Of a stretch of 54,124 nt of DNA, positions 1-54,124 are shown piece by piece. The notes below the pieces were generated by a model, which was given only the letters and a program-made list of their open reading frames with translations, was not told the origin of the DNA and did not search any database. Position 1 is the stretch's first letter. Each line of letters starts with the position of its first letter. This stretch comes from Bacteroidales bacterium (GTDB lineage Bacteria; Bacteroidota; Bacteroidia; Bacteroidales; UBA932), in contig JAFRRR010000124.1 of the NCBI GenBank assembly GCA_017428035.1, forward strand, positions 1-54,124. Direction: 5' to 3'. A program made the position numbers and the translations under genes.

Positions 1-1
1 A

Positions 2-112
2 ATAGCAGTACGGGACAGCAAAAAAGCGACTGTAACACTCACCATTCCTGCCAGGGATCGACGCCTGCTGAAGGAGATTGCCCACAAGTTTGGCTGGGCG
101 TGTGTATTTTAG
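2..112 (+). CDS. C-terminal end of a small hypothetical protein (cut by window edge)
   Basis: A frame open from the left edge stops with TAG at 110-112. Its 36 residues end in TIPARDRRLLKEIAHKFGW plus four more residues. The regular amphipathic pattern (TIPxxDxxLLKxIAxKFGW) looks like a real protein tail and resembles the end of short Bacteroidales proteins of unknown role. The start lies outside the window, so size and function cannot be given. The other frames across this stretch give no comparable pattern. Confidence 0.45.
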   Translation: MAVRDSKKATVTLTIPARDRRLLKEIAHKFGWACVF

Positions 113-201
113 CATATTCCCTTTTTCCTAACTCGTGAGACTGGGGTCCCAATCTATTAGCGGGGCACAAAATGTGCAGTTTGAGCACAAAAAGCACCGT
201 T

Positions 202-567
202 ATGAGCAAACTGTTCACTATCTTAGCGTTAGTTTTGGTTATGGGAACAAACACGCACCGCATATCCTCTGTCGAAACCCGTGGCAGCTGGGTATATTTC
301 TACGACGAATCGGGTCACAAATATCAAACCCTCTCCGCCTCCGGCGTGGGCGAAGTGCAGGGCTACAGCTCCACATTTATGGTGAGCGTAAATGGCAGCT
401 GGGTCTATCTCTATAACTCAGAGGGAAAGAAATACCACACGATGAGCAAAAGCGGCGTTGGCGAAGTGCTGGGAGTGGCCGGCGACACATTCACCTCCCG
501 CAACGGCAGCTGGATCTACACCTGGGACCGCAACGGCAAAAAAATCAACACCAGGTCTGCGAGATGA
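202..567 (+). CDS. Small secreted protein with three GSWVY repeats
   Basis: The 121-residue product starts at ATG 202, which opens a signal-peptide-like segment (MSKLFTILALVLVMG); an in-frame ATG at 172 adds ten residues that would spoil the signal. The mature part consists of about three tandem units of roughly 37 residues. Each begins GSWVY or GSWIY, continues with an aromatic/acidic turn (YFYDESG, YLYNSEG, YTWDRNG) and, in the first two, passes through SGVGEV. The last unit is shortened. This looks like a small all-beta repeat protein in the periplasm or on the cell surface. I do not know its function. Its stop codon overlaps the ATG of the following exonuclease remnant (ATGA at 564-567), so the two were probably once co-translated. 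Confidence 0.7.
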   Translation: MSKLFTILALVLVMGTNTHRISSVETRGSWVYFYDESGHKYQTLSASGVGEVQGYSSTFMVSVNGSWVYLYNSEGKKYHTMSKSGVGEVLGVAGDTFTSRNGSWIYTWDRNGKKINTRSAR

Positions 568-964
568 CCGACTTTGCCGCCATAGATTTCGAGACTGCCA
601 ACAGGTCCACGGCCTCTGCCCGGAGGATACCGAGGATGCTCCGGTTTTCCCTTTCGTTTGGGAAAAGATCGAACCGCTGATTGAAGGCCTGCCTTTGGTG
701 GCACACAACTCCCGCTTTGACGAAGGGTGCCTCAAGTCGGTTTTCCGTGTATATCGGATGGATTATCCGGATTACGTATTCTTAGATACGCTGACCGCTT
801 CCCGCAGGCATTTCGGCCAGTGTCTTCTCAATCACCAGCTCCATACGGTGGCAGAAGCCTGCGGCTTCGACCTCAGGCATCATCACCACGCCCTGGCCGA
901 TGCCGAGGCTTGCGCGCACATCGCGTTGCAATTGTCGTTCCAGGAGAGTATATTTGGAGAATAA
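564..964 (+). pseudogene. DEDDh 3'-5' exonuclease (DnaQ-like), broken by internal out-of-frame deletion
   Basis: From ATG 564 the frame reads MTDFAAIDFETAN, carrying the first exonuclease motif (DxE). From about 602 the family sequence continues only in another frame: VHGLCPEDT, then motif II (VAHNSRFDEGCL), then motif III (HHHHALADAEACAHIA) to TAA at 962-964. Intact DEDDh proteins of this type are about 165-170 residues with some 35 residues between motif I and the VHGL segment. Here that stretch is gone and the frame is shifted. Read straight from ATG 564, translation stops at TGA 678-680 after 38 residues. The remnant cannot assemble the catalytic site. An open frame over 458-964 includes motifs II and III but not motif I. 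A real deletion or an assembly error would look the same here. Confidence 0.75.
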
Positions 965-997
965 CAGACTCTTTATGATGTCAATTACACTATTCTT

Positions 998-2185
998 ATG
1001 AAGAAGCTTATCCTATTATTATGTTGTTGCCTTGCCGCAGCTTGCTCCCCAAACAAACAAGAAAAAGCCGTTCCTCATATACCCATTCTGGGATGGTATA
1101 GTATTCCTCCCGGCGAACACGCTACCCTTGAACATTATCGCGAGATGCGTGAGGCAGGATTCGACTTTTCTTTCGCACATATTTATAGCTACGAGGATGC
1201 CATACAGGCACTTGATCTTTGTGCCCAAGTGGGTATGAAATCAATTTTCATGTGCCCCGAGTTGAAGACAGCACCTGAAGAGACAGTCGACAAAGTAATG
1301 AATCATCCGGGATTGGGCGGCTATTTTCTCTGTGACGAGCCCGGCAACGATTCGCTGGATGCTATTGGCGAATGGGCTAGCCGCATCTATAGTGTTGATA
1401 GCATACATCCTTGTTATTTGAACTTATTGCCCGTACATGCTTTCGGGCATGACGCATATGTAGAGCACTTAGAGCTGTTTAATAAGAAAGTGCATCTTCC
1501 GCAATTATCCTTCGACTATTACCCGGTTCTCATTGGCCCCGATCATTGTTTACTCAGTCCTTATTGGTATGACAATTTGGAACTAATCAGTGCCGAATGC
1601 AGACGTACAGGTAAGCCCTTCTGGGCGTTTGCCTTAGCCACTGCCCATGGTCCTTACCCTATCCCCACTATCGACCATTTGCGATTGCAGATGTACAGCA
1701 ACTTGGCATATGGTGCACAACTGCTTCAATACTTCACCTATTGGAATCCAGGTACAGAGCAATGGGATTTTCATCAGGCGCCCATCACAATCGACGGCCA
1801 TCGTTCCCCTGTTTATGAACTGGTACGTCAGATCAACGAAGAGATTCAGAAGCGTGCCTTCGTATGGGATGGTTGCACCGTAAAGCGAGTCAGTCACATA
1901 GCCGAAACCGTCCCCGTTGGCACCCACCCCTTAACGCAACTCCCTTCACATTTTACCAAGATACAAAGCGAGAAAGGATGCGGATTGGTCTCTGAAATCA
2001 AAAACGGGAATCGTCACTTTGTAATGTTTGTCAACACCAGTCCTGCAGAAGAGTGGCGCGTGCAAATCCAAACCGACGACTGTGTGCAATTGGTGCGGCT
2101 CGACGGCACAAGCGTTCCTGCCCAAGCCTATGACCAGTTGTTTATTCTCAGTCCCGGCAACTGCGATATCTTTGAAGTGAAATAA
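998..2185 (+). CDS. Lipoprotein with glycosidase-like TIM-barrel fold
   Basis: 395 residues. The N-terminus is a lipoprotein signal (MKKLILLLCCCLAAACSP). The body reads as a (beta/alpha)8 barrel. An opening strand GWYSIPPGE is followed by an EMREAGFDFSF helix-strand step, a segment GGYFLCDEPGND near residues 107-118 whose DEP is placed like the acid residue of many clan GH-A-like enzymes, and a late strand with YFTYWNPG. The C-terminal 80 residues look like a small beta domain. Substrate is unknown. The next gene begins 2 bases after the stop, so the two form an operon. I infer a surface or periplasmic carbohydrate-active role; no family number can be assigned by eye. Confidence 0.6.
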   Translation: MKKLILLLCCCLAAACSPNKQEKAVPHIPILGWYSIPPGEHATLEHYREMREAGFDFSFAHIYSYEDAIQALDLCAQVGMKSIFMCPELKTAPEETVDKVMNHPGLGGYFLCDEPGNDSLDAIGEWASRIYSVDSIHPCYLNLLPVHAFGHDAYVEHLELFNKKVHLPQLSFDYYPVLIGPDHCLLSPYWYDNLELISAECRRTGKPFWAFALATAHGPYPIPTIDHLRLQMYSNLAYGAQLLQYFTYWNPGTEQWDFHQAPITIDGHRSPVYELVRQINEEIQKRAFVWDGCTVKRVSHIAETVPVGTHPLTQLPSHFTKIQSEKGCGLVSEIKNGNRHFVMFVNTSPAEEWRVQIQTDDCVQLVRLDGTSVPAQAYDQLFILSPGNCDIFEVK

Positions 2186-2187
2186 CT

Positions 2188-4191
2188 ATGAATATGCTTG
2201 TCCGAAGACCTTTACGCATTGGCATCCTTGTATTTATCGCATTGACAATGACTGTCAATGGATATGCTGCCGGACATAATCATAGAGACACCTCTTTGTT
2301 TCGTATGATGATAAGATTATGGCCGGAGCATCATATGGATCCGGAACTCTCGCAGCAACTGATTGACGCATTGCTTCAATATGATTTCTGTGACGAAGTG
2401 TGGTTCTGCGGAAGTCTTCCAGCAACCAGATGTCTTGCATTTCACGATTCATCGGCTACCCAGATGGGTATTATAGCAGACCGTCTTCGCAGAATTGGCA
2501 TCATCCCATCCCTTCAAGTAGTTGTGATTGGCCACGGCGACAGCGCAACTGTATTTAGTCCAGATGGCTATCAAAAAGATTCCACCATCCATTGGGGAAC
2601 AATGGTGGGGGCAAACGGAGAAAAGACTATGTCGGTCAACTGCCCACGGCAGGAGGCATATTTGGCCTTTATGGAAAAGGCATTCGTCCCATATGCAAAG
2701 GCTTGCCAACCATACAGCTTGTATCTGGATGATGATATGAGGATGTCGCAGCATCCACCGGCAATGGAGGGATGCTTCTGCGAAACGTGCATCTCTCTTT
2801 TCAACAATGAATACGGATATGATTTTAACAGGGAGGCACTTGTTGAAGCATTGGACCGAAATGACGGAGAAGGAACTCTGCGACGCCAGTGGATTGCCTT
2901 TGGACAGGAAAGCCTGGCCAATTTGGCAAGAGTAATTGCCCTAAGTGTTCACAAAGTATCTCCGGGGACCAGGGTCGGGCTTCAACACAACTATTTCCAT
3001 CACAATATGCTTGAGGGATGGGACTGGATTCCTATGCTGAAGGCGATGGAAGAAGAAACCGGTCTCGTTCCTCCTGTCCGGCCGGGAGAATTGTTCTACA
3101 GCGATGCATCACCAAGAGGCATATTAAAAAAAGGCTTGGAGATAGCCCGTGAAATACGGCGGCTGCCGGATGATGTCGTAGAAATCGCGCCTGAGGTTGA
3201 AGGATACTTGCACAAGGCGACCGGGAAGTCCGCACAAGGAGTCTGTCTGGAGACACTTTATTACCTTGCAATGGGTGCGACACAGATGAGTTATGCCATT
3301 ATTTGTTCAGCAGAAGAACCTATGGATTGGTACGCAAGCCATTATTTTAAGTCGCTTGCTGAGCTGAAACCCTTTGCCAAGGATTATGCCGACTTCAACT
3401 TGAATGCAATGCCGACCGGAATCGATCCTTATATGAGCCCCAACTTGTGCGTACGAAATGTCCGGCCAGAAGAACGTCCATGGGCTTGGACATATACCAA
3501 CGCTGGCAATACCGCTTTCGGGATTGCGCATCTGGGGCTTCCTTTTGCGCCGGAAGATCCTCACAGTCCTGTATTGATGGTCGATAACGAATGTGCCGCA
3601 GGTATGAACGATCAGGAGACTTCCGAACTGCTAACTCGGAAGAATATTGTTACCGATGCGCATACATGGAGTCAATGGGCGCAGCGTGGTCTACTGGAAG
3701 GATATCTGGATGTGTCCCCGCCAATAATTGATGATGTAACGATAGATGGCGCAAGGCTACAGAGAGCGTGGAATCAAATCGCCCTGAAAATATCCGGAAG
3801 CGGAAGGAGAATTGCCGTAGTGCCGTCGTTCAATTCCGACATTAACGGTGCCGAGCAACTTGTACTGTCGCAGGTATTTGACTGGGCCTCCGGGAACACC
3901 CTTCAAGCAGTTTTGGAAAGTGTTGCCCAAGTTGCAATAGTTCCACGGTCGGACACACAGGGACGGCTTCGCTCCGTATCGCTACTGTCTTGTTCTCTCG
4001 CAGAAGAGGAGCACTTGAAACTTCGCATACGCCCCCTCGGGACGTATGATGATCGCCTACCGAAGAAGTATGTATGGAAGCGACCGGGGAAACGCGACAT
4101 CTGGCTCAAGGCCAAATTCGAAGGCTCTGATGTCATTTTGGATATTCCCTCTCTGGGCGGGTGGGAATTCGGCTGGATTAAAATCAATTAA
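2188..4191 (+). CDS. Exported TIM-barrel glycosidase-like protein with GH42-like cysteine cluster
   Basis: 667 residues with a Sec-type signal (hydrophobic core about residues 10-27). The first 350 residues read as a TIM barrel. A strand ends YLDDDMRM (residues 179-186) and is followed by GCFCETC at 195-201; another cysteine sits at 152. The CxCxxC spacing and the extra upstream cysteine match the zinc-binding cysteine pattern known in GH42 beta-galactosidases, where it follows the catalytic DNE. Here the equivalent position reads DDD. The C-terminal 150 residues look like a beta domain. It is the second gene of the plus-strand pair with the 998 gene, and its last 8 bases overlap the 3' end of the opposing GH106 gene. 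Substrate is unknown; GH42 kinship is my inference. Confidence 0.6.
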   Translation: MNMLVRRPLRIGILVFIALTMTVNGYAAGHNHRDTSLFRMMIRLWPEHHMDPELSQQLIDALLQYDFCDEVWFCGSLPATRCLAFHDSSATQMGIIADRLRRIGIIPSLQVVVIGHGDSATVFSPDGYQKDSTIHWGTMVGANGEKTMSVNCPRQEAYLAFMEKAFVPYAKACQPYSLYLDDDMRMSQHPPAMEGCFCETCISLFNNEYGYDFNREALVEALDRNDGEGTLRRQWIAFGQESLANLARVIALSVHKVSPGTRVGLQHNYFHHNMLEGWDWIPMLKAMEEETGLVPPVRPGELFYSDASPRGILKKGLEIAREIRRLPDDVVEIAPEVEGYLHKATGKSAQGVCLETLYYLAMGATQMSYAIICSAEEPMDWYASHYFKSLAELKPFAKDYADFNLNAMPTGIDPYMSPNLCVRNVRPEERPWAWTYTNAGNTAFGIAHLGLPFAPEDPHSPVLMVDNECAAGMNDQETSELLTRKNIVTDAHTWSQWAQRGLLEGYLDVSPPIIDDVTIDGARLQRAWNQIALKISGSGRRIAVVPSFNSDINGAEQLVLSQVFDWASGNTLQAVLESVAQVAIVPRSDTQGRLRSVSLLSCSLAEEEHLKLRIRPLGTYDDRLPKKYVWKRPGKRDIWLKAKFEGSDVILDIPSLGGWEFGWIKIN

Positions 4192-7100
4192 ACACGTCAA
4201 TGGACACGGGGCCGAGAAGGCCTGAATCGTGTAATGGACTGCCGGCTTCAGGTCCGGCGATTGTCCAAGTCTTCCTGAGTGGTTCCGGTTGGGACGCATC
4301 GTAGGCCAGACGGTTGTACCAGGTGCTTGTCACATAAACAGTCAGGGTATTCTTTCCTTCGGTAATCAAATAGCTGATATCCATCCGGTAAGGGGGTGTC
4401 CAGCGGACGCCGGCACTCTTCCCGTTTACTATCACATCCGCAATCATTTCTACGTTACCGAGATTCAATACCATTTCTTTCCCAATCAGATCTTTATTTA
4501 CTTCAAAGCGAGTCTCGTAGGTAGCAGTCCCGGAGAAGGCTTTGCCCTCGTCTCCAAGGTCAAGATCCTTCCACGGCCTCAGGTCATCAAGAGTAATCGG
4601 ACCACCAATAATTCCCCATCCTTCCGGAAAGTTTACACGCCAGTCTTCCAATTTGATGCTTGTCAGACGCCGTTTTTCTTCGAAAGCCCTTGTCCGAGAG
4701 GCCACAGGCCTGGAAGATCGTCCCCGGAAAACGACAAAACCGCTTTCTGCTCGTTCCAGATCAAGGGTGATTGTTTTCATTCGTCCCCATCCTTTGGTTC
4801 TAAGAGACTTGATGGTGCCATCTACGGGATTCCACCATTCGGCCCTGCCCTTACCTTCCAGGCGGACCGGGCCGTGGAAACCACCACCAACCGGAGCGGC
4901 GAGGTAATACCAGCGCGCTCCGTCTATGGTTCTTTCTGACCAAAGGACACTGGCTCCATTATCCCAGAAATGCGGCTTGAGTCCTAATGCCTTCAAAGCA
5001 TCGGCCAACTTCATTCCGACAACCAGATAACCCTTACCCACCTTGTTAACCCCCTCTACGGTTGCACCCCACAAGTCGGACACTGCACTTTCCAATAGTT
5101 TGTCAGCATCATCTTTCAAAGTTGCAGGAGATATAGGGGCGTTTGCTATGACTTTTGCACCGTTTCGAACCAACTCTTCAATTTTCCTAACTGTCTCGGG
5201 CAGCATTCTCTCGTTTTCGGGAATCCATAGCACCTCATAAGAAACACCTTCCGGAGTGCAAATCTTCCCGTTTTCTACACCCAGTCTTCTGAGCAGTGCA
5301 TCCGTATTGCAGTAATCATATTTGAATCCGTCCGGGAAACGGATACTTCCACTCTGGCGACCGCCATTGCCCGTATGTTGGAAAGGTTTATGACCCACTT
5401 CATCTCCAAGATACCACAATACATCTGAAACAGGTAGGCCTCTCTCCAGCATATAACTTGTCCTGGCGAGGTATTGCGTAAACCAGGGCATATATTTCCA
5501 CCATGTCTGTCCCCTGAGAAATGGTGTGCCGATTGCACTGCCGAATGTGGTTCCGGGAGGGAGAAAGCCGATTTGGGGATTATGGGTGTATTCTGCGAAC
5601 ACATTATGAGTAACACCCTCCGACATATTGAGGTTCGCCACCTCTTTCAGAACCTGCCAGTGCTCATCCCAGGAAAGATTGAAACTTGTAAAGCTTTCTG
5701 CCGCAACCCTTGGCTTTCCGTAGATGTGTGCAGCGGAAGCAGTTGGTTTTATGGGTTTGAAATCCAGATCACCGACATAACCCACCGCAATGGGCTGGAA
5801 GAATTCACACATAGGGACATCCGCGTATTGGAAGTATGCAAGGGGATCCATCGTAACGACATCCGCCCCTGCGGTTTCGTATTGTACTCCCAGACCCTTT
5901 TCGTGTGCGAGATCCGTCATCTTCTTGAAAAAGTTTTCGCGGTACAATCCATCCACGAATCTTCTCCAGTCAATCAGGAGCCTGCTCGTCTCTTCTTGGC
6001 TGTCAACAACATAACCTATGATTGCGGGCAGTCTGTCTTTCAAGGAATACCCGACGGATGATTGAAACATCTCCTCCATATTCGACGTCCAGGTCTGGGT
6101 TCGGCATTCCCAGCTGTCCATCAACATCCCTTTTGCCTTTCCGTTTAAAGGGCCGTCCTGCAACCTGCCGACATAGTTAATGAACTGTATTTCTGCAGCC
6201 TCTGCGTCAAATTTGTTGCATTCCCAGCCGGTAGCTTCTGGCGTCGTTGGTCCGTTTTTCCTGCCCGAGTTCACATGTCCGAATCTCAGTATCGTCCACT
6301 TCCCTTCAGGATAATTTCCTTCCGGGGCTGTCCAATCGAGCTTTCCGTTCGCATCCATTTTGTCCGTGACGTCCAGAATCTCCCCGGAATTGATGAATGC
6401 CAAAGGGTTCTGACACGTATGCTCCTGACAGGGTTCTTTGGCGAGCAAAGTCCATCCTGCCTCGCCCTGCCAACAATTTTTGTGAGCAGCCGACATGAAT
6501 TCCACGAAGGACAGGATGCCTGGATGAGCATTAATCACAGTGAAGGTATAATAATCGGCATTCTCGATCTCGTTGCACGCCAATTCAAAGTCAATCGGGA
6601 CACCATCCTGCCAATTACTCATCGGTAAATCGGCGTCCGCCAGAATATGCTCCTTGTCTGCAACTGTAGCCGTGAGTTTGATACGTATTCCTGGGTCATA
6701 GCACCAGGCATCAGAAATGCTGTTGATAGGCGGAAGATGAATCGTTCGGATTACTTCTCCCTCTTTAAGGGAAAACCTTACCACATTAGTAAAACCGGCG
6801 TTCAAGATGACGCCACCATTCGAACCCTCTATCATAGCCTTCCACTGGTCATCACAGGCCTCCAGGACTGTTGGCTTAAGTCTTTCGCCCGTATCCCCAA
6901 GCGGTGTCGGAAATGCCAGAACGCAAATGTCACGGTAGTCTCTCCACTCTTCGACAGAAGGTTCTCCCCTAGGTATGGATATGTTTGGTTTATGTCCGCA
7001 ATCGACATCCGTCCTGGACCAGACCAGTTGTCTCATTGCTTTTTCCGGTTTGATCCAAGGGCCGCCGGCCATCGACCAGCCAGGGCAAGTCTGGAGCGCA

Positions 7101-7489
7101 AAACGCAGGCCGAGGCTGTCTGCCTTTTGCCCGAGGTATCCGACAATATCTTCCCATTCAGGAGACAATGCCCTTATCTGCCGTTCTGTCGCAGGCCAGA
7201 CACCTCCATCTCCATGGAACCATTGAATACCGGAAAAGCCTGCATAGGAAATGGCTTTCAAGTCGGCATCGATTCCCTCTTTTGATATATTACCGCCGAT
7301 AAAATAGAACCATATCTCAGGGGAAAAGACCTTATCCGGCTCCCTGAACGAATCCTCGTCATCTGGAGAAAATGGGCGTGTAAGTGTTTCTATATCAGGA
7401 GCAATTGACACAATTTGGGTTTGTGCTCCGACCTGCAATGAAAACACTACCAGAAATGATGACAGAATTATTTGCAGAAACCGCTTCAT
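4184..7489 (-). CDS. GH106 family alpha-L-rhamnosidase
   Basis: 1101 residues, the usual size for GH106. A Sec signal (residues 1-22, cleaved near VGA-QT) sends it out of the cytoplasm. The opening WFYFIGGNISKEGIDADL at 60-77, the AGFSGIQWF step after it and the ALQTCPGWSMAGGPW strand are typical of GH106 enzymes, which remove terminal alpha-L-rhamnose with inversion. The C-terminal 120 residues form a galactose-binding-like beta sandwich (GTATYETRFEV, VIVNGKSAGVRW). It is the last gene of locus 1, 6 bases after GH78, so the two rhamnosidases are probably made together. The stop codon overlaps the convergent neighbour; no terminator hairpin is visible in the overlap. Confidence 0.9.
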   Translation of the reverse strand: MKRFLQIILSSFLVVFSLQVGAQTQIVSIAPDIETLTRPFSPDDEDSFREPDKVFSPEIWFYFIGGNISKEGIDADLKAISYAGFSGIQWFHGDGGVWPATERQIRALSPEWEDIVGYLGQKADSLGLRFALQTCPGWSMAGGPWIKPEKAMRQLVWSRTDVDCGHKPNISIPRGEPSVEEWRDYRDICVLAFPTPLGDTGERLKPTVLEACDDQWKAMIEGSNGGVILNAGFTNVVRFSLKEGEVIRTIHLPPINSISDAWCYDPGIRIKLTATVADKEHILADADLPMSNWQDGVPIDFELACNEIENADYYTFTVINAHPGILSFVEFMSAAHKNCWQGEAGWTLLAKEPCQEHTCQNPLAFINSGEILDVTDKMDANGKLDWTAPEGNYPEGKWTILRFGHVNSGRKNGPTTPEATGWECNKFDAEAAEIQFINYVGRLQDGPLNGKAKGMLMDSWECRTQTWTSNMEEMFQSSVGYSLKDRLPAIIGYVVDSQEETSRLLIDWRRFVDGLYRENFFKKMTDLAHEKGLGVQYETAGADVVTMDPLAYFQYADVPMCEFFQPIAVGYVGDLDFKPIKPTASAAHIYGKPRVAAESFTSFNLSWDEHWQVLKEVANLNMSEGVTHNVFAEYTHNPQIGFLPPGTTFGSAIGTPFLRGQTWWKYMPWFTQYLARTSYMLERGLPVSDVLWYLGDEVGHKPFQHTGNGGRQSGSIRFPDGFKYDYCNTDALLRRLGVENGKICTPEGVSYEVLWIPENERMLPETVRKIEELVRNGAKVIANAPISPATLKDDADKLLESAVSDLWGATVEGVNKVGKGYLVVGMKLADALKALGLKPHFWDNGASVLWSERTIDGARWYYLAAPVGGGFHGPVRLEGKGRAEWWNPVDGTIKSLRTKGWGRMKTITLDLERAESGFVVFRGRSSRPVASRTRAFEEKRRLTSIKLEDWRVNFPEGWGIIGGPITLDDLRPWKDLDLGDEGKAFSGTATYETRFEVNKDLIGKEMVLNLGNVEMIADVIVNGKSAGVRWTPPYRMDISYLITEGKNTLTVYVTSTWYNRLAYDASQPEPLRKTWTIAGPEAGSPLHDSGLLGPVSIDVFN

Positions 7490-7495
7490 TATCGA

Positions 7496-10144
7496 TTATA
7501 TTCTACTCTTTATCTCGTAATGTCCTGATTCCAGTGAAAGAAACGCGCGACCATTGCTGCCTGCCGTCTTTACACGTTTCCCATTGCAGAGAACGAATCT
7601 GCCGTTTGCAGATGGAATGCTCAAATCAGCGATAGTCCCGGCAGGAATGTCAACACTCCATATCAGATTATGTCCTTTTTTCTTCCATGAGCTCCGGATT
7701 GTTCCTTTTACCGTATCAAGCGAACCATCTGCCCACTCCAAAGATTTTGGAATGCAAGGCTTAAGAGAGAAGCGGCAGAAACCAGGATTGTCAAAAGATG
7801 GATTGATACCGAGGATATGACGATAGAACCATGCATCAACCGTGGCCAGCATAGGGTGATTATGGGAATTCATCGCATCTCCGGTAAGATATTCCCACCG
7901 TTCCCACACCGTGGTCGCGCCTTTGCTGAGCATATATCCCCAACTGGGATATGTGGTTTGGGTAACCAATTCCCAGGCATCATCTACATATCCTCCGTCT
8001 GCAAGGACGTCGAGTAAATACTTTGTGCACAAGTTGCCGGTAGTCAGATGCCAACCTCTTTTACGGATATCAGTTACAATATTCTCCATAGCAAGTGCGG
8101 CCTGCCTGTCATCTGCAAGGCCAAGATATACGGCAAATGCATTTGATGCCTGATTGTTTGAGGCATAGCCTCCTTTCTCTTCGTTCCAATAAGCGCGATT
8201 GAATGCCAGACGTGTCTGACTTGCATATTCTCTGTATTCCTCGGCCATTTCGGTCCGCCCAAGGACGTTGGCCATATCGGCTATGAGTTTTTCACAGTAA
8301 TACAGATATCCTGTTGAAATCATCAACCCGGGAGTGTCCCGTGAAACACCGGTCCCCGGATTTGCGAGGAATTCCCAGGGCGGACACCAGTCACCATAGT
8401 AGCTATAATCGACTAGCCCGTCAACTGTTCTGCTCCTAAGGTAATCTGTCCAAGCCTTCATTCCTTCGAATTGATCTTCTATTGCCTGACGATTGCCATA
8501 TAGTACATACGCCATAGCCGGCAGAAGCAGGTAGCTTGCACATACCGGGTCGGCTGGCCGCATACCGAAGCGGAAAGGAGCCACACAGGTGATACGTCCT
8601 TTGTCGTCCTGTGTGTCAGTTATGTCTTGTGCGAATTTTGGGAAAAAGCGTGCCATGTCAAAATTGAACATGGCAATCTCATGGCTGACGGTAAGATCAT
8701 TGAGCCACCCCATACGCTCGTCTCTCTGGGGGCAGTCGGTAGGCACGCTATGAAGGTTGCTCGCTTCTGTATTGACCGCCATCATATGTATGCTGTTAGC
8801 CAATTCATCGGAGCAGGAGAAACCGCCTGTGGTATGCACATCGGTCCGTATCACTTTAACCTCGAAGTCTTCGGCAGAAGGCTCGTACGGCAAGCCCTCA
8901 ACTTGAAAATAACGAAATCCGTGATATGTGAACGACGGCTCCCACCTCTCTTCGCCGGAGCCGGAACAAGTGTAGCTGTCGCAAGCTTTTGCATTGCGCA
9001 GGTTGTCTTGGTTTACTGTTCCGTCTTCCCGTAGTGTTTCCGAAAAAAACAGCCGGATAGTAACGCCTCTCTCACAGTTAACTCTTAATGAGACCCAGCC
9101 GGCAAGATTTCTGCCAGCGTCAAAAACATAGATGCCGTCTAAAGGCCTGGCAACCATGGCCGGTTTAACAGTCTCAACGACCCGTATCGGTTCCACTCTT
9201 TCGGAATGAAGTTCACCGGTGGGATCATCGGTGTTGTGGGCCCATGCCCATTCCTTGTCAATTAACCCCACCGGAGTGTCGGGCCGCCAAATGGATTCCC
9301 GGGCTTCCCGTGCATCATAAGTTTCGCCGTCAAACACAGATGCCTGTACGATCGGCCCGGTTGTAACATGCCTGAAGTTGTCTGTATTCAGTAGGATGAA
9401 TGTTCCGTCGGTGTATGTAATTTCCACCTGAATGCGTAGTCGCTGGGCGCCAAACCATCCAGGAGCGACCGGTATTACAAAACTGTTTGCTCCAGGACGA
9501 ATCAGCTTGTCAAGGTCGTAGGTTTCGTAATAAATCCGCTTGCTGTAGGTACTCTGGGCAGGAGCCAGAACAGCGTCCGACACCTTTTCTCCGTTGACAT
9601 AGAAGGCGTGGAATCCGATTCCTGCCACATATGCCCTTGCACGGGCAATCGTCTTTCCCGTTTCGGACCAGTATAATCCCTTGAAGTAGAGAACCCGTCC
9701 GCTCATCCCGGGGGCGTATCCAATCCATCCGCCCTGCCAGTCTGTCTGACGTGTCAAACCCATTTCCCACCATGAGGAATCAGACCATTCTGACTCATTC
9801 TCATACTGCCATACTTTTACCTTCCAGAAGTACCGTTGCCTGCTTTCAAGTGTCAGATGGGAGGTAGAAATGGATGACGACTCCTTGGAAGAGACTTTAC
9901 CGCTGTCCCAGATATCTCCTTTATCTTGCGAAAGAATCTCTTCACTGCTGGCTACAAGTACCCGATAGTGAGTCTGTAGTATTCCGTATTCAGAACCGGT
10001 CAGCCTCCAACTTAACTGGGGTGCATAATCTATTCCGATGGGGTTTGCCTGGTATTCTGATTTCAGGTCGATTGCCTTGATGGTGTGTCCATGCATAGTC
10101 AACGACAACAGAGCAGGTAGGATAATCAAGAGCAATCGCCTCAT
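7496..10144 (-). CDS. GH78 family alpha-L-rhamnosidase
   Basis: 882 residues with a signal peptide (MRRLLLIILPALLSLTMHG). The domain order follows GH78: an N-terminal beta sandwich to about residue 135, the carbohydrate-binding-like domain (about 150-320, with FYVNGEKVSDAVLAP), the linker beta domain to 435, the (alpha/alpha)6 catalytic barrel from about 440 to 780, and a C-terminal beta sandwich. The signature DCPQRDERMGW at 470-480 carries the conserved acidic residues of the active site. GH78 enzymes release alpha-linked rhamnose by inversion. It lies 10 bases after the SGNH esterase and 6 bases before GH106. Having two different rhamnosidase families suggests that the substrate has rhamnose in more than one linkage. 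Confidence 0.92.
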   Translation of the reverse strand: MRRLLLIILPALLSLTMHGHTIKAIDLKSEYQANPIGIDYAPQLSWRLTGSEYGILQTHYRVLVASSEEILSQDKGDIWDSGKVSSKESSSISTSHLTLESRQRYFWKVKVWQYENESEWSDSSWWEMGLTRQTDWQGGWIGYAPGMSGRVLYFKGLYWSETGKTIARARAYVAGIGFHAFYVNGEKVSDAVLAPAQSTYSKRIYYETYDLDKLIRPGANSFVIPVAPGWFGAQRLRIQVEITYTDGTFILLNTDNFRHVTTGPIVQASVFDGETYDAREARESIWRPDTPVGLIDKEWAWAHNTDDPTGELHSERVEPIRVVETVKPAMVARPLDGIYVFDAGRNLAGWVSLRVNCERGVTIRLFFSETLREDGTVNQDNLRNAKACDSYTCSGSGEERWEPSFTYHGFRYFQVEGLPYEPSAEDFEVKVIRTDVHTTGGFSCSDELANSIHMMAVNTEASNLHSVPTDCPQRDERMGWLNDLTVSHEIAMFNFDMARFFPKFAQDITDTQDDKGRITCVAPFRFGMRPADPVCASYLLLPAMAYVLYGNRQAIEDQFEGMKAWTDYLRSRTVDGLVDYSYYGDWCPPWEFLANPGTGVSRDTPGLMISTGYLYYCEKLIADMANVLGRTEMAEEYREYASQTRLAFNRAYWNEEKGGYASNNQASNAFAVYLGLADDRQAALAMENIVTDIRKRGWHLTTGNLCTKYLLDVLADGGYVDDAWELVTQTTYPSWGYMLSKGATTVWERWEYLTGDAMNSHNHPMLATVDAWFYRHILGINPSFDNPGFCRFSLKPCIPKSLEWADGSLDTVKGTIRSSWKKKGHNLIWSVDIPAGTIADLSIPSANGRFVLCNGKRVKTAGSNGRAFLSLESGHYEIKSRI

Positions 10145-10154
10145 ATATCAGAAT

Positions 10155-11624
10155 CTATTGAAACAATTCAGGGAGATCTATCAGAGCGCGTTCGTACATA
10201 CGCCGGCCACCCAAGGCATTTGGATGATGCCAGACCTGAATACCGTTATAGTATGGATCTCCTTCATAATCTTCCCAGAACATCAGTGACTTATCCACTT
10301 CCATGCCGTCTCCCGCAAGAGAAGTGGCAAGATCGAACTTGCAGCCTTTCAGGCCGTACTTCTGCCTGATGGATTCGATCAACTGATTGGTGGGTATTTG
10401 TGTTCCTCTCTCATTACATGGGATATTGTTCAAAATGGGTGTACATCCTTGAGCGAGAATGAATTCTATCATTGCTGAGAGATTCTCTGCCGTGAGGCCG
10501 CCGTTCGTCCCTATAGTTATCATTACGAACTCGGGTTTCAGGATAGGGACTTCGTTGGGGAGAAACTGCATTACATCTGGCAACTGGGCTCCGCTTCTGC
10601 TACTGGACATTGCATTGCCCTTCATACCGCTGATAATCAACTGTGTGTAAGATTCGTCAAAATCCTTGGCAGGATAGTAATCTTCCGGCTGGGTAATCGA
10701 ATCCCCGTAAATGAGCATTTTTACGTATTCCTTGAGGCAATAGACACTGATTTTCTTGATATAACAGTATGTCCCCTTGGGGAAACGGACACAGTAATGG
10801 TCTTTTTGTGTTCCGACCATGAAAGGTGTAGCGTTTGTAACACCTTTCCCCGTGCCGCCACGTCCGTCATTGGAGGCCGACAAAGACACAGTCTCTCCTG
10901 ACAATAAGTCTGTAACCCGCATTTGTTGTTCGCGGTATGAGTGGACGATATCCACCATATATTCTTTTTCACCTGTCAGGAAATCGGCATTTTGTGATAC
11001 TATCGGATTGGTTTGGAAACGGATACATTTGCCTGGAATGTCAAGCCAGGCACTGAAATCGCCTGATTTGCTCTTGAAATTAATCAAAGCGTCTGCAGAT
11101 GCCTTGATTCGATATCTCACCATTCGCTGCCCAAGGGCATACATATTGAGCAACAGGATTTCCTCACCGTTAGAAGCAAGTTTTAATCCGTCATCCATAT
11201 ATGACCCTGCACGACCCACCAGCATTTCTCCAGGCTGGTGGTCATAGTCCAACTTTGATGAATAAAGCAAGGCGGCACCTGCGACTTTGTCATCAAAAAC
11301 CCTAACGGGTATTTGTTTTGAAATCTCCCCACAGGTCAGACTAATAACAGTCTTCCCCTCCCCGACAGCTCTCACAAAACCACCCGATACTGTTGCAACA
11401 GAAGGGTCGCCAGTACTCCAGGTCAATTTCTCGAGATCGGCAGAAGAAGGAAGTGGCGCCACATCAAGGGAGCAGTACTCTCCAACCTCCAGGACAATCT
11501 CACTCCGGTTCACTGCCAAAGCTTCCAGCTTGTTATTATCATGCGGCTGGAGGCTTTCGCCCCCAGCACATGATAATAACACCAACTGGCTTAATACCCA
11601 CAAATAAATCATTTTACCAACCAT
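10155..11624 (-). CDS. Lipoprotein with Ig-like (BIG2) domain and SGNH/GDSL esterase domain
   Basis: I place the start at ATG 11624 (489 residues), which opens a lipoprotein signal ending in LVLLSC; the longer frame only adds residues overlapping the upstream gene, and ATG 11612 is also possible. Residues about 30-105 form a bacterial Ig-like domain of the BIG2 type (LTWSTGDPSVATVSGG). A beta-sandwich-like segment follows. The C-terminal 200 residues carry SGNH blocks: YGDSITQ (block I, nucleophile Ser), MITIGTNGG (block III) and HHPNALGG (block V, catalytic His). Family knowledge points to a carbohydrate esterase removing acetyl or similar groups. Between the surface lipoproteins and the rhamnosidases, it probably de-esterifies the glycan before GH78 and GH106 act. 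Confidence 0.8.
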   Translation of the reverse strand: MVGKMIYLWVLSQLVLLSCAGGESLQPHDNNKLEALAVNRSEIVLEVGEYCSLDVAPLPSSADLEKLTWSTGDPSVATVSGGFVRAVGEGKTVISLTCGEISKQIPVRVFDDKVAGAALLYSSKLDYDHQPGEMLVGRAGSYMDDGLKLASNGEEILLLNMYALGQRMVRYRIKASADALINFKSKSGDFSAWLDIPGKCIRFQTNPIVSQNADFLTGEKEYMVDIVHSYREQQMRVTDLLSGETVSLSASNDGRGGTGKGVTNATPFMVGTQKDHYCVRFPKGTYCYIKKISVYCLKEYVKMLIYGDSITQPEDYYPAKDFDESYTQLIISGMKGNAMSSSRSGAQLPDVMQFLPNEVPILKPEFVMITIGTNGGLTAENLSAMIEFILAQGCTPILNNIPCNERGTQIPTNQLIESIRQKYGLKGCKFDLATSLAGDGMEVDKSLMFWEDYEGDPYYNGIQVWHHPNALGGRRMYERALIDLPELFQ

Positions 11625-11628
11625 ATCA

Positions 11629-12912
11629 TTAATTAACGTACAAGTTTCTCTCTTCCAATGAGCCAAAGGTGCCTGTAAATGTCATTTCTGCGATTACATA
11701 AATGTATCCGAAGGGATCCTTTCCCCAAGTGTCGAAAGAATCCAGCAGTTTGACACGGACATATCGGACAACCTTATTAGCGTCAGGGGCGCTTTCCGTC
11801 GGCGTGAACGTATAGATGTTCTCGTATATCCAATGATATTCATCATCTGCCGTAATCGTCCCGACAGTACCGTCAGCGTTGTAACCGGAAGGCTTGAAAG
11901 CCTCGAAATCACCTAACAGGGTCCAGCTGTCCCAGGAGCCGTCTTCGGCAGGGGCTTCGCTTCCCCAAACTTGGAAGTGGCGTATTCCCGAACCCGCGAA
12001 TGTCTCGTACGGCACCCTGTGATGCCATTGGATGGTTTTCAGACTTACATGATAGCCAAGATCAACGGTGAACCAGATTGTTTTCGGGCAGTCAAATGGA
12101 GTAGCCCAGATATCACCGGTATTATTGTTCCATAGAGCTACTATCGATGTTCCATAAGACGACCAATAGGAATCCGTCGGCAGCGGGAGGACACTCCAGG
12201 TGCCCTTCGGAAGAGTCAGTACTTCTTCAGGAAGAGAATCATCCATTGTGGTCCACATAGACGGAGCTTCGTCTACTCCTTCCTTCGGTTGGAAAACAGA
12301 ACGATAACTTATCGGTTCGCTGTTGTCGAAGTCTTCAAGCCATGTCTGCGACTCACGAATCGGTACTTCTACTGTCCGATATTCTCCCGAAACCGTTTTA
12401 TACCGTATTTCGGTTTTAACGAGATCGGCGGTTTTTGCACCCCACTTGACCAAAGCGAGTTTATCTACTACGACTGCAGCAGAAGTAACCTCACGATCGG
12501 AGCAGCTGTTGGTGTATGAAGGTCCATACACAGTGCTTGATCCCTCGACAGGTACACTTTTATTCCCTTTGGCATCGTAAGTATAGACCGTTACGGAATA
12601 GGTGTCTTCTTCCAAGTTGTCCAATATGACCTCCACCCTGTCGGCGGCTCCTGCAAGGTTGACTTCAAGGGAGTCAAGCCCGCTGTTCCAGAATACCTTT
12701 GCCTTTGTCACGCTTGGATCGATTGGTGCCAGCCATGAAACCAGCAATCTGTTGTAACCGGCCTGTACAAGAAGAGAGTCTGCTTTTTGAGGATATTTAA
12801 GTCCTCCGGGGACGACGAATCCCTTATAGACTTCGTCCTGCTTAGAGCAAGATAACATGCTCACCAGCAATATGACGACGAATGCTATTCGTATGAATAA
12901 TGACTTTTTCAT
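11629..12912 (-). CDS. Surface lipoprotein, DUF4998 plus discoidin-like C-terminal domain
   Basis: 427 residues from ATG 12912; the in-frame TTG two codons earlier is less likely. The signal ends MLSCSKQ, giving a lipoprotein. Residues 30-110 match DUF4998 (YKGFVVPGGLKYPQKADSL, then SWLAPIDPSVTKAKVFWN), a domain typical of proteins encoded after SusD. The C-terminal half looks like an F5/8-type galactose-binding fold (TIWFTVDLGYHVSLKTIQW, then KPSGYNADGTVGTIT) and is clearly related to the C-terminal half of the neighbouring gene. The position after SusC/SusD, lipidation and sugar-binding-like fold suggest a surface glycan-binding protein. No catalytic motif is visible. Confidence 0.8.
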   Translation of the reverse strand: MKKSLFIRIAFVVILLVSMLSCSKQDEVYKGFVVPGGLKYPQKADSLLVQAGYNRLLVSWLAPIDPSVTKAKVFWNSGLDSLEVNLAGAADRVEVILDNLEEDTYSVTVYTYDAKGNKSVPVEGSSTVYGPSYTNSCSDREVTSAAVVVDKLALVKWGAKTADLVKTEIRYKTVSGEYRTVEVPIRESQTWLEDFDNSEPISYRSVFQPKEGVDEAPSMWTTMDDSLPEEVLTLPKGTWSVLPLPTDSYWSSYGTSIVALWNNNTGDIWATPFDCPKTIWFTVDLGYHVSLKTIQWHHRVPYETFAGSGIRHFQVWGSEAPAEDGSWDSWTLLGDFEAFKPSGYNADGTVGTITADDEYHWIYENIYTFTPTESAPDANKVVRYVRVKLLDSFDTWGKDPFGYIYVIAEMTFTGTFGSLEERNLYVN

Positions 12913-12924
12913 CTTCAACAGGTT

Positions 12925-14226
12925 TTACGGGTTGTAATATTTGTCTTTCTCTTCTTGATTCGGCATCTGGCCATACATAACCAGTTCACCGACAACATAC
13001 ATTGTTCCGTTCGGCGAGTTTGCTTCTTCATCAAGATAGTTGGCATAAGTGCCCAGGAACTTGATGCGAAGATACCTGAATTCCCGGTAGGGATTCTCGA
13101 CTTCGTCTGTATGCTCCATCTCGTGCTCGTTCCGGTTTCTCCAGTAATCAAGATCCTCATCGGTGATGGTACCGACAGTTCCGTCATCGTTGTAGCCGGA
13201 AGGCTTGAAGTGTTCGAAATCTCCGAGCAGATACCAACTGTCATCCCAGCTACCGTCCATATTCGGGTCCATGCTTCCCCATAGTTGTATTCGCCTTTCT
13301 GCTGCACTGGCATATTCTTCCGAATATCTATGATACAAGATGAACCGATTGACAATAGCCGTATAACCCAATGAGATGGTAATCCAACGGATTTTGTGTC
13401 CCCAAGTGGAGGCCCAAACCCAGTCGTGATAGTTACCGTCCCACAAATGACTAAGGTCAAAGTTGGGGTCGTTCTGCCAGGACTGGTACTCGTCTGTGGG
13501 AAGAGCGGCGTTTGTCCAGGTACTCGTAGGGAGTTTGATCTCTTCGAGAGGAGTAATCTCCTTGTACATTATCTCTGAAGTATTGTTCCACCGGTCCCGT
13601 AAATAAACTCCGTACAGTCTGGTTTCTGACTCCAGACCACGACGTGTCAAGACTATGCGGGAGGAGGAAGTGTGGAAAGTATACAACTCTTCCCAGTCGA
13701 TATCTTTGGCAGCCTTCCCACTGTCCGTGAGGAGCGTATCCACCAGAAGCACCACGGAAAGATCGGCGTTTGAAGGGTTATCGGCCAGGCGTACTGCCAC
13801 CCCGCCAAAAGTAGCTTCAAGATCGTATTTGGCCGTGAGTACGGGAGGCATCTCGGGAGTCACCGTGAACGGGACCCCTTCTGAAAGCAAGCCGTTGGTA
13901 CCTACGCTGTACAGGGTACCCTGGCGTGTGCTGGTGTCACCGAAACCTTCTACCTTAAGGGAATCCACAAAGCGGGACGCCATACTTTCACAGGTTTCTC
14001 CATTGCGCTCGTATACAGCTTTGACACCAATTATGTTGTCGTCGTCAGGGATATCGTAGTGTATGACAGCCCCGCCCGGCCTGGGAGTGACAGACCTTAC
14101 GGCAGCCTGCTGCGGCGCCGGCACTGTCTGGTCAATCTGGTCAATTCTTCCCTCTTCTTCACAACTCACGAAGAGGAAAGCAAAAACCAATATGATAAAT
14201 GCGATGATATAATTATGTGGTTTCAT
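12925..14226 (-). CDS. Surface lipoprotein, DUF4959/DUF5126/DUF5000 type
   Basis: 433 residues with a lipoprotein signal (hydrophobic residues 7-19, then FVSCEEE). The N-terminal segment VRSVTPRPGGAVIHYDIPDD and following repeats fit the DUF4959 and DUF5126 fibronectin-like modules found after SusD. The C-terminal 190 residues are a discoidin-like domain (WITISLGYTAIVNRFILYH, KPSGYNDDGTVGTITDEDL) shared with the 11629 gene. It sits directly after SusD (18 bases) in the SusE/SusF position and is probably a cell-surface binding protein that hands glycan to SusC/D. Domain names are from memory of family layouts, so exact boundaries are uncertain. Confidence 0.8.
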   Translation of the reverse strand: MKPHNYIIAFIILVFAFLFVSCEEEGRIDQIDQTVPAPQQAAVRSVTPRPGGAVIHYDIPDDDNIIGVKAVYERNGETCESMASRFVDSLKVEGFGDTSTRQGTLYSVGTNGLLSEGVPFTVTPEMPPVLTAKYDLEATFGGVAVRLADNPSNADLSVVLLVDTLLTDSGKAAKDIDWEELYTFHTSSSRIVLTRRGLESETRLYGVYLRDRWNNTSEIMYKEITPLEEIKLPTSTWTNAALPTDEYQSWQNDPNFDLSHLWDGNYHDWVWASTWGHKIRWITISLGYTAIVNRFILYHRYSEEYASAAERRIQLWGSMDPNMDGSWDDSWYLLGDFEHFKPSGYNDDGTVGTITDEDLDYWRNRNEHEMEHTDEVENPYREFRYLRIKFLGTYANYLDEEANSPNGTMYVVGELVMYGQMPNQEEKDKYYNP

Positions 14227-14244
14227 AATCTTGTTTTTGACGGT

Positions 14245-16143
14245 TTACCAACCAAGGTTCTGGACAAGGTGCATATTCTGGTCAATGTCGCTAGTAGCAA
14301 TTGGCCAGAAATAGTCTTTCTGAGTGAATGTAGGTTGTTTGTAGACTTCGACCATCCTGTAGTAATTCTGGAGACCGCCGGATTTCTGCGCCCAACCGTA
14401 AATTCCCTTTGCATACTCAGCCGGAGCAGTCTTCCAGCGACGAAGGTCCCAGAATCGATGACCCTCGAAAGCCAGTTCTATCAACCGCTCACGATGGATG
14501 ATGTCCCTCATTCCAATCTGGGTCTTGTAATAGCCGGGAGCATTGGAGTATGTATCCCAAGCGGTTTTGACATCTGGGATACCGGCCCTTTCCCTGACGG
14601 CATCGAGATAACGATACAAGTCGCCACTGTGTTCACCATCAGGGCCTTCTGCCTCGTTGATAGCTTCTGCATAGAGAAGATAAAGATCGGCCAGACGGAA
14701 CATACACCACTCGTAACTCTTTGTGGAGTAACCATTCCTGCTGGTGACCCTGAACTCGTGAGGGATAATTTTCTTTACATGGAACCCGGTGGACCCTCCA
14801 CAGTTTGGAGCATAAATCTGCGACGGGGTAACGTTGTTCTGGGTCGGGCCAAACCAAAGGCCGTATTTGAAGCCGAGATCTGCATAGAAACGGGGTTCGC
14901 GATCGAAATTGAATTCGACGGTTGTCGCGCCTTCCTTCATATTCCACTTGTATTCCGAAGTCACTTCGCGTAAGTCAAGGGGATTGATATCTGCTCTTTC
15001 CTTATCGTTTGCGACTGGAATGCCGTGTTTGGTATAGAATTGATCGGCTATCTTCAAAGGCACGTTTACATAGTCTCCACGGATGTACAGGTCCGGATAG
15101 TTTACAGGATCGAGATTTGGAGTGGTAATAAACTGATTATGGCCACACGAGCCATATGTTTTGGTGTTGACCCAAATCTGTTCGTCGTTCCAATCGTCGC
15201 AAATGGCATCCCTGATATCAAGTTCCTTCATTATCACATCATCTACCCTCAGGTTGCCCTGGTAATAATACAATGTATGGCTTGCGTCGTGGCAGATTGT
15301 AATTGCCTCCTCACAAGCTTTTACGGCATATTCCCATCTTGCCTTGATTTGCTCATCGGTCTTGTCTGGGAATAACCTAACTCCTCTGCTGTCAATCAGG
15401 GTCTGCTGGTCTTTGTTGCCGTTGAACAACGGGCTTGCGGCAGTGACGGCAACTTTGGCTTTCAATGCCGCCGCAATCGGACGGTTGATTCTTCCCCACT
15501 CGTCCCTGGTCCTGTTTCGCTCGGGGAGATAAGGTATGGCCTCATCGAGCAATTCGAATACATAGTCAAAACAATCGTCTATCGGTTCACGCCAAACCTT
15601 CACCTCGTCTACGCCGGCACTGATAGGGAGGCTTTCACGGATAATCGGAATGGGACCCCACTTACGGATAAGGCAGAAGTGATAGTAGGCTTTCAAGACC
15701 TTTGCCTCGGCAATCCACTGCTCAAGCTCCTGTCGCTTCAGGTCGGGTACTTCGGGAGCGCGCTTGATCAGAGTATTGCAATAGCGGATCCCCTGATAGA
15801 ACGAAGCCCAGTCATAGTTTATCGGATTAGAGGCACTCTGCCTTCCAAGGGCGATGTAGAACAGATAAGGAGTCCAGTCGTAAGGCTGTATCCATTCATT
15901 GGTCCATAGTTCATCTCCACCGAGTAACGCAGGATCACCATCATAGTTTCCTTCCTGTGTCATATATGAGTAGCAGGAGTACAGCCACTTGATGGCACTC
16001 GCACGCATATCGAAAACCATATCTTCCGTCGCAATGCCGTCATCCGGCACAACATCGAGATATTTGTTGCAGGAGGCGAAACCGGCAGTCAGGGCAACTG
16101 CACAAACAATCAGGAAGAAGTAATATTTAATTGAATGTTTCAT
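14245..16143 (-). CDS. SusD/RagB family outer-membrane lipoprotein
   Basis: 632 residues with a lipoprotein signal and Cys25 (GFASCNKYLDVVPDD), the standard SusD opening. The later AEAKVLKAYYHFCLIRKWGP helix and the C-terminal ERLIELAFEGHRFWDLRRW segment are hallmarks of SusD/RagB. SusD caps the SusC channel outside the outer membrane and holds the oligosaccharide. It follows SusC by 15 bases. At 632 residues it is a long member of the family. Confidence 0.95.
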   Translation of the reverse strand: MKHSIKYYFFLIVCAVALTAGFASCNKYLDVVPDDGIATEDMVFDMRASAIKWLYSCYSYMTQEGNYDGDPALLGGDELWTNEWIQPYDWTPYLFYIALGRQSASNPINYDWASFYQGIRYCNTLIKRAPEVPDLKRQELEQWIAEAKVLKAYYHFCLIRKWGPIPIIRESLPISAGVDEVKVWREPIDDCFDYVFELLDEAIPYLPERNRTRDEWGRINRPIAAALKAKVAVTAASPLFNGNKDQQTLIDSRGVRLFPDKTDEQIKARWEYAVKACEEAITICHDASHTLYYYQGNLRVDDVIMKELDIRDAICDDWNDEQIWVNTKTYGSCGHNQFITTPNLDPVNYPDLYIRGDYVNVPLKIADQFYTKHGIPVANDKERADINPLDLREVTSEYKWNMKEGATTVEFNFDREPRFYADLGFKYGLWFGPTQNNVTPSQIYAPNCGGSTGFHVKKIIPHEFRVTSRNGYSTKSYEWCMFRLADLYLLYAEAINEAEGPDGEHSGDLYRYLDAVRERAGIPDVKTAWDTYSNAPGYYKTQIGMRDIIHRERLIELAFEGHRFWDLRRWKTAPAEYAKGIYGWAQKSGGLQNYYRMVEVYKQPTFTQKDYFWPIATSDIDQNMHLVQNLGW

Positions 16144-16158
16144 AATATTGATCCTCCA

Positions 16159-19100
16159 CTATTTAAAAGTCACGTTAAGACCTATATTGAGAACCCTTTG
16201 AAGAGGATAGCCAAGACCATTGCCGGCCATCTCCACGTCCCAGAGACGGAACTTGCTCCACGTAAAGAGATTCGATGCACTGAGGTAGAACCTCAAGTTG
16301 TCCACATGCGTATTCTGAGTAAGTTTCGAAGGAAGTGTATATCCGAATTCAACCTGCTTGAGACGAAGGAACGAACCGTCCCTCATAAACCAGGTACTGG
16401 TTTGGACATTATTATTGTTGATTTCAGAACTCAAGCGAGGCCAGAGGGCATACAAATTCTGATTGTCTTCTGACCAGTGGCTGTCGGCGTATACTTTCAA
16501 CAACTGTGTCTGACCCTGGAACGGAGATGTTCCTGAGGCATTGATCCAGAAGCTTTCGTTTGCAAGTCCCTGGAAGAATACTGAAGCATCAAACCCCCTG
16601 TACCCTGCAGAGAAGCCGAAACCATAAACGATCTCAGGAGATACCGGGTTTCCGATAGGTACCATATCGGCAGGAGTAATTTTGCCATCCCGATTGACGT
16701 CGGTGTACTTGATGTCTCCACCGCCATAAAGGCTGCCGAACAACTGGGAAGGAGAATTGGCTGCCTCCTCGTCGTCCACGAAAAGACGTTCTGCTATATA
16801 ACCCCAGTTCTGTCCGATGGATTGGCCCACGTGGCTGCGCCAGTATTCAGCGTATTCGGGCTCCTCGAAAACCTCGTATCTACTGACAGCCCAGGTAAAG
16901 TTAGCTCTGGCCGAAGTCCAGAAGTAACGGTTCCAAACCTGCTGATAATCGGACTGGATATCGATACCGTGTGCCCTTGCTTCACCGACATTTGCCCTGA
17001 CAGACGCAGTCAGACCCATTGTAGAGGGTATCGATGCACGGTCCATCAAGATATTCTTTCGGTGTTCGGAGAAATATTCAGCAATGATATTCAATTTGTT
17101 GAAGAGACCAAGTTCTACTGCGAAGTTGTGTTTATAAGAAGTCTCCCAAGTTATGTCATCATTAGCATAACGGCTCACGAGTACGCCGGGCCCTCCCACC
17201 GAGGAGGTCTGTCCAAAGTATGCGGCATGAGCCGAACTGTTCATATTGACATTGGACAGATAATAGAAGCGGTCGTATGCGGAACCGATCTGGTCATTAC
17301 CCACAAGACCATAAGAGTATCTGAGTTTGAGGTTGCTGACGACCGGTTTAACCGGCTCCCAGAAATCTTCATTGGAAACCAGCCATGCCACGCCGGCCGA
17401 GGGGAAGAAACCCCAACGATGATGCTTTGAGAATCGCTCGGACCCATTGTAGCCAAAGTTGAATTCGGTGAAATATCTTCCTCCATATGCGTAGGTGAAA
17501 CGCCCTGCCAAACCGGCATTTCGGAAAGGAAGTGACATCTGCAGGCTACCCATATTTGCACTTAGCAGTTCACGTGTCGTGAACACCAGCAATCCGCTCA
17601 CTGCGTGATTGCCGAATTCCCGATTGTAGTTGAGCCTGGATTCAGTATATAGGGTCGATTGTACATCCTTGGAACTCTCATCATAGCCCAGATATTCTGT
17701 TCCGGACTTCTCATTGATTTCCTTGAGCAAGTATTCTCCGGTAAAGGAGTCATACTGTGAAATTTTATAGAAGTACGGATTGTACGCACGCATAATGCTG
17801 AATTCGGAGAGACGGGAGATATTGACCATTGCGCTCAAATTGAGACCGGGAGTTATGAAACCCAGGTCCTGGCTGGCGTCAATAACGCAGAGCATCTGCG
17901 AACGGTTACGGTCCTTGTATCCGCGAACCATCTGGGCGTAGGGATTGATGTACTGGCCGTTGTCATAATTTCCGAAGAGGATGTGTTTTGTATACTTATG
18001 GCTTTCGTCCGGTTCGTAATAGGCAGGGAAAAGCACGGGATTTGAGTGGACGACCATGCTGTACACCTCATCTCCGGAAGACAACGGACCAGTGTAATCA
18101 TCAAAGTTGCCGGTCATCCTGACACCCATCCTGGTGGTAGGAGTCAGGTTGATGTCTATGTTGGCACGTACCGTGTAGTTGCGGAAATCGATGTTATTGT
18201 TGAAACTGTTGCGCTTATCCACCTTCAGGATACCGTTGTCGCGGGTCGCAGAAGCAGAGACGTAGTACTGGGATACCTTACCGCCGCCGGTCACGCTGAC
18301 TGTTGCACGCTGGCTTGTGGATCTTTTATTGAAGAGCATATTATACCAGTCGTTTGAAGGATAAATGTACGGATTTGCGCCGGGCTTGCCGGTGTTATCA
18401 ATTTTGTCCTGGCTATACGGCAGATTCCCCAAAGGATTGCGTGTCAAAACCGCTTCGTTGGCCAATTTCATATAAGTGACAGGATCGGCAAGTTCGATGG
18501 TGCTTGTCGGTTCGGAAATGGAATTTTCCAGTCTTACGAAAACCTTTGCAGGACCCTCTGTTCCTCTTTTAGTCGTTACCAGAATGACTCCGTTCGCGCC
18601 GCGTGCACCATAAAGGGCGGTGGCTGTTGCATCTTTCATAATAGAGAATGATGCGATATCATCCGGCTGCAAACGGGCAAGGTCGGTTGTTGTAAGTTCA
18701 ATGTTGTCAATCAGAATCAGCGGGTTTGTATTGGCGCCGAAAGTGGTGATGCCACGAACAAAGAAGTCTGCATTGTCCTGACCGGGCTCACCGCTTCTCT
18801 GATAAGAGATGATACCGGCAAGGTTACCTGCCAACGCTGTAGTAAGGTTACTGGAAGGGATTTTCAGCTTACCTGGATCGATTGTGGTGATAGCACCGAT
18901 GACACTCTCTTTCTTTTGGGTGCCGAAGGCTACCACGGTCACTTCGTCAAGGGCGTTTGTCTGCTGTTTGAGGATTATGCTCAATTCATCCTGCCCGGTG
19001 TATTCGAACGACAGATCGTTCATACCCAGGGAACTTGCAACGAGCACTGTCCCTTTTTTCAGATTGTCAATGGTAAATTCACCGTTCTCATCGGTCAAAA

Positions 19101-19560
19101 CGCCGCGCTTGCCGTCTTTAACGACAATAGTTACTCCTGGGAGCGGCTCTCCGTTTGAGTCGGTGACGCGACCCGTCAATCGGCCTGGAGTAACGTTTTT
19201 GGGGGTAGAAATCTGATCGGCTGTCTTATTCCTGGTGATATACACCTGACGGCCGTCAATCTTGAAGGCGTTGTTTTGTCCTTCAAACAGTTTGGTCAGG
19301 ACAGAAGTGATATCCGCCTTTTCGAATGCAAGAGAGACGGTTCTTTTCTTGTCCACGTCCGCCGTGTTGTAGAAGAAAACATAATCGGTAGAAGCTTCGA
19401 TTATATCGAGAACCTCACCCACAGTCTTCTCCCTCACGTTCAGGGTTACGAGGCGGTTCTTCTGGTCCTGGGCAAAGGCCGTAGCGGGCAGAAATGCCGA
19501 CAACAGCACAAACAGCACAGAAGAGAGCATCAGAACCCTCAATGGATGTTTAGGAATCAT
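16159..19560 (-). CDS. SusC/RagA TonB-dependent transporter with N-terminal STN signalling domain
   Basis: 1133 residues. The order is signal peptide (1-30), STN domain (about 38-110, LNVREKTVGEVLDIIEAS), carboxypeptidase-regulatory-like domain (about 128-200, GRVTDSNGEPLPGVTI), plug from about 205 (VRGITTFGANTNPLILIDN) and a long beta barrel ending in NVTFK. The STN domain is the part that contacts a FecR-type anti-sigma factor in the periplasm, and a FecR gene lies directly upstream. This protein is therefore probably both the importer and the sensor of locus 1. The 61-base gap before the start is AT-rich and could hold the ECF-dependent promoter, but I cannot assign its boxes. Confidence 0.95.
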   Translation of the reverse strand: MIPKHPLRVLMLSSVLFVLLSAFLPATAFAQDQKNRLVTLNVREKTVGEVLDIIEASTDYVFFYNTADVDKKRTVSLAFEKADITSVLTKLFEGQNNAFKIDGRQVYITRNKTADQISTPKNVTPGRLTGRVTDSNGEPLPGVTIVVKDGKRGVLTDENGEFTIDNLKKGTVLVASSLGMNDLSFEYTGQDELSIILKQQTNALDEVTVVAFGTQKKESVIGAITTIDPGKLKIPSSNLTTALAGNLAGIISYQRSGEPGQDNADFFVRGITTFGANTNPLILIDNIELTTTDLARLQPDDIASFSIMKDATATALYGARGANGVILVTTKRGTEGPAKVFVRLENSISEPTSTIELADPVTYMKLANEAVLTRNPLGNLPYSQDKIDNTGKPGANPYIYPSNDWYNMLFNKRSTSQRATVSVTGGGKVSQYYVSASATRDNGILKVDKRNSFNNNIDFRNYTVRANIDINLTPTTRMGVRMTGNFDDYTGPLSSGDEVYSMVVHSNPVLFPAYYEPDESHKYTKHILFGNYDNGQYINPYAQMVRGYKDRNRSQMLCVIDASQDLGFITPGLNLSAMVNISRLSEFSIMRAYNPYFYKISQYDSFTGEYLLKEINEKSGTEYLGYDESSKDVQSTLYTESRLNYNREFGNHAVSGLLVFTTRELLSANMGSLQMSLPFRNAGLAGRFTYAYGGRYFTEFNFGYNGSERFSKHHRWGFFPSAGVAWLVSNEDFWEPVKPVVSNLKLRYSYGLVGNDQIGSAYDRFYYLSNVNMNSSAHAAYFGQTSSVGGPGVLVSRYANDDITWETSYKHNFAVELGLFNKLNIIAEYFSEHRKNILMDRASIPSTMGLTASVRANVGEARAHGIDIQSDYQQVWNRYFWTSARANFTWAVSRYEVFEEPEYAEYWRSHVGQSIGQNWGYIAERLFVDDEEAANSPSQLFGSLYGGGDIKYTDVNRDGKITPADMVPIGNPVSPEIVYGFGFSAGYRGFDASVFFQGLANESFWINASGTSPFQGQTQLLKVYADSHWSEDNQNLYALWPRLSSEINNNNVQTSTWFMRDGSFLRLKQVEFGYTLPSKLTQNTHVDNLRFYLSASNLFTWSKFRLWDVEMAGNGLGYPLQRVLNIGLNVTFK

Positions 19561-19621
19561 AAGGGATTTGATTGATAAGAGATTAATAAATAGTATGATT
19601 TGGTTATTGGATTATCGTCCT

Positions 19622-20884
19622 TTAGGAATTACTACTTCTTTCATTCCACTGAATGAAATATGCGCCATCTTTAACTGCAAAATTGAAAGACGCTATCTGC
19701 ATCAAACCTGTAAGGATGGTGGACAGGTCGTTCTTGAGTTCCAGGCTGCCGTAGCAGGTTATTCCCGATTCCTCTTGTGGAAGCACAAGGGTTACGTTGT
19801 AAAAGCGGGCCAACTTGACCAGGACTTTTTCTATGGATTCGTTCTTGAACTTGTAGATACCATTTATCCAAGACGTATAAAAGTCGGTGTCGACCACTTT
19901 GACGGAAGTCCCTTCAGCAGTTGCAAAGAATCCTTGTCGCGGAGTCAAAGTAATATTGCTACCCTTATATGAAACATCGACTCGTCCGTTTACCAGTACG
20001 ACATTCGAATAGTCATCGTTATCATATGAGCAGACATCGAAACAAGTTCCTTTCACAAGTACTTCCATACCTTTCGCCTGGACAATAAAAGGACGGTTGT
20101 CGTGTACGACCTCTAAATAGATTTCTCCATCCACATATATCTTGCGTTTGTCAGTAAGGAAAGAAGAAGGGAACCTGACTGTCGTCCCGGCGTTGATGCG
20201 CAGAAAACTCCCGTCGGACAGTGTCAAGGAAGCCGTCTTGCCGTACGGAACTATTATGTTGCACAGTTGTTCGGCAGTCTCTGAGGTCAACATTTCCTCG
20301 CTCCAGTCGGTTTCAGCAACTCCTTCGGTTTCGCATAAAGATTCAGCGACAATATTGTTCACACTCAACACTCCATTGGGATCATAACTTATATCCGGAT
20401 TACTCCCTTCCAGATACATTTCCATCTTATCGGTAGTGATCACGACTTTGTCGTCACTTTGCTCCATGGTCCTTACAAGATACCCGGGTGCAATATTCAG
20501 AGTTTTTTGACCGGTACCTTGCTCGCGGGGCAGCAGCATAAGAACAATGGCGATGGCTGCCGCGATGGCCGAAGTGACGGCAGCTGCCCGCACCCATAAA
20601 TGTTTTCTGCCGGTGGCCTTCTCTTCTGAAGAAATGATTGCCGTTTCAATCCTGTTCCACAAGGCATCCAGATCAGCGTTCGTGGGGGCGTCCTGAGTAT
20701 CCTTCCAACCCATAAGAATCAAGACCGCATCTGTGTATTCGTCGATATTCACCTCACCGGCATCAATCAACGTTTTCCACTTTGTCCGTGACTCTTCCGT
20801 AGGGGATACTATCGATTGGACAAAATCCTCGTCAGAAAGGAAATCTGTAAATGTGTATTTTTTATAATCCTTTACACTAGCCAT
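19622..20884 (-). CDS. FecR family anti-sigma factor
   Basis: 420 residues. A cytoplasmic N-terminal part of about 95 residues is followed by a single membrane segment (about 97-118), the periplasmic FecR domain (about 205-310, with LSDGSFLRINAGTTVRFPSS and VKGTCFDVCSYD) and a C-terminal DUF4974-like domain that ends the protein (ESIEKVLVKLARFYNV). Proteins of this family hold an ECF sigma factor inactive until the STN domain of the cognate SusC signals substrate binding. The ATG overlaps the stop of the sigma gene by one base (TAATG), typical of coupled sigma/anti-sigma pairs. Confidence 0.93.
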   Translation of the reverse strand: MASVKDYKKYTFTDFLSDEDFVQSIVSPTEESRTKWKTLIDAGEVNIDEYTDAVLILMGWKDTQDAPTNADLDALWNRIETAIISSEEKATGRKHLWVRAAAVTSAIAAAIAIVLMLLPREQGTGQKTLNIAPGYLVRTMEQSDDKVVITTDKMEMYLEGSNPDISYDPNGVLSVNNIVAESLCETEGVAETDWSEEMLTSETAEQLCNIIVPYGKTASLTLSDGSFLRINAGTTVRFPSSFLTDKRKIYVDGEIYLEVVHDNRPFIVQAKGMEVLVKGTCFDVCSYDNDDYSNVVLVNGRVDVSYKGSNITLTPRQGFFATAEGTSVKVVDTDFYTSWINGIYKFKNESIEKVLVKLARFYNVTLVLPQEESGITCYGSLELKNDLSTILTGLMQIASFNFAVKDGAYFIQWNERSSNS

Positions 20885-21465
20885 TATAGGTAATCGTTTA
20901 TATTTCTCATTAATAACAGTTTCGATCTCAGTTTATCTATCGCCCTGCCGAACAGGTTCTGTGCGGACTGGGGTTCGATTGACAAAAAAGAGGCGATCTC
21001 TTTGTAGCTCATCTGCTCTGAGAATCGGAGATATATCACTTCTCTCTGACGGGGACTCAGGTTAGAAAGCATTTCCTTGACCATAACCTTCTCGCGTCTT
21101 GTCCGTTCATCGATAATCATTTTCTCCTCGGCAGTCTCTACCGTAGAAGCTGTTGCCGGAGGAATGTTAAAGAAGACCGGTTTCTTCTTCATGGCCTTGA
21201 ATACCCTGTTTCTCAATGAAGCAAACAGGTATTTTTTAGTGTCCTCTGCCTTGGCGAATGTAGCGTAGTGGTTATGCAGATAGAGGAATAAGTCCTGAAT
21301 GGCATCTTCTACGATGCTTTTGTCCTGGCAAATAGATAGCCCATAGCGAAAGAGGTCTTTCGCATACTCATTATATAAGCCCTGAAGGACATCCTTCATC
21401 CCGTCCAGTTTTGATCGATCGCCTAACTGTTCATTAAGAGTACGATTACGTAGAAATATACTCAC
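20884..21465 (-). CDS. ECF-type RNA polymerase sigma factor (FecI-like)
   Basis: 193 residues if the GTG at 21465 is the start. Region 2 is visible as YAKDLFRYGLSICQDKSIVE followed by DAIQDLFLYL. Region 4 is LSPRQREVIYLRFSEQMSYK followed by EIASFLSIEPQ. There is no region 3, as expected for ECF sigmas. An ATG at 21399 is an alternative start: it gives 171 residues beginning just before region 2, and a TATATTTC box at about 21447-21454 (minus strand) could then serve as its promoter. The gene is first in locus 1 and its product, restrained by the FecR partner, should activate the SusC operon. Confidence 0.92.
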   Translation of the reverse strand: MSIFLRNRTLNEQLGDRSKLDGMKDVLQGLYNEYAKDLFRYGLSICQDKSIVEDAIQDLFLYLHNHYATFAKAEDTKKYLFASLRNRVFKAMKKKPVFFNIPPATASTVETAEEKMIIDERTRREKVMVKEMLSNLSPRQREVIYLRFSEQMSYKEIASFLSIEPQSAQNLFGRAIDKLRSKLLLMRNINDYL

Positions 21466-21469
21466 TTTA

Positions 21470-21498
21470 TTTGAAAAAATTCAATTTTGCTATCTTTG
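21470..21498 (+). promoter_or_regulatory. Bacteroides-type promoter for purM
   Basis: TTTG at 21470-21473 and TATCTTTG (TAnnTTTG) at 21491-21498, with a 17-base spacer, slightly shorter than the usual 19-21. Transcription would begin near 21505, about 18 bases before the purM ATG. The site lies immediately upstream of the divergent sigma gene. Confidence 0.6.
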
Positions 21499-21522
21499 CA
21501 AATCAATACTTCACTTTTTCAG

Positions 21523-22698
21523 ATGGAAAACAGAGAAGCCAGCAGATACGCCGCACGCGGCGTATCGTCGTCCAAGTCAGAGGTCCACAAAGCAATAGCA
21601 AATATGGACAAGGGGCTTTTCCCCACCGCTTTCTGCAAACTGGTGCCCGATTTTGCAGATGAAGACTACTGTCTGGCGATGCACGCCGACGGCGCCGGCA
21701 CCAAGAGCAGTCTGGCCTACGCATACTGGCGCGAGACGGGCGATATGAGTGTATGGCGCGGCATTGCCCAGGATGCAATTGTGATGAATACCGACGACCT
21801 TCTGTGCGTGGGCATCACCGGCGGTATGATGCTCTCTTCCACCATTGGCCGCAACAAGATGCGCGTGCCCGGCGAGGTCATCGCCGCCGTGATTGAGGGT
21901 TCGCAGATCTTCGTAGAGCAGATGCGCAAATACGGCATCGACATTACCCTGACGGGTGGCGAGACGGCCGACGTCGGCGATCTGGTGCGCACCATAATCG
22001 TGGACAGCACAGTGTGCGCCCGCGCCCGCCGCAGCGATATCATTGACAATAAAAACATCGCCGCCGGCGACGTCATTGTGGGTCTGGCATCCTTCGGTCA
22101 GGCTGAATATGAAGACGAATACAACGGCGGTATGGGCTCCAACGGCCTTACCAGCGCCCGCCACGATGTCTTCTCCAAAGAAATTGCAGAGAAATATCCC
22201 GAGTCTTACGAATCGGCCATCGACCGGGAGTTTGTATACACCGGCAGCAAGCGCCTCACCGACATAGAGCCCGAAACGGGCCTGACCTACGGCAAGCTGG
22301 TGCTCTCCCCCACCCGGACCTACGCCCCGGTGATAAAGGATGTCCTGGACTGCTGCCGCGGCCATATCCACGGTATGATACACTGCACCGGCGGCGCCCA
22401 GACCAAGGTTTTGGGCTTTATCGGCAACCTGAAGGTTGTGAAGGACAATATGTTTGACATCCCGCCGCTGTTCAGGGTCATCCAGGAGGAGTCCGGCACC
22501 CCGTGGAGCGAGATGTACAAGGTGTTCAATATGGGCCACAGAATGGAGATTTACGTGCCCGAAAGCGCTGCTGACCAGATTATCGGCATCAGCCGCGGCT
22601 ACGGCGTGGATGCCCGCGTCATAGGCCGCGTAGAGAAGGCCGATGCCCCCCAGGTAGAACTTGCAACGCCCCACGGCACATTTAAATACGCCAAATAA
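21523..22698 (+). CDS. purM: AIR synthase (phosphoribosylformylglycinamidine cyclo-ligase), Bacteroidales type
   Basis: 391 residues from ATG 21523, chosen because the protein opens MENREASRYAARGVSSSK as in Bacteroidales PurM, and because the upstream in-frame ATG at 21487 lies in the promoter. It catalyses the ATP-dependent ring closure of FGAM to AIR in purine synthesis. Visible features are the MHADGAGTKSSLAY loop, the DDLLCVG metal/phosphate region, and TGGETADVGDLVRT, which matches the AIRS family ATP-binding region. The stop TAA overlaps the start of the next gene (TAATG), so the lipoprotein that follows is translationally coupled. purL is in the same window 26 kb away but in a separate unit. 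Confidence 0.92.
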   Translation: MENREASRYAARGVSSSKSEVHKAIANMDKGLFPTAFCKLVPDFADEDYCLAMHADGAGTKSSLAYAYWRETGDMSVWRGIAQDAIVMNTDDLLCVGITGGMMLSSTIGRNKMRVPGEVIAAVIEGSQIFVEQMRKYGIDITLTGGETADVGDLVRTIIVDSTVCARARRSDIIDNKNIAAGDVIVGLASFGQAEYEDEYNGGMGSNGLTSARHDVFSKEIAEKYPESYESAIDREFVYTGSKRLTDIEPETGLTYGKLVLSPTRTYAPVIKDVLDCCRGHIHGMIHCTGGAQTKVLGFIGNLKVVKDNMFDIPPLFRVIQEESGTPWSEMYKVFNMGHRMEIYVPESAADQIIGISRGYGVDARVIGRVEKADAPQVELATPHGTFKYAK

Positions 22699-23768
22699 TG
22701 CAAAAAGTAATCACGATACTGCTGGTGCTGCTCACGGCCTTCCGCCTGCCGGGCTGCAAAAGCGCCCCGGTGGAGGTAGAGAACCTGGACCCGCTGGTTC
22801 ACCAGGCCCTTTACGACACCACATCCAGCTATTACACCGATTTTTCAAAGTATCCCAAGAATATCGCCGACCTTCCCATCGGCATTTTCGGACTGGGTCT
22901 GGCCGGCGCCCACACTCTGGACTGCACGGTGAATCTGGACAGTTTTGATAATATCACCGGCGGCGAGAATCCCGACCAAATCCAGGACTTTGCCGGAGAA
23001 CACATCATTTTCTATACCGCCCTTGGCGATGCCGACGAGCTTTATAAAGACGACGGCACTATGGACATTCACGACGCCGCCATCAAGAACACTCTGTTCC
23101 TGGTGGGCGACAAGTGCGCGCAGGGCGAGAAAGAACGCGCCAAGATTGTGATTGCCGCAGGCAATATCACCCGCGAGAACGGGCTGAAAGATATCCGCAG
23201 GATGCTTGAAGCCAGCGAAAGCGGCGTGAAAGTAGTGGGTGTTGTGGAAGAAGGCGTGAAAACGCTTCTGGACGAACTATCGTCCAGCCCCCTGCTCAAC
23301 TGCTCGGTGGGTCTGATTGCCGACAGCCTGACCATCGCCAGCGGCGCCTATCAGCAGATGGTAAAGGATGTTATGGCAGAGCGAGGCCTCAAGGGGAACA
23401 TCCCCGTCGTGGGCCAGCTGATGAACACTTCCGATACCCTGGCTTCAAGGGCTCTGTGCGAGGCCTTCTCCAAAATGATAGAGAGCCATTTCGCCGCAGG
23501 AATGATGTCTCCCATCTGCGCCATCGTGGCCGACACCGACATTGACGACAGCGTGAAGGAGTCCTTCCAGGAAATAATTAATAATTACAGGTCCAAGCGC
23601 ATCAACGGCAACTACCCTTACAGGTCTGTGATAAACGACAAGGTGTTCTTTATCGACCCTTCCAAGTGCGCCGCAATGGAGTGCTACAGGGTGCTTCGCG
23701 GCAACAACAACCTGGCCCTCCGCATAGAAGGGATGCAGGTCGCGCACTACACCGACCTCCCTATGTAG
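22698..23768 (+). CDS. Unrecognised lipoprotein coupled to purM
   Basis: 356 residues. The start has a lipoprotein-like signal with Cys20 (TAFRLPGCKSAP), although an arginine interrupts the hydrophobic core. The body alternates strands and helices in a Rossmann-like way (VKVVGVVEEGVKTLL, CSVGLIADSLTIASGAY, ICAIVADTDIDDSVKESF), which suggests an alpha/beta periplasmic fold, possibly a solute-binding type. No catalytic or cofactor motif is recognised. It overlaps purM by one base and is followed after 2 bases by the exonuclease gene, so all three should be co-expressed. Codon use and GC resemble purM, so it appears native. Confidence 0.7.
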   Translation: MQKVITILLVLLTAFRLPGCKSAPVEVENLDPLVHQALYDTTSSYYTDFSKYPKNIADLPIGIFGLGLAGAHTLDCTVNLDSFDNITGGENPDQIQDFAGEHIIFYTALGDADELYKDDGTMDIHDAAIKNTLFLVGDKCAQGEKERAKIVIAAGNITRENGLKDIRRMLEASESGVKVVGVVEEGVKTLLDELSSSPLLNCSVGLIADSLTIASGAYQQMVKDVMAERGLKGNIPVVGQLMNTSDTLASRALCEAFSKMIESHFAAGMMSPICAIVADTDIDDSVKESFQEIINNYRSKRINGNYPYRSVINDKVFFIDPSKCAAMECYRVLRGNNNLALRIEGMQVAHYTDLPM

Positions 23769-23770
23769 AT

Positions 23771-24358
23771 ATGAAATTCAAAGAGAGCATTACACCTGAA
23801 GAGATCGAGACACTGGATTTGATATCTTTCCCCGGAGAGATTCAGATCATTACGGAAGAAGGTCCGGCTTTCAAAGAGGCCGTGCGGCATCTTTCTTCGT
23901 GCCGTATGATAGGCTTTGACACCGAGACCAAACCGATATTCCAGCCTCACGCTCCCCGGTGCGCCACTGCCCTGCTGCAGCTCTCTTCTGAAGAGCGGTC
24001 GTTCCTGTTCCGCCTCCACACTCTGGGGCTGCCCAAGCCTCTGGCCGACATCCTGGCCAGCAAATCCATAACCAAGGTGGGCGCCGCCGTGGCCGACGAC
24101 GTCCGCGGCCTTCAGCATTACACCGACTTCACCGCCGCCCGGTTTATGGACTTGCAGCGGTTTGCAGAGCAGTTCGGCATCAAGGACAAGAGCGTAAAGA
24201 AACTGGCGGCCATAATCCTGGGCCGTCGCGTCTCCAAGGCACAGCAGTGCTCCAACTGGGAGGCGCCGGTGCTCTCGTACCCGCAGCAGCTGTATGCCGC
24301 CACCGACGCGTGGATATGTCTGGTGATGTATAAAAAGCTTCTGGAATCGGGATATTGA
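23771..24358 (+). CDS. 3'-5' exonuclease domain protein (RNase D/WRN-like)
   Basis: 195 residues from ATG 23771; the longer frame from 23666 would overlap the preceding gene by 100 bases. The DEDD fold is shown by FDTETKP (motif I, DxE), the motif II region VGAAVADDVRGLQ, and YAATDAWICLVMYKKL (motif III Asp). The length fits single-domain proteins of this family in Bacteroidales. It should be a cytoplasmic DNA or RNA 3' exonuclease, with natural substrate unknown. It is the third gene of the purM unit. Confidence 0.85.
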   Translation: MKFKESITPEEIETLDLISFPGEIQIITEEGPAFKEAVRHLSSCRMIGFDTETKPIFQPHAPRCATALLQLSSEERSFLFRLHTLGLPKPLADILASKSITKVGAAVADDVRGLQHYTDFTAARFMDLQRFAEQFGIKDKSVKKLAAIILGRRVSKAQQCSNWEAPVLSYPQQLYAATDAWICLVMYKKLLESGY

Positions 24359-24367
24359 TTTTTTTTC

Positions 24368-24375
24368 TAATTTTG
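24368..24375 (+). promoter_or_regulatory. Candidate -7 box upstream of mscL
   Basis: TAATTTTG fits TAnnTTTG and lies 40 bases before the mscL ATG, just after the preceding stop codon and a run of eight T. No clear TTTG -33 box is seen at the proper spacing, so this is tentative. Confidence 0.4.
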
Positions 24376-24414
24376 TTTCATATCAACATTACTAACTGAT
24401 AAAACTTAAAGACT

Positions 24415-24822
24415 ATGGGAAAACTCCTCAAAGAATTCAAGGACTTCGCCATCAAGGGTAATGTGATGGATATGGCCATCGGCGTTATCATTGGCGGTGC
24501 TTTCGGCAAAATCGTAAGTTCTTTTGTATCTGACATCATTATGCCGCTCATCGGCCTGCTGGTTGGCGGTACCGACTTCACCCAGTGGAAATGGGTCCTC
24601 AGCCCCGCAAACGAGGCGCTTGGCAAGGCAGAGGTTGCCCTTACCTACGGCAACTTTATCCAGGTAGTTTTCGACTTCCTCATCATCGCTTGGTGCATCT
24701 TCCTGGTAGTCAAGGCTATCAACAAGGCTAAGAAACCCAAAGAGGAACCCGCTCCCGAACCGCCGGCAACTCCCGAGGATATCCAGCTGCTCCGTGAGAT
24801 CCGCGACAGTCTCAAGAAATAA
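24415..24822 (+). CDS. mscL: Large-conductance mechanosensitive channel MscL
   Basis: 135 residues, the family's usual length. The N-terminal amphipathic helix and first membrane helix read [20 protein letters not shown] then [21 protein letters not shown] periplasmic loop follows, then the second helix ([20 protein letters not shown]) and a charged C-terminal helix. MscL forms a pentameric inner-membrane pore that opens under membrane tension and protects against osmotic downshock. Confidence 0.97.
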
Positions 24823-24843
24823 TTATCTCTACCACAACGCACA

Positions 24844-25512
24844 ATGAAAAAACTACTGCTGACTATTATCTGCCTTACAGGTCTTTCTCTGGGCGCGTTT
24901 GCCCAGGGATACGAACTCTCCATAGAGGGTATGGGTTCCGTGGGGCCCATCCGTTGCAGCAACAATTACTTCGGAATCAATATCCTTAACGGATACCGCA
25001 TTCCGTGGGGCAACGGCCTGTTTGCAGGTGTCGGCAGCGGTTTGGTAGAGACCTCGTATCTTACCGATTTCAAGCGGGTCAACTATCTTAATGGAGATGT
25101 TGACATAGACAAGAAGCGCGAGAATCTGAATTTTTTTGTGCCGGTGTACGGATCTTTCCAGTACTACCTCTCCAAAGACAAGATTCACCAGACTTTTGTC
25201 CGCCTGGACGTGGGATACGAGTTTGCCGTGTTCCGTTTTGACTGGGACCGCAAGCTGTTTGACAAGTCTTCCTGCAAGCACGGAATGTATGTAGAGCCCT
25301 CCTTTGGCTACAACATCAAGCTGAAGGGTGTGGAAAAGAGCCGTTCGGTATACTTTGCCGTGGGCCCCACATTCCAGCGTTGTCTTTTCAAGCGGACCGA
25401 CGTCACCGAGCTTGCAGAAAAAGACGATAACGGCTATATTGGCACAGCTACCACCAAATCTCACGACTGGCTTCTGCCTACCATCGCTTTCCGCGTAGGC
25501 TGGAGGCTGTAG
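24844..25512 (+). CDS. Small outer-membrane beta-barrel protein, unknown role
   Basis: 222 residues with a Sec signal (MKKLLLTIICLTGLSLGAFAQG). The mature part shows alternating polar/hydrophobic strands with aromatic ends (FVPVYGSFQYYL, FVRLDVGYEFAVFRFDW, GMYVEPSFGYNI) and finishes with an aromatic, arginine-rich strand (AFRVGWRL), as in outer-membrane barrels of about eight strands. It starts 21 bases after mscL. Function is not recognisable. A terminator follows. Confidence 0.75.
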   Translation: MKKLLLTIICLTGLSLGAFAQGYELSIEGMGSVGPIRCSNNYFGINILNGYRIPWGNGLFAGVGSGLVETSYLTDFKRVNYLNGDVDIDKKRENLNFFVPVYGSFQYYLSKDKIHQTFVRLDVGYEFAVFRFDWDRKLFDKSSCKHGMYVEPSFGYNIKLKGVEKSRSVYFAVGPTFQRCLFKRTDVTELAEKDDNGYIGTATTKSHDWLLPTIAFRVGWRL

Positions 25513-25532
25513 AAAATCGTTGTGCAGATAGC

Positions 25533-25566
25533 AAAAGGACGCTCCCGAATGGAAGTGTCCTTTTTG
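25533..25566 (+). terminator. Rho-independent terminator after the outer-membrane protein gene
   Basis: Perfect 8-bp stem AAAAGGAC / GTCCTTTT at 25533-25540 and 25557-25564 with a 16-base loop, ending in a T run. It lies 20 bases after the stop of the 24844 gene. Confidence 0.75.
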
Positions 25567-25583
25567 TTTGTACTGACGGTATT

Positions 25584-25795
25584 GGGCAGATACCTCCGCC
25601 TGAAAGGTTCCGGGCTTAGTCTGCGTTCGGCTCCCCTCCATTCAAAAACGCCTATGCTCGAGGACTCGCGCCTTGCGCTCAGACATCTCTCGCATGGCCG
25701 GCGTTTTTTTCGATGCGGGCTGCCTCGCTACTGCTCGACAACGCCTCACTCCGAAACCGCCCTGAACCTTTCAGGCTACGGCTATATTCTGCCCC
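25584..25795. repeat. 212-bp foldback (inverted-repeat) element, MITE-like
   Basis: The outer arms GGGCAGA...GCCTGAAAGGTTCCGGGC (25584-25615) and their inverted copy (25759-25795) match imperfectly over about 32-37 bases, including a 17/18 match at the inner end (25598-25615 against 25759-25776). A second stem, AAAAACGCC with GGCGTTTTT (25644-25652 and 25700-25708), sits in the middle. No credible coding frame crosses it. It fills the gap between two convergent genes. It could be a non-autonomous mobile element, a bidirectional terminator or a structured RNA. Confidence 0.65.
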
Positions 25796-25803
25796 TTACA
25801 ACT

Positions 25804-27186
25804 CTATCGCTTCTTCCAGAAGGCTTCTATCTCTTCCAGGGATTTGCCCGTGGTGTCAGGGACACATTTGTACATGATCACTAGATACGGGATGCACATA
25901 AATGCAAAGAGGAAGAATGTGCCGGCGGGGGTGAGAGTCTCCAACATCCAGGGGGTAAGCTGCCCTATCAGATACGTGCCTACCCACAGGGCGAAACCGG
26001 CTATGGACATCGCAAGACCGCGCACCCTGTTGGGATACATCTCGCTCAGCAGGACAAAGACCACCGCGCTGATGGAAATGGCGGTGCAGAATACATATAG
26101 CAGGAAGAATGTGAGCATAAACCAGTTGGGCAAATGTGTGAACGGCAGGAAATAGAGGCCAATCATAAGCAGGCAGACTATCATACCGCCTACACCCCAC
26201 CATACCAGCTGTTTGCGCCCCACTTTATCTATAATCAGCAGAGCTATGACGGTGGTGAGCATATTCACGATACCGACCAGCACGGTAGAGAACAGCGGGT
26301 CGGAGAATCCTGCATCGGAGAATATCTTGGGGCCATAATACAAGACTGCATTCACGCCCATAAACTGCCCCAGAATGGCAATTGCACTACCCACCAGCAC
26401 CGCTTTCAGTATCCCTGGCTCCAGCAAGGCCTTCCACTCGGTCTTGACCTCTCCGGCAATGGACTCCTTGGTCTCCGCCAGACCAGCCTCTGCTTCCGCT
26501 TCGCTGGAATAAATCCGCCGCATAATGGTCAGCGCCCTTGGATCCTGCCCTTTGACAATGAGCCATCTGGGACTCTCGGGAATGAAGAAAATCACTATCA
26601 GGAATAAAAGGTCAGGTATAGTCTCACATCCTAGCATACCGCGCCAGTACTCATTATTGAACATCCTGACGCCTAAAGCCGGGTCGGACGAATCCAGTGC
26701 CGCACCCTTCAAAATGAAGAAATTCACCAGATAAGCCAGCAGAAAGCCGATTGTGATGAACAATTGGTAGAAACTTACCATCGTTCCCCGGACCCTGGCC
26801 GGCGAGACCTCCGAGATGTAAATCGGCGATACTATCGACACTATACCGATGCCGAACCCACCGATAATACGGTAGATTACCAACTGTGCAAAATCGGCAC
26901 ACACGGCGCAGCCTATGGCCGACACCGAAAACATCAGCGCCGCAATGAGCATAGTCTTCTTGCGACCCAGAAAATCAGAAAGCATTCCGGCCACAAGCAC
27001 ACCGATGATAGAACCTATCAGGGCGCAGCCGACATACCAGCCTTCCATTCCCGTAGACAGGCCAAACTGGGTCTTGACTATTTCCGTGGTACCCGAAATG
27101 ACCGCCGTATCATAGCCGAAAAGGATTCCGCCGATGGCGGCGACCACCGACAGGAAAATCACATAACCACTTACTTTTTGTTTCAT
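25804..27186 (-). CDS. MFS sugar porter (sugar:H+ symporter family)
   Basis: 460 residues from ATG 27186; the longer frame would start with TTG at 27204, next to the preceding stop. Twelve membrane helices are evident. Family signatures are GGILFGYDTAVISG (helix 1), GRKKTMLIAA (loop 2-3), PESPRWLI (after helix 6) and KVGRKQLVWWG (loop 8-9). Such porters carry monosaccharides across the inner membrane. It is the last gene of the leftward locus-2 operon and probably imports the final monosaccharide released by that system. It is 18 bases from the FAD oxidoreductase gene. Confidence 0.93.
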   Translation of the reverse strand: MKQKVSGYVIFLSVVAAIGGILFGYDTAVISGTTEIVKTQFGLSTGMEGWYVGCALIGSIIGVLVAGMLSDFLGRKKTMLIAALMFSVSAIGCAVCADFAQLVIYRIIGGFGIGIVSIVSPIYISEVSPARVRGTMVSFYQLFITIGFLLAYLVNFFILKGAALDSSDPALGVRMFNNEYWRGMLGCETIPDLLFLIVIFFIPESPRWLIVKGQDPRALTIMRRIYSSEAEAEAGLAETKESIAGEVKTEWKALLEPGILKAVLVGSAIAILGQFMGVNAVLYYGPKIFSDAGFSDPLFSTVLVGIVNMLTTVIALLIIDKVGRKQLVWWGVGGMIVCLLMIGLYFLPFTHLPNWFMLTFFLLYVFCTAISISAVVFVLLSEMYPNRVRGLAMSIAGFALWVGTYLIGQLTPWMLETLTPAGTFFLFAFMCIPYLVIMYKCVPDTTGKSLEEIEAFWKKR

Positions 27187-27204
27187 GATATATCTTTTAT
27201 TCAA

Positions 27205-28704
27205 TTACTGAGGAAGATTGACCCATGTTTCATTTGCCCAACCGACTGTGCGGCCTATACCGCGGACCTCTCCCCTGATTCCTTGCTCCTGAAGTTCCCT
27301 AAACCCGGGCTCACCAGGTTTGATGTCAAGGAACGGCATCAGATAGCAGCTATGGTCCAGAAGCAGACTCTGAACCTCCGGGACAGACACCTCCGAAGGC
27401 TTTCTGCCACTACCTGCCGCTATTGCAGCAAGTGCCCCGGCAGCCTGTCCCAGGCCCATAATCACTGGTTGCAGACGCACCGAACCGTTCATCTCCCAAC
27501 TTACCGACACAGCCTTGTCTGCTATCAGAAAATCTTCTGTATCAATGGGGACTACTACACCCAGGGGAACGCTGAAAGAAGGTATCTTCCCAAACCATAG
27601 GTGTGCGAGTTCTTCTCTGTGGGGATTTTGCACGTGATGGTGATCTACCGGATAATCTCCCACGGCCACGGCACGGGTATACAATTCAAAATCATAAGGA
27701 TTGCGGGCAGCATCTACGGTCATTGTATCGCGGCCGGCCACCCTTGCCGCTTCCCTGAAATAGGGAAAAAACGGCAATCCGTCTTCTGTAGGATATACAT
27801 CGTCTGCAATGCCCAGGTCAGTATATCCCAACTCATGCTGCAGGAAATAGATAAAGCCAAGGGTACGGTTCTTCGCCTTCCGGTAGAGCCCTTCACGCTC
27901 CGCCGGCGTCATATCCAGATATTCGGCATAATAGTCATTGCCGTAGATCGGCCAGTTGAGCATCATATAGCCGTCCGGCAGGAGCCCGTATGAGAGCATC
28001 ATCTCCGGACTCCATAGCTGCTGGCCCAGCGGATTGTATCCGCCGGAGTTGTCGGCCAAAGGGTTGTCGCAGCAACTGCGGTAGTTCTCTATGTCATAGT
28101 CTTCCGGCATTTCCATCAGCACATCGTGGTCGTAGCGCTTTACTATCGCCACGTAAGTCATGTCCTGGACATATCGGCGGTCGTCCAGTTGCGCGGCCCC
28201 GACCATTGCAGCCACATCGCCCAGTTCTGTGCCGTCAATCAGAACTTTTGCCTTCACTGAAGAACCATCGGAAAGACGGAGTTTCCAACCGCGTGTTTTA
28301 TGCTCAGCCTCTACGAGAGACACTCCATATCTGACTTCTACTCCGGCCCCTTCTGCCATATTGGAGAGGATATCCGATCCTACCCTGGGATTGAAGAGAA
28401 TATTGCTGACCCAGCCTGATTTAAGATTGTCGTAGCCATCGTAACGGATCGCCAGAGAATCAGTGAACTCTCCGAAAATGCCTCCACGGAGTTTGTAATT
28501 ACCATCAATGGCACTGACTCCGGCGCTGGTAAGCATGCCGCCAAGCCACTTTGTCTTTTCAACGACAAGCACTTCTGAGCCGTCCCGGGCGGCTTCTATG
28601 GCGGCAGCACTCCCACCAGTGCCGCCACCAACGATAACAACGTCATAGTTACGGCAACACGAAATGGCAAATATGGCCAATAGTATTATAAAACTATGCC
28701 TCAT
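27205..28704 (-). CDS. Exported FAD-dependent oxidoreductase (FAD_oxidored type)
   Basis: 499 residues. A hydrophobic signal runs to Cys16/Cys17 (LLAIFAISCC). Only a few residues later the Rossmann strand begins: DVVIVGGGTGGSAAAIEAA, with GxGxxG at 26-31, followed by VEKTKWLGGMLTSAG. The C-terminal FAD-site strand has the form VSWEMNGSVRLQPVIMGLGQ with AAGALAAI after it. Homologues are common in Bacteroidales polysaccharide loci and are often mislabelled xanthan lyase. The family suggests redox chemistry on a small molecule or sugar; the substrate is unknown. Its ATG overlaps the stop of the DUF5009 gene (ATGA). If the cysteine is lipidated, the flavin domain sits directly at the membrane. 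Confidence 0.85.
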   Translation of the reverse strand: MRHSFIILLAIFAISCCRNYDVVIVGGGTGGSAAAIEAARDGSEVLVVEKTKWLGGMLTSAGVSAIDGNYKLRGGIFGEFTDSLAIRYDGYDNLKSGWVSNILFNPRVGSDILSNMAEGAGVEVRYGVSLVEAEHKTRGWKLRLSDGSSVKAKVLIDGTELGDVAAMVGAAQLDDRRYVQDMTYVAIVKRYDHDVLMEMPEDYDIENYRSCCDNPLADNSGGYNPLGQQLWSPEMMLSYGLLPDGYMMLNWPIYGNDYYAEYLDMTPAEREGLYRKAKNRTLGFIYFLQHELGYTDLGIADDVYPTEDGLPFFPYFREAARVAGRDTMTVDAARNPYDFELYTRAVAVGDYPVDHHHVQNPHREELAHLWFGKIPSFSVPLGVVVPIDTEDFLIADKAVSVSWEMNGSVRLQPVIMGLGQAAGALAAIAAGSGRKPSEVSVPEVQSLLLDHSCYLMPFLDIKPGEPGFRELQEQGIRGEVRGIGRTVGWANETWVNLPQ

Positions 28705-29852
28705 ATCTTAAGTTTGATACCTAATTTACCCAAGCCCCAGGCTGTGGCGATACAGAGTGCTGAAAACATTGCACACTTGGCCACTCCCACCCAGCCGGAC
28801 ATCCATTCTGGAATTGTGAGAGAGAAGAATATCCAGAAACAATAGAAGAAATACGGTAGCATATATACCGTCAGGGTTGCTTTACCCGCAGGGTTTATCG
28901 GCTTTGCCCAGCCGGTCAAACCATGTTTTTCCAGTGTGCGCAAGACAGTGTATAACGCTACCGAAATCGCAGATACATAAAGACACCAGGGAAGTGTGCC
29001 CAGCCCCTTGGAAGTAATCCACCATTTATGGGTAAATGCCCCCATCAAAGCAAGCGCCACCGCCACGGCGAGTCCTATGACCAGGCGGCACTTCTTTAGT
29101 TTCCGGTCCGCCATAACACAGAGCACACCGCCAAGTGCCATTATTATGCTATGACCGTTGCCCAGATGCAGGGCATCCGAGAAGTCGGCCACGAAGTTGC
29201 CGCCCAGAAGTTCTGTCCCGTCGCGCATCGGTGCCACGGAAATATTCACAAGGCAGAATACGACCCAGAGAACAGCCAGTATCCACCACCTGTTGCGACA
29301 TAGAATATATGCGAATGCGGCAAAGAGATACATCCAGCCGATCTGCCCTAGAATGCCCCACCAGCTAGCCCTGAAAAGACCTCCGTCAGGGCTTCTGAAG
29401 GCAATGGCGATACCGGTGAGAATCACCGCGCCTAATATGCGCAACGCCTTTTTGTATCGGAATCCTTCCGGGTAATTATTCCATACGAGAAAGAAACCTA
29501 TCACCATCAGCAGCCAGAATACTCCTTTGTTCCAGGCGATACCGGACTCCGAGTTGACAATGAACGAACCCATCAGAAGCAGCGCCAACGTACGGCTTAG
29601 GATATGCCGCAGGGTAGATTCAAATGACAGTCCTTTCTGGAAACGGCGCTCAAGCGCCAGCGGTACCGACATTCCCATTGCAAAGAGAAACATCGGATAG
29701 ATGATATCAGAAAGGCCCATACCGTCTTCCATAACGGCAAAGTGCTCCAGAAAGTGCGGCACATTGTGAATCGCCCAGAAGTCGTTGACACACACCATCA
29801 GGGCCACTGTCAGCCCTCTGAAGATGTCGATGGCAAGATTCCTTTTATCCAT
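28701..29852 (-). CDS. DUF5009 / HGSNAT-like membrane acyltransferase homologue
   Basis: 383 residues from ATG 29852, giving MDKRNLAIDIFRGLTVALMV, the typical opening of this family; the longer frame would overlap the preceding gene. About ten membrane helices follow, including FGMGLSDIIYPMFLFAMGMS-like text near residues 40-65. The family relates to heparan-alpha-glucosaminide N-acetyltransferase, which passes acetyl groups through the membrane to an amino sugar. In this setting it may acetylate glucosamine residues in the periplasm, but the acceptor is inferred. It overlaps the FAD gene by 4 bases and starts 2 bases after the GHL10 gene. Confidence 0.85.
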   Translation of the reverse strand: MDKRNLAIDIFRGLTVALMVCVNDFWAIHNVPHFLEHFAVMEDGMGLSDIIYPMFLFAMGMSVPLALERRFQKGLSFESTLRHILSRTLALLLMGSFIVNSESGIAWNKGVFWLLMVIGFFLVWNNYPEGFRYKKALRILGAVILTGIAIAFRSPDGGLFRASWWGILGQIGWMYLFAAFAYILCRNRWWILAVLWVVFCLVNISVAPMRDGTELLGGNFVADFSDALHLGNGHSIIMALGGVLCVMADRKLKKCRLVIGLAVAVALALMGAFTHKWWITSKGLGTLPWCLYVSAISVALYTVLRTLEKHGLTGWAKPINPAGKATLTVYMLPYFFYCFWIFFSLTIPEWMSGWVGVAKCAMFSALCIATAWGLGKLGIKLKI

Positions 29853-29854
29853 GG

Positions 29855-31141
29855 TTAATTCTTGAAAGCGTCCCAATAATCAAATGCGCGGATGTAACAC
29901 AAATCAAAAATAAAACAACCGTCGCATATTTCATCCATAGTACGTGCTATTTCCGGCAGTAAGTCTTTGCAGCCGCCGTTCTGGAATCCGGGCTGGTTGC
30001 CGATATCTGGGCCGGCCACAAACGGCACTTCGTCGCAGAGGCGCTTTGCACCCAATCTGGCGAATCCTTCCATGGTTTTTTCCACATCCCCGTGGATATT
30101 GTCAGCAGGGCAATAGGCCCCCAGCAGCATAAAGTCCACCAGATTGGCAAAGCCGGTAGCCTGGTATTCCGGAGTGGCCCATCGGAAGGTTTCTTCTTCT
30201 TGAGCCAGAGGATAATCAGGACTTGTCCAGTTCACACCGCTGCGGTAATACTCGCTGAACCAGGCTCCCACATAGACCCCCACCTTCAAGTCCTTACGGA
30301 CTGAGTGCATGGTTTCAACCGCATCTGCCACAAAGTCGTGGATCACCTTGCACCGGAAAGTGAGCCATTTATTTTCCAGCTCGTCGGGCTCCTGGTCAAG
30401 AAAAATATGACCGGGCTCCCGGAACACGGGCCACCGCTCGGGCTCCCTGCCCAGGTACTGTGCAAAAGCCTCCCGGGCCGCCTCGGTGTAGCCGGCATCA
30501 AGTGCGTAGTCGTCGTAGCGGCAGCGGTCCAGAACCACACCGTCCAGATCCTTGTACTCCGCAATGTCAGAGAGCATCTGCAGCAGGAAAGCCTGCACGT
30601 CTTTATTGGCGGGATCCAAAAAGCGCCCGCCAATGCTCGTGGAATCATCCAGATGGTTCAGTAGCCCGCCGGGTGTCATATCCACAGCAGCCCAGTCGCG
30701 CAGTTCAGGATAGTCATAAAGCATCCCGCGGCATCCAGCCTCGCAGCGGAAACCGCCCACCATGACATTCACTCCGGCAAGCACTTTAAGCCCTGCTGCA
30801 TGACCGGCATCTATGAATGCCTGCAGATAGTCAAAGTCGGCTTCACGGGGCACAAACTGCAGGCCGCCGGGACGCCAGAGCGCCTCTTCTTTAAGAGGAG
30901 GGGCGACACTGCTCTTGAACAATACATCGCCGCTTGTGGGTCGAACCTCAACCACCAGGTGTGTGAAGCCACCGTCTGCCAGACGAAGGCAATCTGCAGC
31001 AATGTTTTCCTGGCTATTGGCATATTGGTTGAAATTTGCCCCAACCTCTATCCATACCATACGGATCTTGCCCTTTGGCTTTGGCGAACATCCAATACAA
31101 AGAATCACCGAAGCTATTAGCAATAAATTGCGTAGTTTCAT
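29855..31141 (-). CDS. GHL10-type (DUF187-like) TIM-barrel lipoprotein, copy 2
   Basis: 428 residues with Cys18 lipoprotein signal (SVILCIGCSPK). The barrel opens MVWIEVGANFNQYANSQENI, then VVEVRPTSGDVLFKS, and contains LDGVVLDRCRYDD and VGVYVGAWFSEYYRSGVNWT. The family is the glycosyl hydrolase-like 10 group (YngK-like), for which few activities are known. It is closely similar to the 33223 product along its whole length, with the same motif order. It follows a terminator by 9 bases, so its expression probably depends on read-through from the upstream genes. Confidence 0.85.
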   Translation of the reverse strand: MKLRNLLLIASVILCIGCSPKPKGKIRMVWIEVGANFNQYANSQENIAADCLRLADGGFTHLVVEVRPTSGDVLFKSSVAPPLKEEALWRPGGLQFVPREADFDYLQAFIDAGHAAGLKVLAGVNVMVGGFRCEAGCRGMLYDYPELRDWAAVDMTPGGLLNHLDDSTSIGGRFLDPANKDVQAFLLQMLSDIAEYKDLDGVVLDRCRYDDYALDAGYTEAAREAFAQYLGREPERWPVFREPGHIFLDQEPDELENKWLTFRCKVIHDFVADAVETMHSVRKDLKVGVYVGAWFSEYYRSGVNWTSPDYPLAQEEETFRWATPEYQATGFANLVDFMLLGAYCPADNIHGDVEKTMEGFARLGAKRLCDEVPFVAGPDIGNQPGFQNGGCKDLLPEIARTMDEICDGCFIFDLCYIRAFDYWDAFKN

Positions 31142-31149
31142 AATGATTA

Positions 31150-31193
31150 TAAAAAACGGGGGCGCAGAGCCCGGTAAAGAGCGCAGCGCCCCC
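31150..31193 (-). terminator. Terminator or attenuator inside the locus-2 operon
   Basis: On the minus strand, GGGGGCGC pairs perfectly with GCGCCCCC (31186-31193 and 31158-31165), with a 20-base loop and a run of six T at 31151-31156. It lies between the BACON gene and the next gene, ending 9 bases before the latter's ATG. There is no room for a separate promoter between them, so it probably lowers expression of the four downstream genes instead of ending the unit fully. Confidence 0.75.
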
Positions 31194-31212
31194 GCTATTC
31201 TAATATTATCTA

Positions 31213-33198
31213 CTAAGGAATAATCAGATTGAAGCGGGCAAGTGTAGGACGGCCGGAGTTGATGGCGTAAAGCTCAAGCACTCCGTCACCAGGACGCAGG
31301 AGCACATCGGAGCCTGTCTGACCGCTGAAGTCGTTCCCTTCGGTAATAATCCAGTCCGCAGGCTTGATATCAAGCAGCATCACGGGGTTGGCAGCATCGG
31401 TCACGTCAAGAACGAAGATGTCGCCGTTGCCGGAGTAGTTGAAATGATAACCCTGGGTCATAGCCATGATGCGCTTGCCGTTGTAATCAACAATAGACAT
31501 GCTGTTCTGGCTCTCGTTACCGCCGTCGCCGATACCGGTGATGACGGGTGTCCATACATAAGGGGTAACCCAGTTGGGCTCGGTGGCATTTGCAAGGAGC
31601 TGTACAGCCCTTGTTCCGTCATAGCCGCGGAAGTATATACCGTCGGCGGCTGTTGTGCCCAAAGCGACGCAGGCACCGTTCACGGGGCTCCATACAGTAC
31701 CCGTTGCGGGACCACGGTTCTGACCACCGGTTGCCTGGACATAGTAATTGTCAAGCGATACGGCTTTCTCTTTGATCTCCCAGCCTGCCCAGTAAGCGGG
31801 ATCTCCGCCTACGACTGCGGTAATCATGGCAGCGGTTGAAATATCACCGCGTACGCGCCAGTTGCCGATTGTTCCGCCAAAGTCAGAAGTCTGGTCAAAG
31901 AGTTTGATGGGATTTGAGTTGACATCAGAGGCATAGTATACGGAATATGTGGTTCCTGACGCCATAGCGGTGTGGTCAGCAACAATCACGTTGCCGGCAT
32001 CATCGCTGCAGATGGATGCGGGAACGACGTTGGTCCAGGTGATCGCTTTATAGTATGCACCGTTGTTGGGGCCCATTGCGTGAACCTTTTCGCCGTCGGA
32101 AACTATCAGGGCAGGTCCGCCTGCAGTCTTGACAGCCAATCGGTTGTAAGCGGCGGCAATACCCACATCGCTGAGTTTCTTGTTCCAGATCATCTCAAAA
32201 GCCGCGCCCTCTACTTTAACACCGTCCTGAACATAGTGGCCGGTTCCGCCATATGCACCGTTCTTGCTGCCGTCGTGGTTGAAGCACTCGATGTAGAAGT
32301 AGTGCTCGCGGGAGAAATTGGAGGTGTTCTCGTCAAATACCAGGTAAATTTCAGCTTTGTCCTTGTCGTAGCTCAGATGTACCCATCCAAGGTCATCGGT
32401 CTGAACGCTTGCGCCGGCCTCGTCGCTCCAATAAGAAAAGTAGGGTCTCCAGTCAAGATTGGTCTCCACGGGAATGGTGATTGAGATACCTTCGCGCGGG
32501 ATGATGGTAGGATCGCCGTAGGCGCTCCATTGGATGCCTGCCCACTCGCCCTGCAATTCGAAATAGGGCTCGAAGGGAGCCTGGGTAATCTTGATTGTCT
32601 TGGAAAGAGTACCGTCTGTGATAGTGATGTTGGCAACCCTGTTGGGAGCCTCTTCGGTAGCTTCTTCATAGTTGGGCTCAACGGCCAGGCTTACCGTGGT
32701 CTTTGCCATAGCTTTGGTACCGGCTACGGATACCCAGTCGATAGCCTCGGGAATGGAAACGCTGTACTCAACGTTAGAATTAACCTCAACATCGACTACG
32801 CCACCCTCCTGGGGAACCTCATACTCTAGCACGTCCACCTCAAGGGCGTCTTTCTGGCCCTGGGTTACAGTGACCGTCTTGGTAATGGCGTCAGCCTTGA
32901 TGGTGACTTTTGCAGTACGATTGTCGGTGTTGTCGTTTTTAAGTGCAGAAGCCTTAACCGTGAAATCGGCACCGCCCTTGACACCCTCACCGCTGGTAGG
33001 GGAAATCGTGAGCCAGTCGGCATTCGACTCTGCCGTCCAGGGAACATTTGTGTTGAACTTGATGCTCACATTGTCGCCTGCAACGGACACTGTCACCGCT
33101 TCGTCGGTATTCAGTGTCAGGAAGGGATCTTCTTTCTTCTGACAGGAGATTGCCAGCAATACGAGCAAAAGAAGCGCCAAAAGTTTAAAATGTTTCAT
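31213..33198 (-). CDS. BACON-domain surface lipoprotein with propeller-like C-terminus
   Basis: 661 residues with Cys19 lipoprotein signal (LLLVLLAISCQKKED). Two BACON domains follow: about 28-112 (FNTNVPWTAESNADWLTISP) and about 115-208 (VEYSVSIPEAIDWVSV, ending IKITQAP). These Ig-like modules bind glycan or act as spacers. A middle domain of about 110 residues leads into a C-terminal part of about 330 residues with repeated strand patterns (ICSDDAGNVIVADHTA, IVDYNGKRIMAMTQGYHFNY, GDIFVLDVTDAANPVMLLDI) suggesting a beta propeller. No catalytic motif is evident. It is the last gene before the internal terminator and is probably a surface glycan-binding protein. Confidence 0.8.
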   Translation of the reverse strand: MKHFKLLALLLLVLLAISCQKKEDPFLTLNTDEAVTVSVAGDNVSIKFNTNVPWTAESNADWLTISPTSGEGVKGGADFTVKASALKNDNTDNRTAKVTIKADAITKTVTVTQGQKDALEVDVLEYEVPQEGGVVDVEVNSNVEYSVSIPEAIDWVSVAGTKAMAKTTVSLAVEPNYEEATEEAPNRVANITITDGTLSKTIKITQAPFEPYFELQGEWAGIQWSAYGDPTIIPREGISITIPVETNLDWRPYFSYWSDEAGASVQTDDLGWVHLSYDKDKAEIYLVFDENTSNFSREHYFYIECFNHDGSKNGAYGGTGHYVQDGVKVEGAAFEMIWNKKLSDVGIAAAYNRLAVKTAGGPALIVSDGEKVHAMGPNNGAYYKAITWTNVVPASICSDDAGNVIVADHTAMASGTTYSVYYASDVNSNPIKLFDQTSDFGGTIGNWRVRGDISTAAMITAVVGGDPAYWAGWEIKEKAVSLDNYYVQATGGQNRGPATGTVWSPVNGACVALGTTAADGIYFRGYDGTRAVQLLANATEPNWVTPYVWTPVITGIGDGGNESQNSMSIVDYNGKRIMAMTQGYHFNYSGNGDIFVLDVTDAANPVMLLDIKPADWIITEGNDFSGQTGSDVLLRPGDGVLELYAINSGRPTLARFNLIIP

Positions 33199-33222
33199 AA
33201 ATAATTGATTAATTGGTTGATA

Positions 33223-34608
33223 TTAAAGTGTTTCTAAATATTCATCTATAGCTTTTTCAAAAGCATCCCAATAATTATACATCCTGATATGGCATAGGTC
33301 AAAGATGAACAGGCCGCCGGCCGATGACATCATGGTATTTACTATATCAGGTATCACATCTTCCCGATGTCCATTGGTAAAGCCACTGCCGTTGCCGATA
33401 TCGGGACCTGCGGCAAAGGAAACATCGCCGCACAGGCGTTTGGCGCCAAGCTTTGCGAATCCTTCCATCGTCCACTCGGTACTGCCGTGGACATTGTCCG
33501 CTCCGGCATAAGCACCCAGCAGGATGAAGTCCAGTAAATCGGCGAAGCCTGTTTTCTGATAAGCAGTATTTGCCCACTTGTATGAAGATTCGTTTTTTGA
33601 AAGGGCGTAATTGGAACTGGTCCAATTTACACCGCTTCTGTAATATTCAGAGAACCAGGCCCCTACATATATTCCAAAACGTACATTAGGAGAAGTCTGG
33701 TGAATTTTGTCTGCAGCTTTCGCAACAAAATCGTGTATCGTTTTGCAGCGGAACGTAAGCCAGTTTCGCTGCAACGTGTTGGGGCTGTCAAGGAATACCT
33801 GACCTTGTGGAATCATTGGCCATGAAGAAGGCGCTGTGCCAAGGTATTTGGTGAAAGCCTCCTTTGCAGCATCAGTATATCCTGCATCCAAATTGTTGTC
33901 ATCGTAGCGACAGCGATCCAGAACAATTCCGTCCAGCCCTTCGTAGGCAGCAAGTTCTCCCAGCAGAGTAAGCAGGAATTCCTGCACATCAGGGTTGGCC
34001 GGATCAAGGAATCTGGGGCCTGTATCGGGGTCATCCATAGCATTTGTGAGTCCGTCGGGAAGATTGTCCACGGAACACCACGAGCGAAGGGACGGCTTGT
34101 CATATACCATCCCTATATCACCAATTGAAGTGTGATAACCACCGACCATGGTATTGATGGCGGCATTAACCCTCAAGCCTGCCTTGTGTCCGGCGGCAAT
34201 GAATGTGGCCAGATAATCAAATGATGCCGTCCGCTCCACCCAACGGTAGCGCCCGTTGACCCAGGCGGAAAGTTTCTTGCAGGCAGGAGCCACCTCCGAT
34301 GCAAAAAGCACGTCCCCGCTCGTGGGGCGTACATCCACGAGGATATCCGTGAATCCCATCTTGGCAATGCGTTCGCAGTCTTCGGCGATATACTCCGCAT
34401 CGTTGGCATAATACTGGAAATTGGCCGCCGCGTCAATCCAGATATAACGCGAACCTCCCTTGATGTCGGGGTTGAAAGGCTCAGGGTCCGGATCATCCTC
34501 TTCCTGCTTGTTCCACTCGTCGCGCCATTTGAAGGAGTTGTCTTCCTTCTCGCATGACAGCGGGAAAAGCAGCAGGAATAACATCAATATAAGTACTGGG
34601 CGTTTCAT
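33223..34608 (-). CDS. GHL10-type (DUF187-like) TIM-barrel lipoprotein, copy 1
   Basis: 461 residues with Cys19 lipoprotein signal (FLLLFPLSCEKED). The sequence YIWIDAAANFQYYANDAEYI, VDVRPTSGDVLFAS, LDGIVLDRCRYDD and IYVGAWFSEYYRSGVNWTSS follows the glycosyl hydrolase-like 10 pattern. It is a paralogue of the 29855 product; the two differ mainly by an acidic linker after the signal here. The conserved acidic strand ends (VDVRP, LDRCRYDD) probably line the active site. It is 1 base downstream of the phosphodiester-glycosidase gene, a tight operon junction. Confidence 0.85.
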   Translation of the reverse strand: MKRPVLILMLFLLLFPLSCEKEDNSFKWRDEWNKQEEDDPDPEPFNPDIKGGSRYIWIDAAANFQYYANDAEYIAEDCERIAKMGFTDILVDVRPTSGDVLFASEVAPACKKLSAWVNGRYRWVERTASFDYLATFIAAGHKAGLRVNAAINTMVGGYHTSIGDIGMVYDKPSLRSWCSVDNLPDGLTNAMDDPDTGPRFLDPANPDVQEFLLTLLGELAAYEGLDGIVLDRCRYDDNNLDAGYTDAAKEAFTKYLGTAPSSWPMIPQGQVFLDSPNTLQRNWLTFRCKTIHDFVAKAADKIHQTSPNVRFGIYVGAWFSEYYRSGVNWTSSNYALSKNESSYKWANTAYQKTGFADLLDFILLGAYAGADNVHGSTEWTMEGFAKLGAKRLCGDVSFAAGPDIGNGSGFTNGHREDVIPDIVNTMMSSAGGLFIFDLCHIRMYNYWDAFEKAIDEYLETL

Positions 34609-34609
34609 T

Positions 34610-35653
34610 TTATCTGGATTTTAGCAAAACAACCGAAGCTACGGAGCGTTGGGAGCCGTCGGATGGTTTGATGGTCTCCCGGTTGTTTATGATCATGCAA
34701 CTCGATCCTCCTCCGTCGAGGTTTAGCGCTTCCGTGCAGCCAAGATCCTTGAGGATGGCCGCTTCTTCGGCACTGGTAAAGCCGGGAACTCCCTCGGTCA
34801 TGTTGCGTCCCTCACATACAAACAGCACGAGCCGGCCGTCGTCGGTGGCCGCTATTGCGGTGCGGGGATGACGGCTGTCGCAGAGAATGCCGTTCGGGCC
34901 GTCGAACAACTCTTCGGGATAGGTATTATAGATTTCGCCTCCCTTCAACAGCACCGGACCTCCGCCGATGGCGGTCTCCGCCACGAAAGCGGCGGCTTCG
35001 GAGGGGAATGTCGCCCCGGGTACGGGGAGCGGATCCGCATCCCAGGAATTGGCGGCAGGGGTGTCATACAGATAATGGGCACTTTCATTTACATAATATG
35101 TCCATCCGGTCGCCAGGGAGCCGTCGGCCTGATAGAATACACCGCGGGTCGGATAGTATATGGTGACCCAGTCCTGTGAGGCATAATTGATGTTTACGCC
35201 GTACGTACGGCCGCCGCTCACCGCCACGCTGGCGTTGTAGCGCTTGCCGCCGTCAGTATAGAAGAAACCGCCGTTCACCATGACCGGAGCGGGGGACTCC
35301 GCGTAGAACTGGGACGGGGTCCGCAGCTCGTCCTTTGTGCCCTGCAAATTGGGGTCGTCGATGCTGCGGACATCCCACGTCACCCTGGACAAATCGGCCA
35401 CGGCAATATACGCAATTGCATTTACCCCCTGCAACTGCTCCGGGCTGCGGTATATGGACAAACCGTCGGGCATCGCCGCATAGTCGGCGGTAATGTTAGT
35501 CCAGCCCTTGCCTGCAATATCGGGATTCGGCTCGACGAACTCGTCCGCCGGAGTCTCTTTGTCGCTCCAGCGCCACTCGGGATAATCTGCGTTGGCGGAC
35601 TGGTTGCATGCGGCCGCAACGCACATCGCCGCTATTAAAAACAATCTTTTCAT
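34610..35653 (-). CDS. NAGPA/DUF2233-type phosphodiester glycosidase, lipoprotein
   Basis: 347 residues from ATG 35653, which overlaps the upstream stop (ATGA) and opens a lipoprotein signal with Cys16 (MCVAAACNQ). The family includes the mammalian uncovering enzyme, which removes GlcNAc from GlcNAc-1-phosphodiesters. Conserved marks are VMVNGGFF, GGGPVLLKGG, HPRTAIA and LNLDGGGSSCM near the C-terminus. Its position in a SusC/D operon means a periplasmic or surface enzyme acting on a glycan or lipid-linked sugar phosphodiester; the exact substrate is inferred. Confidence 0.88.
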   Translation of the reverse strand: MKRLFLIAAMCVAAACNQSANADYPEWRWSDKETPADEFVEPNPDIAGKGWTNITADYAAMPDGLSIYRSPEQLQGVNAIAYIAVADLSRVTWDVRSIDDPNLQGTKDELRTPSQFYAESPAPVMVNGGFFYTDGGKRYNASVAVSGGRTYGVNINYASQDWVTIYYPTRGVFYQADGSLATGWTYYVNESAHYLYDTPAANSWDADPLPVPGATFPSEAAAFVAETAIGGGPVLLKGGEIYNTYPEELFDGPNGILCDSRHPRTAIAATDDGRLVLFVCEGRNMTEGVPGFTSAEEAAILKDLGCTEALNLDGGGSSCMIINNRETIKPSDGSQRSVASVVLLKSR

Positions 35654-37392
35654 CGTTTGATACAATCCATACTGTAGCCGCCTATCATCTGGCTATAGTG
35701 ATCATAATAGTAGATATAGAGCATATACCCGTCTGCAGAAGGGGCCAGTATCACATCGCCGCAGGCTCCGTTGCCGTCGGCGGCACTGCTCTGGTATTCC
35801 TGGTCAAACATAAACGGCACTGAGAATACCAGCTGGGGGCTGTTGTACATACGGCCGCTGATGCTGCTGCCGGTGATATCATAGACATACAGCTGAGGGC
35901 CGGGCCACCACTGAGGGAAGTGGGTAGATACGAATACGGCCAGATAGCGTGCATTATTGAAATGCTTGGTGTCCAGGTTGTTCGGATCCACGTTGCCGTT
36001 CACGAAAGCTCCGCCGCCTGGGGCGTCTTCTACAGAGCCGTCACCTTCTCCGGGCGATGCGCTGCCTATGCTCAGATCGGGCTTGAACCAATAGAGTATG
36101 TTCTCCGAGTAAGCGGCGCTGTACCAGCCCATATCCATCTGCGCCGAACCGGCCACCACGCAGGTAGAGCGGGGAGTGCCGGCGCCCCAGTGGAAGCCAT
36201 TGGCGGCATATATGTCTATTATCTCGTTCGAGACAACCTCGCCGCCCACAATATGGATAGCCCTGAAGAAACCGCTGGTTGTGACACCGGAGATGCCGGG
36301 ATATGTAATCGTGATCACAGCCTCGCCGCTGATGTCGCCGATAACCTTCATCTCCTCACCAATAGGCAGTGCCATGTCGTTCACGAAAGACAAGAGAAGC
36401 TCCGGGGCCTTTGTCACGGAAGGTGTCCACCATATGTTGAAGGTCTCATCTTTCTGGGCAAGGTTGCAGATGAGCAGATGGTCCTGCTGGTCGGAAGCGA
36501 TGCTTCCGGTGGGAACCGCACTGCCAATGTTGATGGTGCCGCCTTCGGTGGCAATTATCTTGTTGAAGTAGCGGGGAGCGCTTCCGTCGCCCATATTCAC
36601 TATCAGCCAGCTGTCCAGCACGCCCATCGAAACGTTGGCCGCTGCCTTGTAGCCGGGCAGGCCCAGTCCGGTGGAAGGATCCAGGTTGAACAGTTTCTCT
36701 GCACTGGTGCTGTTCACGCCGTAGTCTATCTTCTCGGGCACATTCTTTACCACGTAATACTCCGCCTTGGTGACGCCGTCGTCGGCGGTCACGGTAAAGG
36801 TGAAGCCCTCGTTATAGTTGTGGGCCTCGGACGGGTCGGGAGAGATGGTTGCATGGGCCGATATCGTGGCCGTCGCCTGCGCCACCGAAAGGTCGTTGGC
36901 AGAAATCAGGGAAACGGTGCCTTTGGCCTTGTCTATGACGCCGTTGATCATAGGGTGCTGGATGGTGAAGCTTATCATCTCGCACTTGGATGATTTCACC
37001 CGCTCGCCGGTGATTATGATGTTGCGCTTGGCGCCGGTGGCATCGGTATAGGTGAAACTGTTTTCTTCCGTCAGGTCCAGTATGGTCAACGGAGGGTCTA
37101 TCAGGCAGTTGGGCTGAAGTGCCGCCCTCACGCGGACCTTGGTCATATATGGCGTAGTGATGTCATCGGATGATTCGGGGAAATACCACGGGATAGGTAT
37201 CACGTAGCGGTCTGTGTCGGGGTCCGTAATCTCCAGACGGCCCATCTCCTGGTCCACATAAGGGCCGAAGGTGAAATAGGCCACCAGAGAGGTTATTCCC
37301 TGCCGCTCGGCCGTGGGCAATACGTATTCCGGCTTATGGCAGCCACCCAGAATCAGAGCGGCAAAAACCAGGGTATATATTATCCTTTTCAT
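35650..37392 (-). CDS. DUF5018-type surface lipoprotein (SusE position)
   Basis: 580 residues from ATG 37392. This start is chosen over 37404 because GGAGG at 37402-37398 stands 5 bases before it. Cys18 lipoprotein signal (ALILGGCHKPE). The N-terminal ITSLVAYFTFGPY and the Ig-like stretch with FTFTVTADDGVTKAEYYV fit DUF5018. The C-terminal half has strand repeats (LLICNLAQKDETFNIWWTPS; LAVFVSTHFPQWWPGPQLYV) that may form a propeller. Encoded directly after SusD, it is probably the cell-surface binding protein of locus 2. Confidence 0.8.
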   Translation of the reverse strand: MKRIIYTLVFAALILGGCHKPEYVLPTAERQGITSLVAYFTFGPYVDQEMGRLEITDPDTDRYVIPIPWYFPESSDDITTPYMTKVRVRAALQPNCLIDPPLTILDLTEENSFTYTDATGAKRNIIITGERVKSSKCEMISFTIQHPMINGVIDKAKGTVSLISANDLSVAQATATISAHATISPDPSEAHNYNEGFTFTVTADDGVTKAEYYVVKNVPEKIDYGVNSTSAEKLFNLDPSTGLGLPGYKAAANVSMGVLDSWLIVNMGDGSAPRYFNKIIATEGGTINIGSAVPTGSIASDQQDHLLICNLAQKDETFNIWWTPSVTKAPELLLSFVNDMALPIGEEMKVIGDISGEAVITITYPGISGVTTSGFFRAIHIVGGEVVSNEIIDIYAANGFHWGAGTPRSTCVVAGSAQMDMGWYSAAYSENILYWFKPDLSIGSASPGEGDGSVEDAPGGGAFVNGNVDPNNLDTKHFNNARYLAVFVSTHFPQWWPGPQLYVYDITGSSISGRMYNSPQLVFSVPFMFDQEYQSSAADGNGACGDVILAPSADGYMLYIYYYDHYSQMIGGYSMDCIKR

Positions 37393-37394
37393 AA

Positions 37395-39041
37395 TTACCT
37401 CCATTCGGGATATTGTTCAACAAGTTTATTAGCGCTCAATTCACTTTCCGGCAAGGGGAAGCGATACATCTTCGCAGGGAAGTTGCGGTCCTGGTCATCT
37501 ACCGAAACATAAGTGTAGAGATACTGGCCTTCCACCGCAGTAGGTTCTATCTTGAGGCCGTGCACCTGATATCCGTTAAGTCCGGTGGGATAAGCTTCTG
37601 CAGCCTCTTCCCAGCGGCGCAGATCCCAATACCAGAGGCCTTCGAAAGCAAGTTCTATGCGGCGCTCCTGACGGATGGCCTTCCAGAGGGCATCTCCCCT
37701 GAGGTCGCTGTAAGGCAGGCCTACCCTGCCGCGGATGGCCTTGACGGCGGCATTGGCCCCGTCGTAATCTTCCAGACGGTAGCAGGCCTCCGCCTTGTTC
37801 AGCAGAGCCTCGCCATAGCGCAGCAGCACGAAATGCTGCGTGCTCTGGGTTCGCTCGGTAAGGTCGTGGTTCTCGTCCACGCCCTTGCGCAGATAGTATC
37901 CGGTAGTGGTACGGCCCTGGGGCTGCGGCTCTTTGTTCCACTGGCACCAGCCGTCCACGCCACCCACGAAGGGCTCTATCTTGCGGTCCTTCCATGAAGC
38001 GCCGTTATAGAGGATAGAGGCCTGGAAGCGGGGCTCCAGAAGCTTGTAGGGAGGCTCGGCCGTGGTAGATGAGTGCCAGGGAGTCCAGTCGGGGACGCCG
38101 CCTGTGGCCAGCTCGTAGCTCTCTACCATCTCCTGGGTAGGGGTACCGTAGCCGCCGCCCTGCTGATCTACCAGCTTGTAGTCGCCGCCGGGTGTGTAGT
38201 AGAAATCGAATTCGTGATATACCGCGTCGCTGTAAGAGAAGTTGTACTGGAGTATGGATTCTTTGTTGCCCGACACCGTAAAGACGCTTGCATAATCGTC
38301 TGCCAGTCCGTAGCCGAGTTCTTCCAGATTGTTCACGGCAGAGACTACATCGCTCCAGCGCTTGGCGTAGAGCATACTGCGGGCAATGAGCGCATTGGCC
38401 GCGCCATTGTCCAGACGGCCTTTGGCCGCCGCCTTGGCCGGGAGATTCTCGGCAGCGAACTCCAGGTCTGCATAGATGAAATCCCACCCGGCCTCTTCGC
38501 TGGAGAGTTCCTTGTCTATCGCAATTTTGGAGAGATCTTCGTCGTAGATAATGACCTCTTTATAGCGCTTTACCAGCTCGAAATAGAGCCACCCGCGCAT
38601 CAGCTTCAGCTCTGCCATAAGACGGGTCTGGTCGGCCTCGGGAAGGCCGCTTCCAAGGCTCTTGAGATTGCTGATGGCCTCGTTGGTGCGGCGGATTGCG
38701 CTGTAGAGCGAAGACCAGCAGCCAAGGTAAACCGACACGAAATTGCTTGTCAGGTCGGCTCCGCCATAGGCCACGCGGCTGGGTATGTAACAATATGCGA
38801 AATTGTTATATGAACCGTATTTGAATTCATCGGTGAAAGCCTCTGTCATGCCGACCTGGCTGGGCCAGTTGGCGAATATGTCATAAGAATAAGAGTAAAT
38901 GCTGTTCACAGCATATTCTGCACTCTCTGTATTGGCCCACATCACCTTGTCGGAGATGCTGTCGCGAGGGGTCATATCCAGAAAATCGTTGCAGGCTGCC
39001 AAAGTGCAGCAGAGAGAAAGGGCAATGATTATCTTTTTCAT
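37395..39041 (-). CDS. SusD/RagB family outer-membrane lipoprotein
   Basis: 548 residues, lipoprotein Cys17 (LCCTLAACNDFLDMTPRD). Typical SusD segments: TRLMAELKLMRGWLYFELVK, ALLNKAEACYRLEDYDGANA and the C-terminal ERRIELAFEGLWYWDLRRW. It binds glycan over the SusC pore. It is 13 bases downstream of SusC. Its last codons carry the Shine-Dalgarno sequence of the next gene. Confidence 0.95.
   Translation of the reverse strand: MKKIIIALSLCCTLAACNDFLDMTPRDSISDKVMWANTESAEYAVNSIYSYSYDIFANWPSQVGMTEAFTDEFKYGSYNNFAYCYIPSRVAYGGADLTSNFVSVYLGCWSSLYSAIRRTNEAISNLKSLGSGLPEADQTRLMAELKLMRGWLYFELVKRYKEVIIYDEDLSKIAIDKELSSEEAGWDFIYADLEFAAENLPAKAAAKGRLDNGAANALIARSMLYAKRWSDVVSAVNNLEELGYGLADDYASVFTVSGNKESILQYNFSYSDAVYHEFDFYYTPGGDYKLVDQQGGGYGTPTQEMVESYELATGGVPDWTPWHSSTTAEPPYKLLEPRFQASILYNGASWKDRKIEPFVGGVDGWCQWNKEPQPQGRTTTGYYLRKGVDENHDLTERTQSTQHFVLLRYGEALLNKAEACYRLEDYDGANAAVKAIRGRVGLPYSDLRGDALWKAIRQERRIELAFEGLWYWDLRRWEEAAEAYPTGLNGYQVHGLKIEPTAVEGQYLYTYVSVDDQDRNFPAKMYRFPLPESELSANKLVEQYPEWR
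37398..37402 (-). promoter_or_regulatory. Strong Shine-Dalgarno overlapping the end of susD
   Basis: GGAGG on the minus strand ends 5 bases before ATG 37392 and lies in the final codons of the SusD gene. Strong sites of this kind are uncommon in Bacteroidota and decide the start of the DUF5018 gene. Confidence 0.6.
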
Positions 39042-39054
39042 AAGGCATTCCGGT

Positions 39055-42000
39055 TTATAAGGTTATTGTAATGCCGCCCATCAGGTTTCGCTGCTGGGGA
39101 TAGTATCCGTTGTTGACGCCGGGAGATTCGGGGTCGATGCCCTCCGGCAGGCCGTCGAGGGTGAAGATGTTGTTACCCTCCACGAAGATGCGCAAGGCCT
39201 CTACGCTGAACTTGCGGGTAAAGGACTGCGGCAGGGTATAGCCCAGCCTGGCGGTCTTAAGACGGACATATTTGCCGTCTTTCCACCAGAAACTGGAGTT
39301 GAGTCCGTTGTGGCCGCCGTGACCGGTGTTGCCCAGGGTAAGGCGGGGGAATATACCGTCGGGATTGTCCAGGCTGTAGGCATTCTCTACAAGGAACAGC
39401 GGGGAGTTGCCGCCCTCCTTGAAGGTGCGGGTCCAAACCGTGTTGTCGTCGTTGCCGTTGTAGTAGTTACCCAGCATGGAAACCTGGAACAGGGCGCCGC
39501 CTGTAAACTGCAGGTTCATATCGAAACCGTTCCAGGTGGCATTCACGTTAAGGCCGAACGTAAGCTCGGGGCGGTTGCTCTTGCCAAAGATACCGCGGTC
39601 GCCGGTCCAGTCAATCACGCCGTCTCCGTTAAGGTCAACATACTTGATATCGCCGATATTCGGGCGGGAATTGCCGTACCATGCAGAGTTGTCTATCTCC
39701 TCTTCCGTACGGTAGAGGCCCTCTGCCAGCCAGCCGTCTATTGCCCCGTAGGTGGTGCCGGTGACTTTCTGCCACTCGGCTATGTTGGGGTTGTCGTTGT
39801 ATTTCAGCCAGCGGGTCTTGGAGTATGTCACTGTCCCTGCAAGTTCATAGAAGAACGGCTTGCCGCCCATATCGAAATGGTTGCGGTGGGTTATAAGCAC
39901 GTCTATACCCTTGCTGTCTATGGCGTTTCCATTTACATATGTCGGGAAGTATCCGCCCATGGAATCGGGATGGCCACCGCCGTTATACGAGAGGATATCG
40001 TAGGTATAATTGTAGAACGCATCGATTTCGCCGCCCAGCAGGCCGTTCCACAGGGAGAAATCGAAACCGGCATTGTAGGACAGGGTCTTTTCCCAGGTCA
40101 GATCTTTATTGGGAATGCCCGATGTGTAATACGAAGGAGTGCCACTGCCGCCCGTATAAACCACTTTGCCTCCGGCGGCATACTTGCTGAGGAACATATA
40201 CGGACTCACGCCATCGTTACCCAACAGACCGACAGAGGCCCTCAGCTTGAGATTGTCAAGAGTGGTGAAGCCCTGCATGAATTCTTCCTTTGAAATATTC
40301 CAGCCCACTGAAGCAGATGGGAAAAAGCCCCAGCGGGTATTCATCATTCCGGCAAATTTGTAAGAGCCGTCGTATCGCCCGGTAAACTCCGCAAGATACT
40401 TTTCATCGTAATTATAACGGATCCTGCCCACGAAGCCCGCGCTGCGGGAGGCATCACTGCCGCCGGCAACCGGTGCAGCAGTAGGGGTACCGTTGTCCAG
40501 CTCGGGCAACAATGCGAACGGCAGGTTCCGGACATACGCGCTCATGTTGTTATACTGGAAGTCACGCACTTCTGCCAGTGCCAGGGCTTCCAGATTGTGC
40601 TTGCCGAACGAATTGATATATGAAAGGCTTGCCTGGCCGGTAATAGACTGGGAATAAGCTGCCCCTTCGCCCAGCTTTACGCCGTTGGCAGAGCCGTTGA
40701 CATCCACCATAGGAGTGGTCCAGCCCCAGCTGCCGTCGGCATCCTTGCGGCGGACCATGACATAATAGGGGGTGTCCAGGTTCTTGTTGTAGGTATTGCG
40801 CCAGTCATAAGAGCCGCTGACCTTTGCCTGCAGCCCCTTAACCCCGGGAATATCCCAGGTAAGGCCGGCATTGAGGGTGCCGGTGAATCCGTTCGTCTTC
40901 TTGGAGCCGGACTGATACAGGGCCGCCAGAGGGCTGTACGGGTAAGCCTGATTGGTGGCTATGGAACCGGTGTAATAACCGTCGTACATCTCGGGCAGGT
41001 AGGGATGGATACCTATAACCTGGTGCGCTACGGAGAACCAGCCGACCTCATAGGTGGCGCCGGACTCTGAGCCGTCGGAGCCTCCAGAGAGGAACCTGGG
41101 GGTCTCGCGGCGGGATACCACACCGCTCAGACCCACATTGAAAAGCAGGTTCTTTGCAAGGCGTGTCTCTATATTGGTGCGCACATTATATCTGTAGAAA
41201 TTATAGCCTTCCACATTACCTTTCTGGCCCAGATAACCGGCGGATACGAAGTATTTGGTGTTTTCGCTGCCGCCCTGCACGGTGATATTGTGCTTTGACG
41301 TGCGGCCGGTGCCGAACACTTTCTTTATATAATCCACATTGTCCCAGCCGTCCGTGGGGTCGCCGTTCAGCATCGCCTCCACATTGGCAAGGGTGAAATA
41401 TGGCTCATATTCAGCCTCGGAGGCGATGGCCCCGCTGGCCAACTGGTCCATCTCCTGAGCCAGATTGTAATAATAGGCAAACTGGGGGCCGTTCATGAAC
41501 CTTGGGAAGTTGGCGTTCATGGATACACCCATCGAACCGTTATAGGTGATGGTGGGGGTTCCCTTGGCTCCGCGCCGGGTGGTGATGATAATCACGCCGC
41601 CGGCCGCCTTCAGGCCGTACACGGCAGCCGAAGCGCCATCCTTGAGCACCGAGACGCTCTCAATGTCGGCCGGATCGATATCGTTGATGTTATCCACCGG
41701 GAAGCCGTCCACCACATAGGCCGCTCCGTAAACCGAACCTCGGATACGCAGCGACGCCTGGTCAAGGCCGGGTTCGCCGGATTCCTGTACGGATGATATG
41801 CCGGGCAATTTGCCGGCAAGCACCTGGGAGACGTTGGTGGCCGGCGCCTTCAAAAGTTCCTCGCCCTTGATGGCCGACACGGCGGCAGTCAAGGTCTCTT
41901 TCTTGACTGTACCATAGCCCACGACTACCGTCCCTTCAAGGAAGATGGAGTCCTCTTTCATGGTGACATTCAAGGGGGTACGCCCGTCCCAGCTGCGGTC

Positions 42001-42246
42001 CACCGTAGCAAGGCCAAGACAGAAAAATTCAATCACATCTCCTTCGGAAGCCCTGAGCGAATATGTTCCATCGGCCCCCGTGACGGTGCCGTTATCGGTC
42101 CCTTTGACCATAACGGTGACGCCTGCAAGGGGCTGGCCATCCGAATCGATGACTTTGCCCGAGATTCTTGACTGGGCAAAAGCGGGCGCCGTGGCAAGCA
42201 ACAAAGCCGCCAAAAGCAGCGCGGGGAATCGGAAAATGTGCTTCAT
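39055..42246 (-). CDS. SusC/RagA TonB-dependent transporter (no STN domain)
   Basis: 1063 residues from ATG 42246; a TTG one codon earlier is not needed. The signal peptide (1-25) leads straight into the carboxypeptidase-regulatory-like domain (SRISGKVIDSDGQPLAGVTV, about 26-98), then the plug (TVVVGYGTVKKETLTAAVSA; VVDGFPVDNINDIDP) and the barrel. There is no STN domain, so unlike the locus-1 SusC it should not signal to a FecR. That fits control by the ROK repressor next door. It imports the oligosaccharide captured by SusD. Confidence 0.95.
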   Translation of the reverse strand: MKHIFRFPALLLAALLLATAPAFAQSRISGKVIDSDGQPLAGVTVMVKGTDNGTVTGADGTYSLRASEGDVIEFFCLGLATVDRSWDGRTPLNVTMKEDSIFLEGTVVVGYGTVKKETLTAAVSAIKGEELLKAPATNVSQVLAGKLPGISSVQESGEPGLDQASLRIRGSVYGAAYVVDGFPVDNINDIDPADIESVSVLKDGASAAVYGLKAAGGVIIITTRRGAKGTPTITYNGSMGVSMNANFPRFMNGPQFAYYYNLAQEMDQLASGAIASEAEYEPYFTLANVEAMLNGDPTDGWDNVDYIKKVFGTGRTSKHNITVQGGSENTKYFVSAGYLGQKGNVEGYNFYRYNVRTNIETRLAKNLLFNVGLSGVVSRRETPRFLSGGSDGSESGATYEVGWFSVAHQVIGIHPYLPEMYDGYYTGSIATNQAYPYSPLAALYQSGSKKTNGFTGTLNAGLTWDIPGVKGLQAKVSGSYDWRNTYNKNLDTPYYVMVRRKDADGSWGWTTPMVDVNGSANGVKLGEGAAYSQSITGQASLSYINSFGKHNLEALALAEVRDFQYNNMSAYVRNLPFALLPELDNGTPTAAPVAGGSDASRSAGFVGRIRYNYDEKYLAEFTGRYDGSYKFAGMMNTRWGFFPSASVGWNISKEEFMQGFTTLDNLKLRASVGLLGNDGVSPYMFLSKYAAGGKVVYTGGSGTPSYYTSGIPNKDLTWEKTLSYNAGFDFSLWNGLLGGEIDAFYNYTYDILSYNGGGHPDSMGGYFPTYVNGNAIDSKGIDVLITHRNHFDMGGKPFFYELAGTVTYSKTRWLKYNDNPNIAEWQKVTGTTYGAIDGWLAEGLYRTEEEIDNSAWYGNSRPNIGDIKYVDLNGDGVIDWTGDRGIFGKSNRPELTFGLNVNATWNGFDMNLQFTGGALFQVSMLGNYYNGNDDNTVWTRTFKEGGNSPLFLVENAYSLDNPDGIFPRLTLGNTGHGGHNGLNSSFWWKDGKYVRLKTARLGYTLPQSFTRKFSVEALRIFVEGNNIFTLDGLPEGIDPESPGVNNGYYPQQRNLMGGITITL

Positions 42247-42264
42247 CAATAGATATCTTTATAA

Positions 42265-43446
42265 TTATTTGTTTGCTATCTGCGAAAGTATATTGCCTAT
42301 CTGATATAGGCCGCGGGGGACGTGGAAACAACCTTTCCATTTGCCGCCTTTAAGAGGTAGAAGAACTTCTCCACGACGGTTCAGATAGCCGAACCACTCG
42401 GGATAATCGGGATCTTTGAAACGGGTCCACAGATAATCGTCAAGTTTGAGAAACCAATCCAGGGCCTTTTCATTTCCCGTGAGCTGATATCCCTTGATCA
42501 TGGTTATGGCGCTCTCGATGTGGACCCACCAGAGTTTCTGGTCCCACTCCAGCTCTTGTGTGGGATAGCCCTTGCGGTCCATAAAATAGAACACTCCGCC
42601 GTACTCTTTATCCCAGCCATAGTCTATCACCCTCAAGGCAATCTCCATGCTCTTGTCTATGATATCCTGGCGGTGAAGGCGCAGTCCCAGGTTCATCATG
42701 AACCACAGTGCCTCCAAATCGTGCCCGGGATTAACCTTGCGGCCCTCGAAACAATCAATCAGGGATCCGTCTGGGGCGAGATTCTCTACCATAACCCCGA
42801 GATCAGGCTGATAGAATACATCAAACACTTCGTGCAGCGCCTCGTCTATGGTTTTGTCCAGCAGATGCTTGTCCTCTATGATAGGCTCCACCTCCAGGGC
42901 CATGTTGCATATAATCATAGGCAGGGCGAAGTCTTTCATCGGACGGGTACCCGGAACAGCCTTGCTCCATACCCCCTTGGGATTGGAACGGCGCTCCAGA
43001 ATCCTGCGGAATGTCTTGCGCGCAACTTCGGCATAATATTCACTGTCAGTGGCCACGGCCAGCTGGGCGAATGCCATGCAGGCAAAGGTGTTGGAGAATA
43101 TGTTATAGGGCTGTATTATCGGCCGGCCTTCCCTTGTGAGGGAGAAATAGAAATCGTAATTGCCGTCATGGCCGTACTTGTCGAGGAATTTTGCCCCCTG
43201 CTCTGCGCAGGCAAGCCAGGCGGGATTCTTCTCGACTTTGTTGTAGAGCATGGCGAACATCCAGACTTCCCTGCCCTGCAGCCACACGAACTTGTCGGTG
43301 TCGAAAACACTGCCGTCACGGTTCAGGCAAGTGAAATAGCCTCCGTACTCCAAGTCTTGAGACCTCTCCAGCCAGAAAGGCAAGACACTGCCATACAGCT
43401 CTTTATGATATTTATTCGCCAGTTGTTCAAAATCTTTTCCTGTCAT
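42265..43446 (-). CDS. AGE-family N-acylglucosamine 2-epimerase
   Basis: 393 residues, no signal peptide, (alpha/alpha)6 barrel. Active-site motifs of the AGE/RnBP family are present: VNPGHDLEALWFMMN (His242, Glu245), KLWWVHIESAI (305-313) and KGCFHVPRGL (His375). The GCFHVPR form is that of GlcNAc 2-epimerases (renin-binding protein) and differs from the cellobiose 2-epimerase form as I know it. It therefore probably interconverts GlcNAc and ManNAc in the cytoplasm, though Man/Glc-type activities cannot be excluded. It is first in the leftward operon, 18 bases before SusC. Confidence 0.88.
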   Translation of the reverse strand: MTGKDFEQLANKYHKELYGSVLPFWLERSQDLEYGGYFTCLNRDGSVFDTDKFVWLQGREVWMFAMLYNKVEKNPAWLACAEQGAKFLDKYGHDGNYDFYFSLTREGRPIIQPYNIFSNTFACMAFAQLAVATDSEYYAEVARKTFRRILERRSNPKGVWSKAVPGTRPMKDFALPMIICNMALEVEPIIEDKHLLDKTIDEALHEVFDVFYQPDLGVMVENLAPDGSLIDCFEGRKVNPGHDLEALWFMMNLGLRLHRQDIIDKSMEIALRVIDYGWDKEYGGVFYFMDRKGYPTQELEWDQKLWWVHIESAITMIKGYQLTGNEKALDWFLKLDDYLWTRFKDPDYPEWFGYLNRRGEVLLPLKGGKWKGCFHVPRGLYQIGNILSQIANK

Positions 43447-43487
43447 GTTATCTAGCTTTTGTCAAATATTTTCAAATTACACTGCAA

Positions 43488-43518
43488 CAAATTTACAAAC
43501 TATCATTAAATAAGCAAA
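43488..43518 (-). promoter_or_regulatory. Consensus promoter for the leftward locus-2 operon
   Basis: Read on the minus strand: TTTG (43518-43515), 19 bases, TAAATTTG (43495-43488). This is an exact match to the Bacteroides -33/-7 pattern with the standard spacing. The AGE start codon is about 42 bases further on. Confidence 0.75.
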
Positions 43519-43519
43519 G

Positions 43520-43542
43520 GTTTTTAACAAAATGTTAAAAAC
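43520..43542. promoter_or_regulatory. 23-bp palindrome, candidate ROK operator
   Basis: GTTTTTAACA-AAA-TGTTAAAAAC is a perfect inverted repeat of 10 bases per arm. It abuts the -33 box of the leftward promoter (1 base away) and lies 4 bases before the -33 region of the rightward promoter. A repressor bound here could block both. ROK repressors such as NagC and Mlc use AT-rich palindromes, and the ROK gene is 54 bases away. Confidence 0.65.
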
Positions 43543-43546
43543 AACA

Positions 43547-43578
43547 TTTACCATTTCGCTTTATTTTACTTATCTTTG
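43547..43578 (+). promoter_or_regulatory. Promoter for the ROK-metallophosphoesterase-DUF4434 operon
   Basis: TATCTTTG (43571-43578) fits TAnnTTTG; a weak -33 element TTTA (43547-43550) is 20 bases upstream. The start codon of the ROK gene is 18 bases after the -7 box, so the leader would be short. Confidence 0.6.
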
Positions 43579-43595
43579 TGTGACAAATAACTTCT

Positions 43596-44792
43596 ATGAC
43601 CACATTTCTCGACGACATCAACGGCCGCTATGCAACGGAGGAGCGGACAATCATAAACCTGTGCCTTAAGAACACGGGGTTCTCGCTGGCCGACCTGGCT
43701 AAAGAACTTGACACCAGCATTCCGAAAATATCACGTATCGTGGGGGAGCTTGTCGATATGGGCTACCTGGCCGATCTGGGCAAGCAGGAATCCTCCGCCG
43801 GCAGGCGCCCCAGCATCTACGGCCTGAACCCGGCAGCGGGATACTTCGTGGGTGTCGATGTACGCCAGGACGGGCTTTCCATTGCCGTCACGGATTTCCC
43901 GGGGAGGGTGGTTCACTTTGAGCACGATGTCCCCTACCGCCTGCAGAACAATGAAGAGTCCATACGGGAAATGTGCGCGACAGTAAAAGAAAGGCTCAAG
44001 AAAGCCCGTATCGACACCGGCAAAGTCCGCTCATACGGAGTAAACCTGACCGGCCGCGTCAATCATGAAACCGGATACAGTTATTCATATTTCATAAGCG
44101 AAGAGAAACCCATCCGTAACCTTCTGGAGGAATACCTGGGCAAGACCGTTTCGGTGGAGAACGACTCCCACGGAATGGCTTATGGCGAGTATATGAGCGG
44201 CATCGCCGACGGTGCCAGCAACATCCTTTTCTTGAATGTGGGCTGGGGCCTCGGCATGGGAATGGTGCTTGACGGCAAATTGTTCTACGGCAAGTCGGGG
44301 TTCTCCGGCGAGGTGGGCCACTTCCCCCTGCTGGACAACCATCAGATATGCCGTTGCGGAAAGATCGGATGCCTGGAAACAGGCGCTTCCGGGCAGGCGC
44401 TCCACAGGCTCGTCAAAGAGAGGATCGAAAGCGGCCAGCCTTCGATTTTGGCCGACACCTGCAAGAAGGGCAAGGAATTATCCCTGAACGCCATCCTGGA
44501 CGCGATTCAAAAGGAAGATGTTACTGCAATAGAGTGTATTGAGGAGGTCGGCGCCACACTGGGCCGCGCCGTTGCCGGACTGATAAACATCTTCAACCCC
44601 GATTCGGTAATCATAGGCGGCCGCCTGTCGGTGGCGGAGCGCTACCTGATGCCGCCGCTCAAGATTGCCGTGAACAAACTGTCGCTGAATCTTGTAAACA
44701 ACGACACCGTGATCAAGGCCTCCCGCCTGGGGAAAGCCGCCGGTGCAATCGGGGCCAGCCTGCTGGCCAAAAGCAGAATGTTGAACAGTTAG
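43596..44792 (+). CDS. ROK-family transcriptional regulator
   Basis: 398 residues. An N-terminal winged helix-turn-helix (about 16-62, FSLADLAKELDTSIPKISRI) is followed by a ROK sugar-binding domain. The zinc site is complete: His242 (GEVGHFPL) and CRCGKIGC with Cys252, Cys254 and Cys259. The catalytic-type Asp190 (VENDSHGMAYGE) and Glu239 are present. However, the usual N-terminal phosphate loop DxGGT is replaced by VDVRQDG (87-93), so it is probably a regulator and not a kinase. The inducer may be the amino sugar handled by the adjacent epimerase. It is first of three rightward genes and probably autoregulates. Confidence 0.9.
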   Translation: MTTFLDDINGRYATEERTIINLCLKNTGFSLADLAKELDTSIPKISRIVGELVDMGYLADLGKQESSAGRRPSIYGLNPAAGYFVGVDVRQDGLSIAVTDFPGRVVHFEHDVPYRLQNNEESIREMCATVKERLKKARIDTGKVRSYGVNLTGRVNHETGYSYSYFISEEKPIRNLLEEYLGKTVSVENDSHGMAYGEYMSGIADGASNILFLNVGWGLGMGMVLDGKLFYGKSGFSGEVGHFPLLDNHQICRCGKIGCLETGASGQALHRLVKERIESGQPSILADTCKKGKELSLNAILDAIQKEDVTAIECIEEVGATLGRAVAGLINIFNPDSVIIGGRLSVAERYLMPPLKIAVNKLSLNLVNNDTVIKASRLGKAAGAIGASLLAKSRMLNS

Positions 44793-44803
44793 CCATAAGC
44801 AAT

Positions 44804-45907
44804 ATGAGAAAACGGATATCCTTGCTCCTTGCTTTTTTGATGCCGCTGGCCGCCGCGGCCCAATCCGGCATCCTGGATTTCCATCCGGCCGATGAGGTCG
44901 TGCCACTTCTGGAAGCGGCACGTGCGCCTTCCGTAGTGTGGGGAAAAGGGAAATCGGCTCCGGCACTTACCCTGCTCCATTGTTCGGACATCCACGGCAG
45001 TGCCGAGAACCTCGAGCGCATAGTCGAATTCAGACAAGCCTACAGCCGGTGGATAGAAGACGCCATCCACGCGGGAGACGCCGTGTATTGTTACTGGGAC
45101 GACCCCAATCCCTGGGACGAGGTCCCTTCTGCAAGAGGCATACTCAATACAGTGGGCAACCATGACTGCTGGAAGGGGCATCTGGTATGGGCGCAGACAT
45201 CATGGCCGTACGATGCCACGGAAGACGAAGCGTACCAGCTCCTTTTTGTGGGGAAGGACAAGTCCCGCCCGTTCTTCAAAGAGTGGGACGTGGTCAAGCC
45301 AGGCGGCGTATGCTACTATTACAAAGACTACGCGCCCAACGGGATACGCCTCATCGTCCTGGATTGCATGCATTATACGCCCTTGCAGCACGAATGGTTC
45401 TGCAATGTGCTGGAGGAGGCCCGGCTGAAAGGCCTCACGGTCGTTTGTGCGCAGCACTATCCTCCGCAGAACGGTATGGATTTGATTGAAAGCGGCTTTA
45501 CCGACCGCGACTATGCAATTTCGGCGGTTCCCGCCCCTGCCGCCGGAGAGCAGATGGAAAGGATGCACGATGATGCCTTCAGCGCCGTGGACGGCTTCAT
45601 CGATGACGGCGGAACTTTCGTATGCTGGCTCAGCGGCCATACGCACCTGGATTTTATCGGCCATGTAAGCGGCCACCAAAGGCAACTTATGGTCATTGCC
45701 GACAAGGCCGGAGCCAAGGATGACTATATGCAGGAGGCCCGGCCGATAGGCACCATCTTCCAGGATTCTTTCAATCTGGTCACTGTGAATCCCGGACGCC
45801 ATACACTTGTCGTCCAGCGCATAGGATGCACCAGGGACCAGTATATGCGCTCAAAGAGACTATTTTGCTACGACTACACCACGGGAAACATACTCGTCAA
45901 CGAATAA
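44804..45907 (+). CDS. Exported calcineurin-like metallophosphoesterase
   Basis: 367 residues with a Sec signal (MRKRISLLLAFLMPLAAAAQ). All metal-binding motifs are visible: DIH at 62-64 (HCSDIHGSAEN), GD at 91-92 (HAGDAVYC), GNHD at 118-121, a lone His in the middle (QHYPPQNGMD), and GHTH near the C-terminus (LSGHTHLDFIGH). Two metals in such a site hydrolyse phosphomonoesters or phosphodiesters. It starts 11 bases after the ROK gene and 8 bases before the next. Being exported and co-regulated with a phosphodiester glycosidase, it may remove phosphate from the glycan or its products; this is inference. Confidence 0.88.
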   Translation: MRKRISLLLAFLMPLAAAAQSGILDFHPADEVVPLLEAARAPSVVWGKGKSAPALTLLHCSDIHGSAENLERIVEFRQAYSRWIEDAIHAGDAVYCYWDDPNPWDEVPSARGILNTVGNHDCWKGHLVWAQTSWPYDATEDEAYQLLFVGKDKSRPFFKEWDVVKPGGVCYYYKDYAPNGIRLIVLDCMHYTPLQHEWFCNVLEEARLKGLTVVCAQHYPPQNGMDLIESGFTDRDYAISAVPAPAAGEQMERMHDDAFSAVDGFIDDGGTFVCWLSGHTHLDFIGHVSGHQRQLMVIADKAGAKDDYMQEARPIGTIFQDSFNLVTVNPGRHTLVVQRIGCTRDQYMRSKRLFCYDYTTGNILVNE

Positions 45908-45915
45908 CACACAAT

Positions 45916-47007
45916 ATGGAAAACCGCCGTTCATTTCTGAAAAAAGGAGCCATGGTTGCAATGGGTGCGCCGCTCCTTGCCTCATCCTGCACCCCCTCAG
46001 CCGAAAAGACCGACAAGTGGGGCATAGAGCCCGACCCTTCGCTCAAATCCGAACTTCTGGTTCCAAAAGGGAACGCCCTGCCGATAACCGGCACATTCCT
46101 GGATGAAATATCGCACGACATCCCCCATCAGAACTGGGGCGAAAAAGAATGGGACCGCGATTTCCGATATATGAAGGACATCGGCATTGACACTGTGATA
46201 GACATCCGCTGCGGCTACCGCAAGTTCATAACCTACCCTTCTCCCTATCTCCTGAAAAAAGGATGCTATATGCCCTCGGTCGATTTGATTGACATGTTCT
46301 GCCGGCTGGCACAGAAATACGACATGAAGTTTATGCTTGGACTTTACGACAGTGGCAAATACTGGGACACCGGCGACATGAGCTACGAGGTGGAATCCAA
46401 CAAATATGTAATTGACGAAATCTGGCAGATGTACGGCAGCAAATACAAGAGTTTTGGCGGCTGGTACATCTCCGGCGAAATATCCAGAGCCACCAAGGGC
46501 GCCATTGAATCATTCCGCACGATGGGTCGTCAATGCAAAGAGGTTTCAGAAGGACTGCCCACCTTTATATCTCCCTGGATAGACGGCAAGAAGGCCGTGG
46601 ATGCCGCCGGCGGTAATCTTACCAAAGAGCAGGCGGTAGGCATAGAGCAGCATGAGCGGGAGTGGAACGAAATTTTTGACGGCATTCATGATTATGTGGA
46701 TGCCTGCGCCTTCCAGGACGGCCATATCGACTATGACGAACTGGACGCTTTCTTCTCTGTCAATAAGAAACTTGCCGACCGTTACGGTATGCAATGCTGG
46801 ACCAATGCCGAGTCATTTGACCGCGATATGCCCATCCGCTTCTTCCCCATCAAGTTTGACAAACTCCGCCTGAAACTAGAGGCGGCCAAGCGCTGCGGCT
46901 ACGACAAGGCTATAACCTTTGAGTTCTCACACTTTATGAGCCCGCAGAGCGCATATCTGCAGGCAGGGCATCTCTACGAGAGGTATCGCGAATACTTTGA
47001 GTTGTAA
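45916..47007 (+). CDS. DUF4434 TIM-barrel lipoprotein with twin-arginine signal
   Basis: 363 residues from ATG 45916; a longer frame would run back into the metallophosphoesterase gene. The signal MENRRSFLKKGAMVAMGAPL then LASSC25 combines a twin-arginine motif (RRSFLKK) with a lipobox-like cysteine. The body reads as a DUF4434 barrel: GTFLDEISHDIPHQNWGEKE, a strand DTVIDIRCGYR, FMLGLYDSG, and FGGWYISGEIS with a candidate acidic catalytic residue. It is the last gene of the ROK operon. Substrate is unknown. Tat export would imply folding, perhaps with a metal, before export. Confidence 0.8.
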   Translation: MENRRSFLKKGAMVAMGAPLLASSCTPSAEKTDKWGIEPDPSLKSELLVPKGNALPITGTFLDEISHDIPHQNWGEKEWDRDFRYMKDIGIDTVIDIRCGYRKFITYPSPYLLKKGCYMPSVDLIDMFCRLAQKYDMKFMLGLYDSGKYWDTGDMSYEVESNKYVIDEIWQMYGSKYKSFGGWYISGEISRATKGAIESFRTMGRQCKEVSEGLPTFISPWIDGKKAVDAAGGNLTKEQAVGIEQHEREWNEIFDGIHDYVDACAFQDGHIDYDELDAFFSVNKKLADRYGMQCWTNAESFDRDMPIRFFPIKFDKLRLKLEAAKRCGYDKAITFEFSHFMSPQSAYLQAGHLYERYREYFEL

Positions 47008-47155
47008 AGCATCTGGTCAGCTAGCCACCACCTCTATCAGCGAGATATGACGACTGGAGCCTAAGTACTTGACAGACTTGGCGTTATGCAAATTAACTCA
47101 CCTTGTGAAGGGTGAGTGAAATATTGTAAAGCACTGAACTTCAACAACATTGCCT
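47008..47155. other. Non-coding stretch after the DUF4434 gene
   Basis: No gene is seen in the 395 bases from 47008 to 47402; the right 231 bases form the foldback repeat listed separately. This left part holds a 7-bp hairpin (ACTCACC/GGTGAGT, 47096-47117) without a T run, and two copies of TTGTAAAGCA (47002-47011, covering the stop codon, and 47124-47133). Confidence 0.5.
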
Positions 47156-47386
47156 CCAGAAGATATATGGGCGGCCGGGGATATTGTGGTTTATAGCTGC
47201 GCGTGAGCTTCTGAGTTCCGGTTAGGGTCGGCTGCGCAGCGCCCGGCACTAATTGAGCCCGTCAACGACGTTACAGGTGCCGTCAGGCGCCTGTAAAAGG
47301 AGGCGTCGTGGCGAAAAGGAACTCGGAAGCGGTTAAGCGCGAAGCGTGAAGAAAAGCACCATCCAAGGCGCCCATATATCTTCTGG
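47156..47386. repeat. 231-bp foldback element with perfect 18-bp terminal inverted repeats
   Basis: CCAGAAGATATATGGGCG at 47156-47173 has an exact inverted copy at 47369-47386. Further inside, GCTTCTGAGTTCC (47207-47219) pairs with 47318-47330 at 12 of 13 bases, and TTACAGGTGCC (47271-47281) pairs with GGCGCCTGTAA (47286-47296) with one wobble, flanked by ACGACG/CGTCGT. The whole element can thus fold into one long stem. No coding frame is credible. It ends 17 bases from the ATPase stop. It is MITE-like or a structured RNA. Confidence 0.7.
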
Positions 47387-47402
47387 CTTGTAAACAGTCG
47401 TA

Positions 47403-48530
47403 CTATAGCAAAAACTCATCAACATTTGACGGACTGACCGTCTTGTACTTCGCCTGGGGATATGCCGCCAAAAAAGCCTTAGGACACGACGCTGCATCTG
47501 AAGGATTCCATTTGAATTCGTAGGCCGTGATTTCACCGTCCTCTTCTTCAATCAAGTCGATTTCCTTCTTTGTCGTGGTTCTCCAGAAGTATTTGCCGGC
47601 AAAGGAACGATCATATTCCAACTTCTTCATTCGCTCTGCCATAAGCCAATTTTCCCACATATGGCCCACTTCCTGCTGGTTTCTGAGTTCTAAAGGAGCA
47701 AAATTCCCGATTATGGCGTTGCGTATGCCCATATCCCAGAAGTATACCTTCTTGTCGAACTTGAGTTCATTGCGAAGATTCCGGGCAAATGACGGCAGTC
47801 GGAAGATGATATAGCACTTTTCGAGAATGTCGATGTATTTCTCTACGGTTTTGGAATCGATACGTATTAGATTGGCTATTTCGCTGTAGCTGACTTGAGA
47901 GCCTATCTGGAAGGCCAACGCACGGAGCAAAGATTCTAATTTATCCTGCTTGGCAATGCCCTTTATATTGAGGACGTCTTTATATAGATAACTATCCATC
48001 AATTCTTTAAGGACAATACGTTCTTCCCCGGGAGATGTGACAACTTCCGGGTAAGTTCCATAAAGAAGACGATGGTGAATAAGACGGCTCTGCTCCAAAA
48101 GATTGGTATCATCCACCAATTCTTTGAAGGATAGTGGGAAAAGCTTAAATTCCCGCTTGCGGCCCGAAAGGGATTCGTTGATGTCCGTAGCAAGTTCGAA
48201 GGCAGAACTGCCCGTGGCCACAAGGCGTATTTCCTTCATCTGGTCTGCAATTAGTTTGAGGACATTTCCTATATCTTCTATTTTTTGGGCTTCATCTATA
48301 ACCACCGTGGTGGCTTTACCAAAAATGGCGCGGAGCCTGGTTGATGTAGCATCTTTCAGAAGGGCCCTGATATCAGCTTCATCACCATTCAAGAATAAGA
48401 CGTTTTCCCCACCGGAAAACAAAGATTCGATAAGGGTTGACTTGCCTACTTGGCGAGCCCCCATTATGGTTACCGCTTTCTTCCCTGAAAGGGCCTTGAG
48501 AATGGGTTCTTCGATTCTTCTGCGTATCAT
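47403..48530 (-). CDS. AAA_14/DUF4143 ATPase with winged helix and nuclease-like C-terminus
   Basis: 375 residues. Walker A is GARQVGKST (24-32), Walker B VVIDEAQ (76-82), and a sensor-like ATGSSAFEL follows at 105-113. The middle (about 205-240) looks like a winged helix (SYSEIANLIRIDSKTVEKYI). The C-terminal DUF4143 domain carries KEIDLIEEEDGEITAYEFKW, with the D...ExK arrangement of PD-(D/E)XK folds. Proteins of this group are common, often horizontally mobile, and mostly of unknown function. The gene is AT-richer than both neighbours and is bordered by a foldback repeat, which suggests acquisition. Its promoter carries two palindromes. Confidence 0.88.
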   Translation of the reverse strand: MIRRRIEEPILKALSGKKAVTIMGARQVGKSTLIESLFSGGENVLFLNGDEADIRALLKDATSTRLRAIFGKATTVVIDEAQKIEDIGNVLKLIADQMKEIRLVATGSSAFELATDINESLSGRKREFKLFPLSFKELVDDTNLLEQSRLIHHRLLYGTYPEVVTSPGEERIVLKELMDSYLYKDVLNIKGIAKQDKLESLLRALAFQIGSQVSYSEIANLIRIDSKTVEKYIDILEKCYIIFRLPSFARNLRNELKFDKKVYFWDMGIRNAIIGNFAPLELRNQQEVGHMWENWLMAERMKKLEYDRSFAGKYFWRTTTKKEIDLIEEEDGEITAYEFKWNPSDAASCPKAFLAAYPQAKYKTVSPSNVDEFLL

Positions 48531-48551
48531 AGATTACTTCTGTTTTATACG

Positions 48552-48582
48552 CAAAAGTATAAATTCTCGGAATCAATTCCAA
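48552..48582 (-). promoter_or_regulatory. Promoter of the ATPase gene
   Basis: Minus strand: TTGG (48582-48579), 19 bases, TACTTTTG (48559-48552), fitting TAnnTTTG with standard spacing. The ATG is 21 bases beyond the -7 box. Confidence 0.6.
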
Positions 48583-48612
48583 GAATATTTAAATTTTTAC
48601 GGAATCGATTCC
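48569..48612. promoter_or_regulatory. Two matching palindromes over the ATPase promoter
   Basis: GGAATCAATTCC (48569-48580) and GGAATCGATTCC (48601-48612) start 32 bases apart, about three helical turns. Each is followed by a related AT-rich tail (AAGAATATT and TGAAATATT), so the units are also direct repeats of about 25 bases. The first covers the spacer and -33 box of the ATPase promoter; the second lies just upstream. They are probably a paired operator. Confidence 0.6.
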
Positions 48613-48630
48613 TGAAATATTCAAAAATAC

Positions 48631-51600
48631 CTACCGCTCGGCCAGCCAGTTGTAGGCGTTGATGAACATATCCAGCCAGGGGGTGTCGGCATCGTGACGT
48701 TTCTCGCGGGGATACCAGGGCCAGTTCCAGGGGCGCAGGCAGCGCTCGGGGTGCGGCATCATTGCCAGATGGCGGCCGTCGGGGCTGCAGACACCGGCGA
48801 TGCCCATAGGCGAGCCGTTGGGGTTGCCGGGGTAGTCGTTGTAGTTGTAGCGGACCGCCACCTCAACGTTGCGGCCGGCGGGGAAGCTGAATTTGCCCTC
48901 ACCGTGGGCCACCCATATACCCAGTTTGGAGCCCTGAAGAGACTTGAGCATAATGGCGGGCGAGTCTTCTATGGTGACGCCCACAAAGCAGCTTTCGAAC
49001 TTGTGGCTGTCGTTGTGGACCATCTTGGGTGCGCGGGCACGGTCGTCGGGAGAAACCACGCCCAGCTCTGCCATAAGCTGGCAGCCGTTGCAGATACCAA
49101 GGCTTAGGGTGTCCTTGCGGGCATAGAATGCATCAATGGCGGCGCGGGCCTTGTCGTTGTACATCAGCGCACCGGCCCAGCCCTTGGCGCTGCCCAGGGT
49201 GTCGGCGTTGGAGAAGCCGCCCACAAAGACTATCATATTCACTTCAGAGAGATCTTCGCGGCCGGAAGTAAGGTCGGTGGTGTGGACATCCTTCACGTCA
49301 AAGCCAGCCATATAGAGGGCCCAGGCCATTTCGCGGTCGCCGTTGGAGCCTTTCTCGCGGATGATGGCGGCCACTGGCTTTTTGCCGCCCTGAACACGCT
49401 CTGCGCGCTGTTCGGGGAAGCGGTATACCAGCGGCTGGCCGGCAAAATTGTCGCGACGCTGACGTGCGCACCATCCCGCCGTCTGGCGCTTGTCCAGCAG
49501 ATAGGATGTCTCAAACCAACGCTGGCGCATTGCATCTATGTCAAGGTGCAGCTCGCCGCCGGAGTACTTGATATCCAGCGTGCGGCCGCCGTTCCAGGAG
49601 CCGATATTGTAGAATTTGACATTCTGGCCTGCAAGATAATCTTCTACGAAAGGATTGTTGTACTGGACAATCACGCCCGGCAGCTCGCTTAGCAGCACGT
49701 TGGCGTCCAGACCGGACAGATTGATGTCCAGGCCGCCCTTTGCATTAGCAAACATACTCTCCAGCAGGGCTGTGACCAGACCGCCGGCGCTCACGTCGTG
49801 ACCTGCGAGGATAAGCTCCTGCCCCACCAGACTCTGAATCGCCTCGAAGCAACGCGCAAAATATGCGGGATCTTTGATGTCGGGGCACGCGGCGCCCACC
49901 GAAGAGCACACCTGCGCATAGGCGCTGCCGCCCAGGTTGAAGGCAGGCTGGCGGTCAAACGGAATATAGAGAATCTGCGAATTGACGCTCTCGAACGATG
50001 CGTGGATGGTTTTGGTGATATCGCTCACCTGCCCTACTGTGGATACTATCAGCGTACCGGGAGAAATCACCTTTTCGCCGGAAGGATATTTCTGCGTCAT
50101 AGACATTGAGTCCTTGCCGGTGGGGATGTTGATGCCCAGGGCAATGGCAAAGTCGCTGGCGCCCTTGACAGCCTTGTACAGACGGGCATCCTCGCCTTCG
50201 TTGCGGGTCGGCCACATCCAGTTGGCAGATAGCGACACGCCGCGAAGGCCGCCGTCGATGGCAGCCCACACCATATTTGTGAGCGCCTCGGCAATGGTCA
50301 TACGGCTGCCCGCCGCCGGGTCAATCAGGCCCACCGCCGGAGCATGGCCTATGGAGGTGGCGATGCCTCGGTTGGAATCGTAGGCAATGGCCGTCACTGC
50401 CACGTCGTTGAGCGGCAGCTGTATCTCGCCGGCCGTCTGCTGGCAGGCGATAAGGCCTGTCACAGAGCGGTCCACCTTGTTGGTAAGCCAGTCTTTGCAG
50501 GCAACGGACTCCAGAGAGAGTATATCTTCTATAACCTTGGTGAGTTCTTCTGGCTTGTAGGCCGACACCGGACGGACGTCGGGATATGTCTTCTCTACCG
50601 TGGTGCCGGTCATAACCGTCTTGGGGGTGGAGCCCATCATATCGCCAATAGCCAAATCTATCGGAGCCACGCCGTTGCGGCTGTCTTTCAGCGTGAAGTT
50701 GTGCTCTCCGGTGGTCTTGCCAATCTTGTAGAACGGGGCGCGCTCACGCTCGGCAATCTTTTGCAGATGGTCGGCATCCGCATCTTTCATCACCAGACCC
50801 ATACGCTCCTGGCTCTCGTTGCCTATGATTTCCTTGTAAGAGAGGGTCTCGTCGCCGATGGGCAACTTGGCTATGTCTATGGTGCCGCCCACCTCCTCTA
50901 CCAGCTCTGAGAGGCAGTTCAGATGGCCGCCGGCGCCGTGGTCGTGGACGGAGATGATGGTGTTCTTATCCTCTTCTGCAATGGCGCGGATGGCGTTGTA
51001 GGCACGCTTCTGCATCTCGGGGTTGGAACGCTGCACCGCATTGAGCTCTATGGCGTTGGCATATTCGCCGGTGGCCACCGAGCTCACCGCTCCGCCGCCC
51101 ATACCGATGCGGTAGTTGTCGCCGCCCAGCAGCACCACGGCATCGCCGCTTCCGGGGGTCTCCTTTATGGAGTCGCGTTTCTTGGCATAGCCCACGCCGC
51201 CGGCCTGCATTATAACCTTGTCGTAGCCGTACATCCCGCGGCTGTCGCCATACTCAAAGGTGAGCAGCGAACCGCAGATTATAGGCTGGCCAAACTTGTT
51301 ACCAAAGTCGCTGGCGCCGTTGCTGGCCTTGATAAGTATCTCCTGCGGAGTCTGATATAGCCATTTGCGCTCTTGGAAAGCTTCCCAGGCGCGCCGTCCC
51401 TCTTCAAAGCGGGGATAGCTGGTCATATACACCGCGGTGCCGGCAATGGGGAAAGAGCCCTTGCCGCCCGCCATACGGTCGCGGATTTCGCCGCCGGTGC
51501 CCGTTGCAGCGCCGTTGAACGGCTCTACTGTGGTGGGGAAGTTGTGCGTCTCGGCCTTCAGGGAAATCACCGTCTCGGCCTTCTCGCGCTTGAAAAGCGA

Positions 51601-52293
51601 CGGCTGGGAGCCGTCCGTAGGGTGGAAAAGCTCCACCTCGGGGCCCTCTATGAAGGCGCAGTTGTCTTTGTATGCCGAAACCACGCGGTTGGGGTTGGTC
51701 TGCGTGGTCTTCTTTATCAGTTTGAACAGCGAAGAGGGCTGCTCCACGCCGTCGATAATGAATGTTCCGTTGAAGATTTTGTGGCGGCAGTGCTCGCTGT
51801 TGACCTGGCTGAAGCCGAACACCTCGCTGTCGGTGAGGCTGCGGCCCAGGCGGGCAGAGAGGTCCTGCAGATATTTGATTTCTTCCGGCGAAAGCGCCAG
51901 CCCCTCGCGCAGGTTATATTCTTCAAAATCAGTTATATACTCTATCGGATCGGGGGTGTGGCTCACGGTGAAAATTTCCTGGTCCAGGCCGCGGTAGAGC
52001 CGCTGCAGCATCTTGTCATAAGAGGCATCCTCCCCTTTTACGGGGAAATATTCCTCTATTCGCTTCAGACCGCTGATGTTCATATTCTGGGCAATTTCCA
52101 CGGCGGTGGTGCTCCAGGGGGTAATCATCTCGCGGCGGGGGCCCACAAAGAAGCCCTCGATAGATGTTTCATCGGTCTTTTTTGCAGAAGAAAAAAGCCA
52201 CTCCAAGGCTTCGATGGCCTCTTGTGGCTGATTATCTACTGTTTGAACTGCTATGACGCTGCCGGCGTCCGAACGGAAAAACAATATCTTCAT
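48631..52293 (-). CDS. purL: Phosphoribosylformylglycinamidine synthase, single-chain
   Basis: 1220 residues from ATG 52293; an in-frame TTG three codons earlier is not needed. It converts FGAR and glutamine to FGAM in purine synthesis. The N-terminal part is followed by the two AIRS-like synthase halves (FSQVNSEHCRHKIFNGTF; ETHNFPTTVEPFNGAATGTG; later NIPTGKDSMSM) and a C-terminal glutaminase domain with FVGGFSNADTLGSAKGWAG, the nucleophile in LGICNGCQLM, and HPERCLRP for the His/Glu pair. The size fits the long single-chain PurL of Bacteroidota. It is a single-gene unit facing away from folC, with no visible riboswitch in the 50-base leader region. Confidence 0.97.
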   Translation of the reverse strand: MKILFFRSDAGSVIAVQTVDNQPQEAIEALEWLFSSAKKTDETSIEGFFVGPRREMITPWSTTAVEIAQNMNISGLKRIEEYFPVKGEDASYDKMLQRLYRGLDQEIFTVSHTPDPIEYITDFEEYNLREGLALSPEEIKYLQDLSARLGRSLTDSEVFGFSQVNSEHCRHKIFNGTFIIDGVEQPSSLFKLIKKTTQTNPNRVVSAYKDNCAFIEGPEVELFHPTDGSQPSLFKREKAETVISLKAETHNFPTTVEPFNGAATGTGGEIRDRMAGGKGSFPIAGTAVYMTSYPRFEEGRRAWEAFQERKWLYQTPQEILIKASNGASDFGNKFGQPIICGSLLTFEYGDSRGMYGYDKVIMQAGGVGYAKKRDSIKETPGSGDAVVLLGGDNYRIGMGGGAVSSVATGEYANAIELNAVQRSNPEMQKRAYNAIRAIAEEDKNTIISVHDHGAGGHLNCLSELVEEVGGTIDIAKLPIGDETLSYKEIIGNESQERMGLVMKDADADHLQKIAERERAPFYKIGKTTGEHNFTLKDSRNGVAPIDLAIGDMMGSTPKTVMTGTTVEKTYPDVRPVSAYKPEELTKVIEDILSLESVACKDWLTNKVDRSVTGLIACQQTAGEIQLPLNDVAVTAIAYDSNRGIATSIGHAPAVGLIDPAAGSRMTIAEALTNMVWAAIDGGLRGVSLSANWMWPTRNEGEDARLYKAVKGASDFAIALGINIPTGKDSMSMTQKYPSGEKVISPGTLIVSTVGQVSDITKTIHASFESVNSQILYIPFDRQPAFNLGGSAYAQVCSSVGAACPDIKDPAYFARCFEAIQSLVGQELILAGHDVSAGGLVTALLESMFANAKGGLDINLSGLDANVLLSELPGVIVQYNNPFVEDYLAGQNVKFYNIGSWNGGRTLDIKYSGGELHLDIDAMRQRWFETSYLLDKRQTAGWCARQRRDNFAGQPLVYRFPEQRAERVQGGKKPVAAIIREKGSNGDREMAWALYMAGFDVKDVHTTDLTSGREDLSEVNMIVFVGGFSNADTLGSAKGWAGALMYNDKARAAIDAFYARKDTLSLGICNGCQLMAELGVVSPDDRARAPKMVHNDSHKFESCFVGVTIEDSPAIMLKSLQGSKLGIWVAHGEGKFSFPAGRNVEVAVRYNYNDYPGNPNGSPMGIAGVCSPDGRHLAMMPHPERCLRPWNWPWYPREKRHDADTPWLDMFINAYNWLAER

Positions 52294-52313
52294 TGGAAAC
52301 AATTTGTTAAGTG

Positions 52314-52321
52314 CAAATGTA
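52314..52321 (-). promoter_or_regulatory. Candidate -7 box of purL
   Basis: TACATTTG on the minus strand fits TAnnTTTG and is 20 bases before the purL ATG. No good -33 box is seen at 19-21 bases. The whole purL-folC divergent gap is only 50 bases, so the two promoters must overlap. Confidence 0.45.
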
Positions 52322-52343
52322 GCAAATTGCGTAAATTCGCAGC

Positions 52344-53597
52344 GTGACTTACCAAGAAAAAATAGAGAAACTTTTCAACCGCTTTCCCTCCTATCAGAAG
52401 GTCGGCTCGCGGGCCTATAAACCGGGGCTGGAATCTATGCTGGCCTTTGACTCTCTGCTGGGCCATCCGTGGCGGCAATTCCGCACAATACATATTGCCG
52501 GCACCAACGGCAAGGGCAGCGTCAGTTCTTTTCTGGCGGCGGCCCTGAGCGGCGGCGAGCGGCGCATCGGCCTCTACACCTCCCCTCACCTGACCGACTT
52601 TCGCGAAAGGATAAAAATAGTCTCTGAAAAGGGTTTTGAGATGATTCCGCGCAATGCGGTGGAGGCTTTTCTGGATAAGTACGAGGGGTTTATGGAGAGC
52701 GAAGGGCCCTCTTTCTTCGAAATCACCACGGCAATGGCGTTTGACTTTTTTGCCGCGGCGGGCGTGGACCTGGCGGTGATAGAGTGCGGCCTTGGGGGCC
52801 GGCTGGATTCCACCAACATCATCACGCCAAAGTTGAGCATCATCACCAACATTGGCCTGGAGCACACCGCATATCTGGGAAACACTCTGGAAGAGATTGC
52901 CTTTGAGAAGGCCGGCATCATAAAGCCGGGCGTGCCGGCGGTCATAGGTGAGATCAATCCCGCCACACGGCCGGTATTCGAGAGAATCGCCGCCGAAAGG
53001 GGCTGCGAACTGGTGTTTGCGCCCGAGACCGAATGCCGCCTGAGCGCCGGGGGCCTCGACTTGCCGGGCGATTATCAGCGGCAGAATCTGGCCACCGTTT
53101 CGGCCGCGCTGGAGATTCTTGAGCGGGAATACGGCATCGGTGCCGACGCGTCCCGAATCGCCTGCGCAGCGCATCTTACCGGCCTTCACGGCCGCTGGGA
53201 GAAGATTGGCAGCACGCCAGACATCATCTGCGACATAGGCCACAACGCCCACGGCCTCAGGCAGGTATTTGACCAGCTGAAGCAGGTTGCGCCGCAATAC
53301 GGCCACGTACACATCATTTTCGGCGTGGTCAGCGACAAGGACGTGGACGCAATAGCGCCGCTGATGATCAAGCCAGACGGACATATCTCTTACATCTTTA
53401 CGCAGCCCTCCACCCAAAGGGCAATGCCGGTACGGCGCCTCGCATATAAACTGAAGCGATACGGCATTTCCGGCGCCACCGCATCCACAGTGGCCAGGGC
53501 CATCTCCAGGGCCAGAAAAGAAGCCGCCGCCGAAGATTTGATCTTCATCGGCGGCAGCAACTTCACCGTGAGCGACGCGGTGGCCTATCTTCAATAA
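52344..53597 (+). CDS. folC: Folylpolyglutamate synthase / dihydrofolate synthase
   Basis: 417 residues, starting at GTG 52344 (MTYQEKIEKLFNRFPSYQKV), since no ATG precedes the conserved text. The Mur-ligase-like P-loop HIAGTNGKGSVSSFL, the YTSPHLTDFRERI segment, VIECGLGGRLDSTN and the C-domain DIGHNAHGL are all typical of FolC. It adds glutamate to dihydropteroate and to folates in the cytoplasm using ATP. It is divergent from purL (both serve one-carbon/purine metabolism) and convergent with the next gene, with one base between the stops. Confidence 0.95.
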   Translation: MTYQEKIEKLFNRFPSYQKVGSRAYKPGLESMLAFDSLLGHPWRQFRTIHIAGTNGKGSVSSFLAAALSGGERRIGLYTSPHLTDFRERIKIVSEKGFEMIPRNAVEAFLDKYEGFMESEGPSFFEITTAMAFDFFAAAGVDLAVIECGLGGRLDSTNIITPKLSIITNIGLEHTAYLGNTLEEIAFEKAGIIKPGVPAVIGEINPATRPVFERIAAERGCELVFAPETECRLSAGGLDLPGDYQRQNLATVSAALEILEREYGIGADASRIACAAHLTGLHGRWEKIGSTPDIICDIGHNAHGLRQVFDQLKQVAPQYGHVHIIFGVVSDKDVDAIAPLMIKPDGHISYIFTQPSTQRAMPVRRLAYKLKRYGISGATASTVARAISRARKEAAAEDLIFIGGSNFTVSDAVAYLQ

Positions 53598-53598
53598 T

Positions 53599-54124
53599 CT
53601 ATTCGAACACCAGCTCGCCGAAGTATTCGGGACGATGGTAGTCGGGCTGGGGCCAGCCTATGGGATTCCAGGTGACATAGTGCGGCACGGGCATCCTGTC
53701 GCCGCATTTGTAGAAGTTTGCACGCAGTTTCTTGCCGGAAATGGCGGCGCCGTCAAGGCCGTAGATGTCAAACGGGATAGCCATAGTGAGGCTCCAGCAG
53801 CAGCGGCCTTTCTCTTTCACTATGCTCTTTGAACCCAGCGAAGCCACGCGGCGGATGCGGCTGATCACCGAGTCGTCAAAGTTGTGGCGGTGGTCACGGT
53901 CGGGACCGCAGGCGAAGGTTCCGTGCCCGATGCAGGTCATCTCTATGTTGTAGTAATCGGGTTTGGAGATGTCCGGCGTCATAAAGAACTCCACGCAGGA
54001 GTCGTACCAGGGCTCGCTTCCGAAGTCGTATTCATACGTGCCGCGCACTCCGCGCTCTATCACCTTGAACTGCAAGAAGATTTCATCTCCGTTGTGGGCG
54101 ATTTTGAAGCTTACCCGCGGCTTG
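53599..54124 (-). CDS. Family-9-like carbohydrate-binding protein (5' end cut by window edge)
   Basis: The frame is open to the right edge (175 codons seen); the apparent start at 54075 is an internal TTG preceded by further sensible sequence (RVSFKIAHNGDEIFL). The text YDSCVEFFMTPDISKPDYYN, WSLTMAIPFDIYGL, LRANFYKCGD and WNPIGWPQPDYHRPEYFGEL is typical of the CBM9-like domain proteins of Bacteroidales, about 210-220 residues long. These bind sugars with a beta sandwich; a single-domain protein like this has no known catalytic role. Confidence 0.8.
   Translation of the reverse strand, partial: KPRVSFKIAHNGDEIFLQFKVIERGVRGTYEYDFGSEPWYDSCVEFFMTPDISKPDYYNIEMTCIGHGTFACGPDRDHRHNFDDSVISRIRRVASLGSKSIVKEKGRCCWSLTMAIPFDIYGLDGAAISGKKLRANFYKCGDRMPVPHYVTWNPIGWPQPDYHRPEYFGELVFE

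Follow-up and report, generated by a model that had tools for sequence, protein, structure and literature searches.

The genes at positions 25804-47007 of the window (the whole analysed stretch of 54,124 nucleotides from a Bacteroidales bacterium) form a divergent set which recurs as a unit in related genomes, with GHL10 barrels and an N-acyl-D-glucosamine 2-epimerase (AGE) as its constant core. We tentatively read this set as a ROK-controlled polysaccharide utilisation locus (PUL) for an N-acetylhexosamine glycan, which would be phosphate-bearing in those lineages that carry an NAGPA-type protein; to this reading we give a little less than even weight. As in SusC/D-type PULs, a SusC and a SusD gene are adjacent, and carbohydrate genes and a regulator lie alongside. 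Every gene class that an earlier note had listed for this DNA was located by Pfam and NCBIfam searches (Table 1), while two lipoproteins, with DUF5018 and BACON domains, had been missing from that list.

Table 1. Genes and the operator candidate of the locus, in window coordinates.
Feature	Position	Strand	Evidence
Sugar porter (MFS, SP family)	25804..27204	-	Pfam Sugar_tr 387.5 bits; NCBIfam TIGR00879 above cut-off
FAD_oxidored lipoprotein	27205..28704	-	Pfam PF12831 270.2 bits; lipoprotein-like start
DUF5009 polytopic membrane protein, acyltransferase-like	28701..29876	-	PF16401 29.8 bits, cut-off 25; 10 hydrophobic peaks
GHL10a: GHL10 barrel + DUF4985, lipoprotein-like start	29855..31141	-	Pfam; 57% identity to GHL10b
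BACON-domain lipoprotein	31213..33198	-	Pfam BACON
GHL10b: GHL10 barrel + DUF4985, lipoprotein-like start	33223..34608	-	Pfam
NAGPA-type phosphodiester glycosidase, lipoprotein-like start	34610..35665	-	PF09992 94.2 bits, cut-off 25
DUF5018 lipoprotein	35650..37404	-	PF16410 361.8 bits
SusD-like lipoprotein	37395..39041	-	SusD_RagB 188.5 bits
SusC-like TonB-dependent transporter	39055..42249	-	TIGR04056 848.3 bits, above cut-off
AGE, N-acyl-D-glucosamine 2-epimerase, first gene of the operon	42265..43446	-	NF052547 647.5 bits, cut-off 600; PDB 6f04 E 4.4e-146
Operator candidate, a palindrome in the gap between the AGE and ROK transcripts	43520..43542	.	Core TTTTTAAY-N5-GTTAAAAA
ROK-family regulator	43596..44792	+	ROK 184.2 bits; best NCBIfam NagC 166.2 bits, below cut-off 650
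Exported calcineurin-like metallophosphoesterase	44804..45907	+	Metallophos 29.4 bits, cut-off 21.5
DUF4434 protein, Tat/lipoprotein-like start	45916..47007	+	PF14488 278.1 bits (ORF 45826-47007); PDB 4h41 E 4e-194

The epimerase passes the curated NCBI cut-off for N-acylglucosamine 2-epimerases, which bears out its GlcNAc-type assignment. Cellobiose epimerase and mannose isomerase were rejected as identities, as the scores lie far below their cut-offs. The NAGPA-type protein, also named in the earlier note, is a clear member of its family, scoring above the gathering cut-off and keeping the fold and the active-site motifs. In the comparison with vertebrate NAGPA (the "uncovering enzyme"), about the first 66 residues are unaligned, and the window protein has a lipoprotein-like start. 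The FAD enzyme had been called exported; in agreement with this, a lipoprotein-like start is found in the window protein. A rough rule, which flags membrane proteins as well (18 of 26 MFS proteins) but only 1 of 27 AGE proteins, also assigns such a start to 34 of 41 relatives. The DUF5009 protein had been described as an HGSNAT-like acyltransferase; the family score and the hydrophobic peaks are all that this description has behind it, with no HGSNAT match in Pfam, and the N-acetylation proposed in the earlier note would be a conjectural role. Judged from their sequences, the BACON lipoprotein is probably a surface glycan-binding protein and the DUF5018 lipoprotein probably a SusE/F-like one; one region of a related locus (L013) is matched by the C-terminal half of the former as well as by DUF5018. 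The sugar porter is likely an inner-membrane monosaccharide importer. The DUF4434 gene most likely starts at 45916 rather than at 45826, and its PDB match is, we assume, B. thetaiotaomicron BT_0435.

The earlier note had suggested a search for the gene set in other genomes, and its recurrence as a unit was seen both in 149 genomes from the same family as the window's genome and at 68 named loci. All 12 genomes with a window-type NAGPA also have a window-type GHL10, compared to 11 of the remaining 137 (p 8.5e-12), and all 23 genomes with a window-type GHL10 have an AGE-type epimerase, compared to 7 of the remaining 126 (p 3e-21), both p values being uncorrected for kinship. The presence thresholds were placed post hoc at gaps in the E-values, which for GHL10 lie between 1e-36 and 3e-15, for NAGPA between 5e-27 and 5e-17, and for AGE between 2e-75 and 3e-20, with fragments in between. 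In 19 of the 23 GHL10 genomes the epimerase is of the window's type (at least 59% identity), and in four it is of a second type (33-37%). The 68 named loci stem from a GHL10b-based scan which took the best 80 of 353 relatives, so their co-occurrence rates apply to close relatives only, and the counts in 149 genomes are the fairer test. Judged by length and match, four contigs occur in the named as well as in the unnamed set (L044/L054, L045/L102, L046/L055, L048/L110), and the two sets were kept separate.

On the named contigs, SusC, SusD or DUF5018 is found in 52 of the 68 GHL10 loci, and seven loci have GHL10 without NAGPA, FAD, AGE or phosphoesterase. The unlabelled ORFs yielded 18 clusters common to at least three loci. 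One of these is DUF4434, one, present in four loci, is DUF5009-like as judged by its start, and one is a further weak GHL10 gene in three loci (32.8 bits). No other glycoside hydrolase was noticed among the 18 clusters, on some of which Pfam was run. Esterase-type genes occur in four of the relatives. The carriers of the gene set are uncultured Bacteroidales, many from ruminant guts, and the genomes labelled RUG are presumably rumen genomes.

The palindrome between the divergent transcripts is a candidate operator through which the ROK protein may control the locus. It occurs at a single place in the genome when up to one mismatch is allowed, with 0.00 occurrences expected in the window. Gaps between AGE and ROK genes were collected from 17 loci, of which 16 are distinct after dropping L044 (a duplicate of L054), and 12 of these 16 contain the same palindrome core, while a perfect palindrome of at least 7 is absent in four. 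Taken singly, some of these palindromes are not unusual in shuffled sequences (up to 71 of 300); it is the shared core which constitutes the evidence for the operator candidate.

According to the earlier note, the locus has no classical polysaccharide-degrading glycoside hydrolase, and its GHL10 barrels were left unused in placing the substrate. By Pfam the statement is right, but the literature describes GHL10 as a family that cleaves peptidoglycan: a passage of PMC6016235 describes Cwp19 of Clostridioides difficile, from the same Pfam family, as a peptidoglycan lytic transglycosylase. Cwp19, with 17% identity to the window GHL10, carries wall-binding CWB2 repeats (same source), whereas the window proteins carry DUF4985 and are encoded inside a PUL. 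The window proteins combine a GHL10 domain with a Cwp19-like fold; for the GHL10b model, Cwp19 is the nearest fold, followed by PgaB, a GlcNAc-polymer enzyme. Escherichia coli is among the controls matching GHL10. DigH is, we assume, YddW, a GHL10 protein. It is called a muramidase in a passage of PMC11870482. On the basis of the model, the two barrels point to peptidoglycan-like amino-sugar chains as substrate, although the modelled GHL10 fold alone is no proof of lytic activity.

From the gene content, conservation, family membership, folds and export-type signals, which were observed, we infer the reactions, their order and the substrate as follows. SusC/D and the DUF5018 and BACON lipoproteins would bind and import fragments of an amino-sugar chain cut by the two GHL10 lipoproteins. 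NAGPA would remove alpha-GlcNAc-1-phosphodiester and the metallophosphoesterase the leftover phosphate. The porter would bring in GlcNAc/ManNAc, and the epimerase would convert ManNAc to GlcNAc for NagB-type catabolism, though its reaction could also go in the opposite direction. NagB scores above its cut-off in six of six genomes. With 298.2 bits, MurQ of the window's genome falls just short of its own cut-off of 302, and it was not found in three of three congeners carrying the locus, so MurNAc catabolism was rejected as a constant feature. NamZ adjoins the locus in one relative (G010), which is weak evidence because NamZ is present in all 12 genomes searched.

Among the substrates named in the earlier note, GlcNAc-1-P-mannan is not favoured, as it is not known to contain ManNAc and would leave the epimerase unneeded. 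Our best single guess is the Gram-positive wall, either peptidoglycan strands with beta-ManNAc-(1-4)-alpha-GlcNAc-1-P linkage units, a structure stated in a passage of PMC7831098, or ManNAc-GlcNAc wall polymers. A bolder version, which we regard as unlikely, is that the locus feeds on the wall joint itself: GHL10 would cut the strand, NAGPA would unlink the GlcNAc-alpha-1-P bond between wall teichoic acid and MurNAc, the phosphoesterase would clear the phosphate and the epimerase would rescue ManNAc, so that rumen Bacteroidales would eat the walls of their Gram-positive neighbours.

The earlier note knew of no described locus with this set. A literature search of open-licence papers yielded no description of such a locus among the matches listed. 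However, a similar composition, likened by annotation, is visible at BT0446-BT0454 of B. thetaiotaomicron in a published expression table (PMC10434189), whose passages on this part give no substrate, so that the set is not entirely new to the literature. As in the window, DUF5009, two family 10 glycoside hydrolase-like proteins, SusD, SusC and a sugar porter are annotated, with a calcineurin-like phosphoesterase between the family 10 genes. Unlike in the window, neither NAGPA nor an epimerase is named in the passage with this annotation, in which BT0450 is unlisted and three names stand for BT0451-BT0454.

Is phosphate part of the task at all? The phosphodiester step had been placed at the centre of the locus, but window-type NAGPA is missing from 11 of the 23 GHL10 genomes; the phosphodiester is therefore not required by the core, and the step looks like a lineage add-on. 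Two second copies of window-type NAGPA (L049, L051) have no GHL10, SusC/D or AGE within 13-16 kb, and NAGPA-like proteins are common outside the window-type clade, with some match in 78 of the 149 genomes. The absence from nearly half of the GHL10 genomes and this wide distribution would suit a neutral HexNAc polymer, in which case the NAGPA-fold protein would work as a conventional alpha-glycosidase and the phosphoesterase would scavenge phosphate in general. We find this doubtful, as some phosphoesterase occurs in 25 of the 35 loci of at least 18 kb, from different subfamilies, and in one locus (L035) it shares an open frame with GHL10. This recurrence agrees with the exported metallophosphoesterase of the earlier note, and together with the in-frame case it points to the removal of phosphate as one function of the locus. 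The metal-ligand motifs of the metallophosphoesterase are invariant in an alignment of 23 sequences. Some other phosphate-bearing glycan containing GlcNAc or ManNAc, be it a capsule, an exopolysaccharide or a phosphoglycan of protozoa, was allowed for by the earlier note. It would explain NAGPA, phosphoesterase and epimerase equally well, but it leaves the GHL10 enzymes with their Cwp19-like fold unexplained as constant core, and we consider it improbable.

The epimerase may instead handle ManNAc derived from sialic acid, with NAGPA and phosphoesterase treating GlcNAc-1-P-mannose groups, if the substrate were sialylated or phosphorylated N-glycans of host or diet. Bacteroidales sialic-acid (nan) loci resemble the window in having an epimerase and an MFS transporter, and the epimerase of one sialic-type operon (G219) is 62% identical to that of the window. 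In another genome, G206, the locus comes linked to a sialidase, a SASA esterase and a DHDPS/NanA-superfamily gene, as would suit a sialoglycan in that case, and a sialidase-like gene is found in L119. In passages of PMC7531118, an N-glycan set with sialidase is reported beside BT0446-BT0454, and BT0451-BT0461 is called an N-glycan PUL. However, L119 is the only one of the 68 named loci with such a gene, and the GHL10 barrels point to chains of the peptidoglycan type. In contrast to nan loci, the window's genome (96.5% complete) and three congeners have no match to the sialidase family BNR_2. As N-acetylneuraminate lyase, nothing was found in the window's genome beyond a single DHDPS/NanA-superfamily gene, which is probably DapA because the ORFs beside it, on visual inspection, resemble LysC and DapB. 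The strict TIGR00683 cut-off is passed by none of 12 genomes, the sialic-type G206 included, so failing it proves nothing by itself. On these BNR_2 and lyase results, a sialic-acid locus was rejected for the window's genome, and the N-glycan explanation as a whole appears unlikely to us.

If a PUL for an N-acetylhexosamine glycan is the right reading, it would assign a function to several orphan families which keep occurring side by side (GHL10-DUF4985, DUF5018, DUF4434, DUF5009 and the exported FAD_oxidored). It would also show a way for gut Bacteroidales to recycle amino-sugar glycans that bear phosphate, perhaps those in the cell walls of their neighbours. Even without the substrate, the question lends itself to direct tests, thanks to the linkage of epimerase and GHL10 and to there being just one operator candidate.

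The gene content of the locus matches the claim first made from the sequence, and the gene list of the earlier note proved correct. In order of transcription, the minus-strand run encodes the N-acyl-D-glucosamine 2-epimerase (AGE), SusC, SusD, DUF5018, the phosphodiester glycosidase family protein NAGPA, the GHL10+DUF4985 barrel GHL10b, a BACON protein, a second such barrel (GHL10a), the membrane protein DUF5009, FAD_oxidored and a sugar porter. Divergently from AGE, the plus strand encodes ROK, a metallophosphoesterase and DUF4434. To this list can be added that DUF5018 and BACON are two likely glycan-binding lipoproteins and that the AGE-ROK gap holds an operator candidate.

The candidate is a palindrome, GTTTTTAAC-N5-GTTAAAAAC. 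Its core, TTTTTAAY-N5-GTTAAAAA, has a single genomic site at up to 1 mismatch in a whole-genome search (0.00 expected in the window), and 12 of the 16 distinct AGE-ROK gaps contain a palindrome with this core, the outer pairs covarying on both sides (G/C, TA/TA, C/G, AC/GT). This would fit one putative local repressor over both divergent transcripts.

Co-occurrence was analyzed in 149 genomes from the same family, some of them quite incomplete. Some NAGPA match was found in 78 genomes and a window-like one (E 4.8e-27 or better) in 12; window-like GHL10 occurs in 23 genomes and an AGE-type epimerase in 30. These sets are nested, all 12 NAGPA genomes being among the 23 with GHL10, and all of those among the 30 with AGE. 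GHL10 is thus present in 12/12 NAGPA genomes versus 11/137 others (p 8.5e-12), and AGE in 23/23 GHL10 genomes versus 7/126 others (p 3e-21), both values being uncorrected for genome kinship. The epimerase is of the window's type (59% identity or more) in 19 of the 23 GHL10 genomes, once as a fragment, while four (G001, G002, G044, G107) carry a second type with 33-37% identity. NAGPA and GHL10 share a contig in 11 of 12 genomes, at most 5.4 kb apart, and the twelfth pair is split across contigs; AGE and GHL10 do so in 16 of 23, at most 7.7 kb apart, the other 7 being split.

As an internal control, 30 NAGPA places (L002-L031; 12 close, 18 weaker) were inspected with flanks of up to 1.5 kb. GHL10, DUF5018, FAD or BACON adjoins 10 of the 12 close places, the other two being near a contig end or having SusC only. 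None of the 18 weaker places has such a neighbor, and a weak SusD match was seen at one of them. As counterexamples, there are two second copies of the close NAGPA type whose surrounding 13-16 kb lack the locus partners.

When named genome contigs were scanned with a GHL10b alignment, 353 relatives were found, the best 80 of which gave 68 loci labelled Bacteroidales, Bacteroidia, Bacteroidaceae or Candidatus Cryptobacteroides. By record title, 25 of these 68 are of ruminant origin, 20 more carry a RUG label and 3 are from horse faeces. GHL10b is accompanied by SusC, SusD or DUF5018 in 52 of the 68; 7 have GHL10 without NAGPA, FAD, AGE or phosphoesterase, and the remaining 9 are mostly short or partial. 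The 35 loci of at least 18 kb contain DUF5018 (34), SusD (33), NAGPA (32), BACON (32), SusC (31), FAD (29), DUF5009 (29), metallophosphoesterase (25), AGE (at least 21), porter (17), DUF4434 (at least 11) and ROK (at least 10), the counts for AGE, DUF4434 and ROK being lower bounds because the fetched span often omits that end. The observation of the earlier note is confirmed and strengthened.

More distant relatives often lack NAGPA. Among them, an SSS symporter replaces the porter in L032, L036, L038 and L039, esterases occur in L032, L035, L041 and L048, and GH97 occurs in L041, where it may indicate alpha-glycosyl side groups on the substrate. In L035, GHL10-DUF4985 and a MetallophosN/C protein lie within a single open frame. 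Judged by its annotation, BT0446-BT0454 of B. thetaiotaomicron looks like a locus of this kind (PMC10434189); BT0451-BT0461 is termed an N-glycan PUL (polysaccharide utilisation locus) in PMC7531118. No description of a PUL with the composition of this locus was found in the open-access literature searched.

Coordinates of features in the window and in stretches fetched from relatives (L numbers; G, genome; C, contig)
Stretch	Position	Feature	Remark
Window	19622-21465	ORFs resembling a FecR-type anti-sigma and ECF sigma pair	By eye; near SusC-sized ORF 16159-19560
Window	21487-22698, 48631-52302	AIRS-type and FGAR-AT purine-pathway genes	Pfam; flank the locus on both sides
Window	24415-24822	Resembles large-conductance mechanosensitive channel (MscL)	By eye
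Window	27205-28704	FAD enzyme	Lipoprotein-type start in 34/41 relatives; unusual
Window	43520-43542	Palindrome in AGE-ROK gap	
Window	45916	DUF4434 start	Corrected
Window	52290-53594	434-aa ORF, zero Pfam matches	Overlapped by opposite-strand 417-aa ORF 52344-53597
L041	2-6682	Two GH97 genes and MetallophosN/C gene	Adjoin GHL10-AGE-DUF4434 locus
L049	9463-11211	Second close-type NAGPA copy	G086:C12
L051	10173-11414	Second close-type NAGPA copy	G032:C19
L094	6544-7845, 9014-10345	GHL10a relative outside any PUL, and Amidase_3 gene	Near each other
L096	2357-8299	GHL10a relative immediately before alpha-2-macroglobulin-like protein (bMG10)	Related large proteins in L098 and L104, both with GHL10a
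L131	1050-12460	Sialic-acid-type set, two DUF4434 matches included	With L035 (G206:C5), continuous with the locus

With respect to the substrate, three observations restrict the possibilities. The epimerase is a fixed partner, and therefore ManNAc/GlcNAc conversion is probably part of the pathway. The predicted chain-cutting enzymes of the locus, GHL10, are members of a peptidoglycan-cleaving family, and phosphate enzymes are recurrent. Wall teichoic acid and some other wall polymers have the linkage unit beta-ManNAc-(1-4)-alpha-GlcNAc-(1-P (PMC7831098). This unit contains both the bond from which NAGPA takes its name and the sugar that AGE would require. Passages of PMC11188070 describe PhoD as a calcineurin-like teichoic-acid-degrading enzyme and mention instances of NAGPA fused to calcineurin-like phosphoesterases. 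The vicinity of a GHL10a relative to an N-acetylmuramoyl-L-alanine amidase (Amidase_3) gene is consistent with a wall-related role.

Genome G206 speaks against the wall: attached to its locus are a sialidase, a SASA esterase and a second epimerase type, as well as a DHDPS/NanA-superfamily gene that adjoins an MFS gene. The epimerase clade cannot tell the substrates apart, since a separate sialic-type operon in G219 has an epimerase 62% identical to that of the window. No BNR_2 sialidase match occurs in the 4 genomes of the window's genus, the window's own (96.5% complete) included. Each of the four has one NanA-superfamily match, which in the window's genome is, by eye, in a lysine-gene context. 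The NanA model cut-off is not discriminating, as it is passed by none of 12 genomes, not even G206. As to MurNAc, MurQ of the window's genome falls just short of its cut-off, and the three congeners lack it; NagB is above cut-off in all 6 genomes tested.

In summary, the epimerase, the GHL10 family, the phosphate enzymes, the linkage unit, PhoD and the NAGPA-calcineurin fusions make the Gram-positive wall our leading guess for the substrate. The interpretation in the earlier note is supported in part: an amino-sugar, phosphate-linked glycan remains plausible, with the emphasis shifted from NAGPA to GHL10 and the epimerase, and from phosphomannan to the bacterial wall.
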